DNA from: Leucosporidium creatinivorum
Taxonomy: Eukaryota > Basidiomycota > Microbotryomycetes > Leucosporidiales > Leucosporidiaceae
DNA: 64,000 bases
Direction: 5' to 3'
Assembly: GCA_001600635.1 (NCBI GenBank)
Contig: BCKL01000009.1
Span: 434,001-498,000, forward strand
Of this stretch, positions 1-64,000 are shown piece by piece. How positions within the stretch are numbered: the first letter of the stretch is position 1; each line of letters starts with the position of its first letter. The translations under genes and the position numbers were made by a program. Under the pieces are notes generated by a model. It made no database searches, was not told the DNA's origin, and saw nothing but the letters and a program-made list of their open reading frames with translations.

Positions 1-2665
1 TCCAGGCCGCCGGACTCTACAAGAGCGCCAAGGTTCGCAAGCTCCTCGTTCGCATCCTCTGGCTCCTCAGTCTCGACGACACCTCGGGTACGGTCGCCAA
101 GGCCTTCGATTCGTACAAGGGCGACATCCCTACTTGGTACTGGATCACCTTCATCCCTCAACTCCTCCTCGCCCTCTCGCAACGCGAGGCTCGATACGCT
201 CGCATCATCCTCATGAAGATCGCCAAGCTCTTCCCTCAGGTGAGTCGCCTGTACTCCCTGTCCTCGCCTCCTCTCGAGCATCGCTGACCTCCTTCTTCGT
301 CTTCACAGTCGCTCTTCTTCCAGCTCAGGACGATCCGCGAGGACCTCTCGATGGCCAAGCGACAGCACGCGCAGAACCAGGCTCGTATCGCTGCTGCAGC
401 CAAGGCGGCCGAGCAAGCAGCAGCAGAGGCAGCCGGCGAGCCTCCCAAGCCCGAAGCAGCGGCGAACGGCGACGGCCAGCCTCACCCCGCCGTTCAGCCG
501 ACCAACCCCAACGGCCCTCGTCACCCGTGGGAGCACGTCGACGAGATCATGTCGATCCTCAAGACGGCCTTCCCTCTCCTCGCCCTTTCGATGGAGATGA
601 TCGTCGACCAGATCTCGACTCGCTTCAAGCCTTCGCCCGAGGAGGACATCTACCGCCTCATCAGCGCTCTCCTCGCCGATTCGCTACAGCAGTACATCGG
701 CCGCGCCAGTCAGCCTACCGACGACGGCCTCCTCTCGCAAGCGACCATCGCCAACATTGCTCGCTTCGCCGAGAACTTGCACCCTACCGGCATCAAGGCG
801 AGTTCACTCGGCGTGTCCCTCTCGCTCGACGGTGGCGCTGACTCATGTCCTCCTTCAGACCTCGTTCGAGAACGACTTCCTCAAGAGCAAGCCCACCCTC
901 CGCGAGTACGTGCAGCGGTTGCAGCTCTGGAGGGACCGCTACGAGGCGCTTCTCAACAAGAAGGCCAAGAAGTCCAACCTCGAGGCCGTCTCGCACTGGC
1001 TCGTCGAGTTCCAGTACCAGAAGTTCGACGAGATTGAGGTCCCCGGACAGTACCTCAAGGTGAGTCGAGTCGCTGCCTTCGCTCTTACGTCCTCTCACTG
1101 ACCTTTCCTCTCCAGCACGAGGACAACAACGCCAACTTTGTTCGCATCAGCCACTTTGCCAACAAGTTCGACGTCACCCGCTCTCACGGCGTCTACTTCC
1201 GCCGCCTAACCATCCTCGGTCACGACGGCAGCACCCACCGCTTCGCGATCCAAGTTCCCTCGGTTCGCACTTCGCGTCGCGAGGAGCGCATCATGCAGCT
1301 CTTCCGCATGCTCAACTGGTCAGTCGCTTTCTCGCTGCCTTCACCTCTTCCAACCGCTGACCTCTCCTCCTCCTTCGCAGCCCTCTCTCGACTCGCAAGG
1401 AGAGTCGCAAGCGCAACCTCGCCTTCAACATTCCCATCGTCGTTCCGCTCGCTCCTGGCGTCCGTCTCGTCGAGAATGATGCTTCGATCACGAGCTTGCA
1501 GGACGTCTACGAGCAGCACTGCGAGAAGGTCGGCATGAAGAAGGAGGACCCCGTTCTCGCTCACACTGAGCGCGTTCGTGCTCTGCACCGTCAAGAGCCT
1601 CCCCTCGGCGTACGTTCTTTCTTTTCCAGCCTGCTCAGAAGCTTCCGCTGACCGCCTCGCGTCTACAGCGCGCCGAGCTCTGGAACGGTCGGCAGGAGAT
1701 CGCCGAGGAGATTGCCGCCAAGATGATCCCCGACGACATCCTCAAGAAGGTGAGAGTTGCTCGAGCCGCACCTTCAAGTACAGCAGCTGACTCGCCTGTT
1801 CCTCCAGTACATGATCATGTCGATGGCAAGCCCGAGCGAGCTTTGGCAAGTCCGCAAGCAGATGACCCTGCAGATGGCGTCTTTCATCTTCATGACTTAC
1901 GTTATGAGCATGGGAGCTCGTCACCCCAACCGCATCCACATCTCGCGCTCTAGCGGCAAGCTCTACACCTCGGACATGCTTCCTTGTAAGTCGTTCCCCC
2001 CCTTCGCTCTCTCTCACCCTGCTGACCCTTCCTTTACACCACAGCCATCACCCCCAACAAGCCCGAGTTCTTCAACAACGAGGGCGTCCCCTTCCGCTTC
2101 ACCCCCAACCTTCAGCGCTTCATCACGCCCATCGGCACTGAGGGTCTCCTCACCAGCTCGATGATGGCCATCGCCCGTTGCTTGACCGAGTCCGAGGTGA
2201 GTCTTGACGCTGTTATTTTCGCCGAGTATGCAAGCTCACCTCTCCCTCTCGCCTTCAGTACGACTTTGAGCACCGACTGAGCATCTTCGTGCGCGAGGAG
2301 ATCCTCATGATCGCTCAAATGTCTAAGGTCGACCTCCGTCCCAACCTCCGCGAGTTGGTCCTCACCAACGTCGATCAAGTCGTGCGCAAGGCGCGCGTGA
2401 TGAGCTGCAAGCTCGAACGCGATAGGGTGAGTGCCCGATCCTTTCTGCTCTCCCACTCATCGCCGAGCTGACCTCTCGCCTCCACCTCGCAGCCTCCAAG
2501 CCCGACCGTTCCCGTCAACCAGAGCATCCTCGAGCTGCTTCTTCAAGCTACCTCGGCGCAGAATCTCTCGCGAATGGAGCCCATCGTGCGTCCCTTCTTT
2601 CTCGCACCAAATTCGAGAGCCGAGCTGACTTCCCCCTCCCTTCGCAGTGGAATCCGTCGCTCTAA
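1..2665 (+). CDS. TRA1: Tra1/TRRAP C-terminal part (SAGA/NuA4 scaffold pseudokinase), 5' end outside window
   Basis: This is the C-terminal end of the giant PIKK-family scaffold Tra1, which contacts transcription activators and recruits the SAGA and NuA4 acetyltransferase complexes. The window opens inside the FAT domain; the kinase-like domain and short FATC tail follow, ending in NLSRMEPIWNPSL. Where an active PIKK has a GDRHxxN loop and a DFG, the sequence reads GARHPNRIHIS and YTSDM. The catalytic Asp residues are therefore lost, as is known for Tra1/TRRAP. About ten short introns were placed, for example 240-308, 1060-1115, 1319-1380, 1610-1668, 1750-1807, 1986-2044, 2197-2258, 2427-2492 and 2586-2647. 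The intron at 798-858 starts with GC rather than GT. The reading frame is clean throughout. Identification is firm; only the 5' part is missing because of the window edge. Confidence 0.95.
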
Positions 2666-2949
2666 GTCTCTTTCATAGTCTCCCATATCTCTCTCTTGGT
2701 CTAGCTGTCTTCTCTTTCTCCCGTCTGTACTGTGCAAATCTTAAAGGTCTTTGATACCCCTCCTTCGACTCGAGCGTCGAGCTCAACATGAGTAAGCGAG
2801 TTCGGCTCTCTTCCTGCTGCTCCTCTCGCGCTCGCTGCTGCTCTTCATCTCATGACGACCAATCAAGGGCAAGCGTTCTACTTCTTTGCCGGCTGACCGT
2901 AGCCCAACCTCTCAGCTTCCTTGATCTCCTCCTGTGGACGCCGAAGAGG

Positions 2950-4011
2950 TCAGCGACAGGGCCGGCGAGCTCGAGTCCAGAGCTCCGAACGGACCTGAGT
3001 GTACTTCTGAGTCTCCCAGAGCTGACCGCGAGCTTCAGGGTAGCGGTACCGTAGCCCAAGCTCGGCGCGTTTCCGGTCGACCTTCGACTGGGCGGTGGAG
3101 TTGATACGCCGAAGGACGACGACGAGGTAGTCCTCCCAGGGATTGGGACTCTTCAGCTCCGAGGTGAAGCCCTCGCGCCATGCGTCGTCGTAGGGGTAAG
3201 GGTGCCAGCCTGCCTCTTTGTAGGGTATCAAAGCGTAGCTGACCGCCGAACCGACGCCCGTTCCCGCTTGTTTGCCCGTCGAGAGAACGACCGACGCGAT
3301 GATGGTGACAGAGTTTGGAGGTGTGGCTTTGGGGTCGAGGGCGGGCTGGTAGGCGGCGGGAGCGGCTGAGCGTTCGAGGAGGTCGATGGTGAGCAGCTCG
3401 AACTGGGAGCTGAGGTCGGCCTTGAGAGGGTTGTAGGTCCAGGCGGTGGAGAGGTAGTGAGTGTCGACGAGGGAGTCGGGGCCATCTTGGGCACGGAAGG
3501 CTGAGTCGACCCTGTGGACGGTAACGGTCAGGCGTGGGCGAGGAAGCATCGCCGAGAGAGCGCTGAGCTCAGGCGCAAGCAGGGAGGATCGGTGATGGAG
3601 CATCAAGCTCACATGATACGAATGGGAGCAGCGACCACGTCCAGGTACTTGTTGAAGGTGGGCACAATCGAGTGCAGGCTGGGGTTGGCGAGAGCCATCG
3701 ACTCGGTCTGCTGTGCCATAGTATCCTCTCGACGGCAAACGCCCTTGTGCCGGTCTGCCTTCCAATCCAGCTTCTGACACTCGATGCTGCAGTAGTGACT
3801 CTGCGCGCACGCCCCACAGCGCTTAAAGTTGATCTCGGGGTGCAAGAGGGCTGTTGCAGAGCGAGAGAGACGAGGGAGATGTAGAAATGCAATCAGTCAG
3901 CGAAGGAGCACAAGGCGAGGCTCTAGTAAGGAGCAGCGGGGGACAGAACGACGTACAGTTCTTTCCACAGTAGTTGCAGACGGTATGCGCTGGCAAATTG
4001 AGAACGACCAT
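2950..4011 (-). CDS. MYND zinc-finger protein
   Basis: Three exons (4011-3957, 3850-3613, 3562-2950) give a protein of about 301 residues. The N-terminus carries a MYND finger split by the first intron: a CNYCGKN pair, then CGACAQSHYCSIECQ, then HKGVC, which supplies the expected Cys/His ligands. The rest is unrecognised: a region of about 200 residues rich in aromatic and charged residues, ending RARRPCR. MYND fingers usually mediate protein-protein contacts with proline-rich partners, and no SET domain is visible, so a methyltransferase role is not supported. The start ATG at 4011 lies upstream of the first Cys pair. It is divergent from RPB10, with about 540 bases between them, and its 3' end lies 285 bases from the TRA1 stop. 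Confidence 0.8.
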
Positions 4012-4548
4012 AGCTGTGCAGGTATGGTGCTGAAGCAGGAGAATACTCTGTAGGTGATTAGGAGAGGTTTCGCGGGTTTGCTGAACGAGTGAGATGAAGT
4101 CGACGAAAGGAGCGGAGGGAAAGAGCGAGAGGCGCAAAGCGTCTAAGGTCAAGCAATCGCACGCTGAGAGATGGTCTGCTGGAGAAGCTACAGGGAGCTC
4201 GTTGACCTACAAAGTGTTCTCCTCAAGCTGCTCTCGGAGGCTGATCGGGCCACTAGGCTACAAGACCCCGGCTCGCAAGCCCCTCGCCGAAGCTGGCGCC
4301 GAGTTGGGCTTCCTCGGCGCTTGTCGAGCTGCAGAATGCCTACTGGACAACATGGAATGCTTCATCTTACTACCGACCCTCACAGATGGCTCTGCGTTGC
4401 CGTACCGAGCACCAGCGGCTCGGTCTCCTTCGCCGAAGTGCTCGTTTCCGCTCTTTCGCTCTGCTATCTCCCGCCTTGATCTCGTCTCGGCTCGTGTACC
4501 TCCTACACCGATCTCAGTCGCTTCACATTACCTCGGTCACTCTCAGAC
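4012..4548. other. Intergenic region between divergent MYND and RPB10 genes
   Basis: No gene could be supported here. It should contain the promoters of both flanking genes. A plus-strand open frame runs through it, but it has no family resemblance and overlaps the expected RPB10 leader. Confidence 0.5.
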
Positions 4549-5156
4549 ATGATCATTCCCGTGCGCTGCTTCTCGTGCAATCGAGTGATAGGCGATACTT
4601 GGTGAGCTCTCTTCTCCTCGCTCGTAGCTGTCTCAGAGCCTCAGCGAGAGCAGCGGCTGATCCATTCGACTCTACATACAGGACTCCCTACCTCCAGCTG
4701 CTCGAGCAGGGCAAAAGCGAAGGGTAAGCCTCAGGCGAGCGCTGAGGGAGGCGGAGCTGGCTCGCACTCACGTCGTTCTCCGCTCGCAACCGATAGTGAG
4801 GCGATGGATTCCCTCGGCCTGAGACGTTACTGTTGTCGCCGTATGATCCTTGGGCACACCGACGTGATTGAGAAGCTCTTGAACGGTGAGCTCTCTCTCC
4901 CAGCTCGGCTGAGCGCTCGCTGACTCTCCCCTCGCCCTCACAGTCGCCCGTAAGTCTCCTCAGAGCAGCAACTTCCTCCCAGAGTACAGCTCATCAGCTT
5001 GAATCGACAGGCGGAGCCGCCAAAGGTGATCAGTGGCAGCAGGACCCTGCGGCTCCCGTCGCGGTCGGACGAGGAGCGGGAGCTGCCGCCGAGGGAGACG
5101 GTGAGGGCGAGAATGGCGCTGGGGACGGTGAGAACGGAGAGGCGATGGAGGAGTGA
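4549..5156 (+). CDS. RPB10: RNA polymerases I, II and III shared subunit RPABC5 (Rpb10)
   Basis: Rpb10 is a small zinc-binding subunit shared by all three nuclear RNA polymerases. The N-terminus [18 protein letters not shown] and the later [20 protein letters not shown] are diagnostic, with the CxxC and CC zinc ligands present. Exons are 4549-4601, 4682-4723, 4797-4885, 4944-4949 and 5011-5156. The last two are less certain. If the gtaagt at 4950 is spliced to the acceptor at 5010, the protein is 111 residues with an acidic Gly/Glu-rich tail ending GEAMEE. If not, the frame closes near 5002 with a short different tail. Typical family members are about 67-76 residues, so the extension is unusual. 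The core identification is firm. Confidence 0.93.
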
Positions 5157-5435
5157 GGAGATGGAGCATGTGCAGCTTGCGATGCAGGACCGAGGGCTTC
5201 GCTTCGAACCACTCAGCGCTCGTCAGCTCTGTTTCCTGCTCTCCTCCCGCTGCTCTGCTCTCCTCTAGCTACCTTAGCTCCTGACGAGCAAATGCTGCGA
5301 ATAAGCGAACACGGTTCCAAGATCATGGCGACGAGGCGTTGCCTTTTAGAAAGCGGAGAGGAGAGGGATGGGAGATGTGCGAAAGGATGAACGAGTGGTA
5401 GTGTGTTGAAGTGGGAGAGATGGGGAAGCAATAGC

Positions 5436-7683
5436 TTAAGCATCTACGGGGGCCTCCTCGGTCTTCTCGGGCTCAGCGTCGGCTGTGGCCTCGGCGGCGG
5501 GAGCAGCTGTCTCCTCGGCTGCGGCGGCGGGGGTCGAAGTGCCGTTGGTCGAGGAAGCCTTGGACTTGGCGTCGGCCTGAGCGATCTTCTTCTCGGCGGC
5601 AGCAATGTTGTCCTTGGTAACGCGAGCCTGTTGAGAGGAAGAGTATGGGAGACGAGGGGGAGGGCGTCAGCAATCCGCTCGACGAACACGAGTAGGGCTC
5701 AAAAACGCACCTGGTTGTCGACAAAGTACTTCTTCTTGACCTGAAGCGACTCGATGGCCTTGGGGACCTCGGCGGTGGTGAGAGGGGAGGTGATGCCGAG
5801 GGAGAGAAGGGCGGAGAGGGTGCCGATGGGGAGGTTGAGAGTCTCGTTCTTGGGTGCTCCGTTCTCCTCCTCCTTCTTCTCAGTAGCGGCGGGAGCAGCA
5901 GCAGCAGCAGCGGGAGCAGGGGCCTTCTTGCCTCCCTTCTTTCCCTTCTTGCCGCTGAAGCCTCCCCACGACTCCTCCTCCTGCTCGCCCTTCTTCTTGG
6001 CCACGACGGCTCCCTTCGGCGCTTCGGCCTCGACCTTCCTCAACTCCAACTGAGGTACACCAGCGACCGCCGAGCGTTCGTACAGGGCACTGCCGTTCGA
6101 GGTCGATCCCGAACCGGCGAGGCCAATCCTCTTCTCGAAGAAGTCGATGAGGTTGCCGCAGTCCTCAATCTCGCGCTCGAAAGCGGGAGACTGAGCCTCC
6201 TCCAATAGACGCTCGTTGATCTCGGAGCGCTTGGCATCCTCGTGAGCCTGGCGCTCGGAGCGTTGGCGCTCGATGCGCTTGGCTCGGTCGTCGTTGAGCT
6301 TTTGGTCTGCATGGCGAGATGGCGCAGAAGGTCAGTAACTGTGCGAGGTGGATGTGAGGTCGAAGGGACGTACAGAACTTGTCGTTGGCGGCGCGGTAGT
6401 CGATGACCGACTGCTTCTTCTGCGAGAAAAGGCCGTCGAGCTCCTTGGAGACTGTGCGAGAGCACCAACAGTCAGCTATCATACCCTCTTGACAAGCTCG
6501 TGTCTTCACGCAAGCTCACTGGCATTCCTCTCCTCGAAGAGGGCGTCCCTTCCCTTGCTCGCCTCGTCGTGCTCCTTGTTGATCTTGTCCAGCTCGGCCC
6601 TGGCGGCGTTGAACTTGTCGGAGATGCTCTTGGCCTCGGGGTCGTCGAGGGCGGTGCGGACCTCGTCAATCTTGGCCTTCTCGGCGTCGATGGCGGCCTG
6701 CTGAGCTGCGAACGATTCGACCGTCTTGCGGGTCTTCTTGAGGGTAGACATCTCGGCGAGAGCGCGCTTCTCGTCGACGAGGGTGAGGCGGCCAGAGTCG
6801 ACGTTCTTCTCGAGGTTCCTGTGGTCGAGGGAAAGCAGGAGATCAGGGTCGCGTCCGACAGCTGGCGCTCGGTGGGACAGGTGAAGGCGACTGACTTGAT
6901 CTGGTTGTCCACATCAGCGGCGGTCTTGAAAGGGACCTTGGCCTTGGCAGCCTGGAGGTCCTTGATCTGTCGTCGGACATCTCAGATCAGCTCTCGCCCG
7001 CGGTTCCCCTCGCTCCATCTTCGGCGCCCTTCCAGCTAACTCACCTTCTTGCCGACATTGTCCTGCATCAGCTTGACCTGGTCCAGGGTCTTTCCTCGTC
7101 CACCCTTGATCCTGGCCTGCTCGCCCCTCAACGAATCGAGCTCAGCGCGGAGGGCGACCTTGCGCTCGTGGTTAGGTCCCTTGCCAGAGACGGCGGCGAT
7201 GCGATTCCGGACATCGTTCTGTAGTGGATCCAGATAGTCAGCTTCGTTGCTCAGCCCTCCTTTTGCTGCACTTCTTCAAATCCAGATCCGACACGCGAGC
7301 GAGCGAGCTGAGCGGTCCATGCGCTTCCGCCCGACCAGCTCTCGAGATGCAGCAAGGCAGCGTCCGAGCGACTTACCGACTTGGCCTGAAGAGCATCAAT
7401 CTGAGCCCTGAGAGCGTCCTGCTGCCTGTCATACACGGCCTTATCCGGCCTTCCCTCGCGCTCGTCCTGATCCTGTTGGCGTGCGCGACTTGTTAGCTCT
7501 GCTGCAGTACAGCCGAAGGGGTCGCAGCAAGCGAGAGCTACTCACCACCTTCTTCTTCTCGACTACAGAAACGGTCGGGTCGTGTCCACGCGAGGTAGGG
7601 AGAGCGGGGGCAGAGGCCTGCTTGCGAGCTGCTGCCTGCTGCTTCTTGGAGAGGACGGGCGCCTGAGTAATTCCAACGACCAT
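5436..7683 (-). CDS. BFR1: Bfr1-like nuclear segregation / mRNP coiled-coil protein
   Basis: The protein resembles Bfr1, a coiled-coil protein that in yeast associates with polysomal mRNPs at the ER and affects ploidy and brefeldin A resistance. About seven introns separate exons encoding a long charged coiled coil (for example KAKIDEVRTALDDPEAKSIS and SDKFNAARAELDKI). A Lys/Ala-rich linker with a poly-Ala run follows, and the protein ends in an Ala/Glu-rich tail at EKTEEAPVDA. The start ATG at 7683 (MVVGITQAPVLSKKQQAAA) sits directly after a ctacag acceptor, so a leader intron just upstream is likely. The last intron is 5628-5710. It is convergent with RPB10. Confidence 0.85.
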
Positions 7684-8045
7684 CTGTAGCGATGTATAGG
7701 GTGAGCCTTGGGTGCTGTACAACGACGCGAGAAGACGAGACGAACGATTGTGAGGTGTGGAGAAAGGGAGAGCTGGGAGCAGCGGCTCAGACGGTCCAAG
7801 ACAATCGAGGCTCAAGGCAAGAAGCTCGGGGTAAACTGCACCTCAGTATCCTCAGAAGCAGCGCTTTTCACTAGGATTCAGATCTGGATGGTTCTCCGAT
7901 TTTTGCTGAGCTCTCTGCTCCTCTGCACAAGAAGCGATTGCTTCGCAAGCCAGCGCCGAGCACGGCGAGAACAGATCACTCCTTACTCAATTTCCGACTT
8001 CAGCACTGCTGTCCAACGTAGCCTATACACACTCGGATTCCCTTA
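7684..8045. other. Intergenic, upstream of BFR1
   Basis: This stretch holds the probable BFR1 leader with a leader intron ending at 7684, plus the 3' flank of the citrate-lyase-like gene. No further gene was supported. Confidence 0.4.
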
Positions 8046-9721
8046 TCACTCCTTCTGCGCTGCTTTGAACTTCTTCAGATCCACTCCGGCCGCCTTGGCC
8101 TGAGCAAGCACCGAGTTCGCTTGGAGAAGCTGTAACATGGCAAGGCAGGTCAGCCACCGGGATCGACGAAAAAGCAGAGCCTGTTCAACTTCGAGCACTC
8201 ACCATCGGCGCATCAATCATGTCCAGCGATCCTCCTTCCCCTGCCAGGCCGTAAGCTCCTGCTCCTCCGCCGCTGGCTGCATCGTACTGAGCCAGCATGC
8301 GGAGTGCACGGTCAATCTCTGTCGTAGGAAGAGATTTGATGCAGTGGCGAGGGAAGCGGGAAGTGGGTCAGCGATGCAGCAGAAGAACGGAGGAAAGGCG
8401 AGGACCGACCTTTCGCCGAGGGGGTGAAGGCCTGCTGAATCGTCTCAATCTGGGCGGGGTGGATCGCTTGCTGCAATAGGTTAAGCTCATCAGCATCGGT
8501 CTTCTCCTTGACCGCAGATGGCCCCGTCACTCACCTTGCCATCGAATCCCAACCTCCTTCCTTCCTCGGCCTCCTGCTGCAAACCGCTGAGCGCCTCGGG
8601 TCCCTTGTAAGACGTCCTGACCAGATCAATCGCGCTCAAGCCAAACGCCTTGGCGTGTGCGACGACGGCGGAGCGAGCAAAGAGCATCTCCATGCGGGAC
8701 TCGGTGCGGACGAGGTTGGAGGAGGCGCAGTAGTCTTCGGCGGCGAACTGCAGGATGAGCGGGGGACATTAGCAAGGCAGCAAGGGAGGCGAATGAATTG
8801 GTGTACGCACGAGTAGCGAGTCGATACGCTTGGACGACGTAGCAATCTGCAACCCGAGCTCGGTCAGCTTCACCTCGGCGGTCATCTCGTCGCTCAAAGC
8901 TCACCTCCTTCAAGTTTAACAAGCTCAGCGGACTCTCCACACTCGCAATAATCTTCAGCCTCCCTTTGGTCTCCTCCAAGCCATGCTCCTCGATGAAGCG
9001 GTCGACCCTCCGAACATCCTCGGGCGTGTCGACCTTGGGGATGACGATGCCGTCCAGGTGCGGGGACTTGAGCTGTCGAGCAGAGGATCAGCGTCGATTT
9101 CAGATATTCTACAGAAGTGAAGGAACGAAACGTACCACAATCTCGAGGTCGTCCAAGCCCAGTTCGCGCGAGTTGATCCTCACAAAGAGCTGAGATCCGG
9201 TCGAGGGGCCAGCGGTCTGCACGGAAGTAGAGTATCAGCCTCCATCTCAAGCTAGAGCTGCTCGCCGCTTACCTGTAGTGCACTGCGAGAGTCCCAGAGC
9301 GTCAGCTGCCTCTCTCCCGTTCGCCGACGACGCGCGCTGTTCGGCCTACTCACTCATAGACGTTCGACCGGGCTGCTCCCTTCTGATTTGAAGGTACCGA
9401 GTCCTCCAAGTCGAGAATCAGCGCGTCGGCTTCACTCGAGGCGAGCGCCTTCTTAAGCATCTTGGGCTGGCTACAAGGTACGTAGAGCAGCGCTCGTCGT
9501 GCGCGAGTTGGTGGGTGTGCTGGAGTGGGTGCAGTCGAGTATAGACGAGGTGATCCTGTTGATGCTGCTGGTCCAAGTGCAGCGAAGCGAGCGACTGGGA
9601 GAGCAGTCAGGATGGGACGGACGGCGGAAGAGCGAAGAGGGAGTGTTGAGGTTGATGAGGTACATAGCGAGAGCCTCAGAGCTCCCTTTGGTGCTCCTAG
9701 ACGAGCGAGAGCGCGAGACAT
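8046..9721 (-). CDS. Mitochondrial citrate lyase beta-like (CLYBL/HpcH-HpaI aldolase family) protein
   Basis: This is a TIM-barrel C-C lyase of the CitE/CLYBL group; animal CLYBL cleaves citramalyl-CoA in mitochondria. The N-terminus from MSRALARLGAPKGALRL is Arg/Ser/Ala-rich and lacks acidic residues, which suits a mitochondrial presequence. Family motifs follow in order: RRALLYVPCSQPKMLKKAL, LILDLEDSVP (the metal-binding acidic motif), LFVRINS, IVIPKVDTPEDV, IIASVESPLSLLNL and a C-terminal QAIHPAQIETIQQAF. Roughly seven short introns interrupt it. An earlier ATG at 9775 is in frame and would add 18 residues; the later one is preferred because it starts a cleaner presequence. The substrate cannot be fixed from sequence. 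It is transcribed in the same direction as MDM34 upstream. Confidence 0.88.
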
Positions 9722-9918
9722 GGCAGGACGAGGCGAAGCGAAGGAAGCCAAGGTGGGGCGCTCGTCGCGGTTCACTCAAGTCGGCGCTTCGCAAGGCAAC
9801 GCGACTGTTCGCCTGTAGTCTCTTTAAGCCGCAGATACGTCTCCTCATTACTCGATACAACAGTGCACAGCCTGAGAAACAACAAGTAACCAACTACTGA
9901 CCCCGCTCGACGCTCCCA

Positions 9919-12846
9919 TCATCTCTCCACCGCCCCTCCTCTCACCCCAGCAGCCCTCGCCGCCCTCCCCATCACCTCCCCAACACTCGGGAAGTACGTA
10001 CTCAACTCACTCGGCGCCCTACTGCCCATTCCCGGTGCTCCAACACCCAGCGAAGAAGCCCTCAACCCTCCCGAACCGAGGCTGGACCCTCCTCCTCCTC
10101 CGAAGTTCCCACCACCACCACCAACGCGCACCCTCGGCGTCCCCGGCGCAGAAGGCGCAGGAGTATTGCTGGCTGACGCCGAGCCGATACGGTGGATCCT
10201 CTTCCTCTTAGCCTTGACAGGCTCGCCCGAGGGAGTCGAGGGAGTCGTCGGTGCCAATCGATTGAGGTTCCCCAGCGGCGCCGTTCCCGCTCCTACGCCG
10301 CTCGACCCCGCCCGATTGATGACATGCGGACTACTCCTCGCCGTAAAGTGCTCGTGGCTCCTCGTGAACGGACTGAGGGTCTGATTCGAGTGCGTGAGAG
10401 TGGCGAGATGAGCGCAGGACTCGCTCCCTCCTGCACCGGCCAGGAGGGTAGCTAGTGGATCTTCGGCTCCATCGCCGTAGGTGTTGTCGAGAACGGAGGA
10501 GGGTGAGCGAGAGAGAAGGTCGATAGCGGCGGGTCGGGGAGGGGGGTAGATCGCTTCGGGGGTGGTGGCTTCGGGAGAGGAGGGGGCGAGTGGTGAAGTG
10601 ACGGAGGAGGGAGGGGAGGAGTAGGAGGAAGCGAGGCCGGAGCGAGTGGACGAGGGGAAGAGGGAGGAGGATCGGAGGGTCGTTTCGGGCGAGGTGGAGG
10701 ACGAGGCTGAGAAGCCTAACGAGGAGTGTCGCTGATGACCAAGCTTCGCCCCTTGGCTCCTCGAGCGTGTATGCGAGAGTGCCGAGAATGCCGATGGATG
10801 GCGAGAGAGTTTGGGCGGCGCCGAGCCGAAGGTCGAGCCCGGTGCTGAATCGCCCGCGTACTGAGGAAAGGGGAAGCGAGGTGTCGAGGTACCGGAAGGG
10901 GTAGCGAATGGTCGTCCTCCAAAGTAATCTCCACCGTGGCGCTCCTCGTACAGCTGACGAAATGAAGGCGAAGCGCCGAGCATGCCGCCGATGGTAGAGG
11001 AGCTCGACCCCGCTCCATCGTTGGTCCTAGAGCCCTCGTCGCGAGCGGTCGTAGTCGACGGACTTCCATGCGCCGAAAGCGAGCTATTGCTAGCCGTCCT
11101 CGTGCGCAGCTGCGACTGGGTGTGGAACACCCTTGGGCGAGTGATGGTTCCTCCTCCGACGGCGGGGATGGTCTCCAATCCTCCTCCTGCACCTCCTCCC
11201 CCATCGCCATACGCATCGAACGAGTATCCCGAATGATACGACTCCCTCCTCCCTCCCATTCCTCCCCTCCCAGCACTCGGGCTTCCCTCCCAATCCGGGA
11301 CCTCTCCTCCCTTCCCATCGTCTACCAAATCCCTCAACCCAATCAAATCAAAGTCGAACGACCCATCCCCCGTCCGCTCTCTTCTCCACTCGTCCTCCTC
11401 ATCCCCCTCCTCGCTGCCATCCTCCAAAACATCTCCCAATCCTCGTCCGCCAGTCCCAGAGCGAACGAGGCGCTCGTAATCTGCGAACCCGGCGTGTTGT
11501 GGGATCGAGTCAGGTCGTAGACCGTAGGTAGGGTCGTATGATTCGATCGACTCGGGTACGGATTGCAGAGTGTCGTCTCGGGTGGTAGAGGTGGAAGGAG
11601 CGGGAGGAGGAGTCGGACCGAAGCTTGATCGTCTGCTGTTGGAGCGTCGTAGGGGGGAAGGAAGATGATGCGAGGTGTCGTAGGTCGAGTAGGAGGTATC
11701 GGCGTCCGAGGCGAGGGAGACCGAATCGGCCACGCTCATGGCTCCCATCTTGGTGGTCAATCCTCGACCTCTCCTCCTCCTCGGCCTGCCATCCTCCCCT
11801 CCTCCCTCCTCATCAACATAAGTCCTCGTCTCAATCTTGGCGTCCTTATCGAACCCCTTCATCCCTCCTCCTTTGCCCTTCTTGCCTGCCTTCGCCGCCG
11901 CCGCCTCAGCCTCCTCCTCCCCCTTCCTAACCTCCCCGCTCAACCACTTCTGACTCAAGCGATGAATCACGCCCGGCAAATCACTCCTAAACGCCTCTCT
12001 CAACTGCCCCTCAATCTCCTTTTGTATAAACCCTGCCACGCTCTCTACTCCGTCAAACGAGGACGAGACGTTGACGGATTCGAGGGGGTCGTTCTTGAAG
12101 ACTAGAGTGATGCCTTTTTGGCGCGAGACGACGAGGACGACGATGGCGCGGAGGGAGAGGGAGGAGAGTCGGAGCGTCATGGGTACGATTAGAGGGGCTG
12201 CGGCGAAGAGGATGCGAGGGGAGCCGAGGATGTCGAGGGAAGGGCGGGGGACGTTGAGCGGGTTGGCCTGTAGGGGGAGGGTCAGCGAGAGAAGGAGTGG
12301 AGAGTGGAGAAGGTCGCGCACCTGCACTTTGGTCTGCAGGACGATGTAGGCATCGCCAGCGTAGGTCAGGCGAAAGATGCCGCGAAAGCGATCCGTCGAG
12401 AGGTCGCCAATCTCGAGAATCTCGAGCTCGGGGGGCTGCACAAGAGTCAGGTGAGCGATAGCTTACTCTAAAGCTCGAAAGAACGACGTACAATAGACCC
12501 CATGTTCAATTCCTTGACCTCGATCCGGTCGGCGATGATGGGCGGTTTCTCTCCCTTGTTGAGGGCCTGTCGAAGCGCAGAAAGCAGGTGGTCAGCGATA
12601 TCCTTATACAACCATCTTCTCTTCCCTCTGCTGTTCCCCATCGTCCCCGCCTTCCTCTCCAGTTTACCAGCAAAACAAAGCGCCGTTGCTTGCTCTCCTC
12701 CTCAAGCCCGTCTGTAGCGCATCCGACGGACTCCGGCCTCCCTTCAGCAACGAGAGAAGACTGCAAAAGCTCACCTGGGCCAGCATCTCCCTCGCGTCGG
12801 CGTAGAAATCCTCGCTGAAAGTCGGCCAAACGAACGAGAAGGACAT
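9919..12846 (-). CDS. MDM34: ERMES complex subunit Mdm34
   Basis: Mdm34 is an outer-mitochondrial-membrane SMP-domain protein of the ER-mitochondria tether ERMES, involved in phospholipid exchange. The N-terminus MSFSFVWPTFSEDFYADARE and the following LEILEIGDLSTDRFRGIFRL and FDGVESVAGFIQKEIEGQLREAF segments are diagnostic of the SMP domain. After about residue 210 the protein becomes a very long low-complexity Ser/Pro/Gly-rich tail, so it is much longer than the roughly 460-residue yeast protein. Three introns lie near the 5' end. One of these (12268-12321) is exactly 54 bases with no stop, so retention would add 18 residues in frame. The ATG at 12846 is firm by homology. Confidence 0.92.
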
Positions 12847-13776
12847 GATGAGACGGAGCAGGCCCTAAGGCAGAGGTTGTCTGGTGTCAACGGTGTAGCA
12901 CTTCTCTGCTGCTGCTGCCGCTCCTGCTGCTGTTCCGGTGCGAGTTGAAGAGAGCGAGAGGAGAGAGGGGAGACGGCGAGTCGTCGCCTGCCGCAGAAGT
13001 GAGGGACGAGCTGGGAGAGGCGTGAGTGTGTGCTGAGCGATAGAGCTACTGTCGAGCTGTTCCCGAAGTGCTGCAGATGGGAAGACGAGAAGACGACGAA
13101 GAGGGCGGAATCAAAGAGCTGCCGGGAGGAGCCAGCTGCCTTTGGCGGAGCCGAGCGAGGACGTAGGTCAGCGGCCCGCTCATTCTCGAGCATTGATGAA
13201 GTACTAGACCCTGTAGGAGATTTTTCAAACCTAGTTCGAACACATGGATCTCAGCCGAGCCCGTCCTCGCTGCAGGAAGACCTGCTCGGCGCTCGCTTTG
13301 CCGCCTTCAGCTTTCGCTCTTGCTGCTGCCTTCTGCATCGCCTGCCCTTGGCTTCGACTACGGCAGAGAACGAGTTACTTTGAGTAGTTCAAGGATAGTG
13401 GAGTGCAGAATTCGCGCACCTTGATCCTCAGCTAAACTCCCGGCGAAGGGGGACTCAGCAACGCCGAACTTCGGCGATGAGGCTCGACGTCGTTTGCGCC
13501 CTGGGAAGGCGCTTCCGAGGACTCATCCAATGCCTGTGCTGGTCTACCCTCCAGCAAGGATCTGCACTCGTTGCGAATTGTACAATATCGCTCCGAGCGA
13601 GCGTCGGCTCCCTTCGGCGCCGTGCGCCGAGCAAAGAAGCAGCACTGCTCCGTGGCCCCCGGTGTCTCGACGCTGCTTCATGGGTCGCGCCTCCCTCAGC
13701 GAGACTCAACCTCTGATTTTTTTTCGCTTCCTACGCTCATCTTGCCCTCTCCTCGACTCAACAGCTCTCCGGCCGA
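12847..13776. other. Intergenic region between MDM34 and the WPRRR-family locus
   Basis: About 930 bases with no gene I can support. The MDM34 promoter should be here. Short open frames exist on both strands but lack family resemblance or consistent splicing. Confidence 0.4.
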
Positions 13777-15728
13777 ATGTCGACCGCTCCTCCGAGTGCT
13801 TCGGCGCCAGCGCGTCGCTTCGTCACGTCAGAGGTGCTCTGCCGACAGCTTCGCATCGCTACGGGACTTCGTATGATCTTACAGAAGACATTTCTCGATG
13901 CAAATGCCATCATCCCTGCTTGTGCGCAGGAAGTCTTTAGCGGCACCGGCCGCGGCAGTCTTCATCTTGTGCCCAAAGCGACCAGAGAGGTTGCAGAGAT
14001 GCTCAGCGGACGAGTGAGTGCACCAGACTGTTTATCTTATTTACCGCCTGCTGGGTCGTCGTGCTGACGCCTTTCACATCTCCACAGCTCAGAGATCTCC
14101 TCGCTCGCATCCCCGAGGACAAGGTGCAGGATTCCGGCTGGATTCGCAGGAATCAAGATACATGCCACGTGGTGGTAGAGGGTGTCAAAGGGCAGAACAA
14201 ACCTAAAAGAGCTTTGATGACTGTACGTCTCCCGCTCAGCTTCCCAGCTTCGCCGAGGCTCACCCCGGATCCTTTCTTGTAGCTCTACGAGGCGCATCGT
14301 GAGCTGGTGTTCAGCTCATCTTGGACAGTTTCATAACCGAATTTCCCTGGTACAGGAGACCAGCTCGCTCTTCAGTTCGAGGGGATTACTCGAGCGGGCG
14401 TTGTGCCGAAATCTCCTGGTACACCACTGGACTTCAGCAAGATCATCTACAACGGCCTCACAGGAAAGGTAGGTGGCCCTCCTACTTCGGATGAATATCG
14501 CTGAGCTAGGCTCGCCGCGTAGGATCTGGGAGAGCCGGTCGCCGAGCCTGCCAGCCGAGCTCTGCTTTCACCCGACGGGCAAAGGCGCGGAGACGAGCGG
14601 CGTCAATCAGACGTGAGTTCAATCTTACTGATCAATCTTACTGCACCTTTGTGGCGACCTGCTGAGCGAGTCTTCTGCCGCAGGCTTCCCACCCTCAACA
14701 CTCGCCCTCAACCGTTCGGTGCAGTCTCGAGCCAATCTCCAGGCCGACCTCGAGCCACAAAATCACCGGCGCCTCGATGCGACACAACCGACGACTTCTA
14801 CGAGCTGTGATCATGATCCTCGACAGGCTCTTCCTCGACGGCACGCCCGAGATTCTTGCGGAGGAGCAAGCCGAGGTTCGTGCTCGACTGCCCACCGATG
14901 AGTCGCATCACGTCTATCCCTCGAGGGCAATCGCTGGAAGGCTGAAACAGGGTGTGAGTTCTGGCTCAGCTCCTCTGTCCAACGCGGTGGCTGCAGCTGA
15001 TCCTTGTTCCCCGCCAGATACGACAAATGCTCGGCAAGTTCACTTCGTCCCAAGCCTACAACGAGGAGTGGTGTGCGGCCAACCAAGCGGTCATGCGCGC
15101 TTGTTCGGATCTGAAGAGCCGGCTTTTCGACGCTGACGAGCCTTTGAACGCCGTACGTACTGAGCCTTCGCCGAGCAGATGATCGCCGAGCTGACGCCTT
15201 CTCCTGTTCCTCTTCCTTTTCCTTCAGCTGTACCTCGCCAACAGTGAGCTCTTGCTCTCGAATTGAGATACCCTGCATACGTCTGCTGAAGTTTGGCGCG
15301 CTCGGCTAGTCCTCCAGATTGCCGTTCGCTTCAACGTTACGCTCCGCGACCCAGGCTCGCCGCTTCACATCACCGAAGCCATCTACTATGGCATCACGAA
15401 CAAGGTCAGCTGCTTGACTCCATTTCACAAGGAGACAAGATGCTCACGCCCACCTTTGCCTGCAGCATCTCGATGGTCCTTCCGGCACGGACAATCGCTC
15501 AGCCTTCCCTCTCGAGTCGGCTCCCAACAGAGTGCGACTGCGCTACTTCTCGCTGAGACCGACGCCAAGAATGAATGTGCTGACTCCTCGCTGCTTGGAC
15601 AGATTCAGTACAGTCTCGCTCGCTCGGCAGGCTATGAAACCGGTCGCTCCAGCGCCGAGGGAAGGCTCGGTCGGGCGACGGAGGCGTACGGCTTCGAGAA
15701 CAGCGTCTACTGGCCGCGTCGTAGGTAG
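13777..15728 (+). CDS. Uncharacterised two-unit protein (WPRRR family, units A and B)
   Basis: I do not recognise this family. Two homologous units lie head to tail. Unit A starts at ATG 13777 and contains LRMILQKTFLDANAIIP, then LRDLLARIPEDK, LYEAHRDQLALQFEG, PLDFSKIIYNGLTGK and RALLSPDG. Unit B (from 14777) contains VIMILDRLFLDGTPEIL, IRQMLGKFTSSQ, LYLANILQIAVRFN, PLHITEAIYYGITNK and AFPLESAPNR, and ends VYWPRRR at 15728. Intron positions and phases match between units: phase 0, phase 0, phase 1, phase 0, phase 0. Splicing the phase-0 intron after 14607 carries unit A in frame into unit B, so a single fused gene is the simplest reading; a separate gene starting at ATG 14777 is the alternative. 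A third unit lies at 17897-18900. No signal peptide or membrane segment is visible. Confidence 0.55.
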
Positions 15729-15779
15729 AGTTCGATGGGATAAGAAGCGTTGCTGGTATCTCGAGGCGCCGTGTGAGAA

Positions 15780-16531
15780 TCAGGCAAAGGAAGCAGCGAG
15801 TTTGGCGAAGCGACAGGCGGTCTCTCTCGCTCGAGTCAGTCGAGTGCTCGAGCGACTACAATTCGTGAGTCCATCAAGGCGGTGAAGGAGGTACTCGACC
15901 TGCTGTGAATGTGCGAAAGAATGTCAGCGATTCACTCTGAGCGAGCTCAGGCCGACGAGACAAGACGAGAAGGGAGCGGGCTCACCTCAACATCCTCAGT
16001 CAGAGGGACAACATACTCCCTGTACAACCTCACCACCTCCTGCGCATCGACCTTACTCTTACTCTCATCCCTCAAGACCTCGCCATCCGGCCCCAACTCG
16101 GAGCCATACCATCGAGCCTTCTTCTCGAGACGGAGGAGCAAGGCGGCTTCGACCGCGGGCTTGGTGATGAGCGCTTCGAGGGCGGAGGGGTTCGGAGTGA
16201 TGATGTGAGGGACAAAGCCGCCGTGGGGAGCGGAGAGGAATTTGGATTCGGAGACGAGCATGCCTTTTTGTGGAGGAGGGAGGTTTTGGGAGCGTAGGGC
16301 GGAAGCGCGAGGATGATCGAGGTATTGATGAGACGTGCGAGAAGGCGAGGATATGCGAGAGAGAAGGCGAGACGGGAGGAGGAGGGGAAGGAAAAGGCGA
16401 GGTCAGCCTGGCGCTCTACAGCCGAGACGACGTGCTGGAGACTCACCACAATGAATCCTCCTACCAATCGCCTGCAAGCACTCGATACCCCTCGTTCCCG
16501 CACTCCCGTGATCTCCTCTCCTTGCCGGGCT
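15780..16531 (-). CDS. ARO7: Chorismate mutase, C-terminal half only
   Basis: Chorismate mutase converts chorismate to prephenate at the branch to Phe and Tyr. Three exons (16531-16447, 16263-15986, 15899-15780) encode [46 protein letters not shown] and [17 protein letters not shown] followed by [10 protein letters not shown]. These match the AroQ-type fungal enzyme, including the active-site Arg (RRIH), Lys (SESKF), Thr and Glu (PLTEDVEVE). A NAGNAG acceptor precedes the last exon. The frame runs past the usual end and stops at 15780. The N-terminal half, which carries the first catalytic Arg in the family, was not found within about 1 kb upstream. The gene is therefore either broken or has a remote or diverged 5' part. 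It is convergent with the unit B gene. Confidence 0.75.
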
Positions 16532-16687
16532 CTGACTCTCTCGGTCTCAATCTCGGTGATGGCAGAAGAGCTCGATTTGACGTGGGAGGCAGAGACCACG
16601 GGGTCAAAGCTTATGGCGTCGCCGGAAAGATAAGGGGGTAAGTCGAGACGAGAGGCGGGAGGATGGGAGTCGGGAGGAGGCAGCTAA

Positions 16688-17092
16688 TCAAGCGTCTCGC
16701 GACGAGCGCGGCGGGCAGGGGTTAGGAGGCGGCGGAGGGGCTGCGAGGCCCATGTGCAAAGGTGGTGTAGCGTATGAGATGGGATAGGTCGGCCGAGTGA
16801 CGTGCTGAGGCGCCGGAGCGTACGAAGAGGGTGGCGGCGCGTGAGGGAAGGGAAGAGGTACTGACGTGCTGTTGGCGTACAATGCAGTAGCTGCAGGCAT
16901 TGGTCGCTGGTAGCCGTTTCCTGTAGCCAAGTAGCTCCCTGCAGCAACCTCTGCGCCGACTCATCCCTGCCCTCGTCGGATGACCAGCTCTGCTCCTCCT
17001 ACGATGGCTGCTTCCGAGCTGTCCGAGGCGTCAAGCGCTTCCAAGAATCGATTGAAATCGTGCGTTTCATCGTTGCTGAGTATCGCCGCCAT
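16688..17092 (-). pseudogene. Unrecognised reading frame interrupted by one in-frame TGA
   Basis: A minus-strand frame begins at ATG 17092 (MAAILSNDETHDFNRFLEAL), continues through DSSEAAIVGGAELVIRRGQG, meets one TGA near 16958, then continues in the same frame with a Pro/Ala/Tyr-rich stretch (AATALYANSTSVPLPFPHAP) to the stop at 16688. Residue and codon use look coding on both sides of the stop. No intron of normal length would remove the TGA. It may be a decayed gene, a wrongly called base, or chance. No family was recognised, and it does not match the missing half of chorismate mutase. Confidence 0.3.
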
Positions 17093-17896
17093 GGCCAGCG
17101 CGCGCTGTGGCCGAGCTTCCTTGGGCTGTTGTCGCGGGGAGAGAGAGGTGCGCTTCGGAGCTGCTAGCTAGCAGACGAGGGCGTCGGTCTCTGAGCTGTT
17201 CTGTATTCCATTGTAGCTCTTGTCGAAGGCGAGAAAGCGAAAGCGAGGCGAGCTGTAAGGAGAGAGGGAGGAAGAGCTCCAACTTGGCGCTGAAAGACGA
17301 GTCGGTTAGGGGTCGGTTCTGTAGGTCGGTACGCTGGACTCTCGGTAGTGCTCAGTCGGTTTCGAGATGACTGAAGAACAATTCTGCACCTTCTCAGAGC
17401 CGCTCTCGACTTGAAACTACGCTCGGTCGAGCAGAGCGAGCGTAACGGGCAGAGAGCGCTCACCGACGAGCAGCGAGGGAGATTTAGAACATTAACAAAC
17501 CCTTCCGCCGACGCAGGGAGCTGCAAGCCGTCCATTCCGCTGTCTGAGTGCCTCGCCGAAGTGTTCGGCGATGACTCTCGCCCCCCGCGCCTCTTGTGCG
17601 TGAGGCTCAAAGGGCTTCTCACGCTTCTCCGTCGCTCGACAGCCGTGTTGTAATTATATCGCTCGCTCAGCGGAGCGTAATGCCCTGCCTAAGACCGCCA
17701 GGAGCTACAGACCGACCCAGCGGAGCGCCGACTCCCCACGATTCCTGACCCGGCCTTCTTTTCACTGCTGCTGTGCCCCTTGGCCTCCCCTCTGCTCGAT
17801 TATCTGCTCCCTCACCTCTCTGGCTCTTGCATATTCTCTCATACTGTGCGCCTCATCTAGTCACCAATCCTTCGACGCCCCTTCCTTCCCCAACTT
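17093..17896. other. Intergenic region upstream of WPRRR unit C
   Basis: About 800 bases without a supported gene. Several open frames on both strands look like chance GC-rich frames. Confidence 0.35.
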
Positions 17897-18900
17897 ATGC
17901 CCCGCGACAGTGAAGCACCAATGAGCGCGGCAACACTTCGACGGGCCCGGCACACCGCAAAAGTTGTCGTTGACATCCTCGAGCGCCTCTTTCTCGACGA
18001 CCCGCCGGAAATCGCATTGGGGGAGCAAGAGCAGAAAATCTCGGTCGTTCTCTCCGAGACGAAAGAGGATCGCATCCAGTCCGCGAGGGATCACACGTCA
18101 AGGGCTGTTGCAAGCTACCTCAAGGCTAAGGTGATCCATTCTATGTACCTGTCCCTTTGCCTTGTAACCTACTCATCTTGCCTCTGATAGATCCAGAAGC
18201 TCCTCCTTCTCATCTCGCCGCACAACGCCAACAACGAAGATGAGTGGTGTGGTGAGAACCAGCTAGCCGTGAAGGAGCACTGGCAGAAGATAAGGACGCT
18301 CTTCCAGCGTTGGGGACTCTTGCACTCCGTGCGCACGAATCACCTGTTGAGAGTGGACGATCGCCGAGCTGAAGCTTTGTCTCCTTGTGCAGCTGTATGT
18401 GGCCAACAGTGAGCTCGCTTCGCTGAACAAATTAGGCTCTTAATATTATTTACACTCTCCTCCCCACCCCCCTTGCAGTCGAGCCAATTGCCAAGCTCTG
18501 CAAGGTCTCGCCCTCGGCGATGAAGAACCAGACAGCGCGCGTGATCACTACGTCGCTCCACTTCCTGTTGACGGGCGAGGGTTGCTCTGCCTCTTTTGCA
18601 AACAGAAAGAAGGGACACTGACTTCAGCCCCCTCGCCTAACTACAGCGTCTCCCCGGCCAAGGGCGAACTTTCCCGCTCGAATCGGATCCCACCGAGGTG
18701 AGCCTTCTCACTGCCTAACTTGGGGTAGCTAGATAGAAACGCTGCTAACCTCAACCCTTACCTACAACAATAAGACCCACCGCACTCTCGCTCGCTCGGC
18801 GGGCCACAACAGCCGTCATTTCAGCGGCGAGCAGAGGTTCAGCGGTCGGGCGGAGCAAGCGTATGGAGCCGAGAGCGTGTACTGGCCGCGTCGTAGGTAG
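17897..18900 (+). CDS. Uncharacterised protein, third WPRRR-family unit (unit C)
   Basis: This is a stand-alone relative of the two units at 13777-15728, in the same orientation. It starts MPRDSEAPMSAATLRRARHT and carries VVVDILERLFLDDPPEIAL, then IQKLLLLISPHNANNEDEW, LYVANIEPIAKLCKVS, a short RLPGQGRTFPLESDPTE exon, and a final exon HRTLARSAGHNSRHF to VYWPRRR. Five introns occupy the same places as in unit B. The fourth donor is odd. Keeping the family frame requires cutting before GG at 18580, whereas the first available GT lies one base later and would shift the frame. Either a non-canonical donor is used or this copy is decaying. Function unknown. Confidence 0.5.
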
Positions 18901-19132
18901 TCCAGAGCTACAATGTATCAACCCACGTTCAACTATAGGAGCAAGGTCCTTGAGCCAAGCCGTCGTCGAGAGCGCGAAGTTCGCGAGCGCCGAACTTCGG
19001 CGATGAGGCTCGGCTCTTCACCCCTCTCCCTTGATCTCAAGTGACCGTCGGAATCGAGTACAGCGCGCGCGCAACACAAGCAAGTCCCGCCCCTTCGCCC
19101 CTACAAGCAAGCAAGCCCTCCCACTCTCCCAT

Positions 19133-20771
19133 TCAGCTCAAAAGCGGTCCCTCCCACCCCTCGGCAATCTCAGCAAACGTCCTCGCCTTGACGCCTGCCT
19201 TCTTCTGGCTTTGGGCGATGGATTTGGGGCCGTAAACTGAGTGGGGAGGGGAGGGGAGGAGGGAGGAGAGGGTTAGCGGGAGCGCCGAGAGAGGGAGAGC
19301 GAGAGAGAGACCAACAGCCGGCAGTTTCGAACGCTTTGAACATGTTGTAGAGCATGGGAGTGGCCTGTTCCATCACCACTCTGTGAGTCAGCATCTTTCT
19401 CGCAGAGCCGAGAGAGCGAAGCAGGAGGGAGGGAGGGAAGGAGAAGCTCGGCGGCCGACTGACCTGTCCGAGATGCTCGTAGAGCTTGAAGAACTCGTCC
19501 TTGCCGACCTGTTTGTACTCGACCTTCTTCCCGCTCACTGTTTCACACTCCCTAGTCAGCTTCCCTCTCTCACCCCTCAAGCACGGCAGGACTCACCCCT
19601 CGAAAGCACCTCAACGACCTCCTCCCACGTCGCTTCACTCCCACACAGCAGCTCACTGCCCTCGCCCATGCCCTCATTCTCGATAATTGCACGGACGTAG
19701 CACCCAAAATCGGTGGGAGCGTCGAACCAAGCCATCGTGGACTTGGGGTCGGAGGGGAGGGAGAGCAAGTAGGAGCCGTCGGGCTGAGGGAGGGGCTTGT
19801 ACAAGTTCTGCCTCGGCCGGGTCGGGGGGGNNNNNNNNNNNNNNNNNNNNNNNNNNNNNNNNNNNNNNNNNNNNNNNNNNNNNNNNNNNNNNNNNNNNNN
19901 NNNNNNNNNNNNNNNNNNNNNNNNNNNNNNGGGTGTCAGCTCGGCGCGGCGCGGAGAGGGTAGAGGAGAGAGGGAGAGAGAGAGAGAGAGAGAAGACGGA
20001 CGATGAGGTTGGAGAAATAGGCAGCAGGCTGGACGAGCGCGTACGCCTGGCCGCTGGCGATCAAGTAGGCAGTGATGCGGGCTTTGGTCTCGTAGAAGGA
20101 GCAAGCGGGGTAGCGACCTTGCGTGAGGGAGGAGAGGGATTCGAGGGCGGACCAGATGAAGAGCTTGATGCCGGAGGCGAGGGAGGCGTCGACGACTTTT
20201 GAAGGAGGGACAGTTAGCTCGGCGCTCGGTCGAGAAAATGGGAGAAGAGGAGAAGGCAAGCGGCTGGCGGCCTGTTGATCTCGGACTTGATGGGGAGGTA
20301 TAGACGAACGACTTACGAAGCTTTCCTTCGGCGACTTCCTGTAGGTTGATACGGAACGTAGTTAGCTCGTGCCACCTCTCACCCCTTGGCGTCGAGCTCC
20401 GAACCTCAAACTCACGCGCTCAAAGTCGAAGTGCGCCCACGAGTCGGTCATGGCCTGTAGGTTAGTACTTTTCGTCAGCTCTCGAGAGCCTCCGAAGCCT
20501 CTGCGCCCCTCACAAGACTCACAAAAACCACCTCCACTCCCTCCATCGCCCTTCTCACCTCTTCCTCCTTCCCCACAGCCACCGTACACTCCCTAATCTC
20601 CACGCCCTTCTCCTTCCACTCCAACGCAGCAGGCTTAGAAGCATCCCTCGTGACTCCGATAAGGTGGTAAGGCTTGTCGGAAGCGAGGAGGGCGTGAGCG
20701 ACCGAGGATCCTTGCGAGCCGGTGATGCCGAGGATCAGGACGGTGGGTGCTGTAGGGGAGGTGGAGAGCAT
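19133..20771 (-). CDS. NmrA-like NAD(P)-binding protein (crosses assembly gap)
   Basis: This is a Rossmann-fold protein of the NmrA/atypical short-chain dehydrogenase group. Some members sense NAD(P) and modulate transcription factors, others are reductases. The N-terminus APTVLILGITGSQGSSVAHA holds the GxxGxxG dinucleotide motif. Later segments are AMEGVEVVFV, VVDASLASGIKLFIWSALES, AYALVQPAAYFSNLI, STMAWFDAPTDFGCYV and a C-terminus near KARTFAEIAEGWEGPLL. Several short introns interrupt it. A 100-base run of unknown sequence (19831-19930) falls between the exon ending in YFSNLI and the next exon, probably in an intron. Nothing obvious is missing from the protein, but this cannot be proved. 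The last intron appears to use a gttggt donor. Confidence 0.8.
19831..19930. other. Assembly gap (100 unknown bases)
   Basis: A run of exactly 100 n, flanked by a poly-G stretch on the left and a GA-rich repeat (about 19971-19993) on the right. The round number suggests a placeholder for a gap of unknown size caused by simple-sequence DNA. Confidence 0.95.
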
Positions 20772-21569
20772 TGCTGTAGGTGAGTTGGAGAGATGTGGGA
20801 GGAAGAAGAGAGGCGGGAAGGGAAGCGAGACTTGGACTTCGAAGAAAGACGGGAGAGGAGAGGATCCGAAGGCCGAACGGGAGCCTTTGTAATCGTGGGG
20901 ATGATCTCGGAGTTGCTAGAAAAGCAAATTGAGCAAATGGCTTCCGTTCACAGAGGGTGGGACCTTCCTGTAGCTGTAGCAGATTGAGACGGGAAGAGAC
21001 CCGTCCGCCTAACCTTTTGGCTCCCGCTTGAACTTTGGCTTTTCTCGCTTTGTACACGACTCGCTCTTACTCCGACTCGCTACAGCGCTGGATGTACTAC
21101 AGAACTGTGCTTCCCTGCTCTCCGACACCCTCTGCTAGGCTACAGCTCTCCCACTCCCTCTTCCCTTGGAGCTGAGCGTGCCCCACACCCACCCCCGCCA
21201 AGCAGACACTTCTCTCGCTCATCTCAGCCCTCTACAAGGCTACAGCGCACTCCCAACGTTCCTCTTCTCTCTTTCCTACCACCCTACAGCCCCTCCCCCC
21301 CCTCTCACAGCAACACGTGACCTGACGCCCCCTCCCTCTGATCCAGCGCTCGCCCTCCGTCATCAGTAGGCGTCGATTCGCTTGCTCTGATTCTTACGCT
21401 GTAGACGATTATCTCTAGTGAGTCTCGTTTTGCTCTGCTCTCAGAGCACTACATTCCTCCTGCATCACCCGAGTACTGACGTCTAACCCTGTACGCCGTC
21501 ACAGCTCTCTCCTTCCTCCCTCTCTCTTCCTCCTCACTCGAACTCGAACGACGAACAAAGAAACGCGAG
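20772..21569. other. Intergenic region between divergent NmrA-like and Gly/Ser-rich genes
   Basis: About 800 bases rich in pyrimidine runs and repeated ctacag/gctaca words. A leader intron for the downstream gene may run from about 21419 (gtgagt) to 21504 (cacag). No independent gene was supported. Confidence 0.4.
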
Positions 21570-23015
21570 ATGAAGCTCTACGGCCTAACGAAACGCAGGG
21601 GCGCCAGTGCAGGAGGAGGAGGCAGGGGGAGCAGCAGTGGGGGTGGATCATGTATGTCGTTCTTCAGCTCTACGATCAGCAGCCAACAAGGGAGCGAAGG
21701 GAGCTGAGCGCTGACCGCCACACCACCTCTTGTTGTTCGCTTTTCTTTGCTCACCTACAGCCAGCGGAGGAGGCAGTAAAAGTGGTTCATCATCCTCAGG
21801 CTCGGGAAGTAGTGGTAGTGGTAGCAAGGGCGGATCCTGTACGTTCTCTTCCTCTCTCTCTCCGCTCCTCACTCTAACCTCTCCCTTCCTCACAGCCTCG
21901 GGCTCCTCCGGCGGGAAATCCTCCTCCAACACCCCCGGCACATCCATCTCCTCGGGCCGTTCTTCCCTCGGCGGGGGCTCTCCTCGCACTATAGGATCAG
22001 GATCCCCCTTCGCAGGGAGGTCGTTCGGCGGAGGTCAGAGGAATCAGATCTATGGAGGAAGGGGGTATGGAGGGGGCTATTATGGGAGTGGGTATGGCAG
22101 GGGAGGGATTGGGTTCTTGCCGGTGTGAGCTTTTGGAGGTTTTGAGGAGGGAGAGGAAATGAGCACCGAGCTGACGAAGGTGTGGGCGCGCAGGTTCGGA
22201 TTGGGCTTCCCTTTTGGCTTCTGGCCTCTCTACGTCGGTCACAACTACTACGGAGACGATGAGGTGGGCCTTCTCCGCTTCCCTTTCCCTTCCTTCCTCT
22301 CCCGCGTCGACGAGCGCTCTCTCGCGCCCGTCTCCGCTCGGCGCTCTCCCCTCTTTCCCCTCTCCCGCTCCTCTCTTTTCCTCTAAGCCCCCCAAACTGA
22401 CCTTAGATACTCTGACCACCACAGTACGGCCCTCACAACAATTCCTCCCGCCCGGGCGGCCCTCTGTCGATGGCCTCCTTCTCCTCGCCCTCCTCCTCGT
22501 CCACCTCTCCCCCCGAATACACCCTCTACGGCGATTCCGACTCGATCGGGAACGTCACCGACGCTCTCGCTTCCAACTGCTCCGCCTTAACCGTCATCGG
22601 CTCCACCGAACTCACCGCCAATGGCAGCTTACCTTCGGCCATCAACGCGACCCTCCTCCCCCTCTACAACCCCAATTACACGCAAGCCTATTTCCGCGCA
22701 TCCTCCTTTGCGTTGAGCTCGTTTTTCGACGATCAGACCCCCGACCCGGCTGCTGTGGTCAACTTCACGGCGCCGACTCCTGCGCCTTTCGTCTATAAAG
22801 CGGCGGAGCGCGACACTTCGTTCGAAGCTTGCCTTAATGATACTATTGCCAATGCGCTGCCGATTGAGCAGGGGAGTTGGGCTGTTAAGGGTGCTAGACC
22901 GGAGATGGGCAAGATGGGGTTGATGGGGTTGGTGGTGGTTGCGATGCTCGGCGGAGGGAGATCGCAGGCGATGCTGGGTGTGGCCTTGGTGATGCTCGTG
23001 GTGATGAGCATGTGA
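21570..23015 (+). CDS. Gly/Ser-rich probable surface (GPI-anchored) protein
   Basis: Five exons encode a low-complexity Gly/Ser-rich N-terminal region with a GGGYYGSGYGRGGIGFLP stretch, then an aromatic hydrophobic segment FGLGFPFGFWPLYVGHNYYG. A more ordered domain of about 150 residues follows, with several N-x-S/T sequons (NCSALTV, NGSLPSA, NATLLP) and two Cys. The C-terminus is hydrophobic (MGLMGLVVVAMLGG and GVALVMLVVMSM), typical of a GPI signal or membrane anchor. The first introns are phase 1 within repeated Gly-Ser sequence, as if exons were duplicated. The ATG at 21570 does not start a signal peptide. In-frame sequence immediately upstream reads ALSFLPLSSSSLELERRTKKRE, which looks like the end of one, but no upstream ATG was located. 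Confidence 0.65.
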
Positions 23016-23587
23016 GGAGGGACGATGTAGATGGTGTATTATCTCTGATGTGCTATCAATGTTGTGACATTTTTCATCTCAAGTCGATGGATCGACTCTG
23101 GCCTCTCTGCTCGGCGCTAGAGGAGGGGAGCTCGGTGATGGATTCGCTGAGCTGGGAGGGATCAACTTACATCGGAGGTTGAGGGAGATTCAAGAGAGTT
23201 AAATCTACTGAGCTACTGCAGCCAGCTGTAGGCCGTTATCGCTCTCAATCATGACGAGGGGCATTTCTGGAGATGATCGAGGCAGCGGAGGAGGAAGGGG
23301 GGGGGATGAGCTGGAGTCTCGCTGCTCTCGCTCCTCTTGTCCTCTTACGCGATTTCAACGGATCAAAGTCCTCAGTAGATACGCTGTCGAAACGTGAGTA
23401 CCTACCAGGCTACAGGACAAGCAATTCTTCGCCTTCGAATTGCCAACACGACCCAAGCTTACTTCGCTGATTCGAATCTCTTTGCTCTCGCTCTCTTGCC
23501 TTGAAACCAGCCAACTCGTCGCGTCCCGGCGCTCCCACTTCGATCGCTCTCCCTCAGCAGCAGCAGCAGCCAGCAGAGCCGAGCAAC
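23016..23587. other. Intergenic, upstream of the GH63-type gene
   Basis: About 570 bases that should hold the promoter and leader of the downstream gene. A gaaaccag acceptor near 23510 suggests a leader intron. No separate gene was supported. Confidence 0.35.
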
Positions 23588-26500
23588 ATGGCAGCAGGAG
23601 AAGCTACACCCACCTCTGCACCCCAGAGCGGGCCCTTCATCGGAGCCCCCACGACCTCTTCGCTCTCTGAACGCAGGAGGAGCGACGCTGGTTCGACCAA
23701 CCCTCCCACCCTCTCGGCCTTGACGACGAGCAGCAGTGCAGCACCTACCATCCTCAAGCAAAACTCTTTGCCTCGCGAAGCGTGCGCTCCCTCCCTCAAC
23801 GCTACAGCCACGGCCTTGACCCCCGAAGCAACTCCCACCGTCATCACTCCCGTCGTCGCTGCCAACACCGCTTCCAATGCTCGTGTAGGAAGGTCGGGAA
23901 CCGTCAAAAAGTCCAATAAGAGGACCCCGTCCAAGCAGCCTACCAGACGCGGTACAACCGATGCGGGATACGAGGGCGAGGTGGAACGTCACGGCCAGCC
24001 CAACGACTTCGTCGACCCCGAGGATAGCGATGAGGGCGCTTCTACGCCCGCTGCTGCTCCTGCTACTGGTTCCAAGGACTCGTCGTCCAAGGATCCTGCT
24101 GCTACTCGCAAGCAGCGCATCCCCGACTCGCTCGCTACCGACATTCTCACCTCCGTCGGCGCCAACTTCCCCGATGCGGAGAGCGTCCAACGAAGCACCT
24201 TCAGGAACCGCAACCCCTCCATGTCCTCCCACCAACATCCTGGACGACTCCCCCTTCACTCACGCAACAGCTCCCGCGGCGTCCCTTCGACTGGCGCAGG
24301 AGGAGGAGCGGCTGGTCACCGTCCTCGCGCTTCGAGCATTTCGAGCACTCGCTCCCACCAGGCGGCGGATCATCCGTTCCCTACCCCGGGGCATAAGACG
24401 CATAACCCTGTAGATGATTGGCAGTCGGTCGAGGAGAAGCGGCTCGAGGAGGACGAGCGCAAGGAGAAGCACTGGAAGCGCTGGGGTCCTTACGTCTCGG
24501 AGAGGCAGTGGGTGAGTCTTTTGCGCTTCTCCCTTCTCGCTGCAGTCGAGTAGGAGCTAAACTCGCTCTTTCGATGATATAGGCCACCGTCCGCGAGGAC
24601 TACTCGGCCAACGGCGACGCGTGGACTCACTTCCCTCACGAGCATGCTCGCTCGCGAGCCTACCGCTGGGGAGAGGATGGACTCGCCGGTATCTCGGATA
24701 ACCATGGCAAGATGTGCTTCTCCGTCGGCCTTTGGAACGGCACCGATCGGATCCTCAAGGAGCGTATGTTTGGAGTCACGGGCCATCAGGGTGAGTTCTT
24801 GAGCGTTTCCGCCGAGCGGAGCTTCAACGAGTCGAGCTGACGGTTCGATGATGATGATGAACAGGCAACCACGGCGAGGACGTCAAGGAGCAGTACTGGT
24901 ACCTCGACTCGACGCCGACGCACTCGTACATGAAGATGCTCTACAAGTACCCTCAGCGCGAGTACCCTTACGAGCAGCTCGTGCGCGAGTCGAGCAACCG
25001 TGGGCGCGATGTTGGCGAGTTTGAGATCATGGATACCGATGTGTTCGATGATGATCGCTACTGGGACATCTTCGTCGAGGTGAGCCCTTCCTTCCTTCGA
25101 GGTCGACGAAGAGCGCCGAGCTAACCCCGCTCGTCTTGACTCAAACAGTACGCCAAGGACGACGATAACGCGGACGGCATCTCCATCCGCATCACCGCAT
25201 ACAACCGCGGTCCCGAGCCCGCCACGCTGCACATCATCCCTCAACTCTGGTTCCGCAACGTCTGGTCCTGGCCCAAGAACCGCCCCACCGGCGCAGCCAT
25301 GCCCTCTCTCCAACAAGTCGGCGAGGGCGTCGTCCAAGCCGACGAGGAGCACCTCGGTCGCTACTACTTCCACGCCAATTCGAGTCCCGCGCCGGTGGAC
25401 CCAAGGAGCAAGGAGGGCGATGAGACGGTGTTTGTCGACGAGATTGTCACGCCCGACCTCCTCTTCACCGAGAATGATACCAACTTTGAGCGCCTGTATG
25501 GAGGGGAGAACGTCACCCCTTACGTCAAGGACGCCTTCCACGACCACATCATCCCCGGCCACCGCCCTCCCCTGCCCAAGGTCCGCAAGGACGGAGCCGC
25601 CGAGACCGAGAGCGAGGAAGGCGACGGATCGGCCACGCCTACGAAGGAGCAACCCGAGGAGTCGTGGGAGGAGCAGGAGGATACCCGCGAGTTTGTCAAC
25701 CCCGAGAAGAGGGGAACCAAGGTCGGCGCGCACTACGTCTTCAAAGACGTCCCTGCCAACGGTGGATGCGCGGTCGTCAGGCTCAAGTTGACGACCAAGA
25801 CGGCCGAGGAGGACCAGTCGATCGTCGATGAGGAGAACTTTGATTGTGTCGTCGAGGAGAGGAGAATGGATTCGGATGAGTTTTACTCGCGCTTCAATTC
25901 GGGAGCTTTGAGCGATGATTTGAGGAACATTATGAGGCAGGCGCTTTCGGGTATGCTTTGGTGAGTCGTTTCCTCTCGCTCTATGATCGTCGATTTGAGC
26001 AGGAGCTGACCTTCGTTCGCCCGCTCGACTCGCAGGACCAAGCAATTCTACATGTTCATCCAGAAGGAGTGGATCGAGGGAGACCCAGGACAGCCCGCTC
26101 CTCCTCCCGAGCGCAAGTGGATTCGCAACATGGTTCGTTTCCCGCTTCTCGCCTTCGCCTTCTCGACCGCCCCCCGCTCGGCGCTGACCTTCGCTCTCCT
26201 CGGCTCGCTCTCGCAGGACTGGAAGCACATGCACATTGAGGACGTCCTCTCCATGCCCGACAAGTGGGAGTACCCCTTCTTCGCCATCTGGGACTCGGTA
26301 CATTCTCTCTCCCTCTCATCTCTCGGCGCTTCATCTCTCGGCGCTGACCCTCCCTCTCCCTTCTCGCCCATCGCAGGCCTTCCACTGCATCCCCCTCGCC
26401 ATGGTCGACCCCGCCTACGCCAAGAAGCAGCTCGACATTATGACGCGCGAGTGGTACATGAAGCCCGATGGAGCCCTCCCCGCCTACGAGTGGAACTTCT

Positions 26501-28523
26501 CGGACGTCAACCCTCCCGTCCATGCGTGGGCTACGTTCCGCGTCTTCAAGATTGAGCGCAAGATGCATGGCAAGGAGGATTTGCACTTCCTCGAGAGGGT
26601 GTTCCAGAAGCTGTTGATCAACTTCACCTGGTGCGCTCTTTCGTCTCTCCTTCGTTGAGCGCGACGAACCGAGCCGAGCCGAGAGCTGACCTTCTCGCTC
26701 GCTCGCCTCTTCTCTCATTGCGCAGGTGGGTCAACCGCAAGGACGAGGGAGGCAACAACGTCTTCGAGGGAGGATTCCTCGGCCTCGACAACATCTCGCC
26801 CTTCAATCGTTCGGAGAAGCTCCCCACTGGAGGGACGATGCGCCAGGCCGACGGAACGGGATGGATGGGATTCTACTGCCTCAGCATGTGAGTCGATAGC
26901 TTTGCAGCTACTCTATGCGATTCGAGCGAGCGAAGCTGTATCTGACTCTCTCTCTCTCTCTTTCTCCCTGCCCCTGCCCTCTCGCTCGGCCCTCGCTCCT
27001 CCGCCCTCGCTCCCTCGCCCGCTCCCCCACCCCCTCGCCCTACCTCTTCCACCTACAGGCTCAACATCGCCCTCGAGCTCGCCAAGCACAACCCCGTCTA
27101 CGAGGACATCGCCTCCAAGTTCTTCGAGCACTTCCTCTTCATCTCCGATGCCATGTCGTTCCACGACGGCTCGGACGAGGCCTCGCTCTGGAACGACGAG
27201 GAGGGCTTCTACTTCGACGCCATCACCTGGGGTCCCGGCGCCATGAAGCAGCTCCCCGTTCGCAGTCTCGTTGGACTCATTCCCCTCTACGCGACCCTCA
27301 CCATCGAGCCGGGAACGCTCAAGAAGTTCCCCGGGTTCAAGAAGCGCATGGAGTGGTTCATTCAGAACAGGAAGGGCATGGCGCAGCGCAACATCGCCAA
27401 CATGTCGCGTGAGTTTCGAGCTTCGGCGTTCGCATCTCGAGCTCGGTCGCTGACTTCGCTCCTCGTTTCCTCACACAGTCGGAGGAAAGGGCGATCGTCG
27501 TCTTCTCGCTCTCGCCAACGAGGATCGTCTCCGTCGTATCCTCGAGCGCATGCTCGACGAGAACGAGTTCCTCTCCGACTACGGTATCCGCTCGTTCGTC
27601 CTCCTCCTTGCCCTCCCTCACTCTCCTCGCTGACCTCTGTACACCTCAACAGCCTCTCGCGCCACCACAAGGAGCACCCTTGGGCAATGGACGTCAACGG
27701 CGAGGAGTTCTCTGTTCACTACTGGCCGGGAGACTCGCACTCGGGCATGTTCGGCGGAAACTCCAACTGGCGTGGACCCATCTGGCTGGCGACGACTTTC
27801 CTCCTCATCGAGAGTCTGCAGCGCTTCTACCAGTACCATGGAACGGCTTTCAAGATGTGAGTTGCCGAGTGGGATCGAGCGAGAACGGCAGCTGACCTCT
27901 TCCATCCTCCTCCTTCGCAGCGAATGCCCGACCGGCAGCGGCGACGAGATGAACCTTGCGAATGTCGCCGACGAGATCCAGCACCGTATCATTCATCTGT
28001 TCGCCCGCGACAACGAGGTGAGTAGTGTCGAGGACCTTCGACACGGGTAGCTCGCTGAACTTTCGATGCGCAGGGCAACCGAGCTTGCAACGGAGGCTCC
28101 GAGGTCCTCAACAAGGATCCCCACTTCCGCGACTATGGTGAGTAGACGAAAAGCAGCTCGAAGACGAGGCCGAGAAGCTGATCCTGCCCCTTCGCCGTTC
28201 ACAGTCCCCTTCCACGAGTTCTTCCACGCCGACAACGGCAAGGGACTCGGTGCTTCGCATCAGACTGGATGGACTGGGTGAGCTCTCGCACTGGTCCCAT
28301 GGTCCAACTCGAGCTGACCTTTGCTCTTGCTCGCAGTCTCGTCGCCTACTTCATCTGGTCCTCTGGCCACTCGGCTCGTCTCCCTCGCACTCCTCGCACC
28401 CCTCGCACGACTGCATCGGAGTACTTCCACGAGGTTCCGCCTACCCCCGGAGCGACCGACGTCGAGTACAGCGACTGGACCGACGGCCTCTCCGCCGCCG
28501 AGCTCTCCCCCGATGATCTGTAG
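23588..28523 (+). CDS. Glycoside hydrolase family 63-type glucosidase
   Basis: This is a large multi-exon gene (about 14 introns) for a clan-G (alpha/alpha)6-barrel alpha-glucosidase of the GH63/MGH1-like group found in fungi and bacteria. The first roughly 280 residues are a Ser/Thr/Pro-rich, probably disordered extension. The catalytic part then opens with [20 protein letters not shown], continues through [52 protein letters not shown] and [13 protein letters not shown], and reaches [20 protein letters not shown]. It ends at [11 protein letters not shown] and a short acidic tail. No signal peptide or transmembrane segment is visible, so it differs from the ER processing glucosidase I and is probably cytosolic. 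The substrate is not determinable here. The ATG at 23588 is the first in frame after a probable leader intron. Confidence 0.88.
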
Positions 28524-28638
28524 ACGCTTCCTCGTTTCCCTTTCAAATAGATTTCTCCTCTCCGTGTCAATGGGCAAGCTGGAAAGCAATTCTTCTCACG
28601 CCAAGGGCTACACCGAGAGCTGAGAGCTACGCCGAGAG

Positions 28639-28821
28639 CTATCTCCTCGTCTTCTTCGCGAACGGACTGCTACGCTTCTCTGGGAGGATCGGTCTGCTCC
28701 GCGCAAGCTCTGGCGTCACGTTGGAGCCGTGGCTTCGGCTGACCTTGGCGCCGTCGGCGGTGACCTTGCCCGAGCGATGGCGGCCCTCGTGCTCGTCGCA
28801 AGCAGGGGCTCGGGTTGCCAT
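28639..28821 (-). CDS. Possible small basic protein (60 residues)
   Basis: A short ATG-started frame (MATRAPACDEHEGRHRSGKV to SSPFAKKTRR) rich in Lys/Arg, with host-like codon use. It sits alone in the 760-base region between the GH63-type gene and the Zn2Cys6 gene. No homology recognised; it could be chance. Confidence 0.25.
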   Translation of the reverse strand: MATRAPACDEHEGRHRSGKVTADGAKVSRSHGSNVTPELARSRPILPEKRSSPFAKKTRR

Positions 28822-28861
28822 GCGAGGACCGTACAGTAAGATTGTGCGAACGTGGTATAGA

Positions 28862-28923
28862 AGTTCGCTGGAGAGTGGTACGCTCAGTGTCCAGTTCGCT
28901 GGAGAGTGGTACGCTCAGTGTCC
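28862..28923. repeat. Perfect 31-bp tandem duplication (2 copies)
   Basis: The 31-base unit beginning agttcgctggagagtggtac occurs twice without a mismatch (28862-28892 and 28893-28923). It lies in the intergenic region downstream of the GH63-type gene. Confidence 0.9.
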
Positions 28924-29281
28924 AGCTGGAATCTGCGGGCGAGAAGCGAAGAGAAGCAGGAGGGAAAGAGGCGCTCGAGCTCCATCGCTCTTGACCTCTG
29001 TCCACGTCGAGGCTGTTCTGTCGCCTTCGACTCCCAGTACTTGGCGGGTCAATGCTGTAGAGCTGAAGCACGCTTGTTCCACGTCGGCCTCCCATTGACA
29101 CGCCCTCGGAGCTCGGCTCGGCGCTCGCCCCCCTTTCGTTTTGCTTCGGGCTCTCCCTCGCAGCACACTCAGCACACGCTTCGTTGAGCTAGACGCGATA
29201 CATACCAGACATCATATCGCTACACGATCACAGTCCTTTGACCTCCCCCTAAGCACCACACCTCGTCCTCAGCGACTCAGC

Positions 29282-30325
29282 TCAGAAACCTTCGCCGAGC
29301 TCCCACCACTCTCGGCCTCCCTCCTCACCTCCCATCACCCCAGCCCATCCTTCACCGCTCTCCCATCCTTCCTTCATCTCCACTCCCTCCAGATCAATCC
29401 CCAACGCAATCTCAATCCCCGCCAAGTCGACCATTTCTCCTCTCTCTCCTTCGGCGCCGAGCTGGGGGATGGAGAGCGAGGAAGGAATCGGGGGAGGTGG
29501 GAGAGTGAGAGGGAAGCACATGTGGATGTAGCCGACGTCTGAGCCGCTGGAGGGGTCGGAAGACAAGGATGAGCGGCCGGAAGAGGCAATGGAGGAAGGT
29601 GAGGGAGGCGACCAGGGAGGAGATTCGAAGGCGAGAGGGAGGGAACGAGGTGGGAAGCTATAGTCGGCTTGAGGCGTCGCGAGGGGGATATGGGGCTGAG
29701 TAGTGGTGGCGCTGGTCGATTGGCTGAGCTGGGCGACGAGGAGACGGAGACGAGCGATCTCGGCGTGAGCGGCGGCCAGCTCGGGGGACTCGGCTTGAGC
29801 GGAAGGGGAGGGCGGGCTGTTGGGAAGCGGGAGCGGGATCAGTCTACTAAATCTCTGCGAGTGACTCAGGACGTACAGAGGCTCGGCGTTGAAGTAGTAG
29901 CACTCCTGCGAGAGGAAAGAAGGAGTCAACTCATCGCCGAGCTCTCGAAAAGGTCGCAAACTCACCTTATCGTGCAGCCTGCAGTTGGCGCAGATAGCTT
30001 GGCGATCACTAAGTAGAAACTTTGGATCAGCATGTAGCTCAGCAAGTGTCGAAGAGTCGGCAGAACCCACCACTTGACCTTCTTCGCTCGGCACTGAGGG
30101 CCGAGGTAGACGGGTCAGCTTTGCTACAGCTTCCCAAGCAGATGTGCAGCTACTCACCGGCTCGCACGAGTTGTGCTTGCGGTTCCTCTTCCTCTTCAGC
30201 GGCCGGTGTCCTCCAGCAGTCTCCATTGAGGCAGGTAAAGGGTAAGGCGAGCCGACCGAGTCCGAACTGCTCCAGCTGCTGAAGCGTGAGTGGGGTGCAG
30301 AGGTGGGCGAAGGAGCTTTGGTCAT
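29282..30325 (-). CDS. Zn2Cys6 transcription factor (paralog 1)
   Basis: This is a fungal binuclear-cluster regulator of about 280 residues. The DNA-binding domain is spread over four exons: SCEP, CRAKKVKC, DRQAICANCRLHDK and ECYYFNAEPL. Together they give C-x2-C-x6-C-x5-C-x2-C-x6-C, preceded by a basic stretch KRKRNRKHN. A short heptad-like helix AAAHAEIARLRLLVAQLSQS follows and could mediate dimerisation. The rest is Ser/Pro-rich, with an acidic C-terminus near GIEIALGIDLEGVEMKE that may act as an activation region. No large fungal-specific regulatory domain is visible. A leader intron ends just before ATG 30325. The protein at 39231-40194 is a clear paralog with introns at the same sites. 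Confidence 0.85.
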   Translation of the reverse strand: MTKAPSPTSAPHSRFSSWSSSDSVGSPYPLPASMETAGGHRPLKRKRNRKHNSCEPVSSCTSAWEAVAKLTRLPRPSVPSEEGQVVGSADSSTLAELHADPKFLLSDRQAICANCRLHDKVSLRPFRELGDELTPSFLSQECYYFNAEPLYVLSHSQRFSRLIPLPLPNSPPSPSAQAESPELAAAHAEIARLRLLVAQLSQSTSATTTQPHIPLATPQADYSFPPRSLPLAFESPPWSPPSPSSIASSGRSSLSSDPSSGSDVGYIHMCFPLTLPPPPIPSSLSIPQLGAEGERGEMVDLAGIEIALGIDLEGVEMKEGWESGEGWAGVMGGEEGGREWWELGEGF

Positions 30326-30841
30326 GATGCTATAGGGTGATATGGCGTGAGGAAAAGAGTTGTCGGCCGCCAGCTGCAGCTTACTCACCCTCAAGAGCGG
30401 CCCTCGCGAGAGTTGTGGAGGTGGAGCTGCCGCTCGGGGAGGGCGGACAGAGAGATGGGAAGGGTGGATTGGACTCGGTCAAGCCCGATATAGTAGAGTA
30501 GAGTATGTAGAGTAGCTGTGGTCCGTCAGATAGCAACTTGGATCAACCTGTAGAGCGGTAGAGCTCCCTCGAGCTCAGTCAGCCTGCTCGAGCGGATTCC
30601 TCGAGCTCGGCCCTGCACCGAGGTAACGAGCTGATGTGCAGCTCACAGTCTCAGCAGGGAGATGAAGTAGATTGAAGTACATGGGGGCGACATGCATGCC
30701 CAATCTGCACCTGAACAAGCTACAGCCGAGCGGATCCGAGCGAGAAGAGCGCCGAAAGCGAGGAACGAGAGCTGAGGACGGTCATTGAGGTGCAGCACGA
30801 TACACTAGCATAGTATCCGAGGGTGTTAAAGATCCTCTACC
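30326..30841. other. Intergenic region between Zn2Cys6 and RING genes
   Basis: Contains the Zn2Cys6 gene leader and promoter and presumably the 5' end of the RING gene. Short gtaga/tgtagag repeats occur near 30495-30515. No further gene supported. Confidence 0.35.
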
Positions 30842-32378
30842 AACCTGTAGAGCTACAAGCTCATCTAGCCTCCTAACCTCTTCGAAACGCTCCAGACGAA
30901 GCTCTCGCACGGCTCTCGCTCCTGCCATCACCTCATCTCTTCTCTCCAAGCACTCGCCCAAGCTGCCTCCTCGTGCAGCGCCCTCCGCTTCGCCGGGCCC
31001 TGCGCCCAAGCGCCCTCGCATCAGCTCTGCAGAGCCCGGCGCGCGTTCTCGAGCGGCCGCTCCTGCTGGCTCGTCGTCAGCCGCCGGGCCCAGCGCCGCC
31101 AGCACCTCAAGAGGAGCACCAACATCAGCTACACTACACGATTCACGCGTCAACGGAGATCAAGAAGGTGGTAACTCTGGCGGAGGAGCGGGCCCAAGCG
31201 ACTTGAGGATTAGGGGGACAGCAGGGAGCGCTTCGAACGGTGCAGGAGGAGCTCTGACGAGTAATAGGAATAGGGTGGGTGCGAGTGATGGGATGCAGTT
31301 GACTGCCAGTACGGGACGGGAAGGAGTGTTGATGATGGGAGGGGCGATGGACGACGCCGACGAGGACGAGGACAGCGGGTCCGAACCTGCTACAGAGCAT
31401 TCGGACGACGTTCCAGCACCACCTCCTCCTCGCGCCGCTGCAGCAGCACCAGCTGTAGGACGACCCGCCCCACCTCGACCGTTCGACTTGGTCGGCCGCT
31501 CGCCAGCTCGCTCCAATGCTGCACCCAACTCCTCGGCTTCACCTCAGCGACTCGTTCGTCCTTCGATATACCGCCCGCCTAATGGCGCAAGGGCTCAACG
31601 ACCTCCCTCACATCCTCCCATTGTCGACCTCACCGACTCGAACGACGACGACGATTCCCCTCCTCCTCCTCCCATCGTCTCGGCCACCGCCTCCTTCTCC
31701 ACCATGCCTGGCCTGACCAACGGTACCAGCGCCGCCTCCTCCGCCAGCTCCTTCACCAAAGAACAAAAGGGCAAAGGCAAAGCCCGAGCCGTCTCTCCTC
31801 CCATCGCGCCAACTCCCACCGAACCGCCCGCACCCTCGCTCGCTACCCTTTCCTGCCCCATCTGCCTCGGACCTCCCACGCCTCTCGCCCTCACTTCCTG
31901 CGGGCACACCTTCTGCGCTCCCTGCCTACACGCCGCTCTCGTCGCCGGACCAGCGCTTACTCCCCCTCCGCCGGACTTGGGGCCAGGAACTCGAGGTAGC
32001 AGAGGAAGGGGAGGAGCTGCCGCCGCCGCTGCCAACCTGTTTGTACCGAGGGGAAGGGGGAGGGGAAGAGGCAGGGGCAGGGGATACGCCGTCGAGGAGA
32101 CCGCCGAGGATCCGCCTGGCGAGCTCGACAAGCACTGCCCGGTCTGCCGACACCCGCTACGAGGAGGCGTAAGTTGGTTTCATAGCTCTACCTTGTCGGT
32201 CTGGCCCTTTCTCGCTCTCCGCCTTGCCTGCCGATTCGCCGAGCATCAAGAAGCGTTCGCTGATCTCTCTTACTCTCGCTTTTCGCAGTGGGGCAAGAGC
32301 TTACGCGGTCTCATCATTCGCATGGCTCCCATCAAGAAGAAGGATGAGGATGAGGCTACGGAGGATGCAGTGGAGTAG
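30842..32378 (+). CDS. RING-finger protein, possible SUMO-targeted ubiquitin ligase (5' end uncertain)
   Basis: A continuous frame encodes a Pro/Ser/Ala-rich, probably disordered protein with PPIVDLTDSNDDDD, an excellent SUMO-interaction-like motif, at roughly two thirds of its length. A C3HC4 RING follows: CPICLGPPTPLALTSCGHTFCAPCL, then HCPVCRHPL. The loop between RING halves is stretched by a Gly/Arg-rich RGRGRGRGRG insert. An intron at 32169-32288 joins to WGKSLRGLIIRMAPIKKKDE. SIM plus RING is the layout of Slx8/RNF4-type ligases, but the long RING insert is unusual. The frame is open from about 30791, yet the first in-frame ATG is at about 31293. The 30842 boundary is a putative acceptor and the true first exon was not found. 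Confidence 0.7.
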
Positions 32379-32711
32379 CTCCGCCGTCAGCGAGGAGGGA
32401 AGGAGGGGCACGAGGAGAGCGTTTCTGCCCCTTCTGTGCTCGACGTGTTGCTTTGCTTTAGCTGTGCATTGATACTCGAGAGACCCTAGTGAATAATAGA
32501 ATCGACTGGAGGACTCTCTTGTGAGCACCGTCTCCGAGCGGAAAGCGGAGTGAAGAGGAGCTCGAAGCTCGGATCGCTTCTTGCTCTCCTGCCACTCGCT
32601 CGCTTCTCGTCGTCGCCACGGGAGTCGTCTCAAACCTTCAGCCAACTCGAGTACACCTCACCTACACACCTCTCACCTCACCGTCGCCTTACCAAGCTCT
32701 CTCCTCGCTCG
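32379..32711. other. Intergenic, upstream of the F-box-like gene
   Basis: Leader and promoter of the next gene. Nothing else supported. Confidence 0.35.
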
Positions 32712-33866
32712 ATGGACGTTCCTCCACTTCCCGTCGACGTGCAGCATCGCATCATCCGTTTCGCGCTCCCTCCTCCATCTCGCTACACCTACAAGCAGCG
32801 CATCCAGCTCCTCAAGTACTTCTCCCTCGTCAACCAGTCCTGGCGCCGCCTCGCACAGCAAGAGCTGCTCGCCTTCGTCGTCATCAGCGAGCCGAACCGC
32901 TGCTTCTTCAACAGGCTCAGAGCGGGACCGAGTCTCAAGACGCCCGAGGGACTCGACAAGGAGAGCGTGAGGTGCTTGCTGGTTAAGAGGAGGGGACCGA
33001 TGGGGACGGCGAAGGCGGGAAAGGAGATGCTCGACCTGTGCAAGAAGGTCGAAGAGGTCTGGCTGGAGAGCTGCAAGAAGTATCAGGAGGACGACATCTT
33101 GCTTCTCAAGACGATTGCAGAGCTCAAAAGTGAGTCCTCGTTGCTTCGGCAGGCGGGGAGAAGGGGATCGCCGAGCTCACTGTCCCTCTTCCCAGACGTC
33201 CACACCCTCCATCTCCAACGCGTATTCTTCGTAGTCCACGACCAACACCTCCTCCAGCATGTCCGCACCCTGTCGATCCGCGCAAGAGGCATGTATAGCT
33301 GGGCGCTCCTCACGCCGGCCCATCTCCCCTCCGTCACCTCGCTCAATCTCCTCCTCGAACCCCTCGGCGAGCAAGACAAAAAGGAGGATCTCTCCGCTTA
33401 CCTGTGCAACTTCCAAGCCCTCGCTCAACAGCTCCAAAGCCTCTCCGTCACGAGCGACGAACAATCGCCGAGCTTCGCCGATCGCCTCGTCTTCCTCCTC
33501 CAGAGCGCCGTATCCCTCCGCTTCTTCTACCTCAACACGGTCGCTCAATGTGACCTTGTTGGAGCGATTATCGGCCTCTCCTCTCTCCCCTTGCCTCCCG
33601 AGACGCTTCAGTTTTCCTACTCTGTCGGCTCGGCGGCCGTCTTCGCCTCAACTCTCACGACCAAGGGCGACGGGATTGGATTGGCTAGTCTGAAGAAGCT
33701 TGTACTTCCGGCTACAAATGCCGGAAAAGAGGAGAGGGGATGGGAGAAGCTGGAGGATGATTCGGATGGAACGAGGGCTATCATCGACGAGTGGTGTAAG
33801 CCGAGGGGTGCCGTGCTGGAGCTGAGGAAGAATTACGAGGTCGGCGAAGACTGGAGGGCGTCTTAG
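32712..33866 (+). CDS. F-box-like/LRR-type protein
   Basis: A two-exon gene starts at ATG 32712. The N-terminus MDVPPLPVDVQHRIIRFALP followed by LLKYFSLVNQSWRRLAQQEL has the layout of a fungal F-box (LP-x-hydrophobic pattern, then LVNxxW). Leu-rich segments with repeat-like spacing follow (NVHTLHLQRVFFV, VRTLSIRARG, SVTSLNLLLEPL, LQSLSVTSD). F-box proteins recruit substrates to SCF ubiquitin ligases, which would fit, but sequence similarity is only general. The single intron (about 33130-33195) is 66 bases with no in-frame stop, so an unspliced form would add 22 residues. The stop at 33866 is followed by an intron-like stretch (about 33877-33934) ending at the edge of the inverted repeat. Confidence 0.6.
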   Translation: MDVPPLPVDVQHRIIRFALPPPSRYTYKQRIQLLKYFSLVNQSWRRLAQQELLAFVVISEPNRCFFNRLRAGPSLKTPEGLDKESVRCLLVKRRGPMGTAKAGKEMLDLCKKVEEVWLESCKKYQEDDILLLKTIAELKSESSLLRQAGRRGSPSSLSLFPDVHTLHLQRVFFVVHDQHLLQHVRTLSIRARGMYSWALLTPAHLPSVTSLNLLLEPLGEQDKKEDLSAYLCNFQALAQQLQSLSVTSDEQSPSFADRLVFLLQSAVSLRFFYLNTVAQCDLVGAIIGLSSLPLPPETLQFSYSVGSAAVFASTLTTKGDGIGLASLKKLVLPATNAGKEERGWEKLEDDSDGTRAIIDEWCKPRGAVLELRKNYEVGEDWRAS

Positions 33867-34521
33867 CTACTGGGGTGAGCTCTCATCTCTCTCCTCGCCT
33901 CGTTCCGGCTGAAGCTGATCTCTTCCTGTCGCAGATCATTGAACGCCGAGCTCGCTGCAAATCGAAACTTTCGCTTTCGTCTCTCCGACATCGCTCGCGA
34001 CTCGAGTGGGTGCAACACTGCAGATCAAACTCGACTGCATCTCGACGGGGACTCGATAGCAGCCGCGGGCGCGAGTCGGAGATTGACGACCTTCGCCGAC
34101 TCGACCGAGGTGGAGGGAAGGGAAGAGATCAAGGCTCCGCTTCGCAGCTTGTGCTTCCCGCTCCTCCACCTCCGAGCCATCTTTAGCTCTCCTCCAAAGC
34201 CTGGGCAAAGCGGGGTGGGGCGTGCAAGTCGAGGCGACGCTTGCTGGCAGGAAGAACTGGGCGAGGAAGAGGTGCCTAAGTCGAATTCCGAGCGCGGTGT
34301 TAGGACTCTGAACCCCTTCCTTCTCCCTTTCAAATGCTCTCATTGGCTACGCGCTACTGGTAGTGGCTTTATCTTCGATACGGGCCCTTGGGATTGGCCG
34401 CGATATCGCTCGATTCCACTTGTCGGAGCTCGACGAGCTTGATCCTTCCCCCTCTCCCTCTTCCTCCTCATCTTCACTCGACTCTTCCCCCTCTCTTGGC
34501 ACTCTTTCTATATCGACCAAC
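33867..34521. other. Upstream region of NRT2 copy 1
   Basis: Mostly inside the left arm of the inverted repeat and matched by 63365-63963. No gene is supported: the frames on the two arms do not stay aligned because of small indels. Confidence 0.5.
34342..34374. promoter_or_regulatory. Candidate CCAAT and GATA elements of NRT2 copy 1
   Basis: An inverted CCAAT (attgg, 34342-34346) and an HGATAR match (AGATAA on the minus strand, 34369-34374) lie about 150-180 bases upstream of the NRT2 ATG. Both are kept in the other arm. Fungal nitrate genes are typically under AreA/Nit2 GATA control, but single short matches are weak evidence. Confidence 0.3.
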
Positions 34522-37175
34522 ATGTCGACCTACAACGACAAGACTGTCTCGCCTTCCACCTCGTCTGGCGTTGACGAGCAATTGGCTCCAGGAGGAGTTC
34601 GCGCCGATAAGGTCTCTGCCATCAACCTGCACGCGCCACCACCTTTCCGATGGGCTTCGCTGTGGGAGAAGCCAGTGGTGAGTGCTCTGAGCTATTCGAA
34701 GGGCCGGCGATCGGAGACGGAGGGATCATCCACGCCCGTCGGAGATGGGGCGAGCGAGCGCAGAGAGCTGACCTGCACCGTTCGCAGATCAACGGCCTCA
34801 ATGGCAAGTCACAGACGTTCCCCATCTTTCGCTTCGACAACCCCTACTCTCGCAATTTTCACTTTGCCTGGCTGTGCGTCGTTTCTGCCCTTCCCTCGGT
34901 GTTGAGCTCGCGTTGCTGACCTCGCTTTGCTCTTCGTCTCGCGCAGCGGGTTCTTCGTCGCCTTCCTGTACGTTCGTCCAGGACAGCTAGTATGGAAGAG
35001 CACATAGCTGACCCTTCCTCGCCCTCTGCAGGAGCTGGTTCGCTTTCCCTCCCCTCATCCCCGAGGCGATCAAGACCGACTTGAGCTTGACTCAGGTGAG
35101 TGACTGCTCTCTGTGGTGCGGCAGAGTCTGTACCGGGATTCGAATGCTATAGGGATGCTGCGAGCTGGACGAGCTAGCCAAGTCGAGTGCGGCGGAGAGA
35201 GGGGGAGGGGAAGCAACGACAGCTCGACCGAGCCTGAGCTCACCGTCTCCTTTCACCACAACAGGCTCAGATCGGCAACTCCAACATTGTCGCGCTCTCT
35301 GCTACTATGGGTCTGCGTCTCTGCCTCGGACCTGTCGTCGATCGTGAGCTACTTCAACTCGTCGCCTTCCTTGCGCCGAGCTGACATGGCTTCGCGTCTG
35401 GCAGGCTTCGGTCCTCGCAAGGTCATGGCTGCGATCCTTCTCGTCGGCGCCATCCCCTCAGGTCTTGCTGGTACCATCACTAGCCCTGCCGGTCTATGTA
35501 CGTCTCTTGTGGTCGAGAGGGAGCGCCAGCGCTAACCTGCCCCCTCCTCCCTCGCAGACACGATTCGCTTCTTCATCGGCATCCTCGGCGCCACCTTTGT
35601 ACCATGCCAAGTGAGTAGCAGTGTACCGTCTTCGTCCTTCTCACGCTGACCTCTCACTACACCACAGGCCTGGACCACCGCCTTCTTCGACAAGAACATT
35701 GTCGGCACGGCTAACGCCTTCGCAGGAGGATGGGGAAACCTCGGTGGAGGCGTGACCTTCGTCGTCCAGGTGAGTAGCTGCTACTTGCGGTCAGAGGACG
35801 CTAGGCTCACCCCTTCGCCCCATAGGTCTCCCTCTTCCAATCGCTCGTCAACCGAGGTCTCTCATCTCACTCGGCTTGGCGCGCCGCCTTCGCCATCGTG
35901 CCCGTCCCCATCCTTATCTTCGTCGCTCTTCTCTGCATCTTCCTCGGTACCGACTGCCCCGCTGGACGGTGGGAGCAGCGCCACACGATGCCAGCGGCTG
36001 CCATCGCGATGCAGCAGGGTCACCTCGTCGAGCTTGACGACGACCAGCGCAGGGTGGGTCCAGGTGCAGCTACTCAGCGAGCTTCAACTGATCTATGTGT
36101 TTCGCCTGCAGGTCGCTCAACAGAAGATGTCGGACAAGGAGCAAGGCAAGACCGAGGTTCGAGAGGTGCAAGACGAGGAGGAGCGTAAGTGCAGCTTCTT
36201 TTAGTCCGCTCGGAGGCTACGCGCTGACCTCTCCACTCCACCAGACGTCGCCAACCTTCATGATATCGATGTGGCTGTGGCTGAGAAGCCTTCGTGGGCC
36301 AACACACTCAAGATTGGTGAGCCGAGTCGGTCGGAGACCACCGTCCTCACTCGCTAACCTCTCTCCCTCTTCAGCTCGCACTCCCTATACCTGGCTCCCC
36401 GCCCTCATGTACTGCACCACCTTCGGATTCGAGCTCGCCGTCGACGCCAATCTCGCCAGCGTGCTCTTTGCCGCTCACAAGAACCTCGGTCAGCTCAACG
36501 CCGGCTACTATGCTGCAACCTTTGGCTTCATGAACATTTGGACTCGTCCTCTTGGAGGTATCGTGGGAGATCTCGTCGGTCGTCGATGGGGACCTGCTGG
36601 TGAGTCGTATACAGCCTCGATGGACTGCTCGGCGAAGGCTAACCGTCCCTTCTTCCCTCCGTTCTACAGGCAAGAAGTACCTCACCATCGTCCTCGGCAC
36701 CCTACAAGGTTTCATGAGTCTTGCGCTCGGTCTCTGGCAAGCGCACGTCTACAAGTCGGGCGGCACTCCGGCTCTCGGCACTCAAATGGCGATCGTAAGT
36801 GCTCTCCCAGCTTGGCGCGTATTCTACAGCAGACGCTGACCGTCTCACACCACCCAAAAACAGGTCGTGATCATGGCCGTCTTCAACGAGATGGCCAACG
36901 GCGCCAACTTTAGTCTCACGCCTCACACCAGCCCCTACTCCAACGGCCTGATGACTGGGCTCGTCGGCGCGTTCGGCAACATGGGAGGAGTGTTCTTCGC
37001 TTTGATCTTCCGTTACTGCCCTGCCAACGCCTTCTCCCAAGCCTGGTGGATCTCTGGAGTGAGTGGCAGCTGACTTCGCTTGCGCCGAGCTGCTCGGCTG
37101 ACCCCTCCTTCCTCGCAGATCGTGGCCATTGTCGTCAATCTGTTCTGTATCCTTATTCCTGCGCCCAAGTACTAG
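34522..37175 (+). CDS. NRT2: High-affinity nitrate/nitrite transporter, NRT2/CrnA family (copy 1)
   Basis: This is an MFS nitrate:proton symporter of the plasma membrane. Fifteen exons give a protein starting [20 protein letters not shown] and ending [10 protein letters not shown]. Both nitrate-signature motifs are present: [15 protein letters not shown] in the first half and [19 protein letters not shown] in the second. The MFS loop motif [12 protein letters not shown] and a second-half match [13 protein letters not shown] are also there. Twelve hydrophobic segments are expected, with a long charged central loop ([17 protein letters not shown]) like that which regulates uptake in other fungal CrnA proteins. 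Every exon reads cleanly. It lies in the left arm of the inverted duplication, followed in the same orientation by the putative regulator. No nitrate or nitrite reductase gene is adjacent. Confidence 0.95.
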
Positions 37176-37827
37176 AGGGCCGCGTGTTTAGTACACTCTG
37201 TAATCTGTCTGTTGGTACCAAAGCCGGCGCTTCGGTCGGGATTAACGGTTTTGAGCCGGCGCCGAGAAGGAGAGAAGAGCAGCTGGCAAGCCGCCCAGGC
37301 GGCGACAGTCGATGTGAACAAGTTGACGCTAGCATAGCAAAGAAAGGCTGCTGTGCTTCAAATGAGTTACTACAGCCCATCAGCCTCAGGCATCTGCTCG
37401 TCGCTGCCCTCGCCTTTCTTGCGCCGAGCTCATCTCGCGCTGGATGGATCGAGTGCCGACGCTCACGGGACTCGCCTGCTCACTTGCACGAGATCAAACG
37501 ACTTTTCACCAGCTTGACAAGTTGCTCACATGACGATCTTCACGCGATTCCCCAGACACTGGGCACCGAATCCTGAACACCGAGGGTTGGCGAGGAGGGA
37601 GTGCTGCAGTCGTGTAGGCTGAGCAGGAGGGTGCAGGGGAGTACGGAGAGTCGAGCGGGACCCAGACTCAACCTTTGTACGAGGCGGGCCATTGAAGAAG
37701 GCAACTCGATCAGGCGCCGAGGACTGCGAGCGGAACGGATGAGCTTGCCGCCGCTACTGCTCAAGGGCAACTCTCTGGCTTTGACCGTACGCCTTGTTTG
37801 GAGAGATTCGACTACAGCTACGATAGG
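37176..37827. other. Spacer between NRT2 copy 1 and putative regulator
   Basis: About 650 bases of non-coding spacer, present in the other arm at 60061-60715 with more differences than the exons show. It should hold the regulator's promoter. No gene supported. Confidence 0.45.
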
Positions 37828-38858
37828 ATGTGCTCGTCTACCGCTACTAGTACGATGGCACCACCTCCTGCTCCTCGTCAACGCGCCATCAAGCCCAAGC
37901 TGCACCTGAGCGGCGATTCGAAAGGCGGAGGAGAGGGCGTCGGTCAGACTTCTTCAACGGCAGCAGCACAGCGTGAGTGTGATACATTCGGGACCCGGGC
38001 TCGTAGCAGCTGGCTGACATCAGCTTGCACCCTCCCGATAGGAAAACGCTGTAGCAAACCAGTGGGGCGTGAAGGAGTGGCAGCCTCGGTCGCTTCGCGA
38101 GGGCCTTCCAGCCGGGCCACAACAAGGGCGGCAGCAGCTCGTGCGCCGGGCAGGGTGTTTGCTGCACCTCCAGATTTCCTGTGTGGACCCATCTACGTCC
38201 CCTGGGAGACCACAGAACCGCCAGCGCTGTGTTGCGGGACGAGGCAGCTGTTGGCCAAGGTCGTCGCCGGATCGAGGGGCACGCGACCGACGCTTGGGCC
38301 GAACAAAGGTNAGTCNCNGNGAGGGCGTATCGTTGTAGTNTANNGAGNCTAANGATCTNTACNGCAGGCTCNACATCANTACCTCCAGCTTCGACCGANC
38401 CAAATGCCGTTTCCTTCGCACCCCGCGCCTTCCTNCCGCCCTCNCCNTCNTCNNTCGGCCGNGAACCCTCTCCTACACTACACGACTCGCCGCTNAAACC
38501 ATCCGCTACANCNCCACAAGCCGACTTTCTCTCCTCCCTCACCCATCTCGCCTANCCTTCCCCTGCCTCCTCGACTCCCACCCCTCCGGCTACCTCCAAC
38601 CTCGACGAGTACATCATCTCGGCTCCTGCACCCGCTTCAATAGAGGTCGACATTCCGTCAGAACCGATCATCAGCTTNGAGGAGGACATGCTCGTCTGGC
38701 CGACCGATCTGAGCACCTTTTCTCGACCGAGCTCGCCGAGCAGTGGCTCCAAGGTCCTCAAGACCGAGGAGGTGGATCTTACGGTGTTGAGCGCGGTCAA
38801 GAGGGAGGATGAGAGCTCGTTGTGGACGATGGGAGGAACGACCGGCTGGAGTTGGTAG
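37828..38858 (+). CDS. Uncharacterised acidic-tailed protein, putative nuclear regulator (copy 1)
   Basis: Family not recognised. Three exons start at ATG 37828 (MCSSTATSTMAPPPAPRQRA); a second in-frame ATG is at 37855. The middle exon gives PPDFLCGPIYVPWETTEPPA and a basic stretch. The last exon is Ser/Pro/Thr-rich with acidic patches (NLDEYIISAPAPASIEVDIP, EEDMLVWPTDLSTF), then LKTEEVDLTVLSAVKRED and a Trp-containing end TTGWSW. LKTE and VKRE both fit the psi-K-x-E SUMO-acceptor consensus, and VDLTVL between them resembles a SUMO-interaction motif. That composition suits a transcription regulator, which is inference only. About 26 unknown bases lie in the second intron and last exon, so some residues (including one TAN codon) are undetermined. 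A mirrored copy lies at 59030-60060. Confidence 0.6.
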
Positions 38859-39230
38859 ACCTGAAGACGATGTGAGCTTTCTCGGGTCTGATCCCATCGC
38901 GAGAGACGGCTCGCTCACCCACATCTTCAATAGCCCGACGTCACACGTAGATGTAGAAAACCTTTCCGTACAGAGTCAGAGATCCTAGAGCCCTGACTAG
39001 ATACACCGATACAAGCAGTGCCATACCCCATCAATCGAGCCTCGGCGATGGGTCGCTGGCGTTGGGAGAGAAGAGGACTGAGGTGCACTGTTCTGCACAA
39101 GCGGCTTGATACCCCAGGGACTCTGGCTCATCGCGCTCAGATCCATTGCCAAACGCACCTCTCGTCTCGACAGCTCGCCGAGTCGCTCTCTCGCTTCTCC
39201 CACTTCCTCGTCTCGCACTCGTCGACTCGA
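38859..39230. other. Intergenic region across the right edge of the left arm
   Basis: The first about 200 bases match 58827-59029 in inverse. After 39056 the sequence is unique and serves as leader and promoter of the Zn2Cys6 gene. Confidence 0.5.
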
Positions 39231-40194
39231 ATGGCCTCGGCACAGGCTCCCATCGGCAGAAGGACGCGTCAGAACCCTCACCCTACTCTCAACAGCGAGT
39301 TACTTGGCCACGACGAGCAGGAGCAGGAGGACCGCTCGGACGCGTCGAGGAAGGCTAAGCCTAAGAAGCGGCGTCGGGCGACGAGAGTGAGAACATCGTG
39401 CGAGCCTGTAGGTTTTGGCTCTGTACCGAGCTCTGCAGCCCGTCAGCTTACCCACCTCACGCGTTCAGTGCCGCAAGAGGAAGGTCCGCTGGTGGGTGGT
39501 GCTCGGCGTCAATGTTCTGCAGGTCAATACGCTGAGCCCGACAGCCCACAGTGACCGCAAATGTCCGTGCTCCCAGTGCACCCTTCACCAAGACGTAAGT
39601 CGACTCGGTCACGGCGCAGGCTGAGGGACAGTGAGCGCTGAGCCTTTCTGCTCCCAGGAATGCTACTACGAGGACGCTCTACCACTGTCCGAGTCGTCTC
39701 CTTCGCACTCTCGGAAGTTTGAGCTGATCCCTCATCCTCACAGATCCGACATCGGCGAAGTGGAAGGCGAAAACGAGCTTGCGATCGCCAACGCCGAGAT
39801 TCGGCGCCTTGGTCAGCTCGTCCAGTCGCTCGACGCGCAGTCGGGGCACTCCACCACTCGTCAAGTACCTAGCAAGCTGCCTCGCATCGCTCAACGCTTC
39901 CGCGACGTCGCCACTCCTCCCCGTCTCGCCAGCTTCCGCCTCTCCTTGCTCGGCGATGCTCTCCCTTCAACCCCTCGCGAGCGCCCACCTACACCGTACA
40001 CCATACGCCGTCGATATCTCAACCAATCCATTCACCTCTCTACCTCGATCCGAACCTCTCTCGTCTCATACGGCTACCAATCCCCCATCGAACGCTTCGG
40101 CCGAGGTCAAGGAGCGTCGCCGAGCAAGCTGGCGGGCGCCGAGAGCTTTGTGAGGACAGGCAGCGAAGGAAATCGGAGCGGTCGCATGTCGTAG
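39231..40194 (+). CDS. Zn2Cys6 transcription factor (paralog 2)
   Basis: A small binuclear-cluster regulator starting at ATG 39231. A strongly basic stretch KAKPKKRRRATRVRTSCEP leads into CRKRKVRC, DRKCPCSQCTLHQD and ECYYEDALPL, each on its own exon. This gives C-x2-C-x6-C-x5-C-x2-C-x6-C. A heptad-like helix ELAIANAEIRRLGQLVQSLD follows. The remaining about 130 residues are Arg/Ser-rich and unrecognised. Intron sites within the finger and the ECYYxxAxPL continuation match the gene at 29282-30325, so the two are paralogs, in opposite orientation about 9 kb apart. It lies just outside the nitrate-transporter inverted repeat. Confidence 0.85.
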
Positions 40195-40452
40195 TGGGAC
40201 GAGGGCTGTGGAGATATAGGCCAGATGTGGTGCAGGGCAGGAGGAAAAGAGGAGCGATAGGAGCTCGGCGATGGCGGTGGCTACGAAGCTTTGATACTCC
40301 CTTACCGTTACTGGCATTACTCATCGCCCATTACTGCAACTCGTAATCAGCCATGCGCGGCAGTCTGGGGCAGCTCGGCCTTTGCGCATTGAGAGAAGCG
40401 AGGGCTGACGAGATTCCTCCTTTGCTTCTCGCTCTTTGCTTCGCTCGCTGCT

Positions 40453-42260
40453 ATGACTTCTCTACCGCTCTCTCCGGTAAGTTCTGCAGCTCAGCAGTGC
40501 TCTATCGCTCAGGCTAACCTCTGATCTGCAGTCTTCGACCCGGGATCCGCTCGCTGGTCATCTTGCTCACCTCGCTCCTGCACAAGCCTCGGCGCTCGAC
40601 GCGTTCAAAGCCAGGCTAGCGGAAGGAGGATACTACACCGCTGCTACCGATTCTGCTGCTGCATCGCACGAGGATGTCTCGCTAGTGTCAGTGATTTTGC
40701 TTCCAAGCAAGCGCGTCGAGCTTCTGCTGACTCGTCCTCTCGCTTCCGCCTCCCTCCCTTCCGGCCGCCTCGATCTTCGCCCATCCTTCACCTACATCTC
40801 TTATCGGGCCCCTCGACGTTCCCGATCTCCAGCCGGTTCCTTCGCGCTCGCAAGTTTGACGTCGAGGGAGCTTTCGTCCAGTTCACCACGACCGAGACCT
40901 GGAGGAAGAAGGAAGGCGTGGACGCCCTGTTCGACGGATTCCCCATCGAGGAGTTTGAGCTCTCGCAACAGGTCTACACCCAGTACACGGGACGGCGGAC
41001 AAAGAGCGGCCAGCCGCTTTACGTCTACAAGGTCGGCGCTTTGACCAAGGAGAAGGTCAATGAGTACTCGAAGAAGTCGGATAGGCTGGAGCCGAGGATG
41101 ATTGTGCTATCAGAGGTAAGCTGCTGCTGCTAGCGATGCGATGGGAAGGCCGAACTGACCATCTCGGCTTTCGCAGATGATGACTGCCTTCACCCTTCCC
41201 CTGTGCACGAGTCTGCCGCGCCCCAACCCCGAGACGCCCATCGACTCTACTGTCTGCAGTGAGTCATCTTGTGCACCCTTAACCGACGTCCCCATGCTCA
41301 TACCCGCCCATTCGCAGTCGTCGACGTCGCCAACGTCTCTCTTACTCGCTTCTGGCAGCTCAAGGTGACTTCAGACGAGACTGCAGCTAGTGTACAGCTA
41401 CTCATTCTCTGCACTACAGGGCCACATGCAGCGCGCCTCGACTATGGCCACCGCTCACTACCCCGAAACCCTCGGAGCGTGAGCTCTTTCCGATTACGCC
41501 CTTTTGAGGGCACAACGCTGATGTCGCTTCTCTAACGCACAGTATCTACCTCGTCGGAGCACCGAACTTGTGAGTTGCCGACCAGTCTCCGTTCTCTCTC
41601 CTCGCGACTCGGCTCGCTAGCCGCGAGCTCGGCGCTGACCTGCCTTCTTCCTCCTCCATCTCGCAGCTTCTCGACCGTCTGGAGCTGGGTCTGCCGGTGG
41701 TTCGACCAAGGAACAGTAGACAAGATCTTCATCCTCTCGTGCGTCTTGCCCTTCTCGCTTCCCCGACTCTCTAGCTAAACTCCCTCTGCTCCTCCTCCAG
41801 CTCGCACGAAGTCCTCCCCACCCTCCTCCGCTACGTCGACGAATCCAACATCCCCAAACGCTACGGCGGCACCCTAGACTGGGATTTCGGAGATCCGGTC
41901 ACCCTGGACGAGGAATCTAAGAAGGCGTTGGGATTGGAGAGGCTGCCGAGGGGGCCTGTGAGGTTTAAGGTGGGGGAGGGGTTCCGGCGGGTGGGGAGTG
42001 GGAGGTCAGAGGAGGAGTTGAAGGAGGAGGAGGAGAGAAGGAGGAGGGTGGAGGAGGAGAAGCCGAAGATGAATGGCTCGGCGCCGGTGGCCGTACCCGT
42101 CGCTGCGGTAGAGGCTGAGGCTATCGCCAGCACCAACGGAAGGGAGGTCACCTCGGATAGCGAGGACGAGGGAGGTGATGATGTTTGGGCAGCAGCGAGG
42201 GAGGTCCCCGGCTCGCCAATCAAGGATTTGGCGGCAAAGTTGGAGGGAACGACGCTGTAG
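40453..42260 (+). CDS. Sec14-like CRAL-TRIO lipid-transfer protein
   Basis: A multi-exon gene beginning with a tiny exon (MTSLPLSP, 40453-40476). The CRAL-TRIO-N segment is RFLRARKFDVEGAFVQFTTT. The lipid-binding domain follows: YTQYTGRRTKSGQPLYVYKV, CIVDVANVSLTRFWQL, YPETLGAIYLVGAPNFFSTV and LPTLLRYVDESNIPKRYGGT, the last being the conserved PxxYGG end of the domain. A Glu/Arg-rich coiled-coil tail follows (EEELKEEEERRRRVEEEK) and the protein ends AAKLEGTTL. Sec14 proteins exchange phosphatidylinositol and phosphatidylcholine and prime phosphoinositide kinases. It is convergent with the WD40 gene, 135 bases away. Confidence 0.9.
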
Positions 42261-42395
42261 GGTTGGTCTTGAAGCAGGACAGAACTATAGAAGCTTAGAT
42301 GCCTGTTTATAATATCATACCGGGTCGCTCTCGAGCGGCTCCGCACAATCTCGTTCTCGTCGGCTCTCGGCGCCGGTTAATGCTTGCGAAACGAA

Positions 42396-44390
42396 CTAGC
42401 TTCCCCTCGCCCCAGCTCCAGCTACAGCAAAGCATTCCAACCCCGGTCCATCCCCGACCCAAAGCACCGGTCCTCTCTCACCCGTTCTCCCGCCGTCCTG
42501 TCGCTCCACCTCCCGCCTCTCCCGCCCATCGTCTCTTCGGCGATGTCTTGCCAGACTATCCGATCCGGCGAACGTGAGGGCTTTGATTGGCTCTGAGAAG
42601 GTGCGGAGGAGTGGTGAAGGGTCGGGAGTGGACCAGCCCGCGATGAGCGAGGAGGAGGGTGGGATGATGGGTGTGGAGGAGGAAGGAGGGAGGATTGGCG
42701 ACCCGGTCCGGAGGGACCAGAGGCGGATGCGGGCGTCTTGGCCGGCTGTTTTAGAGTTCAGATAGTCAGCTACGCGTATGAAGTATGGGCGAGGGATACA
42801 GTTGAGCGCACCAGCAGCCACAAAATCGTCCCGCCAGACGTCGAGGCCGATGTCGGCGGTGAATGAGTTGACGTGCCCTTCGAAGGTGAGGTAGGGCTTT
42901 TTGGATGGGAATCGAAGGTCGTACATTCCTAGTGATCTGTTGAGAGATGCGAGGGTCAGATAATAGCCCGCAGAGAGAGGGCTCGACGAGCTCACCCATC
43001 CATCCCTGCTACGAGGAGGCCGTCCTGCAATCGCCGTACATGGGTGACAGAGCTGCTGATGCTCAGTTGAGTCTGTGGCGTACGTTATGCGTCAGTAGTG
43101 GCGCGGAAGGAAAGGTAGCTGACCAGCAAACGAACCTCAGCTCTCGTCTCCGGCGCATCCCCTCGTCCTTCTCGGTCCTCCTTCGAAGGCGAGGACCTCT
43201 GATCAAACATCTTGACATGTCCCTTGCGCGTACCAGCGAAAATGAGGTTCTGTACTTGTGAGACGAATGATCAGCCCCGATGTGGCTAACAGCTGAGGAA
43301 CTGAGCAGCCCACCTCGGTCAGGTCAAGCGCGAAAACGGCTCCGTCGCCCCGCTGGCTACCTGTTATGTAGCCGTCCATGGAGGGTCGGCTGGGGTCTCT
43401 TGAGGTCAAAACTTTTCGGTCGCATCCTGCAGGACGAGACGAATCAGCAGAACCTCGAGCGAACGAGGGCTTGGGAAGAGCACCGAGAGCGACGAGATCT
43501 GGCGAGAGCGCCGAGGTCCAAAGTGAGGTCTTGCGTGGTGACAGGGTCACCGATCTACATCAGAGACCTGGGTTAGTTTTGTTGAAGCTAGCTAGAACCG
43601 AGCACCTCACGCCATGCTAATGTTCTCGCTGGTCGTCGCTACGATGGCTTGCGCTGGAGGGCCGAGACAGGTTGCTCTGCGCTCAGATAGGGTCAGCGGA
43701 GGCTGGGAGAAGTATATAAGGAAACTGACGTACAACATGCGACCACCGCAGGTCAGCAGCGAGGTGATTCGAGCCGGGAGAAGCCACTGAATCCGCCAGC
43801 CTTGCTCGTCGTTCGGGTAATAGGCCTCCTCGTTGCGGACGCGGGAGAGGGAGCCGGTTCTGATGGACATGGAAGGTTAGCTTGTAGTATGAAGCTACTC
43901 TGGAAGGGCAGAGCTCACGCTATCGAGCCATTCGAGCCTCCTACGCGCATGAGGGAGGGGTCCAGCTCGTCGAAAGAGACTACTCCGATGGCTTCGTCCA
44001 TGGGTAGACAGTCGGGGTAGATGGTCCTGGTAGATTGTAGTCTACCCATGGAGAGCGACTCGAGTTCACTGCGATCAAATCAGCTCTCGGCGCAAAGAAG
44101 GAAGCGAGAGGGAGCGGAGCTCACTGATGCATCCTGCTTCTTGAGCCGCCGAGGGAGAGCTGAGCGTCAAACATGGATCTGAGACCCGACATGGAAGGCT
44201 CTACAGCTTTCGCTTTGCCCTTGTCCTGCGCCCGCCGAGCTTTCTTGCGTTGTCGTCCTGCAGCCGCTGGTTCTGGTGGAGGGAGAGGATGGGCTGGTTT
44301 GAAGACGGCGCCGGCGCCTGGGAGTGATTTGTAGAAGCGTGTACCATCCCATTCGTAGCCTGGCATTAAGAACGGTGCCTTGGCCGTCAT
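42396..44390 (-). CDS. DCAF4-like WD40 repeat protein
   Basis: The N-terminus FLMPGYEWDGTRFYKSLPG matches the N-terminal motif of DCAF4/WDR21 proteins (PGxxxD..RYF). WD-type blades follow on many short exons, for example TSLLTCGGRML, AIVATTSENISM, NLIFAGTRKGHVKMFDQR, LQDGLLVAGMDGSLGMYDLR and AGQDARIRLWSLRTG. In animals DCAF4 is a substrate receptor of CUL4-DDB1 ubiquitin ligases. A nuclear-localisation-like RQRKKARRAQDKGKAK lies near residue 50. The start ATG (44390) is only 110 bases from that of the divergent GCFC gene. Confidence 0.75.
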
Positions 44391-44500
44391 TTCTAAAGTC
44401 GAGTACAAGCAGCAGCAGACGGTACGAAGCCAAGGAGTACTTTGGAAGTCACGACTCTCCTCCTTACGCTCACCTCGCTTCTTCTGTAGCTCGACACGCG
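44391..44500. promoter_or_regulatory. Compact bidirectional promoter (110 bp)
   Basis: The start codons of the DCAF4-like gene (minus) and the GCFC gene (plus) are separated by only 110 bases, which must hold both start regions. A ctgtag about 15 bases before the plus-strand ATG could be an acceptor of a leader intron. Confidence 0.5.
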
Positions 44501-47500
44501 ATGGCCGAGGATGATTTACCACCTTCCCCTTTCATCAAGAAGCGACCAAAAGGTGCTATTCGCCCCTCTGGCTCCACTTCCTCCTTGCGCTCCCTCGCCG
44601 CCTCGCCCGCTGCGGGAGCATCCACCCTCTCGTTCGCTCCAGACGACGGCGACGATGACGAGGGAGCGGGCAACGTAGCAGTCATCAGAGCTAGGGGCAA
44701 GAAAACTCCTGCTGGTCGGGTCAAAGATCGGGAAGGCGTGGCGAAGAAGGCAGGCAGGCTGAGCTTTGGAGGAGGAGACGAGGTGAGCTCGCTCGTCTTT
44801 CGTCTGCAGGGACTCAGCTGACTCTAATGAGCTACAGGGGGAAGAGTCCGACACCTCCTTCGTCGTCAAGCGCACCGATTCACCCTCATCCCCCGGCGGT
44901 CGTCGCCTGCTCCGACCGTCCGGCTCGACCGCCTCGCTACGCGCCTCCGACCTCCCTACAGCACTAGAGCAAGCTACCATCTCACCAGCGCGCTCCCTCT
45001 ACTCCAAGGAGCACCTCAACGAGCTCAAAGCTGGTACTCTCTCGACACCACCGCCGAATCGCTCAAACGACTATGATGACTTGACGCGGAGCAAGTTTGG
45101 CGCTCAAATTGACGGTGCGTGGTGCTTCTGAGCACTATCCTGGATTCTTGCTGATCTCCCATGTACTGCAGACATGCCCGACTCGATCCCCACCACCGCA
45201 GCCATCGCCGAAGCCAAGAAGCGGCGCGAGAGGATGCGTGCAGAGGGAGGGGGCACTGGTAGCGATGGCTTCGTGTCGCTCGAGGTTGGGTTCGCCAGCA
45301 AGAGTGGGGAGAGTCGGTTAGTGCGCGAGGATGATGAGATTGGCGATGGGGATGAGGGTGAGTCCGTTCTCTCTCAGGCTCGGCGGAAGCGAGAGCTGAC
45401 CCCCTTCGACAATCTCGCAGATATGGCCGAGTTCACGGGGGCGTCCGAGACGGTGCCGTTGGGGAAGAAGGCTAACAAAGAGGCGGCGGAGAAGATGAGG
45501 AGTGGGATGATCGATATGATCCAGGATGTGGAGGAGGATGAGGAGGACGAGGAGTCGAAGCAGTGGGAGGAGGCGCAGATTAGGCGAGGAGAGCAGCGGA
45601 GACCTGGGTCGCTCAAGGTGAGTAGTAGCGCGTTGTAGCTGACTACCCCGCTGACCCTCGCCTACCCTCAGACCTCCTCGAAACGACCCTACAAGCCAAT
45701 GCCGAGTACGTCCCGCCTCCGTTCCTCCTCACAATCCTTCGCTAACCCCTCCCTCCCCCTAGTCCCACACACCTCCACCCTCCCCACCCTCTCCGCCGTC
45801 TCCACCCGCCTCACCACCGCTCTCTCGACCCTCGAATCCTCCCACACCCTCGACGCCGCGACCCTCTCCCACTTCTCCCACGAGCGTGCCGAGCTGGACG
45901 CGCAGGAGCAAGAACTGCGCACTGAGGTCCAGAAAGTAGAGGAGAAGAACAGGTGGTTCAGTGACTTTAAGCTGTTTATCGAGGAGGTGGCGGCGTTTTT
46001 GGATGAGAAGGTGAGTTCGGGCGTCGCTTTCCGTCGACTCGCCTTGCAGAGACTGACTCTTCGACGGGACGGACAAACAGTACCCGCTCCTCGAACGCAT
46101 CGAAAAGGAGAACGTCGCCATCCAGACAGAACGCTACGCCATCATCTCCCGTCGACGCTTCGCCGACGATTCGGACGATGTGGCGCTCTTCACTGGCGTC
46201 CCGGTACCTTCTGCGTACAAACCTCCCCTTGCGGAGGGTGAGGAACCGCCTGCACCGCCGGAGCCGGAGACGGACGAGTTTGGTCGAGTGAGGGAGGATG
46301 AGGATGGCGTGAGATCGGCGGCCAGGGTCGCAAGGCGGGGTGCTCGGGCGCGACGAGCGGCCAGTCGGGCCACGTTAGCAGCAGGGGAGGAGGAGGACGC
46401 CGGCTCTTGGACAGACGACGAGCTCTCCACCGGCGACGCCGGCGACCTAGCAGACGCTCTCAAAGCCCTGCGAGAGAGCCTCGCCTCCGTCTTCGCCGAC
46501 GTCAAGGCCGACGATTTTAGGGATCCGAACCTTGGGATTCGGAGCAAGTTCGAGGAGTGGAGGGAAAAGTTTGGGGAGGAGTATAGGAATGCGTTTGGCG
46601 GGTTGGCGATGGTGGGTGTTTGGGAGTTTTGGGCGAGGGTGGAGATGGCGCTGTGGAATCCTTTCGAGGTGAGTTGGCGTCTACCGAGGAGGTACCAGGA
46701 GCTTGCTGACCGAAGACGATGCATGCAGATCGACCTCCTCGCCAAGACGCCAGCAGGCCTCGACGCCTACCAATGGCACGCGTCGCTCAGCTCTTACGGC
46801 CACTCGGCGCGCGCGACTTCGCACTCTTCGGACGGCGGCGAGGACGAGCAGGACGAATCGCAGGAGGTCGTAAATGCGCTCGTCACTTCGGTCGTCATCC
46901 CCAGGTTGGAGAAGCTCGCTAAGGAGACGTATGATCCGCTCAGTCGGAGGCAGACGACGAGGGCGCTCGGACTGGTCGATGAGGTGTCGTATTGCGTTGA
47001 GAAGAGCTCGCCCAAGTTTGAGGTGCGTAGTATTACTGAGCTACTGTATACCCTCTTGCTGACCTACTCCATCAACAGTCCCTCGTCGTCGCCTTCGTCA
47101 CTCGCCTCCAGCTCGCCATCACCCAAGCCCAATCCCTCATCGCCCCTCACCTCGCCGCCATCTCCCTCCCTTCCAACGCCTTCGACCCCTCTACCTTCAC
47201 CTCCCGCACACACTTCCTCCACCGACAAGTCAAGCTACTACAGAACGCTGTCCGCTGGCGTCGTTTCGCAAGGAGTTTGCGCCTCTCGGCGATCTCGGAG
47301 TTGGCGGGCGCGGGGCTGCTGTTTGATGAGCTGCTGCAGAGGGAGTTGGTGGCGAAGGTTATACTACCTGTAGCTGAGGCGAGCTGGGGTACTGGTGGTG
47401 AGGAGGTGGCAGCAAAAGTGAGTCTCTCGCGATAGCCGTCTCCGAGTGTCGTGCGCAGAGAGCTGACTTGCGTTCATGTTGCTTATGACTAGGTGCTGAG

Positions 47501-47557
47501 CTTATTGCCAGGAGAAGTACCGCCTGCACTACAGCGTAGGCTGGAAGGCAAGCAGTG
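44501..47557 (+). CDS. GCFC/PAXBP1-type splicing-related factor
   Basis: The protein belongs to the GC-rich-sequence DNA-binding-factor-like family (PAXBP1/GCFC), linked to spliceosome disassembly. The N-terminus is disordered and charged (MAEDDLPPSPFIKKRPKGAI). A coiled coil follows (ERAELDAQEQELRTEVQKVE), then the GCFC core: DPNLGIRSKFEEWREKFGEE, YRNAFGGLAMVGVWEFWARV and EMALWNPFE, corresponding to the WR..YxDAY..L..WNP pattern. A helical C-terminal part ends at ALQRRLEGKQ. Several short introns (for example near 44782, 45114, 45358, 45617, 46011 and 46667) all have GCTGAC- or CTGAC-like branch points. No break is seen. Confidence 0.88.
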
Positions 47558-47660
47558 AAACCTGTAGTCGTCCTTCACAGCTGAGCTCGATTCGAAGCCC
47601 AAAATCGCCTGCGAAGCTCGAGCTCGTCTGTCTCTCTCTTGAACCACAATCTCGCCCGCG

Positions 47661-49490
47661 ATGGCGTTTCAACACCCTCAACAGCGCCGCACTCGTCATG
47701 TACCTCTTCGGGAGGATTCTTCGCCTCTGCTGGACGACTCTGGCGAGTTGTGTACCTCTGTAGACTCGGAGGTGCTCCTCTTCGGTGGCCAAACGACCAA
47801 CGCTCTCCGCCTCTCTTCGGCGACTGTACCCTCATCCAGTACGATCGATCAGTCGTGGCATCTTCTACACAATCGAACTCAATCGGCTACATCCTCGACC
47901 CACCGCTCCTCGTCCATTTCGACGACATCCTCGTCGCGCGATGGTCATCAGGCTGGTGGACCCCCGCTCGCTTCGCCCGCCTCGCTCACTCACTCGTTGT
48001 TCCCTTCCCACGACGGAGGAGGAATCTTTATCGCCGGTTCTCTCGTACAATCAGCCGATGAAGGTACAGGAGGATCAGCTACAGGCGCCACTTATGCTAC
48101 AGAGGAGGAGGAGGAGGACCTCGACAGCTCGCAACCCTCTGGCTCCTCAGCCCTCTCCGACACTTCCTCCTCCTCCTTCAGCCGTGCAGGCGCTCGTGGA
48201 CGCCATGTAGGACTACACGCACCGCCAGGAGGATCCACCATCGGAGGCAGCTGGGCTCTCACCGAAGAAGCCCTCTCGACCGTCCCCCACGCAACGCCTC
48301 TCGGCGGGGCAGGAGCAGCCCATCTGCACGGCAATGGCTCGGGCACAGCCGACTTTACGGAGAGTTCTTCGGACGACGAATCGCTCGAAGGGATCGTCGT
48401 GGGAAGGAGGAGGACCCTTACGAGGAGGGTGGGAGGGGAGCAGGACGACGACGACGAGGTCCTGCTATCGGCGACTCCGCATGCTGTTAGTGCGGGGATG
48501 CTCTCAGAGGCAGGAGGGAGGGAGGGAAGGGGAGGGATGTACGACAAGCGGTACGATGGAAAGGAGGACGACGAGTCGAGTAGGAGCCGCGAGAGCTACC
48601 CTTCGCCGCCGCCCGAGGATCGGAGCAGGATTCGCATCAAGCGCCGACATCGCCAGAGCGGCCGCAACGGCGGCAGTCAGAAGAGGAGCAGCGCCAGTGG
48701 GAGTATCGCTGGAGCCGAAGCCGCCGTCGTCGCCTCCCCTCTCCTTCTCGGCGCTGGCAAATCCAAATCGTCGAGGCGCTCGCAGGACGTCGTCGCTCAG
48801 CAGCTCGAGGAGGATAAGCTCCGCCGTCTGCAAGCCGAGAAGGACGTTCTTCTCGGTGGAGTCGCTAGTCGGCTCATGGAGATCGACACCTCGACCCTCG
48901 AGCTCGTCGCCACGGTCCGAGCACCTCCCACCCCCGAAGCCACTCCTACTCCCTCGCGCTCGACCTCCCCCACTCCTCACCTCGTCACTCCTCGTCAACT
49001 CTCTCGCAAAGCAGCTCACGGGATCCAAGCCCTCGCCCAACACGCCCGCGATGAGCTCGGCGATTCGGCCATGTTCTCCGTCTCGGCCGACGAGCAAGAG
49101 GAGGAGGAAGACGATTCGGGGGAAGAGACCGAGACGGAGATGGACCATTCCCCCCAGCCCCCGCAACAGCAATGGCACACCTCGCCCTCACCACCCATCT
49201 TCGCTCCCCGTCGCGCGGCCGCTCCCTCCTCCTCCTCCCCACTCCGCACCCTCTCGGCCTCCTCCCTCCCTCTCTACCTCTCCGACGCTCTAGCTCCTCT
49301 GACGCACACCAACCTCATCAACTCGACTTCCTCCCTCAAAGCGCCTCTCATTCGGAGGACTTCATCTCTCTCTTCCTCTGGAGCTGTCTTGCCCGGTGGG
49401 GAGGAGAATCCGTGGGGTGGCGAGTTTGAGGGGTTTGAGGCGGCGATGAGTTATTGGAGGAGGCTGTTGAGGAGGATGAGGGGGCTGTGA
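47661..49490 (+). CDS. Large Ser-rich disordered protein, function unknown
   Basis: An intronless frame of 609 codons starts at ATG 47661 (MAFQHPQQRRTRHVPLREDS). It is dominated by Ser/Gly/Asp low-complexity sequence with acidic runs (EEEEEDLDSSQ, DEQEEEEDDSGEETETEMD) and basic clusters (RIRIKRRHRQSGRNGGSQKR). One more ordered helix is VAQQLEEDKLRRLQAEKDVL. The C-terminus is short and structured-looking: EGFEAAMSYWRRLLRRMRGL. No domain recognised. The length, ATG context and host-like codon use support a real gene. Confidence 0.75.
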   Translation: MAFQHPQQRRTRHVPLREDSSPLLDDSGELCTSVDSEVLLFGGQTTNALRLSSATVPSSSTIDQSWHLLHNRTQSATSSTHRSSSISTTSSSRDGHQAGGPPLASPASLTHSLFPSHDGGGIFIAGSLVQSADEGTGGSATGATYATEEEEEDLDSSQPSGSSALSDTSSSSFSRAGARGRHVGLHAPPGGSTIGGSWALTEEALSTVPHATPLGGAGAAHLHGNGSGTADFTESSSDDESLEGIVVGRRRTLTRRVGGEQDDDDEVLLSATPHAVSAGMLSEAGGREGRGGMYDKRYDGKEDDESSRSRESYPSPPPEDRSRIRIKRRHRQSGRNGGSQKRSSASGSIAGAEAAVVASPLLLGAGKSKSSRRSQDVVAQQLEEDKLRRLQAEKDVLLGGVASRLMEIDTSTLELVATVRAPPTPEATPTPSRSTSPTPHLVTPRQLSRKAAHGIQALAQHARDELGDSAMFSVSADEQEEEEDDSGEETETEMDHSPQPPQQQWHTSPSPPIFAPRRAAAPSSSSPLRTLSASSLPLYLSDALAPLTHTNLINSTSSLKAPLIRRTSSLSSSGAVLPGGEENPWGGEFEGFEAAMSYWRRLLRRMRGL

Positions 49491-50463
49491 GGTGGGCTGG
49501 GAGACCAGGGAGAGGGAGAGGCGGAGGAGAGTGGGCACGGTGTAGTCTTAGGTGCCTTCGTGACTGTTGATGATTCTCTTCTGTATGTAGTTTCGTAGCC
49601 TGTCTAGTTCTGTAAACACCCTGTCCATCGCATCGACGCTCAGAGGAGCAGCAGAGCAGCTCGGCGCTCGAGGGCGAGGACTCGTCGGCCGCACAGTGAG
49701 AGCTGTTCAGAGAGGGGCAGTCGTTATATCGTGTCGCCTAGTACTTCAGCTGAACACCTTCCTCCGCCTAGGGCTCTTCTGCCGCCCTGCAGCGAGCGTG
49801 ACAGCCGAGCAGCTGCGAAACGAGCGCGAAAATCGCCTCTGCAGCGTCCTACAGCTCGCAAACAGTCTTTCTTGAAAGCCGCAGCCGGCGAGGAACACCT
49901 TCTTCGACCTCATACTCGCTCGTCAGCTGCTGCAGTGTTGTAGGTTCCCAGTGAAGACGGTTTTCGGCTCGTTCTCTCTTGAGTGAATTGAAGGTGAGAG
50001 AGGGAGTAAGGAAGAGGTAACAACTGACTACAAACTGGAAACTGAAGACGTGGGCACGTTGCGGAATTGCCTCGAGAGTTTGCTTCCTCCCTTGGATTTC
50101 GCCTCTCGGCTGGAAAGGGCGAGACTTCCCAGCTGAGCCTTCTCTCCTCCCACCACATCGCTTTCTCGCCCCCGCTTTCTCGCTTCGCTACCTCACTATA
50201 CAACCCCACCACCACCGCGTACTCCCCCGCAGGCTCTCGGACGGGGTGCAGCGCGCAGGAGCCCCTCTTGCTCGGCGCTGCGGCTCGGCGATGATTGTCC
50301 AACTCTCGAAAGCTCGCTGCTCTAGCTCTTCTGCACCTCCAGGTGGCACTGAATCAAGCTGGGAATTTCGAGAGGGAGACTATGTAGCAAAGAGTAAACC
50401 GAGACTGTATCAGAGAGCGCGCACAAGCAAGCGACCGTCGCCAAACCTTCCTCCTCCTCCTCC
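49491..50463. other. Intergenic region containing an inverted copy of the H2A.Z upstream region
   Basis: Apart from the repeat arm at about 49780-50226, no gene is seen. The 3' ends of a plus-strand and a minus-strand gene converge here. Confidence 0.5.
49780..50226 (+). repeat. Small inverted repeat, left arm (copy of H2A.Z upstream region)
   Basis: About 447 bases match the reverse complement of 54443-54884, at roughly 90% identity by eye. The match includes a long shared block around gaattgcctcgagagtttgc and cgctttctcgcccccgcttt. The copy points rightward, toward the 3' end of the zinc-finger gene at 50464. Confidence 0.9.
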
Positions 50464-52114
50464 TCACGCAGCAACCTCAAAGTTGGGCTTGACGTCGATC
50501 CACTCGGTAGCGTGCTTCTGCTTTCCTTGGTGGCAGACGTTGCACATGTAGTCGAGGGCGCCGTTCTGTTGGTGAGATGCGAGCGTGAGAAGGAGAAGGG
50601 CAGAAGGAGAGTCAGCGAGCCGAGCCGAGAGACGGGAAAAGGAGCTGGAAGACTCACGCCGGACGTACAAAGAGGGCAGAGCCACTCCTCGCCTTCATGG
50701 GACTTGACGTCGACCTCCTCGTCAGACTCGATCTGGTCGACCTCCTCCTCCTCCTCGGGCTCCTCCTCGCGCTGGCGCTTCTTGCCGAGAGGCTTAGCCT
50801 CAGCCTTCTTCTTCCTAGCAGCACGGTCGTCCTCCTCCTCGCTCGTATCCGCATCGTCGCCATCGCCGCCATCCTCGTCCGACTCGGGCTTGTCGCCCCT
50901 CTCCTCCCACTTCTTCTCCCTCGCCGCCAAGCGAGTCTTCTCCCTGTGCTCAAAGTCGCGGTGGACGATGGCGTTGCGCTTGCGAATCGTCTCGCGCTTG
51001 TCGCGCCAGTGACGCTTCTGCTTGATGGTGTAGTTGGCCCAGCCGTTGGGCTTCTCCGGCTCGGCGATGAGGAGGGAATCGAGCTCCGCTTGCTGCTCCT
51101 CGTCGTACTTGTGGTGGCGAGCGAGAAGCTTCTTGGCTGCGGGGGGCTTGCGCTTCTTCTTGGGGGTGTCTTCGTCCTGCGAGTTGTCGGAGAGGTCATT
51201 GACGAGGTCGGCTTGATTCCTCCTCCTCGCCGCCTTGGCGGGGTTGGCGACCTTCTTCTTGCCCTTGCCCACCTTCTTCCCCTTCCCCGTCCCTTTACCC
51301 CTGACTCCGCTATCCGAGCCCGACGAGTCGAGCTGGTCCTCCTCCGAGTCGGGGTCGTTCCTCTGCTGCTCGGCGGCCTTGGGCTTGCGCTTGGGAGCGG
51401 CGGCGGGGGTAGCGGCGCGAGCGCGGAGCTCATCATTCCTGTTGTTGTCGGCGAAGAACTTCATGCCGCCGTTGTCCTTCTTTTGCTTCTTCTTCTTGGG
51501 GGGAGGAGGCGTGTGGCCGCGCTGAGTGCGAGCGGGAGGTCAGCTCGGCGCTCAGCGCAGGCGGCTTCGCGAAGGACTCACGTCAACGGAGCTCGCCCTA
51601 AAGTTGCGAGGAGGTTTTGCTTTCTCCTTGCCCTTGGCCTTCTGCCTGCGACGAGCTAGACGAGATGTAGAGGACGCATCAGCTTCCCCTCGCCCTTCTC
51701 CCTCGATCGCCGAGCAGTCCTCAGGCTCCAGTGAGCAGAGCACGACACTCACCATCCTCCTGATCCGTCTTCTCGGGCTCCGAATCGGTGTCGTGGAGTG
51801 TGATGGTGGTCACTCCCTTCTTCTTCTTGCCGCTGCCGCTCGCTCCTCCCTTCGCCGGTCCATCAGGGTCGGCCTTGATGCGGATCTCCTCCTCTTGTCG
51901 CTTCTCGGCGGCGACTAGAGCATGATTGATGGGACGTTGCCTGTGGGTGAGATGCGTGCAGAAGAGGGTGGAGGAGGTGAGCTGGTCAGCGGACAGCGGG
52001 GGTGACGCCGACGGTCGACGGACAGGGAACGGGCGCTCTGTTTGAGAGCAGGATGGGTGGAAGAGGCTTGGAAGAGGAAGACGCTCACTTCTGCTTCCCC
52101 GACTGACTCGCCAT
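50464..52114 (-). CDS. Lys/Glu-rich nuclear protein with C-terminal C2-C2 zinc finger
   Basis: Starts at ATG 52114 (MASQSGKQK) and has several short introns. The protein is highly charged, with alternating basic tracts (KGTGKGKKVGKGKKKVANPA) and acidic tracts (REEEPEEEEEVDQIESDEEV). A more conserved-looking central block is GWANYTIKQKRHWRDKRETI. At the C-terminus EEWLCPLCTSG and DYMCNVCHQGKQK supply two CxxC pairs separated by about a dozen residues, likely one zinc site. The end is NFEVAA. A chromatin or RNA-linked nuclear role is plausible from composition only; no family was recognised. An inverted copy of the H2A.Z upstream region lies just beyond its 3' end, facing it. Confidence 0.7.
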
Positions 52115-53328
52115 GCTGTAGGCGAGCGACGATGGACGAGGGCGCGACCCGAGATGAGGCGGCGCGGATGAGCTGACTTGGGAGGGTCGAGCGCGGTGGG
52201 CTGCTGGTCGAGTTGTAGGCGAGTCGAGGGTCGCTTTAGAGTGCTATAGTACGCGGGATCTTGTCCAGTACTGTCGCGAGTGAGCTGTCGCCGAGTCGAG
52301 CTGCAGACGAGGTGATGGTAAGAGATCAAGAGGGAGCGCTCGAATCCGGGAGCCTTGAGTCGTCTCGAGCTCGCGTTTCGACTCTCTCCATGACTCTGTA
52401 CCGGGTAGAGATCTGCTCTATGGGTCGGTGTAGTCCATCGCTCGTCCTCCGAGCCTTCGATTGCTCAGCAGAAGGCGAGCGGCGAGCGGTAGCGACGACG
52501 TGTTCCAGTTCGACAGGTGCAGGCTATTCGGAGAAGGATCTGGCGGTCTGAGACTGTTCAATATATGTACTTAGGCCACTCTGGTCCGCTGCCCAAGCAC
52601 TGAAATCCCTCAACGCCGCCTCAGAGTCGAGCTCGGCGCCGAGATCTCTCAGCCAGCTCCTTGCGAGTCTACAGAGCTCCAGAGAAAATCGCGAGCTCCG
52701 GGGCGGAGGAATTGGACCTCGAAGCACCCCCCAGACCTGCTTATATTTGATCGACACGCTTTTGCAGCCTTGAAGGTCACCTCCCCTTCGCCGAGCCGAG
52801 TGCGCTTCTCTCACAGTTCCTCACTCTCAGACCCTTCCTGGAGACCTTCGAGCGGGTTGGCGACCTCAAAGAGAGTGCTTTTGTTCTTCTGCAATCCTCC
52901 ACAGTCCTCTGCAGGGATTTGAAACCAGCAAACACGCCCTTCGGCGATAGACGCGTCCCTCCTCACGTGATCGAAGCGTTTTCAGCTTCTTCCAGGTTCT
53001 GTAGACCATCACCAGTCGACGGGGAGCACCACCTGATCAAGTACTACATGAGCAGACACCTCAGAGTCGCCAGCTCTCGTTGCAGGCTCGCTAAGGCTCG
53101 TGCTCTCGGTTTGCTCTCGAGGAAGATCAGGTGAAAGACGGAGATTTGGAAGGCTAGCAACTACAGAACCGAGGGGGGATAGCAAAAAGGGGGGGAGGAG
53201 AGATTATAAGGCAAGGAAAAAAGGGAGGGGGTGTAAACTACCTAACCGCTGTGGACGCAACGGAAGGGGAAAGGACAAGCGAAAGCAGCGATGGCCTCGA
53301 CGACGACGACGGCGGTAAGAGACGGCGA
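52115..53328. other. Intergenic region, 1.2 kb
   Basis: No gene could be supported. The frames at 52524-52814 (minus) and 52919-53134 (plus) lack an ATG start and family resemblance. The region should hold the promoter of the zinc-finger gene and the 3' flank of H2A.Z. Confidence 0.4.
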
Positions 53329-54432
53329 TTACTTGGGTCCGATGGGGACTCCCTGCTTGGGCATCTGAGGCTTGGGAGGCATCTGCTGCTGCTGCTGCTG
53401 GGGCATGCCTCCGGGCTGGCCAGGAAGGGGAACTCCGGGGACCTTGATGAGGTTCTGGTTAAGTGAAGGGCGAGGAGCGCGTTAGCGGGGCTGTACTCGA
53501 GCGGCAAGAGCGGTATGACGCACCTTGTGGATGTGAGGGAGAACTCCTCCTCCGGCGATGGTGGCGCGGATCAACGAGTCGAGCTCCTCGTCTCCACGGA
53601 TGGCGAGCTGAAGATGGCGAGGAGTGATACGCTTGACACGGAGATCCTTTGAGGCGTTTCCTGTGGGTAGATAGAGTGGTTAGCGATGCCTGGAGCGGTA
53701 CAGCACCCTGTAGCGAGCTCACCAGCAAGCTCAAGAACCTCGGCGGTGAGGTACTCGAGGATGGCGGAGGCGTAGACGGCGGCCTTGGCTCCGACACGCA
53801 TGTTGTTCTGGGTGCGAGCCTTGAGGTAACGGTGGATACGTCCGACGGGGAACTGGCGTAGTGGAAGATGGGTCGGTCAGCCTTGTTTGCTCTCCAGGTT
53901 CGACGCGACGGCGAAGTGTGATGGAGGAATGTTGGGCGAGCGCCGAAGATGGCGCTGGAAGTGATGGCCGGGCATGGCGATGGTAGTGATGATGTAGTAG
54001 ACCTCGGCGCAGGCCGCGAGAGCCCTGCAGAGCCTTCACGACCGTTGATGAACCGACGTGACCAGCCCGCCGCCGCCCGCGACAAACATTGCCCCCGTCG
54101 GCGCCCATGTAGTCCGTTCGAGTTGCGCTTTCGTACAGCGGTAGATCCGATGTCGATGCAGCTGCTGTAGAAAGCTCACCTGGAGTCCGGCCTTCTGCGA
54201 ACGAGTAGACTGGGCCTTGGAGTCGCCTCCAGCCTTGCCTCCCTTTCCGCCCTTGCCTCCCTTTCCTCCGGTCTTGCCTCCAGCAGCAGCTGTAGTGAGG
54301 TAGATGGAGAAGAGCAGGAAGATGTAGCGGAGTAGAGAGGGCGGCGGCGACGAGAAGAACGGGAGAAAGAGTGGTCAAACGAGGTCAGCATTGGTTGCTG
54401 CAGTGAAACGAGGAAGTGACCGCACTGGACAT
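53329..54432 (-). CDS. HTZ1: Histone H2A.Z variant
   Basis: H2A.Z replaces H2A in promoter-flanking nucleosomes. The N-terminal tail is Gly/Lys-rich ([18 protein letters not shown]). The histone fold reads [40 protein letters not shown] and [20 protein letters not shown]. The H2A.Z-type end is [20 protein letters not shown] followed by KNLIKVP. Beyond that is an unusual Pro/Gln-rich extension with a poly-Q run ([20 protein letters not shown]) ending VPIGPK. Four introns were seen; the first starts after only seven coding bases (ATGTCCA) and the second is about 320 bases. The start is at 54432, 11 bases from the inverted-repeat arm that covers its upstream region. Confidence 0.95.
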
Positions 54433-54442
54433 GTTTATAGGT

Positions 54443-54884
54443 GAGTAGGTGGTGGTGGTAGGGTTGTAGTGAGGTAGCGAAGCGAGAAAGCGGGGGCGAG
54501 AAAGCGATGTGGTGGGAGGAGAGAAGGCTCAGCTAGGAAGTCTCGCCCTTTCCAGCCGAGAGGCGAAATCCAAGGGAGGAAGCAAACTCTCGAGGCAATT
54601 CCGCAACGTACCCACTTCTTCAGTTTCCAGTTTGTAGCCATTTGTTACCCCTTCCTTTACTTCTCCTTACCTTCAATCCACTCAAGAGAGAACGAGCCGA
54701 AAACCGTCTTCACTGGGAACCTACATCACTGCAGCTGCTGGAGAGCGAGCAAAAGGTCGACGATAGGGCTACACATTGGATGCCAGCGTCTAGCAGCACT
54801 GTTTGCGACCTGCAGGACGAGCTAGAGGCGACTTCGGCGCTCGTTTCGCAGCTGCTCGGCTGTCACGCTCGCTGCAGGGCGGCA
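54443..54884 (-). repeat. Small inverted repeat, right arm (H2A.Z upstream region)
   Basis: Covers the presumed leader and promoter of H2A.Z, ending 11 bases from its ATG. Inverted match to 49780-50226. Divergence is by scattered substitutions and small indels. Confidence 0.9.
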
Positions 54885-55024
54885 TAATCGCTTCGAGCTG
54901 TGCAGCAGACTCAGATGAGTGACCACCTCAGACAGCCGACGCTGACTGCCTCTGTATGACTCTCTGCACCGCACACCAACCCTCGGCGATGGCGATGTTG
55001 AGCGATCCTGCATTCATTCCACCT
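54885..55024. other. Short spacer between H2A.Z upstream repeat and MPP6 3' end
   Basis: Nothing recognised. Both neighbours are transcribed leftward. Confidence 0.3.
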
Positions 55025-56458
55025 CTACTGCTTCCCCTTCTTTCCCTTCTTCCCCTTCGCAGCACCTCCAGCACTCCTACTCGCACCACCCTCCTCCTCT
55101 CTCCTGAACATATTTTCCACCTCCCTCTCAAACTTGGCCTTCGCCGCTCCCTTCGCCGAAGCGCCCTTCCCCGCACTCGACCGACTCATCAACATCTCCT
55201 CCACATCCTCATCACTATCCTCATCGCTATCCTCCTCCTCCAAATCGAACACCCCATGATGATCATCCTCCTCATCACTCTGCTCCGACTCCTTGCCGTC
55301 ATCCCACTCCCTCGCCTCCCCTCGCTTGCCCCACACCGGCTCAGGCTCCTCGCTCCTCTGACCATACAGCTGCTTCCCCTTCCCCTTCTTCTTGCCACCC
55401 TTGGCCGCTCCTTCAAATCCAGCAGGCTTAGCGAATCCTCCTTGCTCCGTCTTGACCTTCTTGCTCGCCGGTGCTGCTCCTCCACCGCCACCGCCGCCGA
55501 GCGTTTTCCAGGTCTGAGCGGCGAGAGAGGGCTTCTTGCTGGTGGCAGTTGAAGGGGCGGAACGGACGTTGAGAGGGAGCTCGTCTCGCTCGGCCTTTTT
55601 GCGCTTCTTCTTTTGCGAAGCGGTCTCTTCGGGGTTGGCAGTAGAGGTGGAAGCGACGGGAAGAGTAGGGTTGTTGAGGTGCTGCAGGTGCGACGAGCGA
55701 TTGGTGAGCATTCGGCCGACCTAGGTTAAGGCAGCCAGCGCCCGACGAAGACGGTGAGCTCACCTCAATCTCGGCGTTGGCGCCGCCGAAGCTTCGTCGA
55801 CCGGAGACGACGGAAGAGGTCATGGGCATGGAGGAGTAGGTGTGGGCGTAGGAGGAGGAGGAGGGTTTCGGGGTTGAGGAGAAGGAGGAGAGGAGGGGGA
55901 AGGAGAGGAGCGAGCCCTCGTGGATGACTCGGCGGGAGCTATGAGAGAAAGTGCGGATTAGCGTAGATCTTGTGCTCTTCACGTTGAGCTGTAACGCCTG
56001 AGAAGCAGCTTCGGTCGAGCGTGCGGGCCGCTCCTTGTCCATGGCCGCTTCAAAGCTATGTCGGCCGCTCTGCGCTACGCCGAGCACTACCGAGTGCTCG
56101 CCAGTACTTCTCAAGCGAGCTCTGACCCAGCCCACAGCGACAAGGACCCTCCTCCCCCCTACGCTGCTCCCTGACGAAAAGCGACGAGCCTCGTAACTCA
56201 CCTCGAACCGGCCTGAGGGGCACTCCTAGTCCAATCATTCGTCTCCTCTGTAGCAATCTGAACCTCCTTCTTCTCCTCTTTCTTAGCCGGCGTACCAGCC
56301 TTTCCAGCCGCGACGGGAGCGCTCTTGGACGAGGACGAAGCTGGCGCCGAAGGAGCAGCAGCGGGCGCTTCTTTGTCGTCCGAGATGAGTGGTTTAGGTT
56401 GAACTTTGTTCATGAATTTGAGGCCCAATGTGCCCTTGGAGAGCGATCGACCCGACAT
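55025..56458 (-). CDS. MPP6: M-phase phosphoprotein 6-like nuclear exosome cofactor
   Basis: Mpp6 binds Rrp6 and the nuclear exosome and helps recruit Mtr4 for RNA surveillance and 5.8S rRNA maturation. Diagnostic parts are the N-terminal LSKGTLGLKFMNKVQPKPL and, further on, SVVSGRRSFGGANAEIE, equivalent to the RRSFGGFNPxxE motif of fungal Mpp6. The C-terminal half is a Lys/Glu-rich tail with an acidic block (DLEEEDSDEDSDEDVEEMLM) ending GKKGKKGKQ, longer than in yeast. Two introns were seen. The ATG at 56458 is fixed by homology. Confidence 0.85.
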
Positions 56459-56922
56459 GGCGGTAGAGCTGCTGCTGAGCGAGAGAAGCGGCGAGCGAGA
56501 GACGAAAAAGGCGGAGAGGGCTGTACGGCGTTGAGTGGTAGAAGGCGGGGCTGGTCTGTAGCGATTTGGAGCTGTACGGAAGTCTGTAGTCGATTCGAAG
56601 CTAGAACGAGGTGATTGCAGGAGTCTAAGCCTGCGTCGACTTCGCCGCTCTCCCCCTCCCTCCTTTCCCTCTCGAACCGCTCGTCTCGCTCGCCTCCGAC
56701 TCGTGGGATTGCTCGCGCGTCGATTGTACTACAGCAAGGGTAAAACACTGCTTCTAGGACGTCAGGACACGCTCCTGTAGGACTTTAATTCGGCTCTCAG
56801 GCGCGCGTGAGAGCGATTGTTGTTGGCGAGTTCGGCGAAGCGCGTGGCGAATCCTCGTGAGTAGGCTTCTGTAGCGCTGTAGAGCAGCATCAGCTCACTA
56901 TTAACCTACAGTACTCTCCACC
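56459..56922. other. Divergent intergenic region between MPP6 and bZIP genes
   Basis: About 460 bases carrying both promoters. No gene supported. Confidence 0.45.
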
Positions 56923-58737
56923 ATGGCCGCACGACCGACGTCCGAGGAGGCAACGCGCGCACTGCAGTCGCTGCTCGCTGCAGCCTTCCCAAACGGCACT
57001 GCACCTTCCTCCGACTCGATCCCTTACCCGACGACCAACCACCTCGGCAGTACAAGTACCAGCGGCAACGAGGATAGCCTGCAGAATAGCGGCGAGGGGA
57101 CTCCTCAGGAGGAGCAGCTCTTGCAGGCCCTCAGCGCCATCAGCAACGGCACCAGCGACAACACTTCGCTCCTTCATTCGCACACCATGGCACTACTAGC
57201 AGCTCAACCAGGTCTCCTTCCCGGTCTCACCTTTGCCCCTCCATCCCCGGGACCTCGCACTCGCGCCGCCTCCGCCTCCCTCTCCGCCGCTGCTCAGCGC
57301 CACGCTTCCCAAGGCCCATCCTACTACACGCCACTCCCTACTCGCTCAGGTCGAGTTCCTCAAGTTCCCGATCCTACCGCCGCCGAACCCGCTCGCGAGA
57401 CGATGCTCTTCAACGACTACTTCGACTGGCCGTCCTCGGACGACGAGGACGACCCCGATTTCCAGCCGCAAGCTGCATGGAGCGACATCGTCGTGGGACA
57501 GGGAGGAGGAGTCTTCTCGGCTGATGAGGATGGAGATGACCTCGAGACCGACTTCAGCGCCGTGGACGAGGGGTTCATCCCCGGCGATGCTCTACCCAGC
57601 GACGGGCTCGGCTTGGGACGGCTCGACTCGGACGACATCCTCGTTGGCGCTGGGGGAGCTTCCACCTCGCAAGTACCTATGGATCCTTACGCTCTCCCCG
57701 GCACAACGAGGTCATCATCTCGCCTCAGTCGAGCTCCCGCCTCGTCGTCCTCTCCCGCCCCTTTCGCTCCTCCACCACCACCACCCAAACGCAAGCCAGC
57801 CAAGTCCAAAGCATCTACCTCCACTCGCGGTCGCAAACGCCCTCGCACCACCCTCTCTCCCCTCCCCGAAGACCCCATCGACGACCTCTTCATCGAGCCT
57901 CCTCCGCCCATTCGCCCCTCTGCTCCTGCCGCTTCGCCTTACATCGCCGTCGACTCTCCCGCCGTACCCCTTCCTCACACGGCCGCCATGAAAGCTCTCT
58001 ACGGCATCGGCACACCCGGCAGCCTTCCCCCAACTCCCCTGGCCTCCACCTCGGCCGCTCTAACTCCCGCTCCCACCGCCCCTACTCCCATCCCCTCTAC
58101 CACCACCTCCAAGTCGGGCTCGACTCGCAAACCCATCATCCTCGGCGGTCGAGAGAAGGTCGGTCCCGACGGTGTGGTTCGCAAGGTGCGAGGCAAAGGG
58201 CGCAAGCAGCTGCAGTTGACGGAAGAGCAGCTCGAAGAACAGAAGAGGGAGAAGAATCGGTTGAAGGCCAAGCAGAATAGGGAGAGGAGGAAGAAGCAGT
58301 TGAAAGGGGGGCAGGCGAGGATTGATGAGTTGGAGGAGGAGAACGAGGAGTTGAGAAAGAGGGTTGAGCTGTTGGAGAAGGAGAATCGGGAGATGAGGAG
58401 GGAGAGGGGAGAGAGTGTATCGGTGTCGGTGCAGGGCGGGGATGAGGAGACGGTGGATGGGAGCACGGGTGCCGAGACGAGGGATGAGAATTGGGATGTC
58501 GACAGCGTCGCGGATAGTGTCGAGGATGATGACGGGATGGAAGGCGATGAAGTGGACCGAGCGAGAGAGAGGGCGGAGGATGTGATGATGGCGGGAGTGC
58601 AGGGGCGCACGAGTGGAGGAGCGCCGGCGTTCGACTTGTCGGGTCTGAGCGCCGAGGGCTTGGAGGAGCTGAGGAAATTGCTCCTCGTCGCTGCCAAAGC
58701 CAACGGCAGCGTCGCCCCGACTGATGTAGAGGCTTGA
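56923..58737 (+). CDS. bZIP transcription factor
   Basis: An intronless gene of 604 codons with an ideal start context (ccaccATGg). The basic region EKNRLKAKQNRERRKKQLKG keeps the invariant Asn and Arg nine residues apart. It is followed by a leucine-zipper coiled coil (ARIDELEEENEELRKRVELL and EKENREMRRE). Before it lie acidic stretches (YFDWPSSDDEDDPDFQ, SADEDGDDLETDFSAVDEG) that could activate transcription, and a basic AT-hook-like KSKASTSTRGRKRPRTT. The C-terminus has a Leu-rich helix SAEGLEELRKLLLVAAKANG. The target pathway is unknown. It ends about 90 bases before the right arm of the inverted duplication. Confidence 0.9.
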   Translation: MAARPTSEEATRALQSLLAAAFPNGTAPSSDSIPYPTTNHLGSTSTSGNEDSLQNSGEGTPQEEQLLQALSAISNGTSDNTSLLHSHTMALLAAQPGLLPGLTFAPPSPGPRTRAASASLSAAAQRHASQGPSYYTPLPTRSGRVPQVPDPTAAEPARETMLFNDYFDWPSSDDEDDPDFQPQAAWSDIVVGQGGGVFSADEDGDDLETDFSAVDEGFIPGDALPSDGLGLGRLDSDDILVGAGGASTSQVPMDPYALPGTTRSSSRLSRAPASSSSPAPFAPPPPPPKRKPAKSKASTSTRGRKRPRTTLSPLPEDPIDDLFIEPPPPIRPSAPAASPYIAVDSPAVPLPHTAAMKALYGIGTPGSLPPTPLASTSAALTPAPTAPTPIPSTTTSKSGSTRKPIILGGREKVGPDGVVRKVRGKGRKQLQLTEEQLEEQKREKNRLKAKQNRERRKKQLKGGQARIDELEEENEELRKRVELLEKENREMRRERGESVSVSVQGGDEETVDGSTGAETRDENWDVDSVADSVEDDDGMEGDEVDRARERAEDVMMAGVQGRTSGGAPAFDLSGLSAEGLEELRKLLLVAAKANGSVAPTDVEA

Positions 58738-59029
58738 AGACACGAAGAGGTAGTCTTGCTTTAGCACATCCGTTTTGCCGCAATTCGCACATACGATCAG
58801 CTTTGCCGTCCTCGATTTGACACCTCGCGACCCATCGCCGAGCCTCGATTGACGGGGTATGGCACTGCTTGTATTGATGTATCGTATCTAGTGAGGGCTC
58901 TAGGATCGCTGAATCTGTATGAAAAGGCTGTCTACATCTATGTGTGACGCCGGGCTGTAGGGGATGTGGGTGAGCGAGCCGTCTCTCGCGATGGGATCAG
59001 AACCGAGAAAGCTCACATCGTCTTCAGGT

Positions 59030-60060
59030 CTACCAACTCCAGCCGGTCGTTCCTCCCATCGTCCACAACGAGCTCTCATCCTCCCTCTTGACCGCGCTCA
59101 ACACCGTAAGATCCACCTCCTCGGTCTTGAGGACCTTGGAGCCACTGCTCGGCGAGCTCGGTCGAGAAAAGGTGCTCAGATCGGTCGGCCAGACGAGCAT
59201 GTCCTCCTCNAAGCTGATGATCGGTTCTGACGGAATGTCGACCTCTATTGAAGCGGGTGCAGGAGCCGAGATGATGTACTCGTCGAGGTTGGAGGTAGCC
59301 GGAGGGGTGGGAGTCGAGGAGGCAGGGGAAGGNTAGGCGAGATGGGTGAGGGAGGAGAGAAAGTCGGCTTGTGGNGNTGTAGCGGATGGTTTNAGCGGCG
59401 AGTCGTGTAGTGTAGGAGAGGGTTCNCGGCCGANNGANGANGGNGAGGGCGGNAGGAAGGCGCGGGGTGCGAAGGAAACGGCATTTGGNTCGGTCGAAGC
59501 TGGAGGTANTGATGTNGAGCCTGCNGTANAGATCNTTAGNCTCNNTANACTACAACGATACGCCCTCNCNGNGACTNACCTTTGTTCGGCCCAAGCGTCG
59601 GTCGCGTGCCCCTCGATCCGGCGACGACCTTGGCCAACAGCTGCCTCGTCCCGCAACACAGCGCTGGCGGTTCTGTAGTCTCCCAGGGGACGTAGATGGG
59701 TCCACACAGAAAATCTGGAGGTGCAGCAAACACCCTGCCCGGCGCACGAGCTGCTGCCGCCCTTGTTGTGGCCCGGCTGGAAGGCCCTCGCGAAGCGACC
59801 GAGGCTGCCGCTCCTTCACGCCCCACTGGTTTGCTACAGCGTTTTCCTATCGGGAGGGTGCAAGCTGATGTCAGCCAGCTGCTACGAGCCCGAGTCCCGA
59901 ATGTACCTCACTCACGCTGTGCTGCTGCCGTTGAAGAAGTCTGACCGACGCCCTCTCCTCCGCCTTTCGAATCGCCGCTCAGGTGCAGCTTGGGCCTGAT
60001 GGCGCGTTGACGAGGAGCAGGAGGTGGTGCCATCGTACTAGTAGCGGTAGACGAGCCCAT
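59030..60060 (-). CDS. Uncharacterised acidic-tailed protein, putative nuclear regulator (copy 2)
   Basis: Mirrored copy of the gene at 37828-38858 with the same three-exon structure, start (MGSSTATSTMAPPPAPRQRA) and end (TTGWSW). It carries the same psi-K-x-E pair (LKTE, VKRE) around VDLTVL. In the parts with known bases the last exon appears identical to the other copy. Differences include MCSS versus MGSS and RAIK versus RAIR. The unknown bases sit at mirrored positions to those in copy 1, so differences within the last exon are hidden. Function unknown. It is followed in the same orientation by NRT2 copy 2 upstream on the arm, as in copy 1. Confidence 0.6.
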
Positions 60061-60715
60061 CCTATCGTAGCTGTAGTCGAATCTCTCCAAACAAGGCGCA
60101 CGGTCAAAGCCAGAGAGTTGCCTTTGAGCAGCAGCGGCGGCAAGCTCATCCGTTCCGCTCGCAGTCCTCGGCGCCTGATCGAGTTGCCTTCTTCAATGGC
60201 CCGCCTCGTACAAATCTAGATTCTGTTTCCAGTAGCACTCCCCGTACTCCACGTACTCCACTACAGCCTCCTGCTCACCCTACTCGACTACAGCACTCCC
60301 CCCTCGCCAACCCTCGGTGTTCAGGATTCGGTGCCCAGTGTCTGGGGAATCGCGTGAAGATCGTCATGTGAGCAACTTGACAAGCTGGTGAAAAGCTGTT
60401 TGATCTCGTGCAAGTGAGCAGGCGAGTCCCGTGAGCGTCGGCACTCGATCCATCCAGCGCGAGTTGAGCTCGGCGCAAGAAAGGCGAGGGCAGCGACGAG
60501 CAGATGCCTGAGGCTGATGGGCTGTAGTAACTCATCTGGAGCACAGTAGCTCTCCGTTTTATCGTCAATTTGTTCACATCAACTGTAGACGCCTGCGCGA
60601 CTTGCCAGCTGCTCTTCTCTCCTTCTCGGCGCCGGCTCAAAACCTTTAAACCCGAACGCAACGCCGGCTTTTGTACCAACAGACAGATTACAGAGTGTAC
60701 TAAACACGCGGCCCT
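60061..60715. other. Spacer between NRT2 copy 2 and putative regulator copy 2
   Basis: Counterpart of 37176-37827 with more differences than exons show, including an altered stretch of repeated gtactcc/ctacag words around 60220-60290. Confidence 0.45.
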
Positions 60716-63364
60716 CTAGTACTTGGGCGCGGGAATAACGATACAGAACAGATTGACGACAATGGCCACGATCTGCGAGGAAGGAGGGGTCAGCCGAGCA
60801 GCTCGGCGCAAGCGAAGTCAGCTGCCACTCACTCCAGAGATCCACCAAGCTTGAGAGAAGGCGTTGGCAGGGCAGTAACGGAAGATCAAGGCGAAGAACA
60901 CGCCTCCCATGTTGCCGAACGCGCCGACGAGCCCAGTCATCAGGCCGTTGGAGTAGGGGCTGGTGTGAGGCGTGAGACTGAAGTTGGCGCCGTTGGCCAT
61001 CTCGTTGAAGACGGCCATGATCACGACCTGTTTTTGGGTGATGTGAGACGGTCAGCGTCTGCTGTAGAATACGCGCCGAGCTGTGAGAGCACTTACGATC
61101 GCCATTTGCGTGCCGAGAGCCGGAGTGCCGCCCGACTTGTAGACGTGCGCTTGCCAGAGACCGAGCGCGAGACTCATGAAGCCTTGCAGGGTACCGAGGA
61201 CGATGGTGAGGTACTTCTTGCCTGTGAAACAGAGGGAAGAGGGGACAGTCAGCTATCGCCGAGCAGTCAAACGAGGCTGTACAGGACTCACCAGCAGGTC
61301 CCCATCGACGGCCGACAAGATCACCGACAATACCACCAAGAGGGCGAGTCCAGACATTCATGAAGCCAAAGGTTGCAGCATAGTAGCCGGCGTTGAGCTG
61401 ACCGAGGTTCTTGTGAGCGGCGAAGAGCACGCTGGCGAGGTTGGCGTCGACGGCGAGCTCGAATCCGAAAGTGGTGCAGTACATGAGCGCGGGAAGCCAG
61501 GTGTAGGGAGTGCGAGCTGAAGAGGGAGAGAGGTTAGCGAGTGAGGACGGTGGTCTCCGACCGACTCGGCTCACCAATCTTGAGTGTGTTGCCCCACGAA
61601 GGCTTCTCAGCCACAGCCACATCGATATCATGAAGGTTGGCGACGTCTGTATAAGAGTAAAGGTCAGCGTGTGGCCTCCGAGCGGACTGAAGCAAGCTGC
61701 ACTTACGCTCCTCCTCGTCCTGGACCTCTTGGACCTCGGTCTTGCCCTGCTCCTTGTCCGACATCTTTTGCTGAGCGACCTGCAGGTGAACTCTATCCAT
61801 CATTTTGAGCCCGCTGAGTGGCTGCACCTGGACCTACCCTGCGCTGGTCGTCGTCCAGCTCGACGAGGTGACCTTGCTGCATCGCGATAGCGGCCGCTGG
61901 CATCGTGTGGCGCTGCTCCCACCGTCCAGCGGGGCAGTCGGTACCGAGGAAGATGCAGAGAAGAGCGACGAAGATAAGGATGGGGACGGGCACGATGGCG
62001 AAGGCGGCGCGCCAAGCCGAGTGAGATGAGAGACCTCGGTTGACGAGCGATTGGAAGAGGGAGACCTATGGGGCGAAGGGGTGAGCCTAGCGTCCTCTGA
62101 CCGCAAGTAGCAGCTACTCACCTGGACGACGAAGGTCACGCCTCCACCGAGGTTTCCCCATCCTCCTGCGAAGGCGTTAGCCGTGCCGACAATGTTCTTG
62201 TCGAAGAAGGCGGTGGTCCAGGCCTGTGGTGTAGTGAGAGGTCAGCGTGAGAAGGACGAAGACGGTACGCCGCTACTCACTTGGCAAGGGACAAAGGTGG
62301 CGCCTAGGATGCCGATGAAGAAGCGAATCGTGTCTGCAAGAGAGGAGGAGCAGGTCAGCGCGAGCCCGCTGTCTCGATGACGAGAGACGTACAGAGACCA
62401 GCAGGGCTAGTGATGGTACCAGCGAGACCCGAGGGGACGGCGCCGACGAGAAGGATCGCAGCCATGACTTTGCGAGGACCGAAGCCTGCCAGACGCGAAG
62501 CCATGTCAGCTCGGCGCAAGCAAGGCGACGAGCCGAGGTAGCTTACGATCGACGACAGGTCCGAGACAGAGACGTAGACCCATAGTAGCTGAGAGCGCGA
62601 CAATGTTCGAGTTGCCAATTTGAGCCTGTTGTGGTGAAAGGAGACGGTCAGCTCAAGCTCGGTCGAGCTGTCGTTGCTTCCCCTCCCCCTCTCTCCGCCG
62701 CACTCGACTTGGCTAGCTCGTCCATCTCGCAACATACCTATAGCATTCAAATCCCGGTACAGACTCTGCCGCACCACAGAGAGCAGTCACTCACCTGAGT
62801 CAAGCTCAAGTCGGTCTTGATCGCCTCGGGGATGAGGGGAGGGAAAGCGAACCAGCTCCTGCAGAGGGTGAGGAAGGGTCAGCTATATGCTCCTCCACAC
62901 TAGCTGTCCTGGACCAACGTACAGGAAGGCGACAAAGAACCCACTGTGAGAGACGAAGAGCAAAGCGAGGTCAGCGGCGAAAGCTCAGCAGCGAGGGACG
63001 GCGAAATACGACGCACAGCCAGGCAAAGTGAAAGTTGCGAGAGTAGGGGTTGTCGAAGCGAAAGATGGGGAACGTCTGTGACTTGTTATTGAGGCCGTTG
63101 ATCTGCAAACGGTGCTGGTCAGCTCTCTGCGCTCGTTCGCCCCATCTCCGACGGTGATGATCGTCATTTCGACTCGAATCGCCAGCCCTTCGAATAGCTC
63201 AGAGCACTCACCACTGGCTTCTCCCACAGCGAAGCCCATCGGAAAGGTGGTGGCGCGTGTAGGTTGATCGCAGAGACCTTATCGGCGCGAACTCCTGGAG
63301 CGAACTGCTCGTCAACGCCAGACGAGGTGGAAGGCGAGACACTCTTGTCGTTGTAGGTCGACAT
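60716..63364 (-). CDS. NRT2: High-affinity nitrate/nitrite transporter, NRT2/CrnA family (copy 2)
   Basis: Second complete MFS nitrate transporter, inverted relative to copy 1, with the same 15-exon structure and both nitrate signatures ([15 protein letters not shown] and [19 protein letters not shown]). Visible amino-acid differences from copy 1 are few and mild: YNDKS for YNDKT, EQFAPGV for EQLAPGGV (one residue shorter), GLNNKS for GLNGKS, ILLVGAV for ILLVGAI, TEVQE for TEVRE, SWGN for SWAN, MNVW for MNIW, and CIVIP for CILIP. Introns differ more than exons. This pattern indicates that both copies are under protein-level constraint, or are homogenised in exons. No break is seen. Confidence 0.95.
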
Positions 63365-64000
63365 GTTGTTCGGTTGAGAACGAGGGCCGAGAGAGGGGGG
63401 AGAGTCGAGTGAAGATGAGGAGGAAGAGGGAAGGAGGAAGGATCAGGCTCGTCGAGCTCCGACGAGTGGAATCGAGCGATATCGCGGCCAATCCCAAGGG
63501 CCCGTATCGAAGATAAAGCCACTACCGTTAGCGCGTAGCCAATGAGAGCATCTGAAAGGGAGAGAAGGAAGGGTTTCACAGTCCTAACACCGCGCTCGGA
63601 ATTCGACTTAGGCACCTGTCCCCTCGGCCAGTTCTCCCTGCCAGCAAGCGTCGCCTCGACTTGCACGCCCCACCCCGCTTTTGCCTCGGCCTTGTAGCAG
63701 AGCTAAAGATGGCTCGGAGGTGGAGGAGCGGAAAGCACAAGCTGCGAAGCGGAGCCTTGATCTCCTCCCTTCCCTCCACCTCGGTCGAGTCGGCGAAGGT
63801 CGTCAATCTCCGACTCGCGCCTGCGGCTGCTATCGAGTGGACGTCGAGATGAAAGTCGAGTTCGATCGGCAGTGCTGCACCCACTCGAGTCGCGAGAGCG
63901 AGGTCGGAGAGACGAAAGCGACAGGTTCGAGTTGCAGCGAGCTCGGCGTTCGATCTCCTGCGGTGGGAGGGGATGACGATCCGTCAGCTCGTGCGGAGGG
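63365..64000. other. Upstream region of NRT2 copy 2 and window end
   Basis: Inside the right arm up to about 63963. The last about 37 bases resemble the 3' end of a minus-strand intron belonging to a gene outside the window. Confidence 0.4.
63511..63543. promoter_or_regulatory. Candidate GATA and CCAAT elements of NRT2 copy 2
   Basis: AGATAA (63511-63516) and ccaat (63539-63543) lie about 150-180 bases from the NRT2 copy 2 ATG and mirror those of copy 1 in order and spacing. Confidence 0.3.

Follow-up and report, generated by a model that had tools for sequence, protein, structure and literature searches.

The genes nrt2, euknr and NAD(P)H-nir are usually clustered in variable order, according to Slot and Hibbett (2007, PMC2040219). 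Unclustered nitrate genes are described for some fungal lineages in PMC4347624. In Suillus the nitrate genes are single-copy with two exceptions, as given in PMC12501645, and among yeasts of the Rhodotorula group the pathway is intact in some and partly lost in others, as stated in PMC6476726.

Duplicated genes that evolve together are a known phenomenon, and the locus described here is of that kind. In a study of chromosome palindromes (PMC3403216) and in one of Caenorhabditis paralogues (PMC3966223), duplicates reportedly show concerted evolution by gene conversion. Our search of the open-licence literature found nothing on inverted, gene-converted NRT2 nitrate transporters, on duplication of the crnA / nrtB nitrate transporter gene, or on ectopic gene conversion between inverted-repeat paralogues in fungi (synonymous divergence). 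Here we describe an inverted duplication in Leucosporidium creatinivorum with two intact NRT2 genes, whose similarity is most likely maintained by gene conversion in addition to purifying selection. The window, that is the whole stretch of DNA analysed (64,000 nucleotides), is C9:434001-498000, where C9 is one of the 63 contigs of the 27.7-Mb genome. Intron density, the Zn_clus and Fungal_trans domains and the genes present suggest a fungal genome, probably that of a basidiomycete.

Results

Comparison of the window with itself gave one large inverted repeat, the arms of which are as follows (window positions).

33802..39056, + strand: arm A of the inverted duplication, with high identity from about 33930 (blastn)
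58827..63962, - strand: arm B of the inverted duplication, with homology reaching window-scale 64097, past the window end (blastn)

By blastn, 33930-39056 matched 63962-58827 on the minus strand with 93.96% identity over 5148 columns, and the spacing between the arms is 19.8 kb, which bears out the initial annotation of arms of about 5.1 kb lying about 20 kb apart. Identity drops sharply at about 33930/63962 and at 39056/58827. When neighbouring contig sequence was added, a weak outer fringe of homology reached 33802 / 64097. The inner flanks of the two arms are unrelated to each other. A DNA search of the whole genome (27.7 Mb) for the arm sequence returned two candidates, which were arms A and B, and no third place. 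The genome contains the 5 kb inside arm A once, apart from a single 49-bp match. Up to position 38212 the arms differ at 291 columns, gaps counted; the upstream region differs at 44 of 591 sites, and the 3' spacer, compared between the arms, at 48 of 662. Within the assembly, the inverted duplication is genuine. Elsewhere in the window, 19831-19930 is an assembly gap of 100 N, and a smaller second inverted repeat (452 bp, 88%) lies at 49777-50227 / 54440-54887. Its copy at 54440-54887 lies over predicted exons of a gene model on the minus strand, and this model takes in a histone H2A-like protein (Pfam Histone, Histone_H2A_C).

Each arm carries one intact NRT2 gene and the same second protein, as had been noted from the sequence at the outset.

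34522..37175, + strand: NRT2 copy A, 15 exons, 542 aa
60716..63364, - strand: NRT2 copy B, 15 exons, 541 aa

Copy A matched TIGR00886 over the full profile (1-368) with 356.7 bits against a cut-off of 311.7; the scan was run on this copy, to which copy B is 98.3% identical in amino acids (533 of 542 aligned positions). Both copies contain GGWGNLGG, which we take to be part of the nitrate signature. They are predicted transporters of the NarK/NRT2 nitrate/nitrite MFS family. No PDB relative of NRT2 was found by sequence. NRT2-like genes in the genome search total four, among which the TIGR00886 scan was limited to arm copy A. The two others are more distant (C12:390868-393146 and C32:68950-71239): amino-acid identity is 42% and 39% when gap-free codon alignments are used, and 38% and 32% by blastp. 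The gene on C12 is followed by a 436-aa protein without a Pfam match (C12:386-402 kb), and these two are flanked by neighbours that share a 101-aa stretch, 76% alike and SDR-like by eye.

The initial annotation had proposed an alignment of the arms and described the exons as nearly identical and the introns and spacers as different. This is right on average: NRT2 exons differ at 65 of 1626 sites (4.0%) and introns at 99 of 1023 (9.7%). It fails for single introns, which range from 0 to 22%. The 65 exon differences fall on codon positions 1/2/3 as 4, 4 and 57, NG86 gives dN 0.0073 and dS 0.158 (dN/dS about 0.05), and 37 of 304 four-fold sites differ. Both NRT2 copies are under purifying selection.

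Divergence at silent sites is patchy. Among the 14 introns of NRT2, divergence is 0, 0, 0, 3.5, 3.6, 4.3, 7.8 and 8.2%, and 13.8-22.4% in the remaining six, so that six are at or below 4.4% and eight at about 8-22%. Three introns of 56-60 aligned bases have zero differences, whereas five of 58-73 have 17-22%. This heterogeneity is beyond chance (chi2 71.5, 13 df; 0 of 5000 shuffles). The longest identical run covers 147 of the 1202 silent sites, defined as four-fold plus intron sites (35623-35996), and none of 5000 shuffles reached it. It falls in the following tract.

35623..35998, + strand: 376-bp identical tract without Ns, likely a conversion tract, containing one whole intron and part of another

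A two-state model with 1.5% and 19.6% divergence fitted 66 log units better than a single rate (logL -745.7 vs -811.8); this fit also includes the spacer and all sites of 37844-38299, which are partly coding and not silent, and both the run test and the intron test exclude them. Identical and diverged silent tracts thus alternate beyond chance, as is expected of a gene-converted paralogue pair. The patchy silent divergence (about 1.5% vs 20%) is best accounted for by gene conversion between the arms, beyond selection on exons. Unflagged collapse in the assembly could partly account for the tracts of low divergence.

One block of the arms is a clear case of collapse.

38212..38885, + strand: 674-bp block, identical in both arms, assembly collapse, with 26 mirrored single Ns
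59003..59676, - strand: the same 674-bp collapsed block in arm B

All 26 N columns between 38311 and 38678 of arm A carry N in arm B too, and apart from the Ns the block is perfectly identical between the arms. Because the 26 single Ns occupy the same sites in both arms, the block represents two copies merged by the assembler. Some of the likeness of the arms is artefactual, a product of the assembly. Should this block lack a spanning read pair, the inner 20 kb may not be fixed in orientation.

The collapsed block extends into the second gene of the arms.

37855..38858, + strand: uncharacterised 291-aa protein, copy A; exons 37855-37972, 38042-38308, 38368-38858
59030..60033, - strand: uncharacterised 291-aa protein, copy B; exons 60033-59916, 59846-59580, 59520-59030

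The gene has three exons with consistent intron phases and an open frame in both arms; its start codon is uncertain, with an in-frame ATG slightly upstream. Owing to the collapse, the identity of its 3' half is unusable and the tail sequence of each copy is not fixed, and we dropped exon-3 identity as a sign of conservation. The Ns themselves are informative. The 15 Ns of exon 3 lie at codon positions 1/2/3 as 3, 0 and 12 (binomial p 0.0003), and Ns are denser in the second intron (11 in 59 bases) than in exon 3 (15 in 491). The third-position bias and the denser Ns in intron 2 suggest that the Ns act like true differences between the arms. By these signs exon 3 is probably coding and under constraint. 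The N positions in this exon, the intron-like N density and the fitting intron phases together make the case that the gene is coding. Other results speak against it. Codon usage, scored with exon edges a few bases off the final model, was poor: exons 1-3 scored -4.6, -28.7 and -4.6 in the model frames, all negative. The model frame was the best of the three forward frames for exons 1 and 3, and another frame scored higher (-14.1) for exon 2. Our home-made gene predictor did not call the gene. The four resolved CDS differences lie at codon positions 2, 2, 3 and 3, so they show no constraint.

For the 291-aa protein, no Pfam family was listed at E<=10 (the filters remove most weak matches), and neither the PDB nor the rest of the genome gave a match at E<=1. 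The Pfam and PDB searches found no recognised DNA-binding or regulatory domain in it. Its composition, judged by eye, is basic in the N-terminal half and acidic in the tail. Beyond this composition nothing supports the label "regulator" of the initial annotation, and we regard it as a guess. This co-duplicated protein can reasonably be proposed as a candidate partner in nitrate uptake, and any role of this kind is putative.

A third pair of related genes flanks the arms, and was absent from the initial annotation.

32712..33866, + strand: F-box-like gene outside arm A, 362 aa
C9:498041-499159 (window-scale 65159-64041, past the window end), - strand: F-box-like gene outside arm B

No F-box Pfam model was listed for either copy, and a relative at C9:569 kb matched PF12937 with 17.6 bits, below the cut-off of 24.3; we call the genes F-box-like because no F-box model exceeded its cut-off. 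Gene models other than those of NRT2 and the 291-aa protein come from the simple home-made predictor, which was trained on this region, or, for the Zn2Cys6 gene below, from inspection by eye. Copy B of the F-box-like pair contains an unusual 144-bp intron; the gene may be damaged or its model wrong. The two copies share 37% aa by blastp, 44.5% aa in a gap-free codon alignment and 58% nucleotide identity. Their NG86 dS is 1.12, against 0.16 for NRT2; YN00 was unusable for diverged pairs, so NG86 values are given, and dS above 1 is saturated. At four-fold sites they differ at 41 of 84, against the 37 of 304 in NRT2. They are reciprocal best matches (145.8 bits vs 58.4 for the next locus; 141.2 vs 67.5) and each sits in the same position and direction with respect to NRT2. 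The family is large: copy A has at least 83 matches, counted as exon hits at E<=0.01 with the query and its partner among them. Its members lie on contigs C8, C9, C10, C15, C27, C38 and others, and many of the matches cover the N-terminal motif only.

A second duplicated block with F-box-like and MFS genes, in direct orientation, is present on the same contig (C9:568830-573465 and C9:614825-619594). Its F-box-like part is 93% alike and its MFS pieces 67-79%. The F-box-like genes at 569 and 615 kb share 97% aa over 267 codons with dS 0.21 (the 615-kb model starts late and has 267 aa), and the adjacent MFS genes have dS 0.82. Four-fold sites differ at 20 of 147 in the F-box-like genes vs 111 of 224 in the MFS genes. 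The age step is thus of opposite sign to that of the NRT2 block. Mirrored Ns were found at 4 of 4 columns of this block also. With the second block, partial homogenisation gains weight as something this genome does repeatedly, although two cases are few. Nearby is a tandem pair of proteins of no known kind, 65% aa alike (C9:573802-574766 and C9:575255-575968).

Beside arm A lies a further gene.

39232..40194, + strand: Zn2Cys6 (Zn_clus) gene just inside arm A, exon model by eye

It matched PF00172 with 35.6 bits (cut-off 21) and has no duplicate beside arm B. A scan for GATA octamers gave 0 matches where 1.23 were expected. The NirA-type motif CTCCGHGG occurred 0 times in five promoter stretches. 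GATA hexamers were present in 5 of 5 promoter stretches, a count made with no control, and we draw no regulon claim from it.

The reductases of the pathway are on another contig.

C2:170180-174813: NiR, divergent from NR, Pfam domains confirmed
C2:176244-179378: NR, divergent from NiR, Pfam domains confirmed

The search for the NR domain (Mo-co dimerisation) gave a single match in the genome, on C2. The NiR/SiR domain search gave matches on C2 and two exon matches on C11, which we take for a putative sulphite reductase, and none on C9. As DNA, the NiR/NR region C2:170001-177000 (7 kb) was found once. A Fungal_trans gene adjoins NiR. From these domain matches, the nitrate pathway is predicted to be complete yet divided between contigs. 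The earlier remark that no reductase is nearby holds locally, as C9 has no NR or NiR domain match. Unclustered layouts are noted for some lineages of fungi in PMC4347624.

Discussion

The locus consists of two copies with intact genes, mosaic divergence and an age step between neighbouring gene pairs, and the reductases lie elsewhere. We consider it somewhat more probable than the contrary that the locus arose by old inverted segmental duplication of a block made up of F-box-like gene, NRT2 and 291-aa gene. The F-box-like copies would then have drifted apart, and the part with NRT2 and the 291-aa gene would have been reset, after which ectopic conversion from one inverted arm to the other made it alike again in patches, with both NRT2 copies held by purifying selection. 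The outcome would be two intact predicted high-affinity nitrate importers serving one NR/NiR pair elsewhere in the genome. Conversion as the mechanism, a dosage benefit and any role of the 291-aa protein are inferences here. Against this reading stands that even the diverged patches of the arms, at about 20% silent divergence, are far under the F-box-like pair, so that it requires a single reset of all 5.1 kb. A single long conversion and a separate, later duplication would leave the same picture.

The dS of 1.12 against 0.16, together with the sharp step, is accordingly compatible with either an old block with a reset inner part or a later copy of 5 kb. In the latter case, the F-box-like genes would be an older inverted pair between which the NRT2 and 291-aa segment was copied about 0.2 silent substitutions per site ago, perhaps via homology of the F-box-like 3' ends, and then patchily converted. 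We hold this to be a serious, less probable alternative. The sharp identity steps at both ends of the arms and the shared ceiling of about 20% in the diverged patches speak for it, and the large F-box-like family makes older neighbours conceivable. On the other hand, the F-box-like pair are mutually closest by a wide margin and agree in place and orientation, so that joint duplication is simpler, and the second block on the contig shows a like step with the roles swapped.

The initial annotation saw an old duplication whose coding parts were kept similar, which amounts to one duplication, selection on coding parts and no conversion. Its selective part stands, as both NRT2 genes are intact and their dN/dS is low, and the excess of intron over exon divergence agrees with it. 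As the whole explanation it is very improbable: three introns lack any difference and five are at 17-22%, and the longest identical tract includes a whole intron and silent sites. Stretches of identity cross introns and are interspersed with diverged ones, a pattern that speaks for gene conversion as well, and it is the flanking F-box-like genes that make up the old part of the duplication. It is also very improbable that the second arm arose by misassembly or represents a haplotype put in the wrong place. The 26 mirrored Ns, and the four in the second block, do show copies left unseparated, but the 291 differing columns, the unrelated inner flanks and the single occurrence of both the 5 kb inside arm A (one 49-bp match excepted) and the 7 kb around NiR and NR speak against it for the whole arm. 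The old block duplication with inner reset and patchy conversion is therefore our preferred reading.

A flip of the inner 20 kb by recombination between the arms is possible. A far-reaching combination, which we think very improbable, would be a reversible switch in which this flip moves the Zn2Cys6 gene between the two modules, F-box-like genes that mark repeated conversion-prone duplications, and a 291-aa protein that is a new nitrate-uptake partner or regulator kept in step with NRT2. More generally, neighbouring genes of one duplicated block can give very different ages, and dating from the well-kept gene alone misleads. Mirrored single Ns reveal collapsed repeats, and their codon positions can still support an uncharacterised ORF as a gene.

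The locus resembles the gene-converted duplicates reported from palindromes and Caenorhabditis paralogues in that duplicated arms are made alike, and palindromes are likewise inverted; the arms here differ in being 20 kb apart and 94% alike overall. The NRT2 protein itself has nothing out of the ordinary compared with NarK/NRT2 MFS transporters, with copy A above the TIGR00886 cut-off and GGWGNLGG in both copies. In relation to the fHANT-AC cluster, as described in PMC2040219, the same three functions are present here and NR and NiR are adjacent and divergent. Whereas the published genes are usually clustered, nrt2, NR and NiR are not together in this genome: NR and NiR are on C2, and NRT2 is doubled and on another contig, C9.
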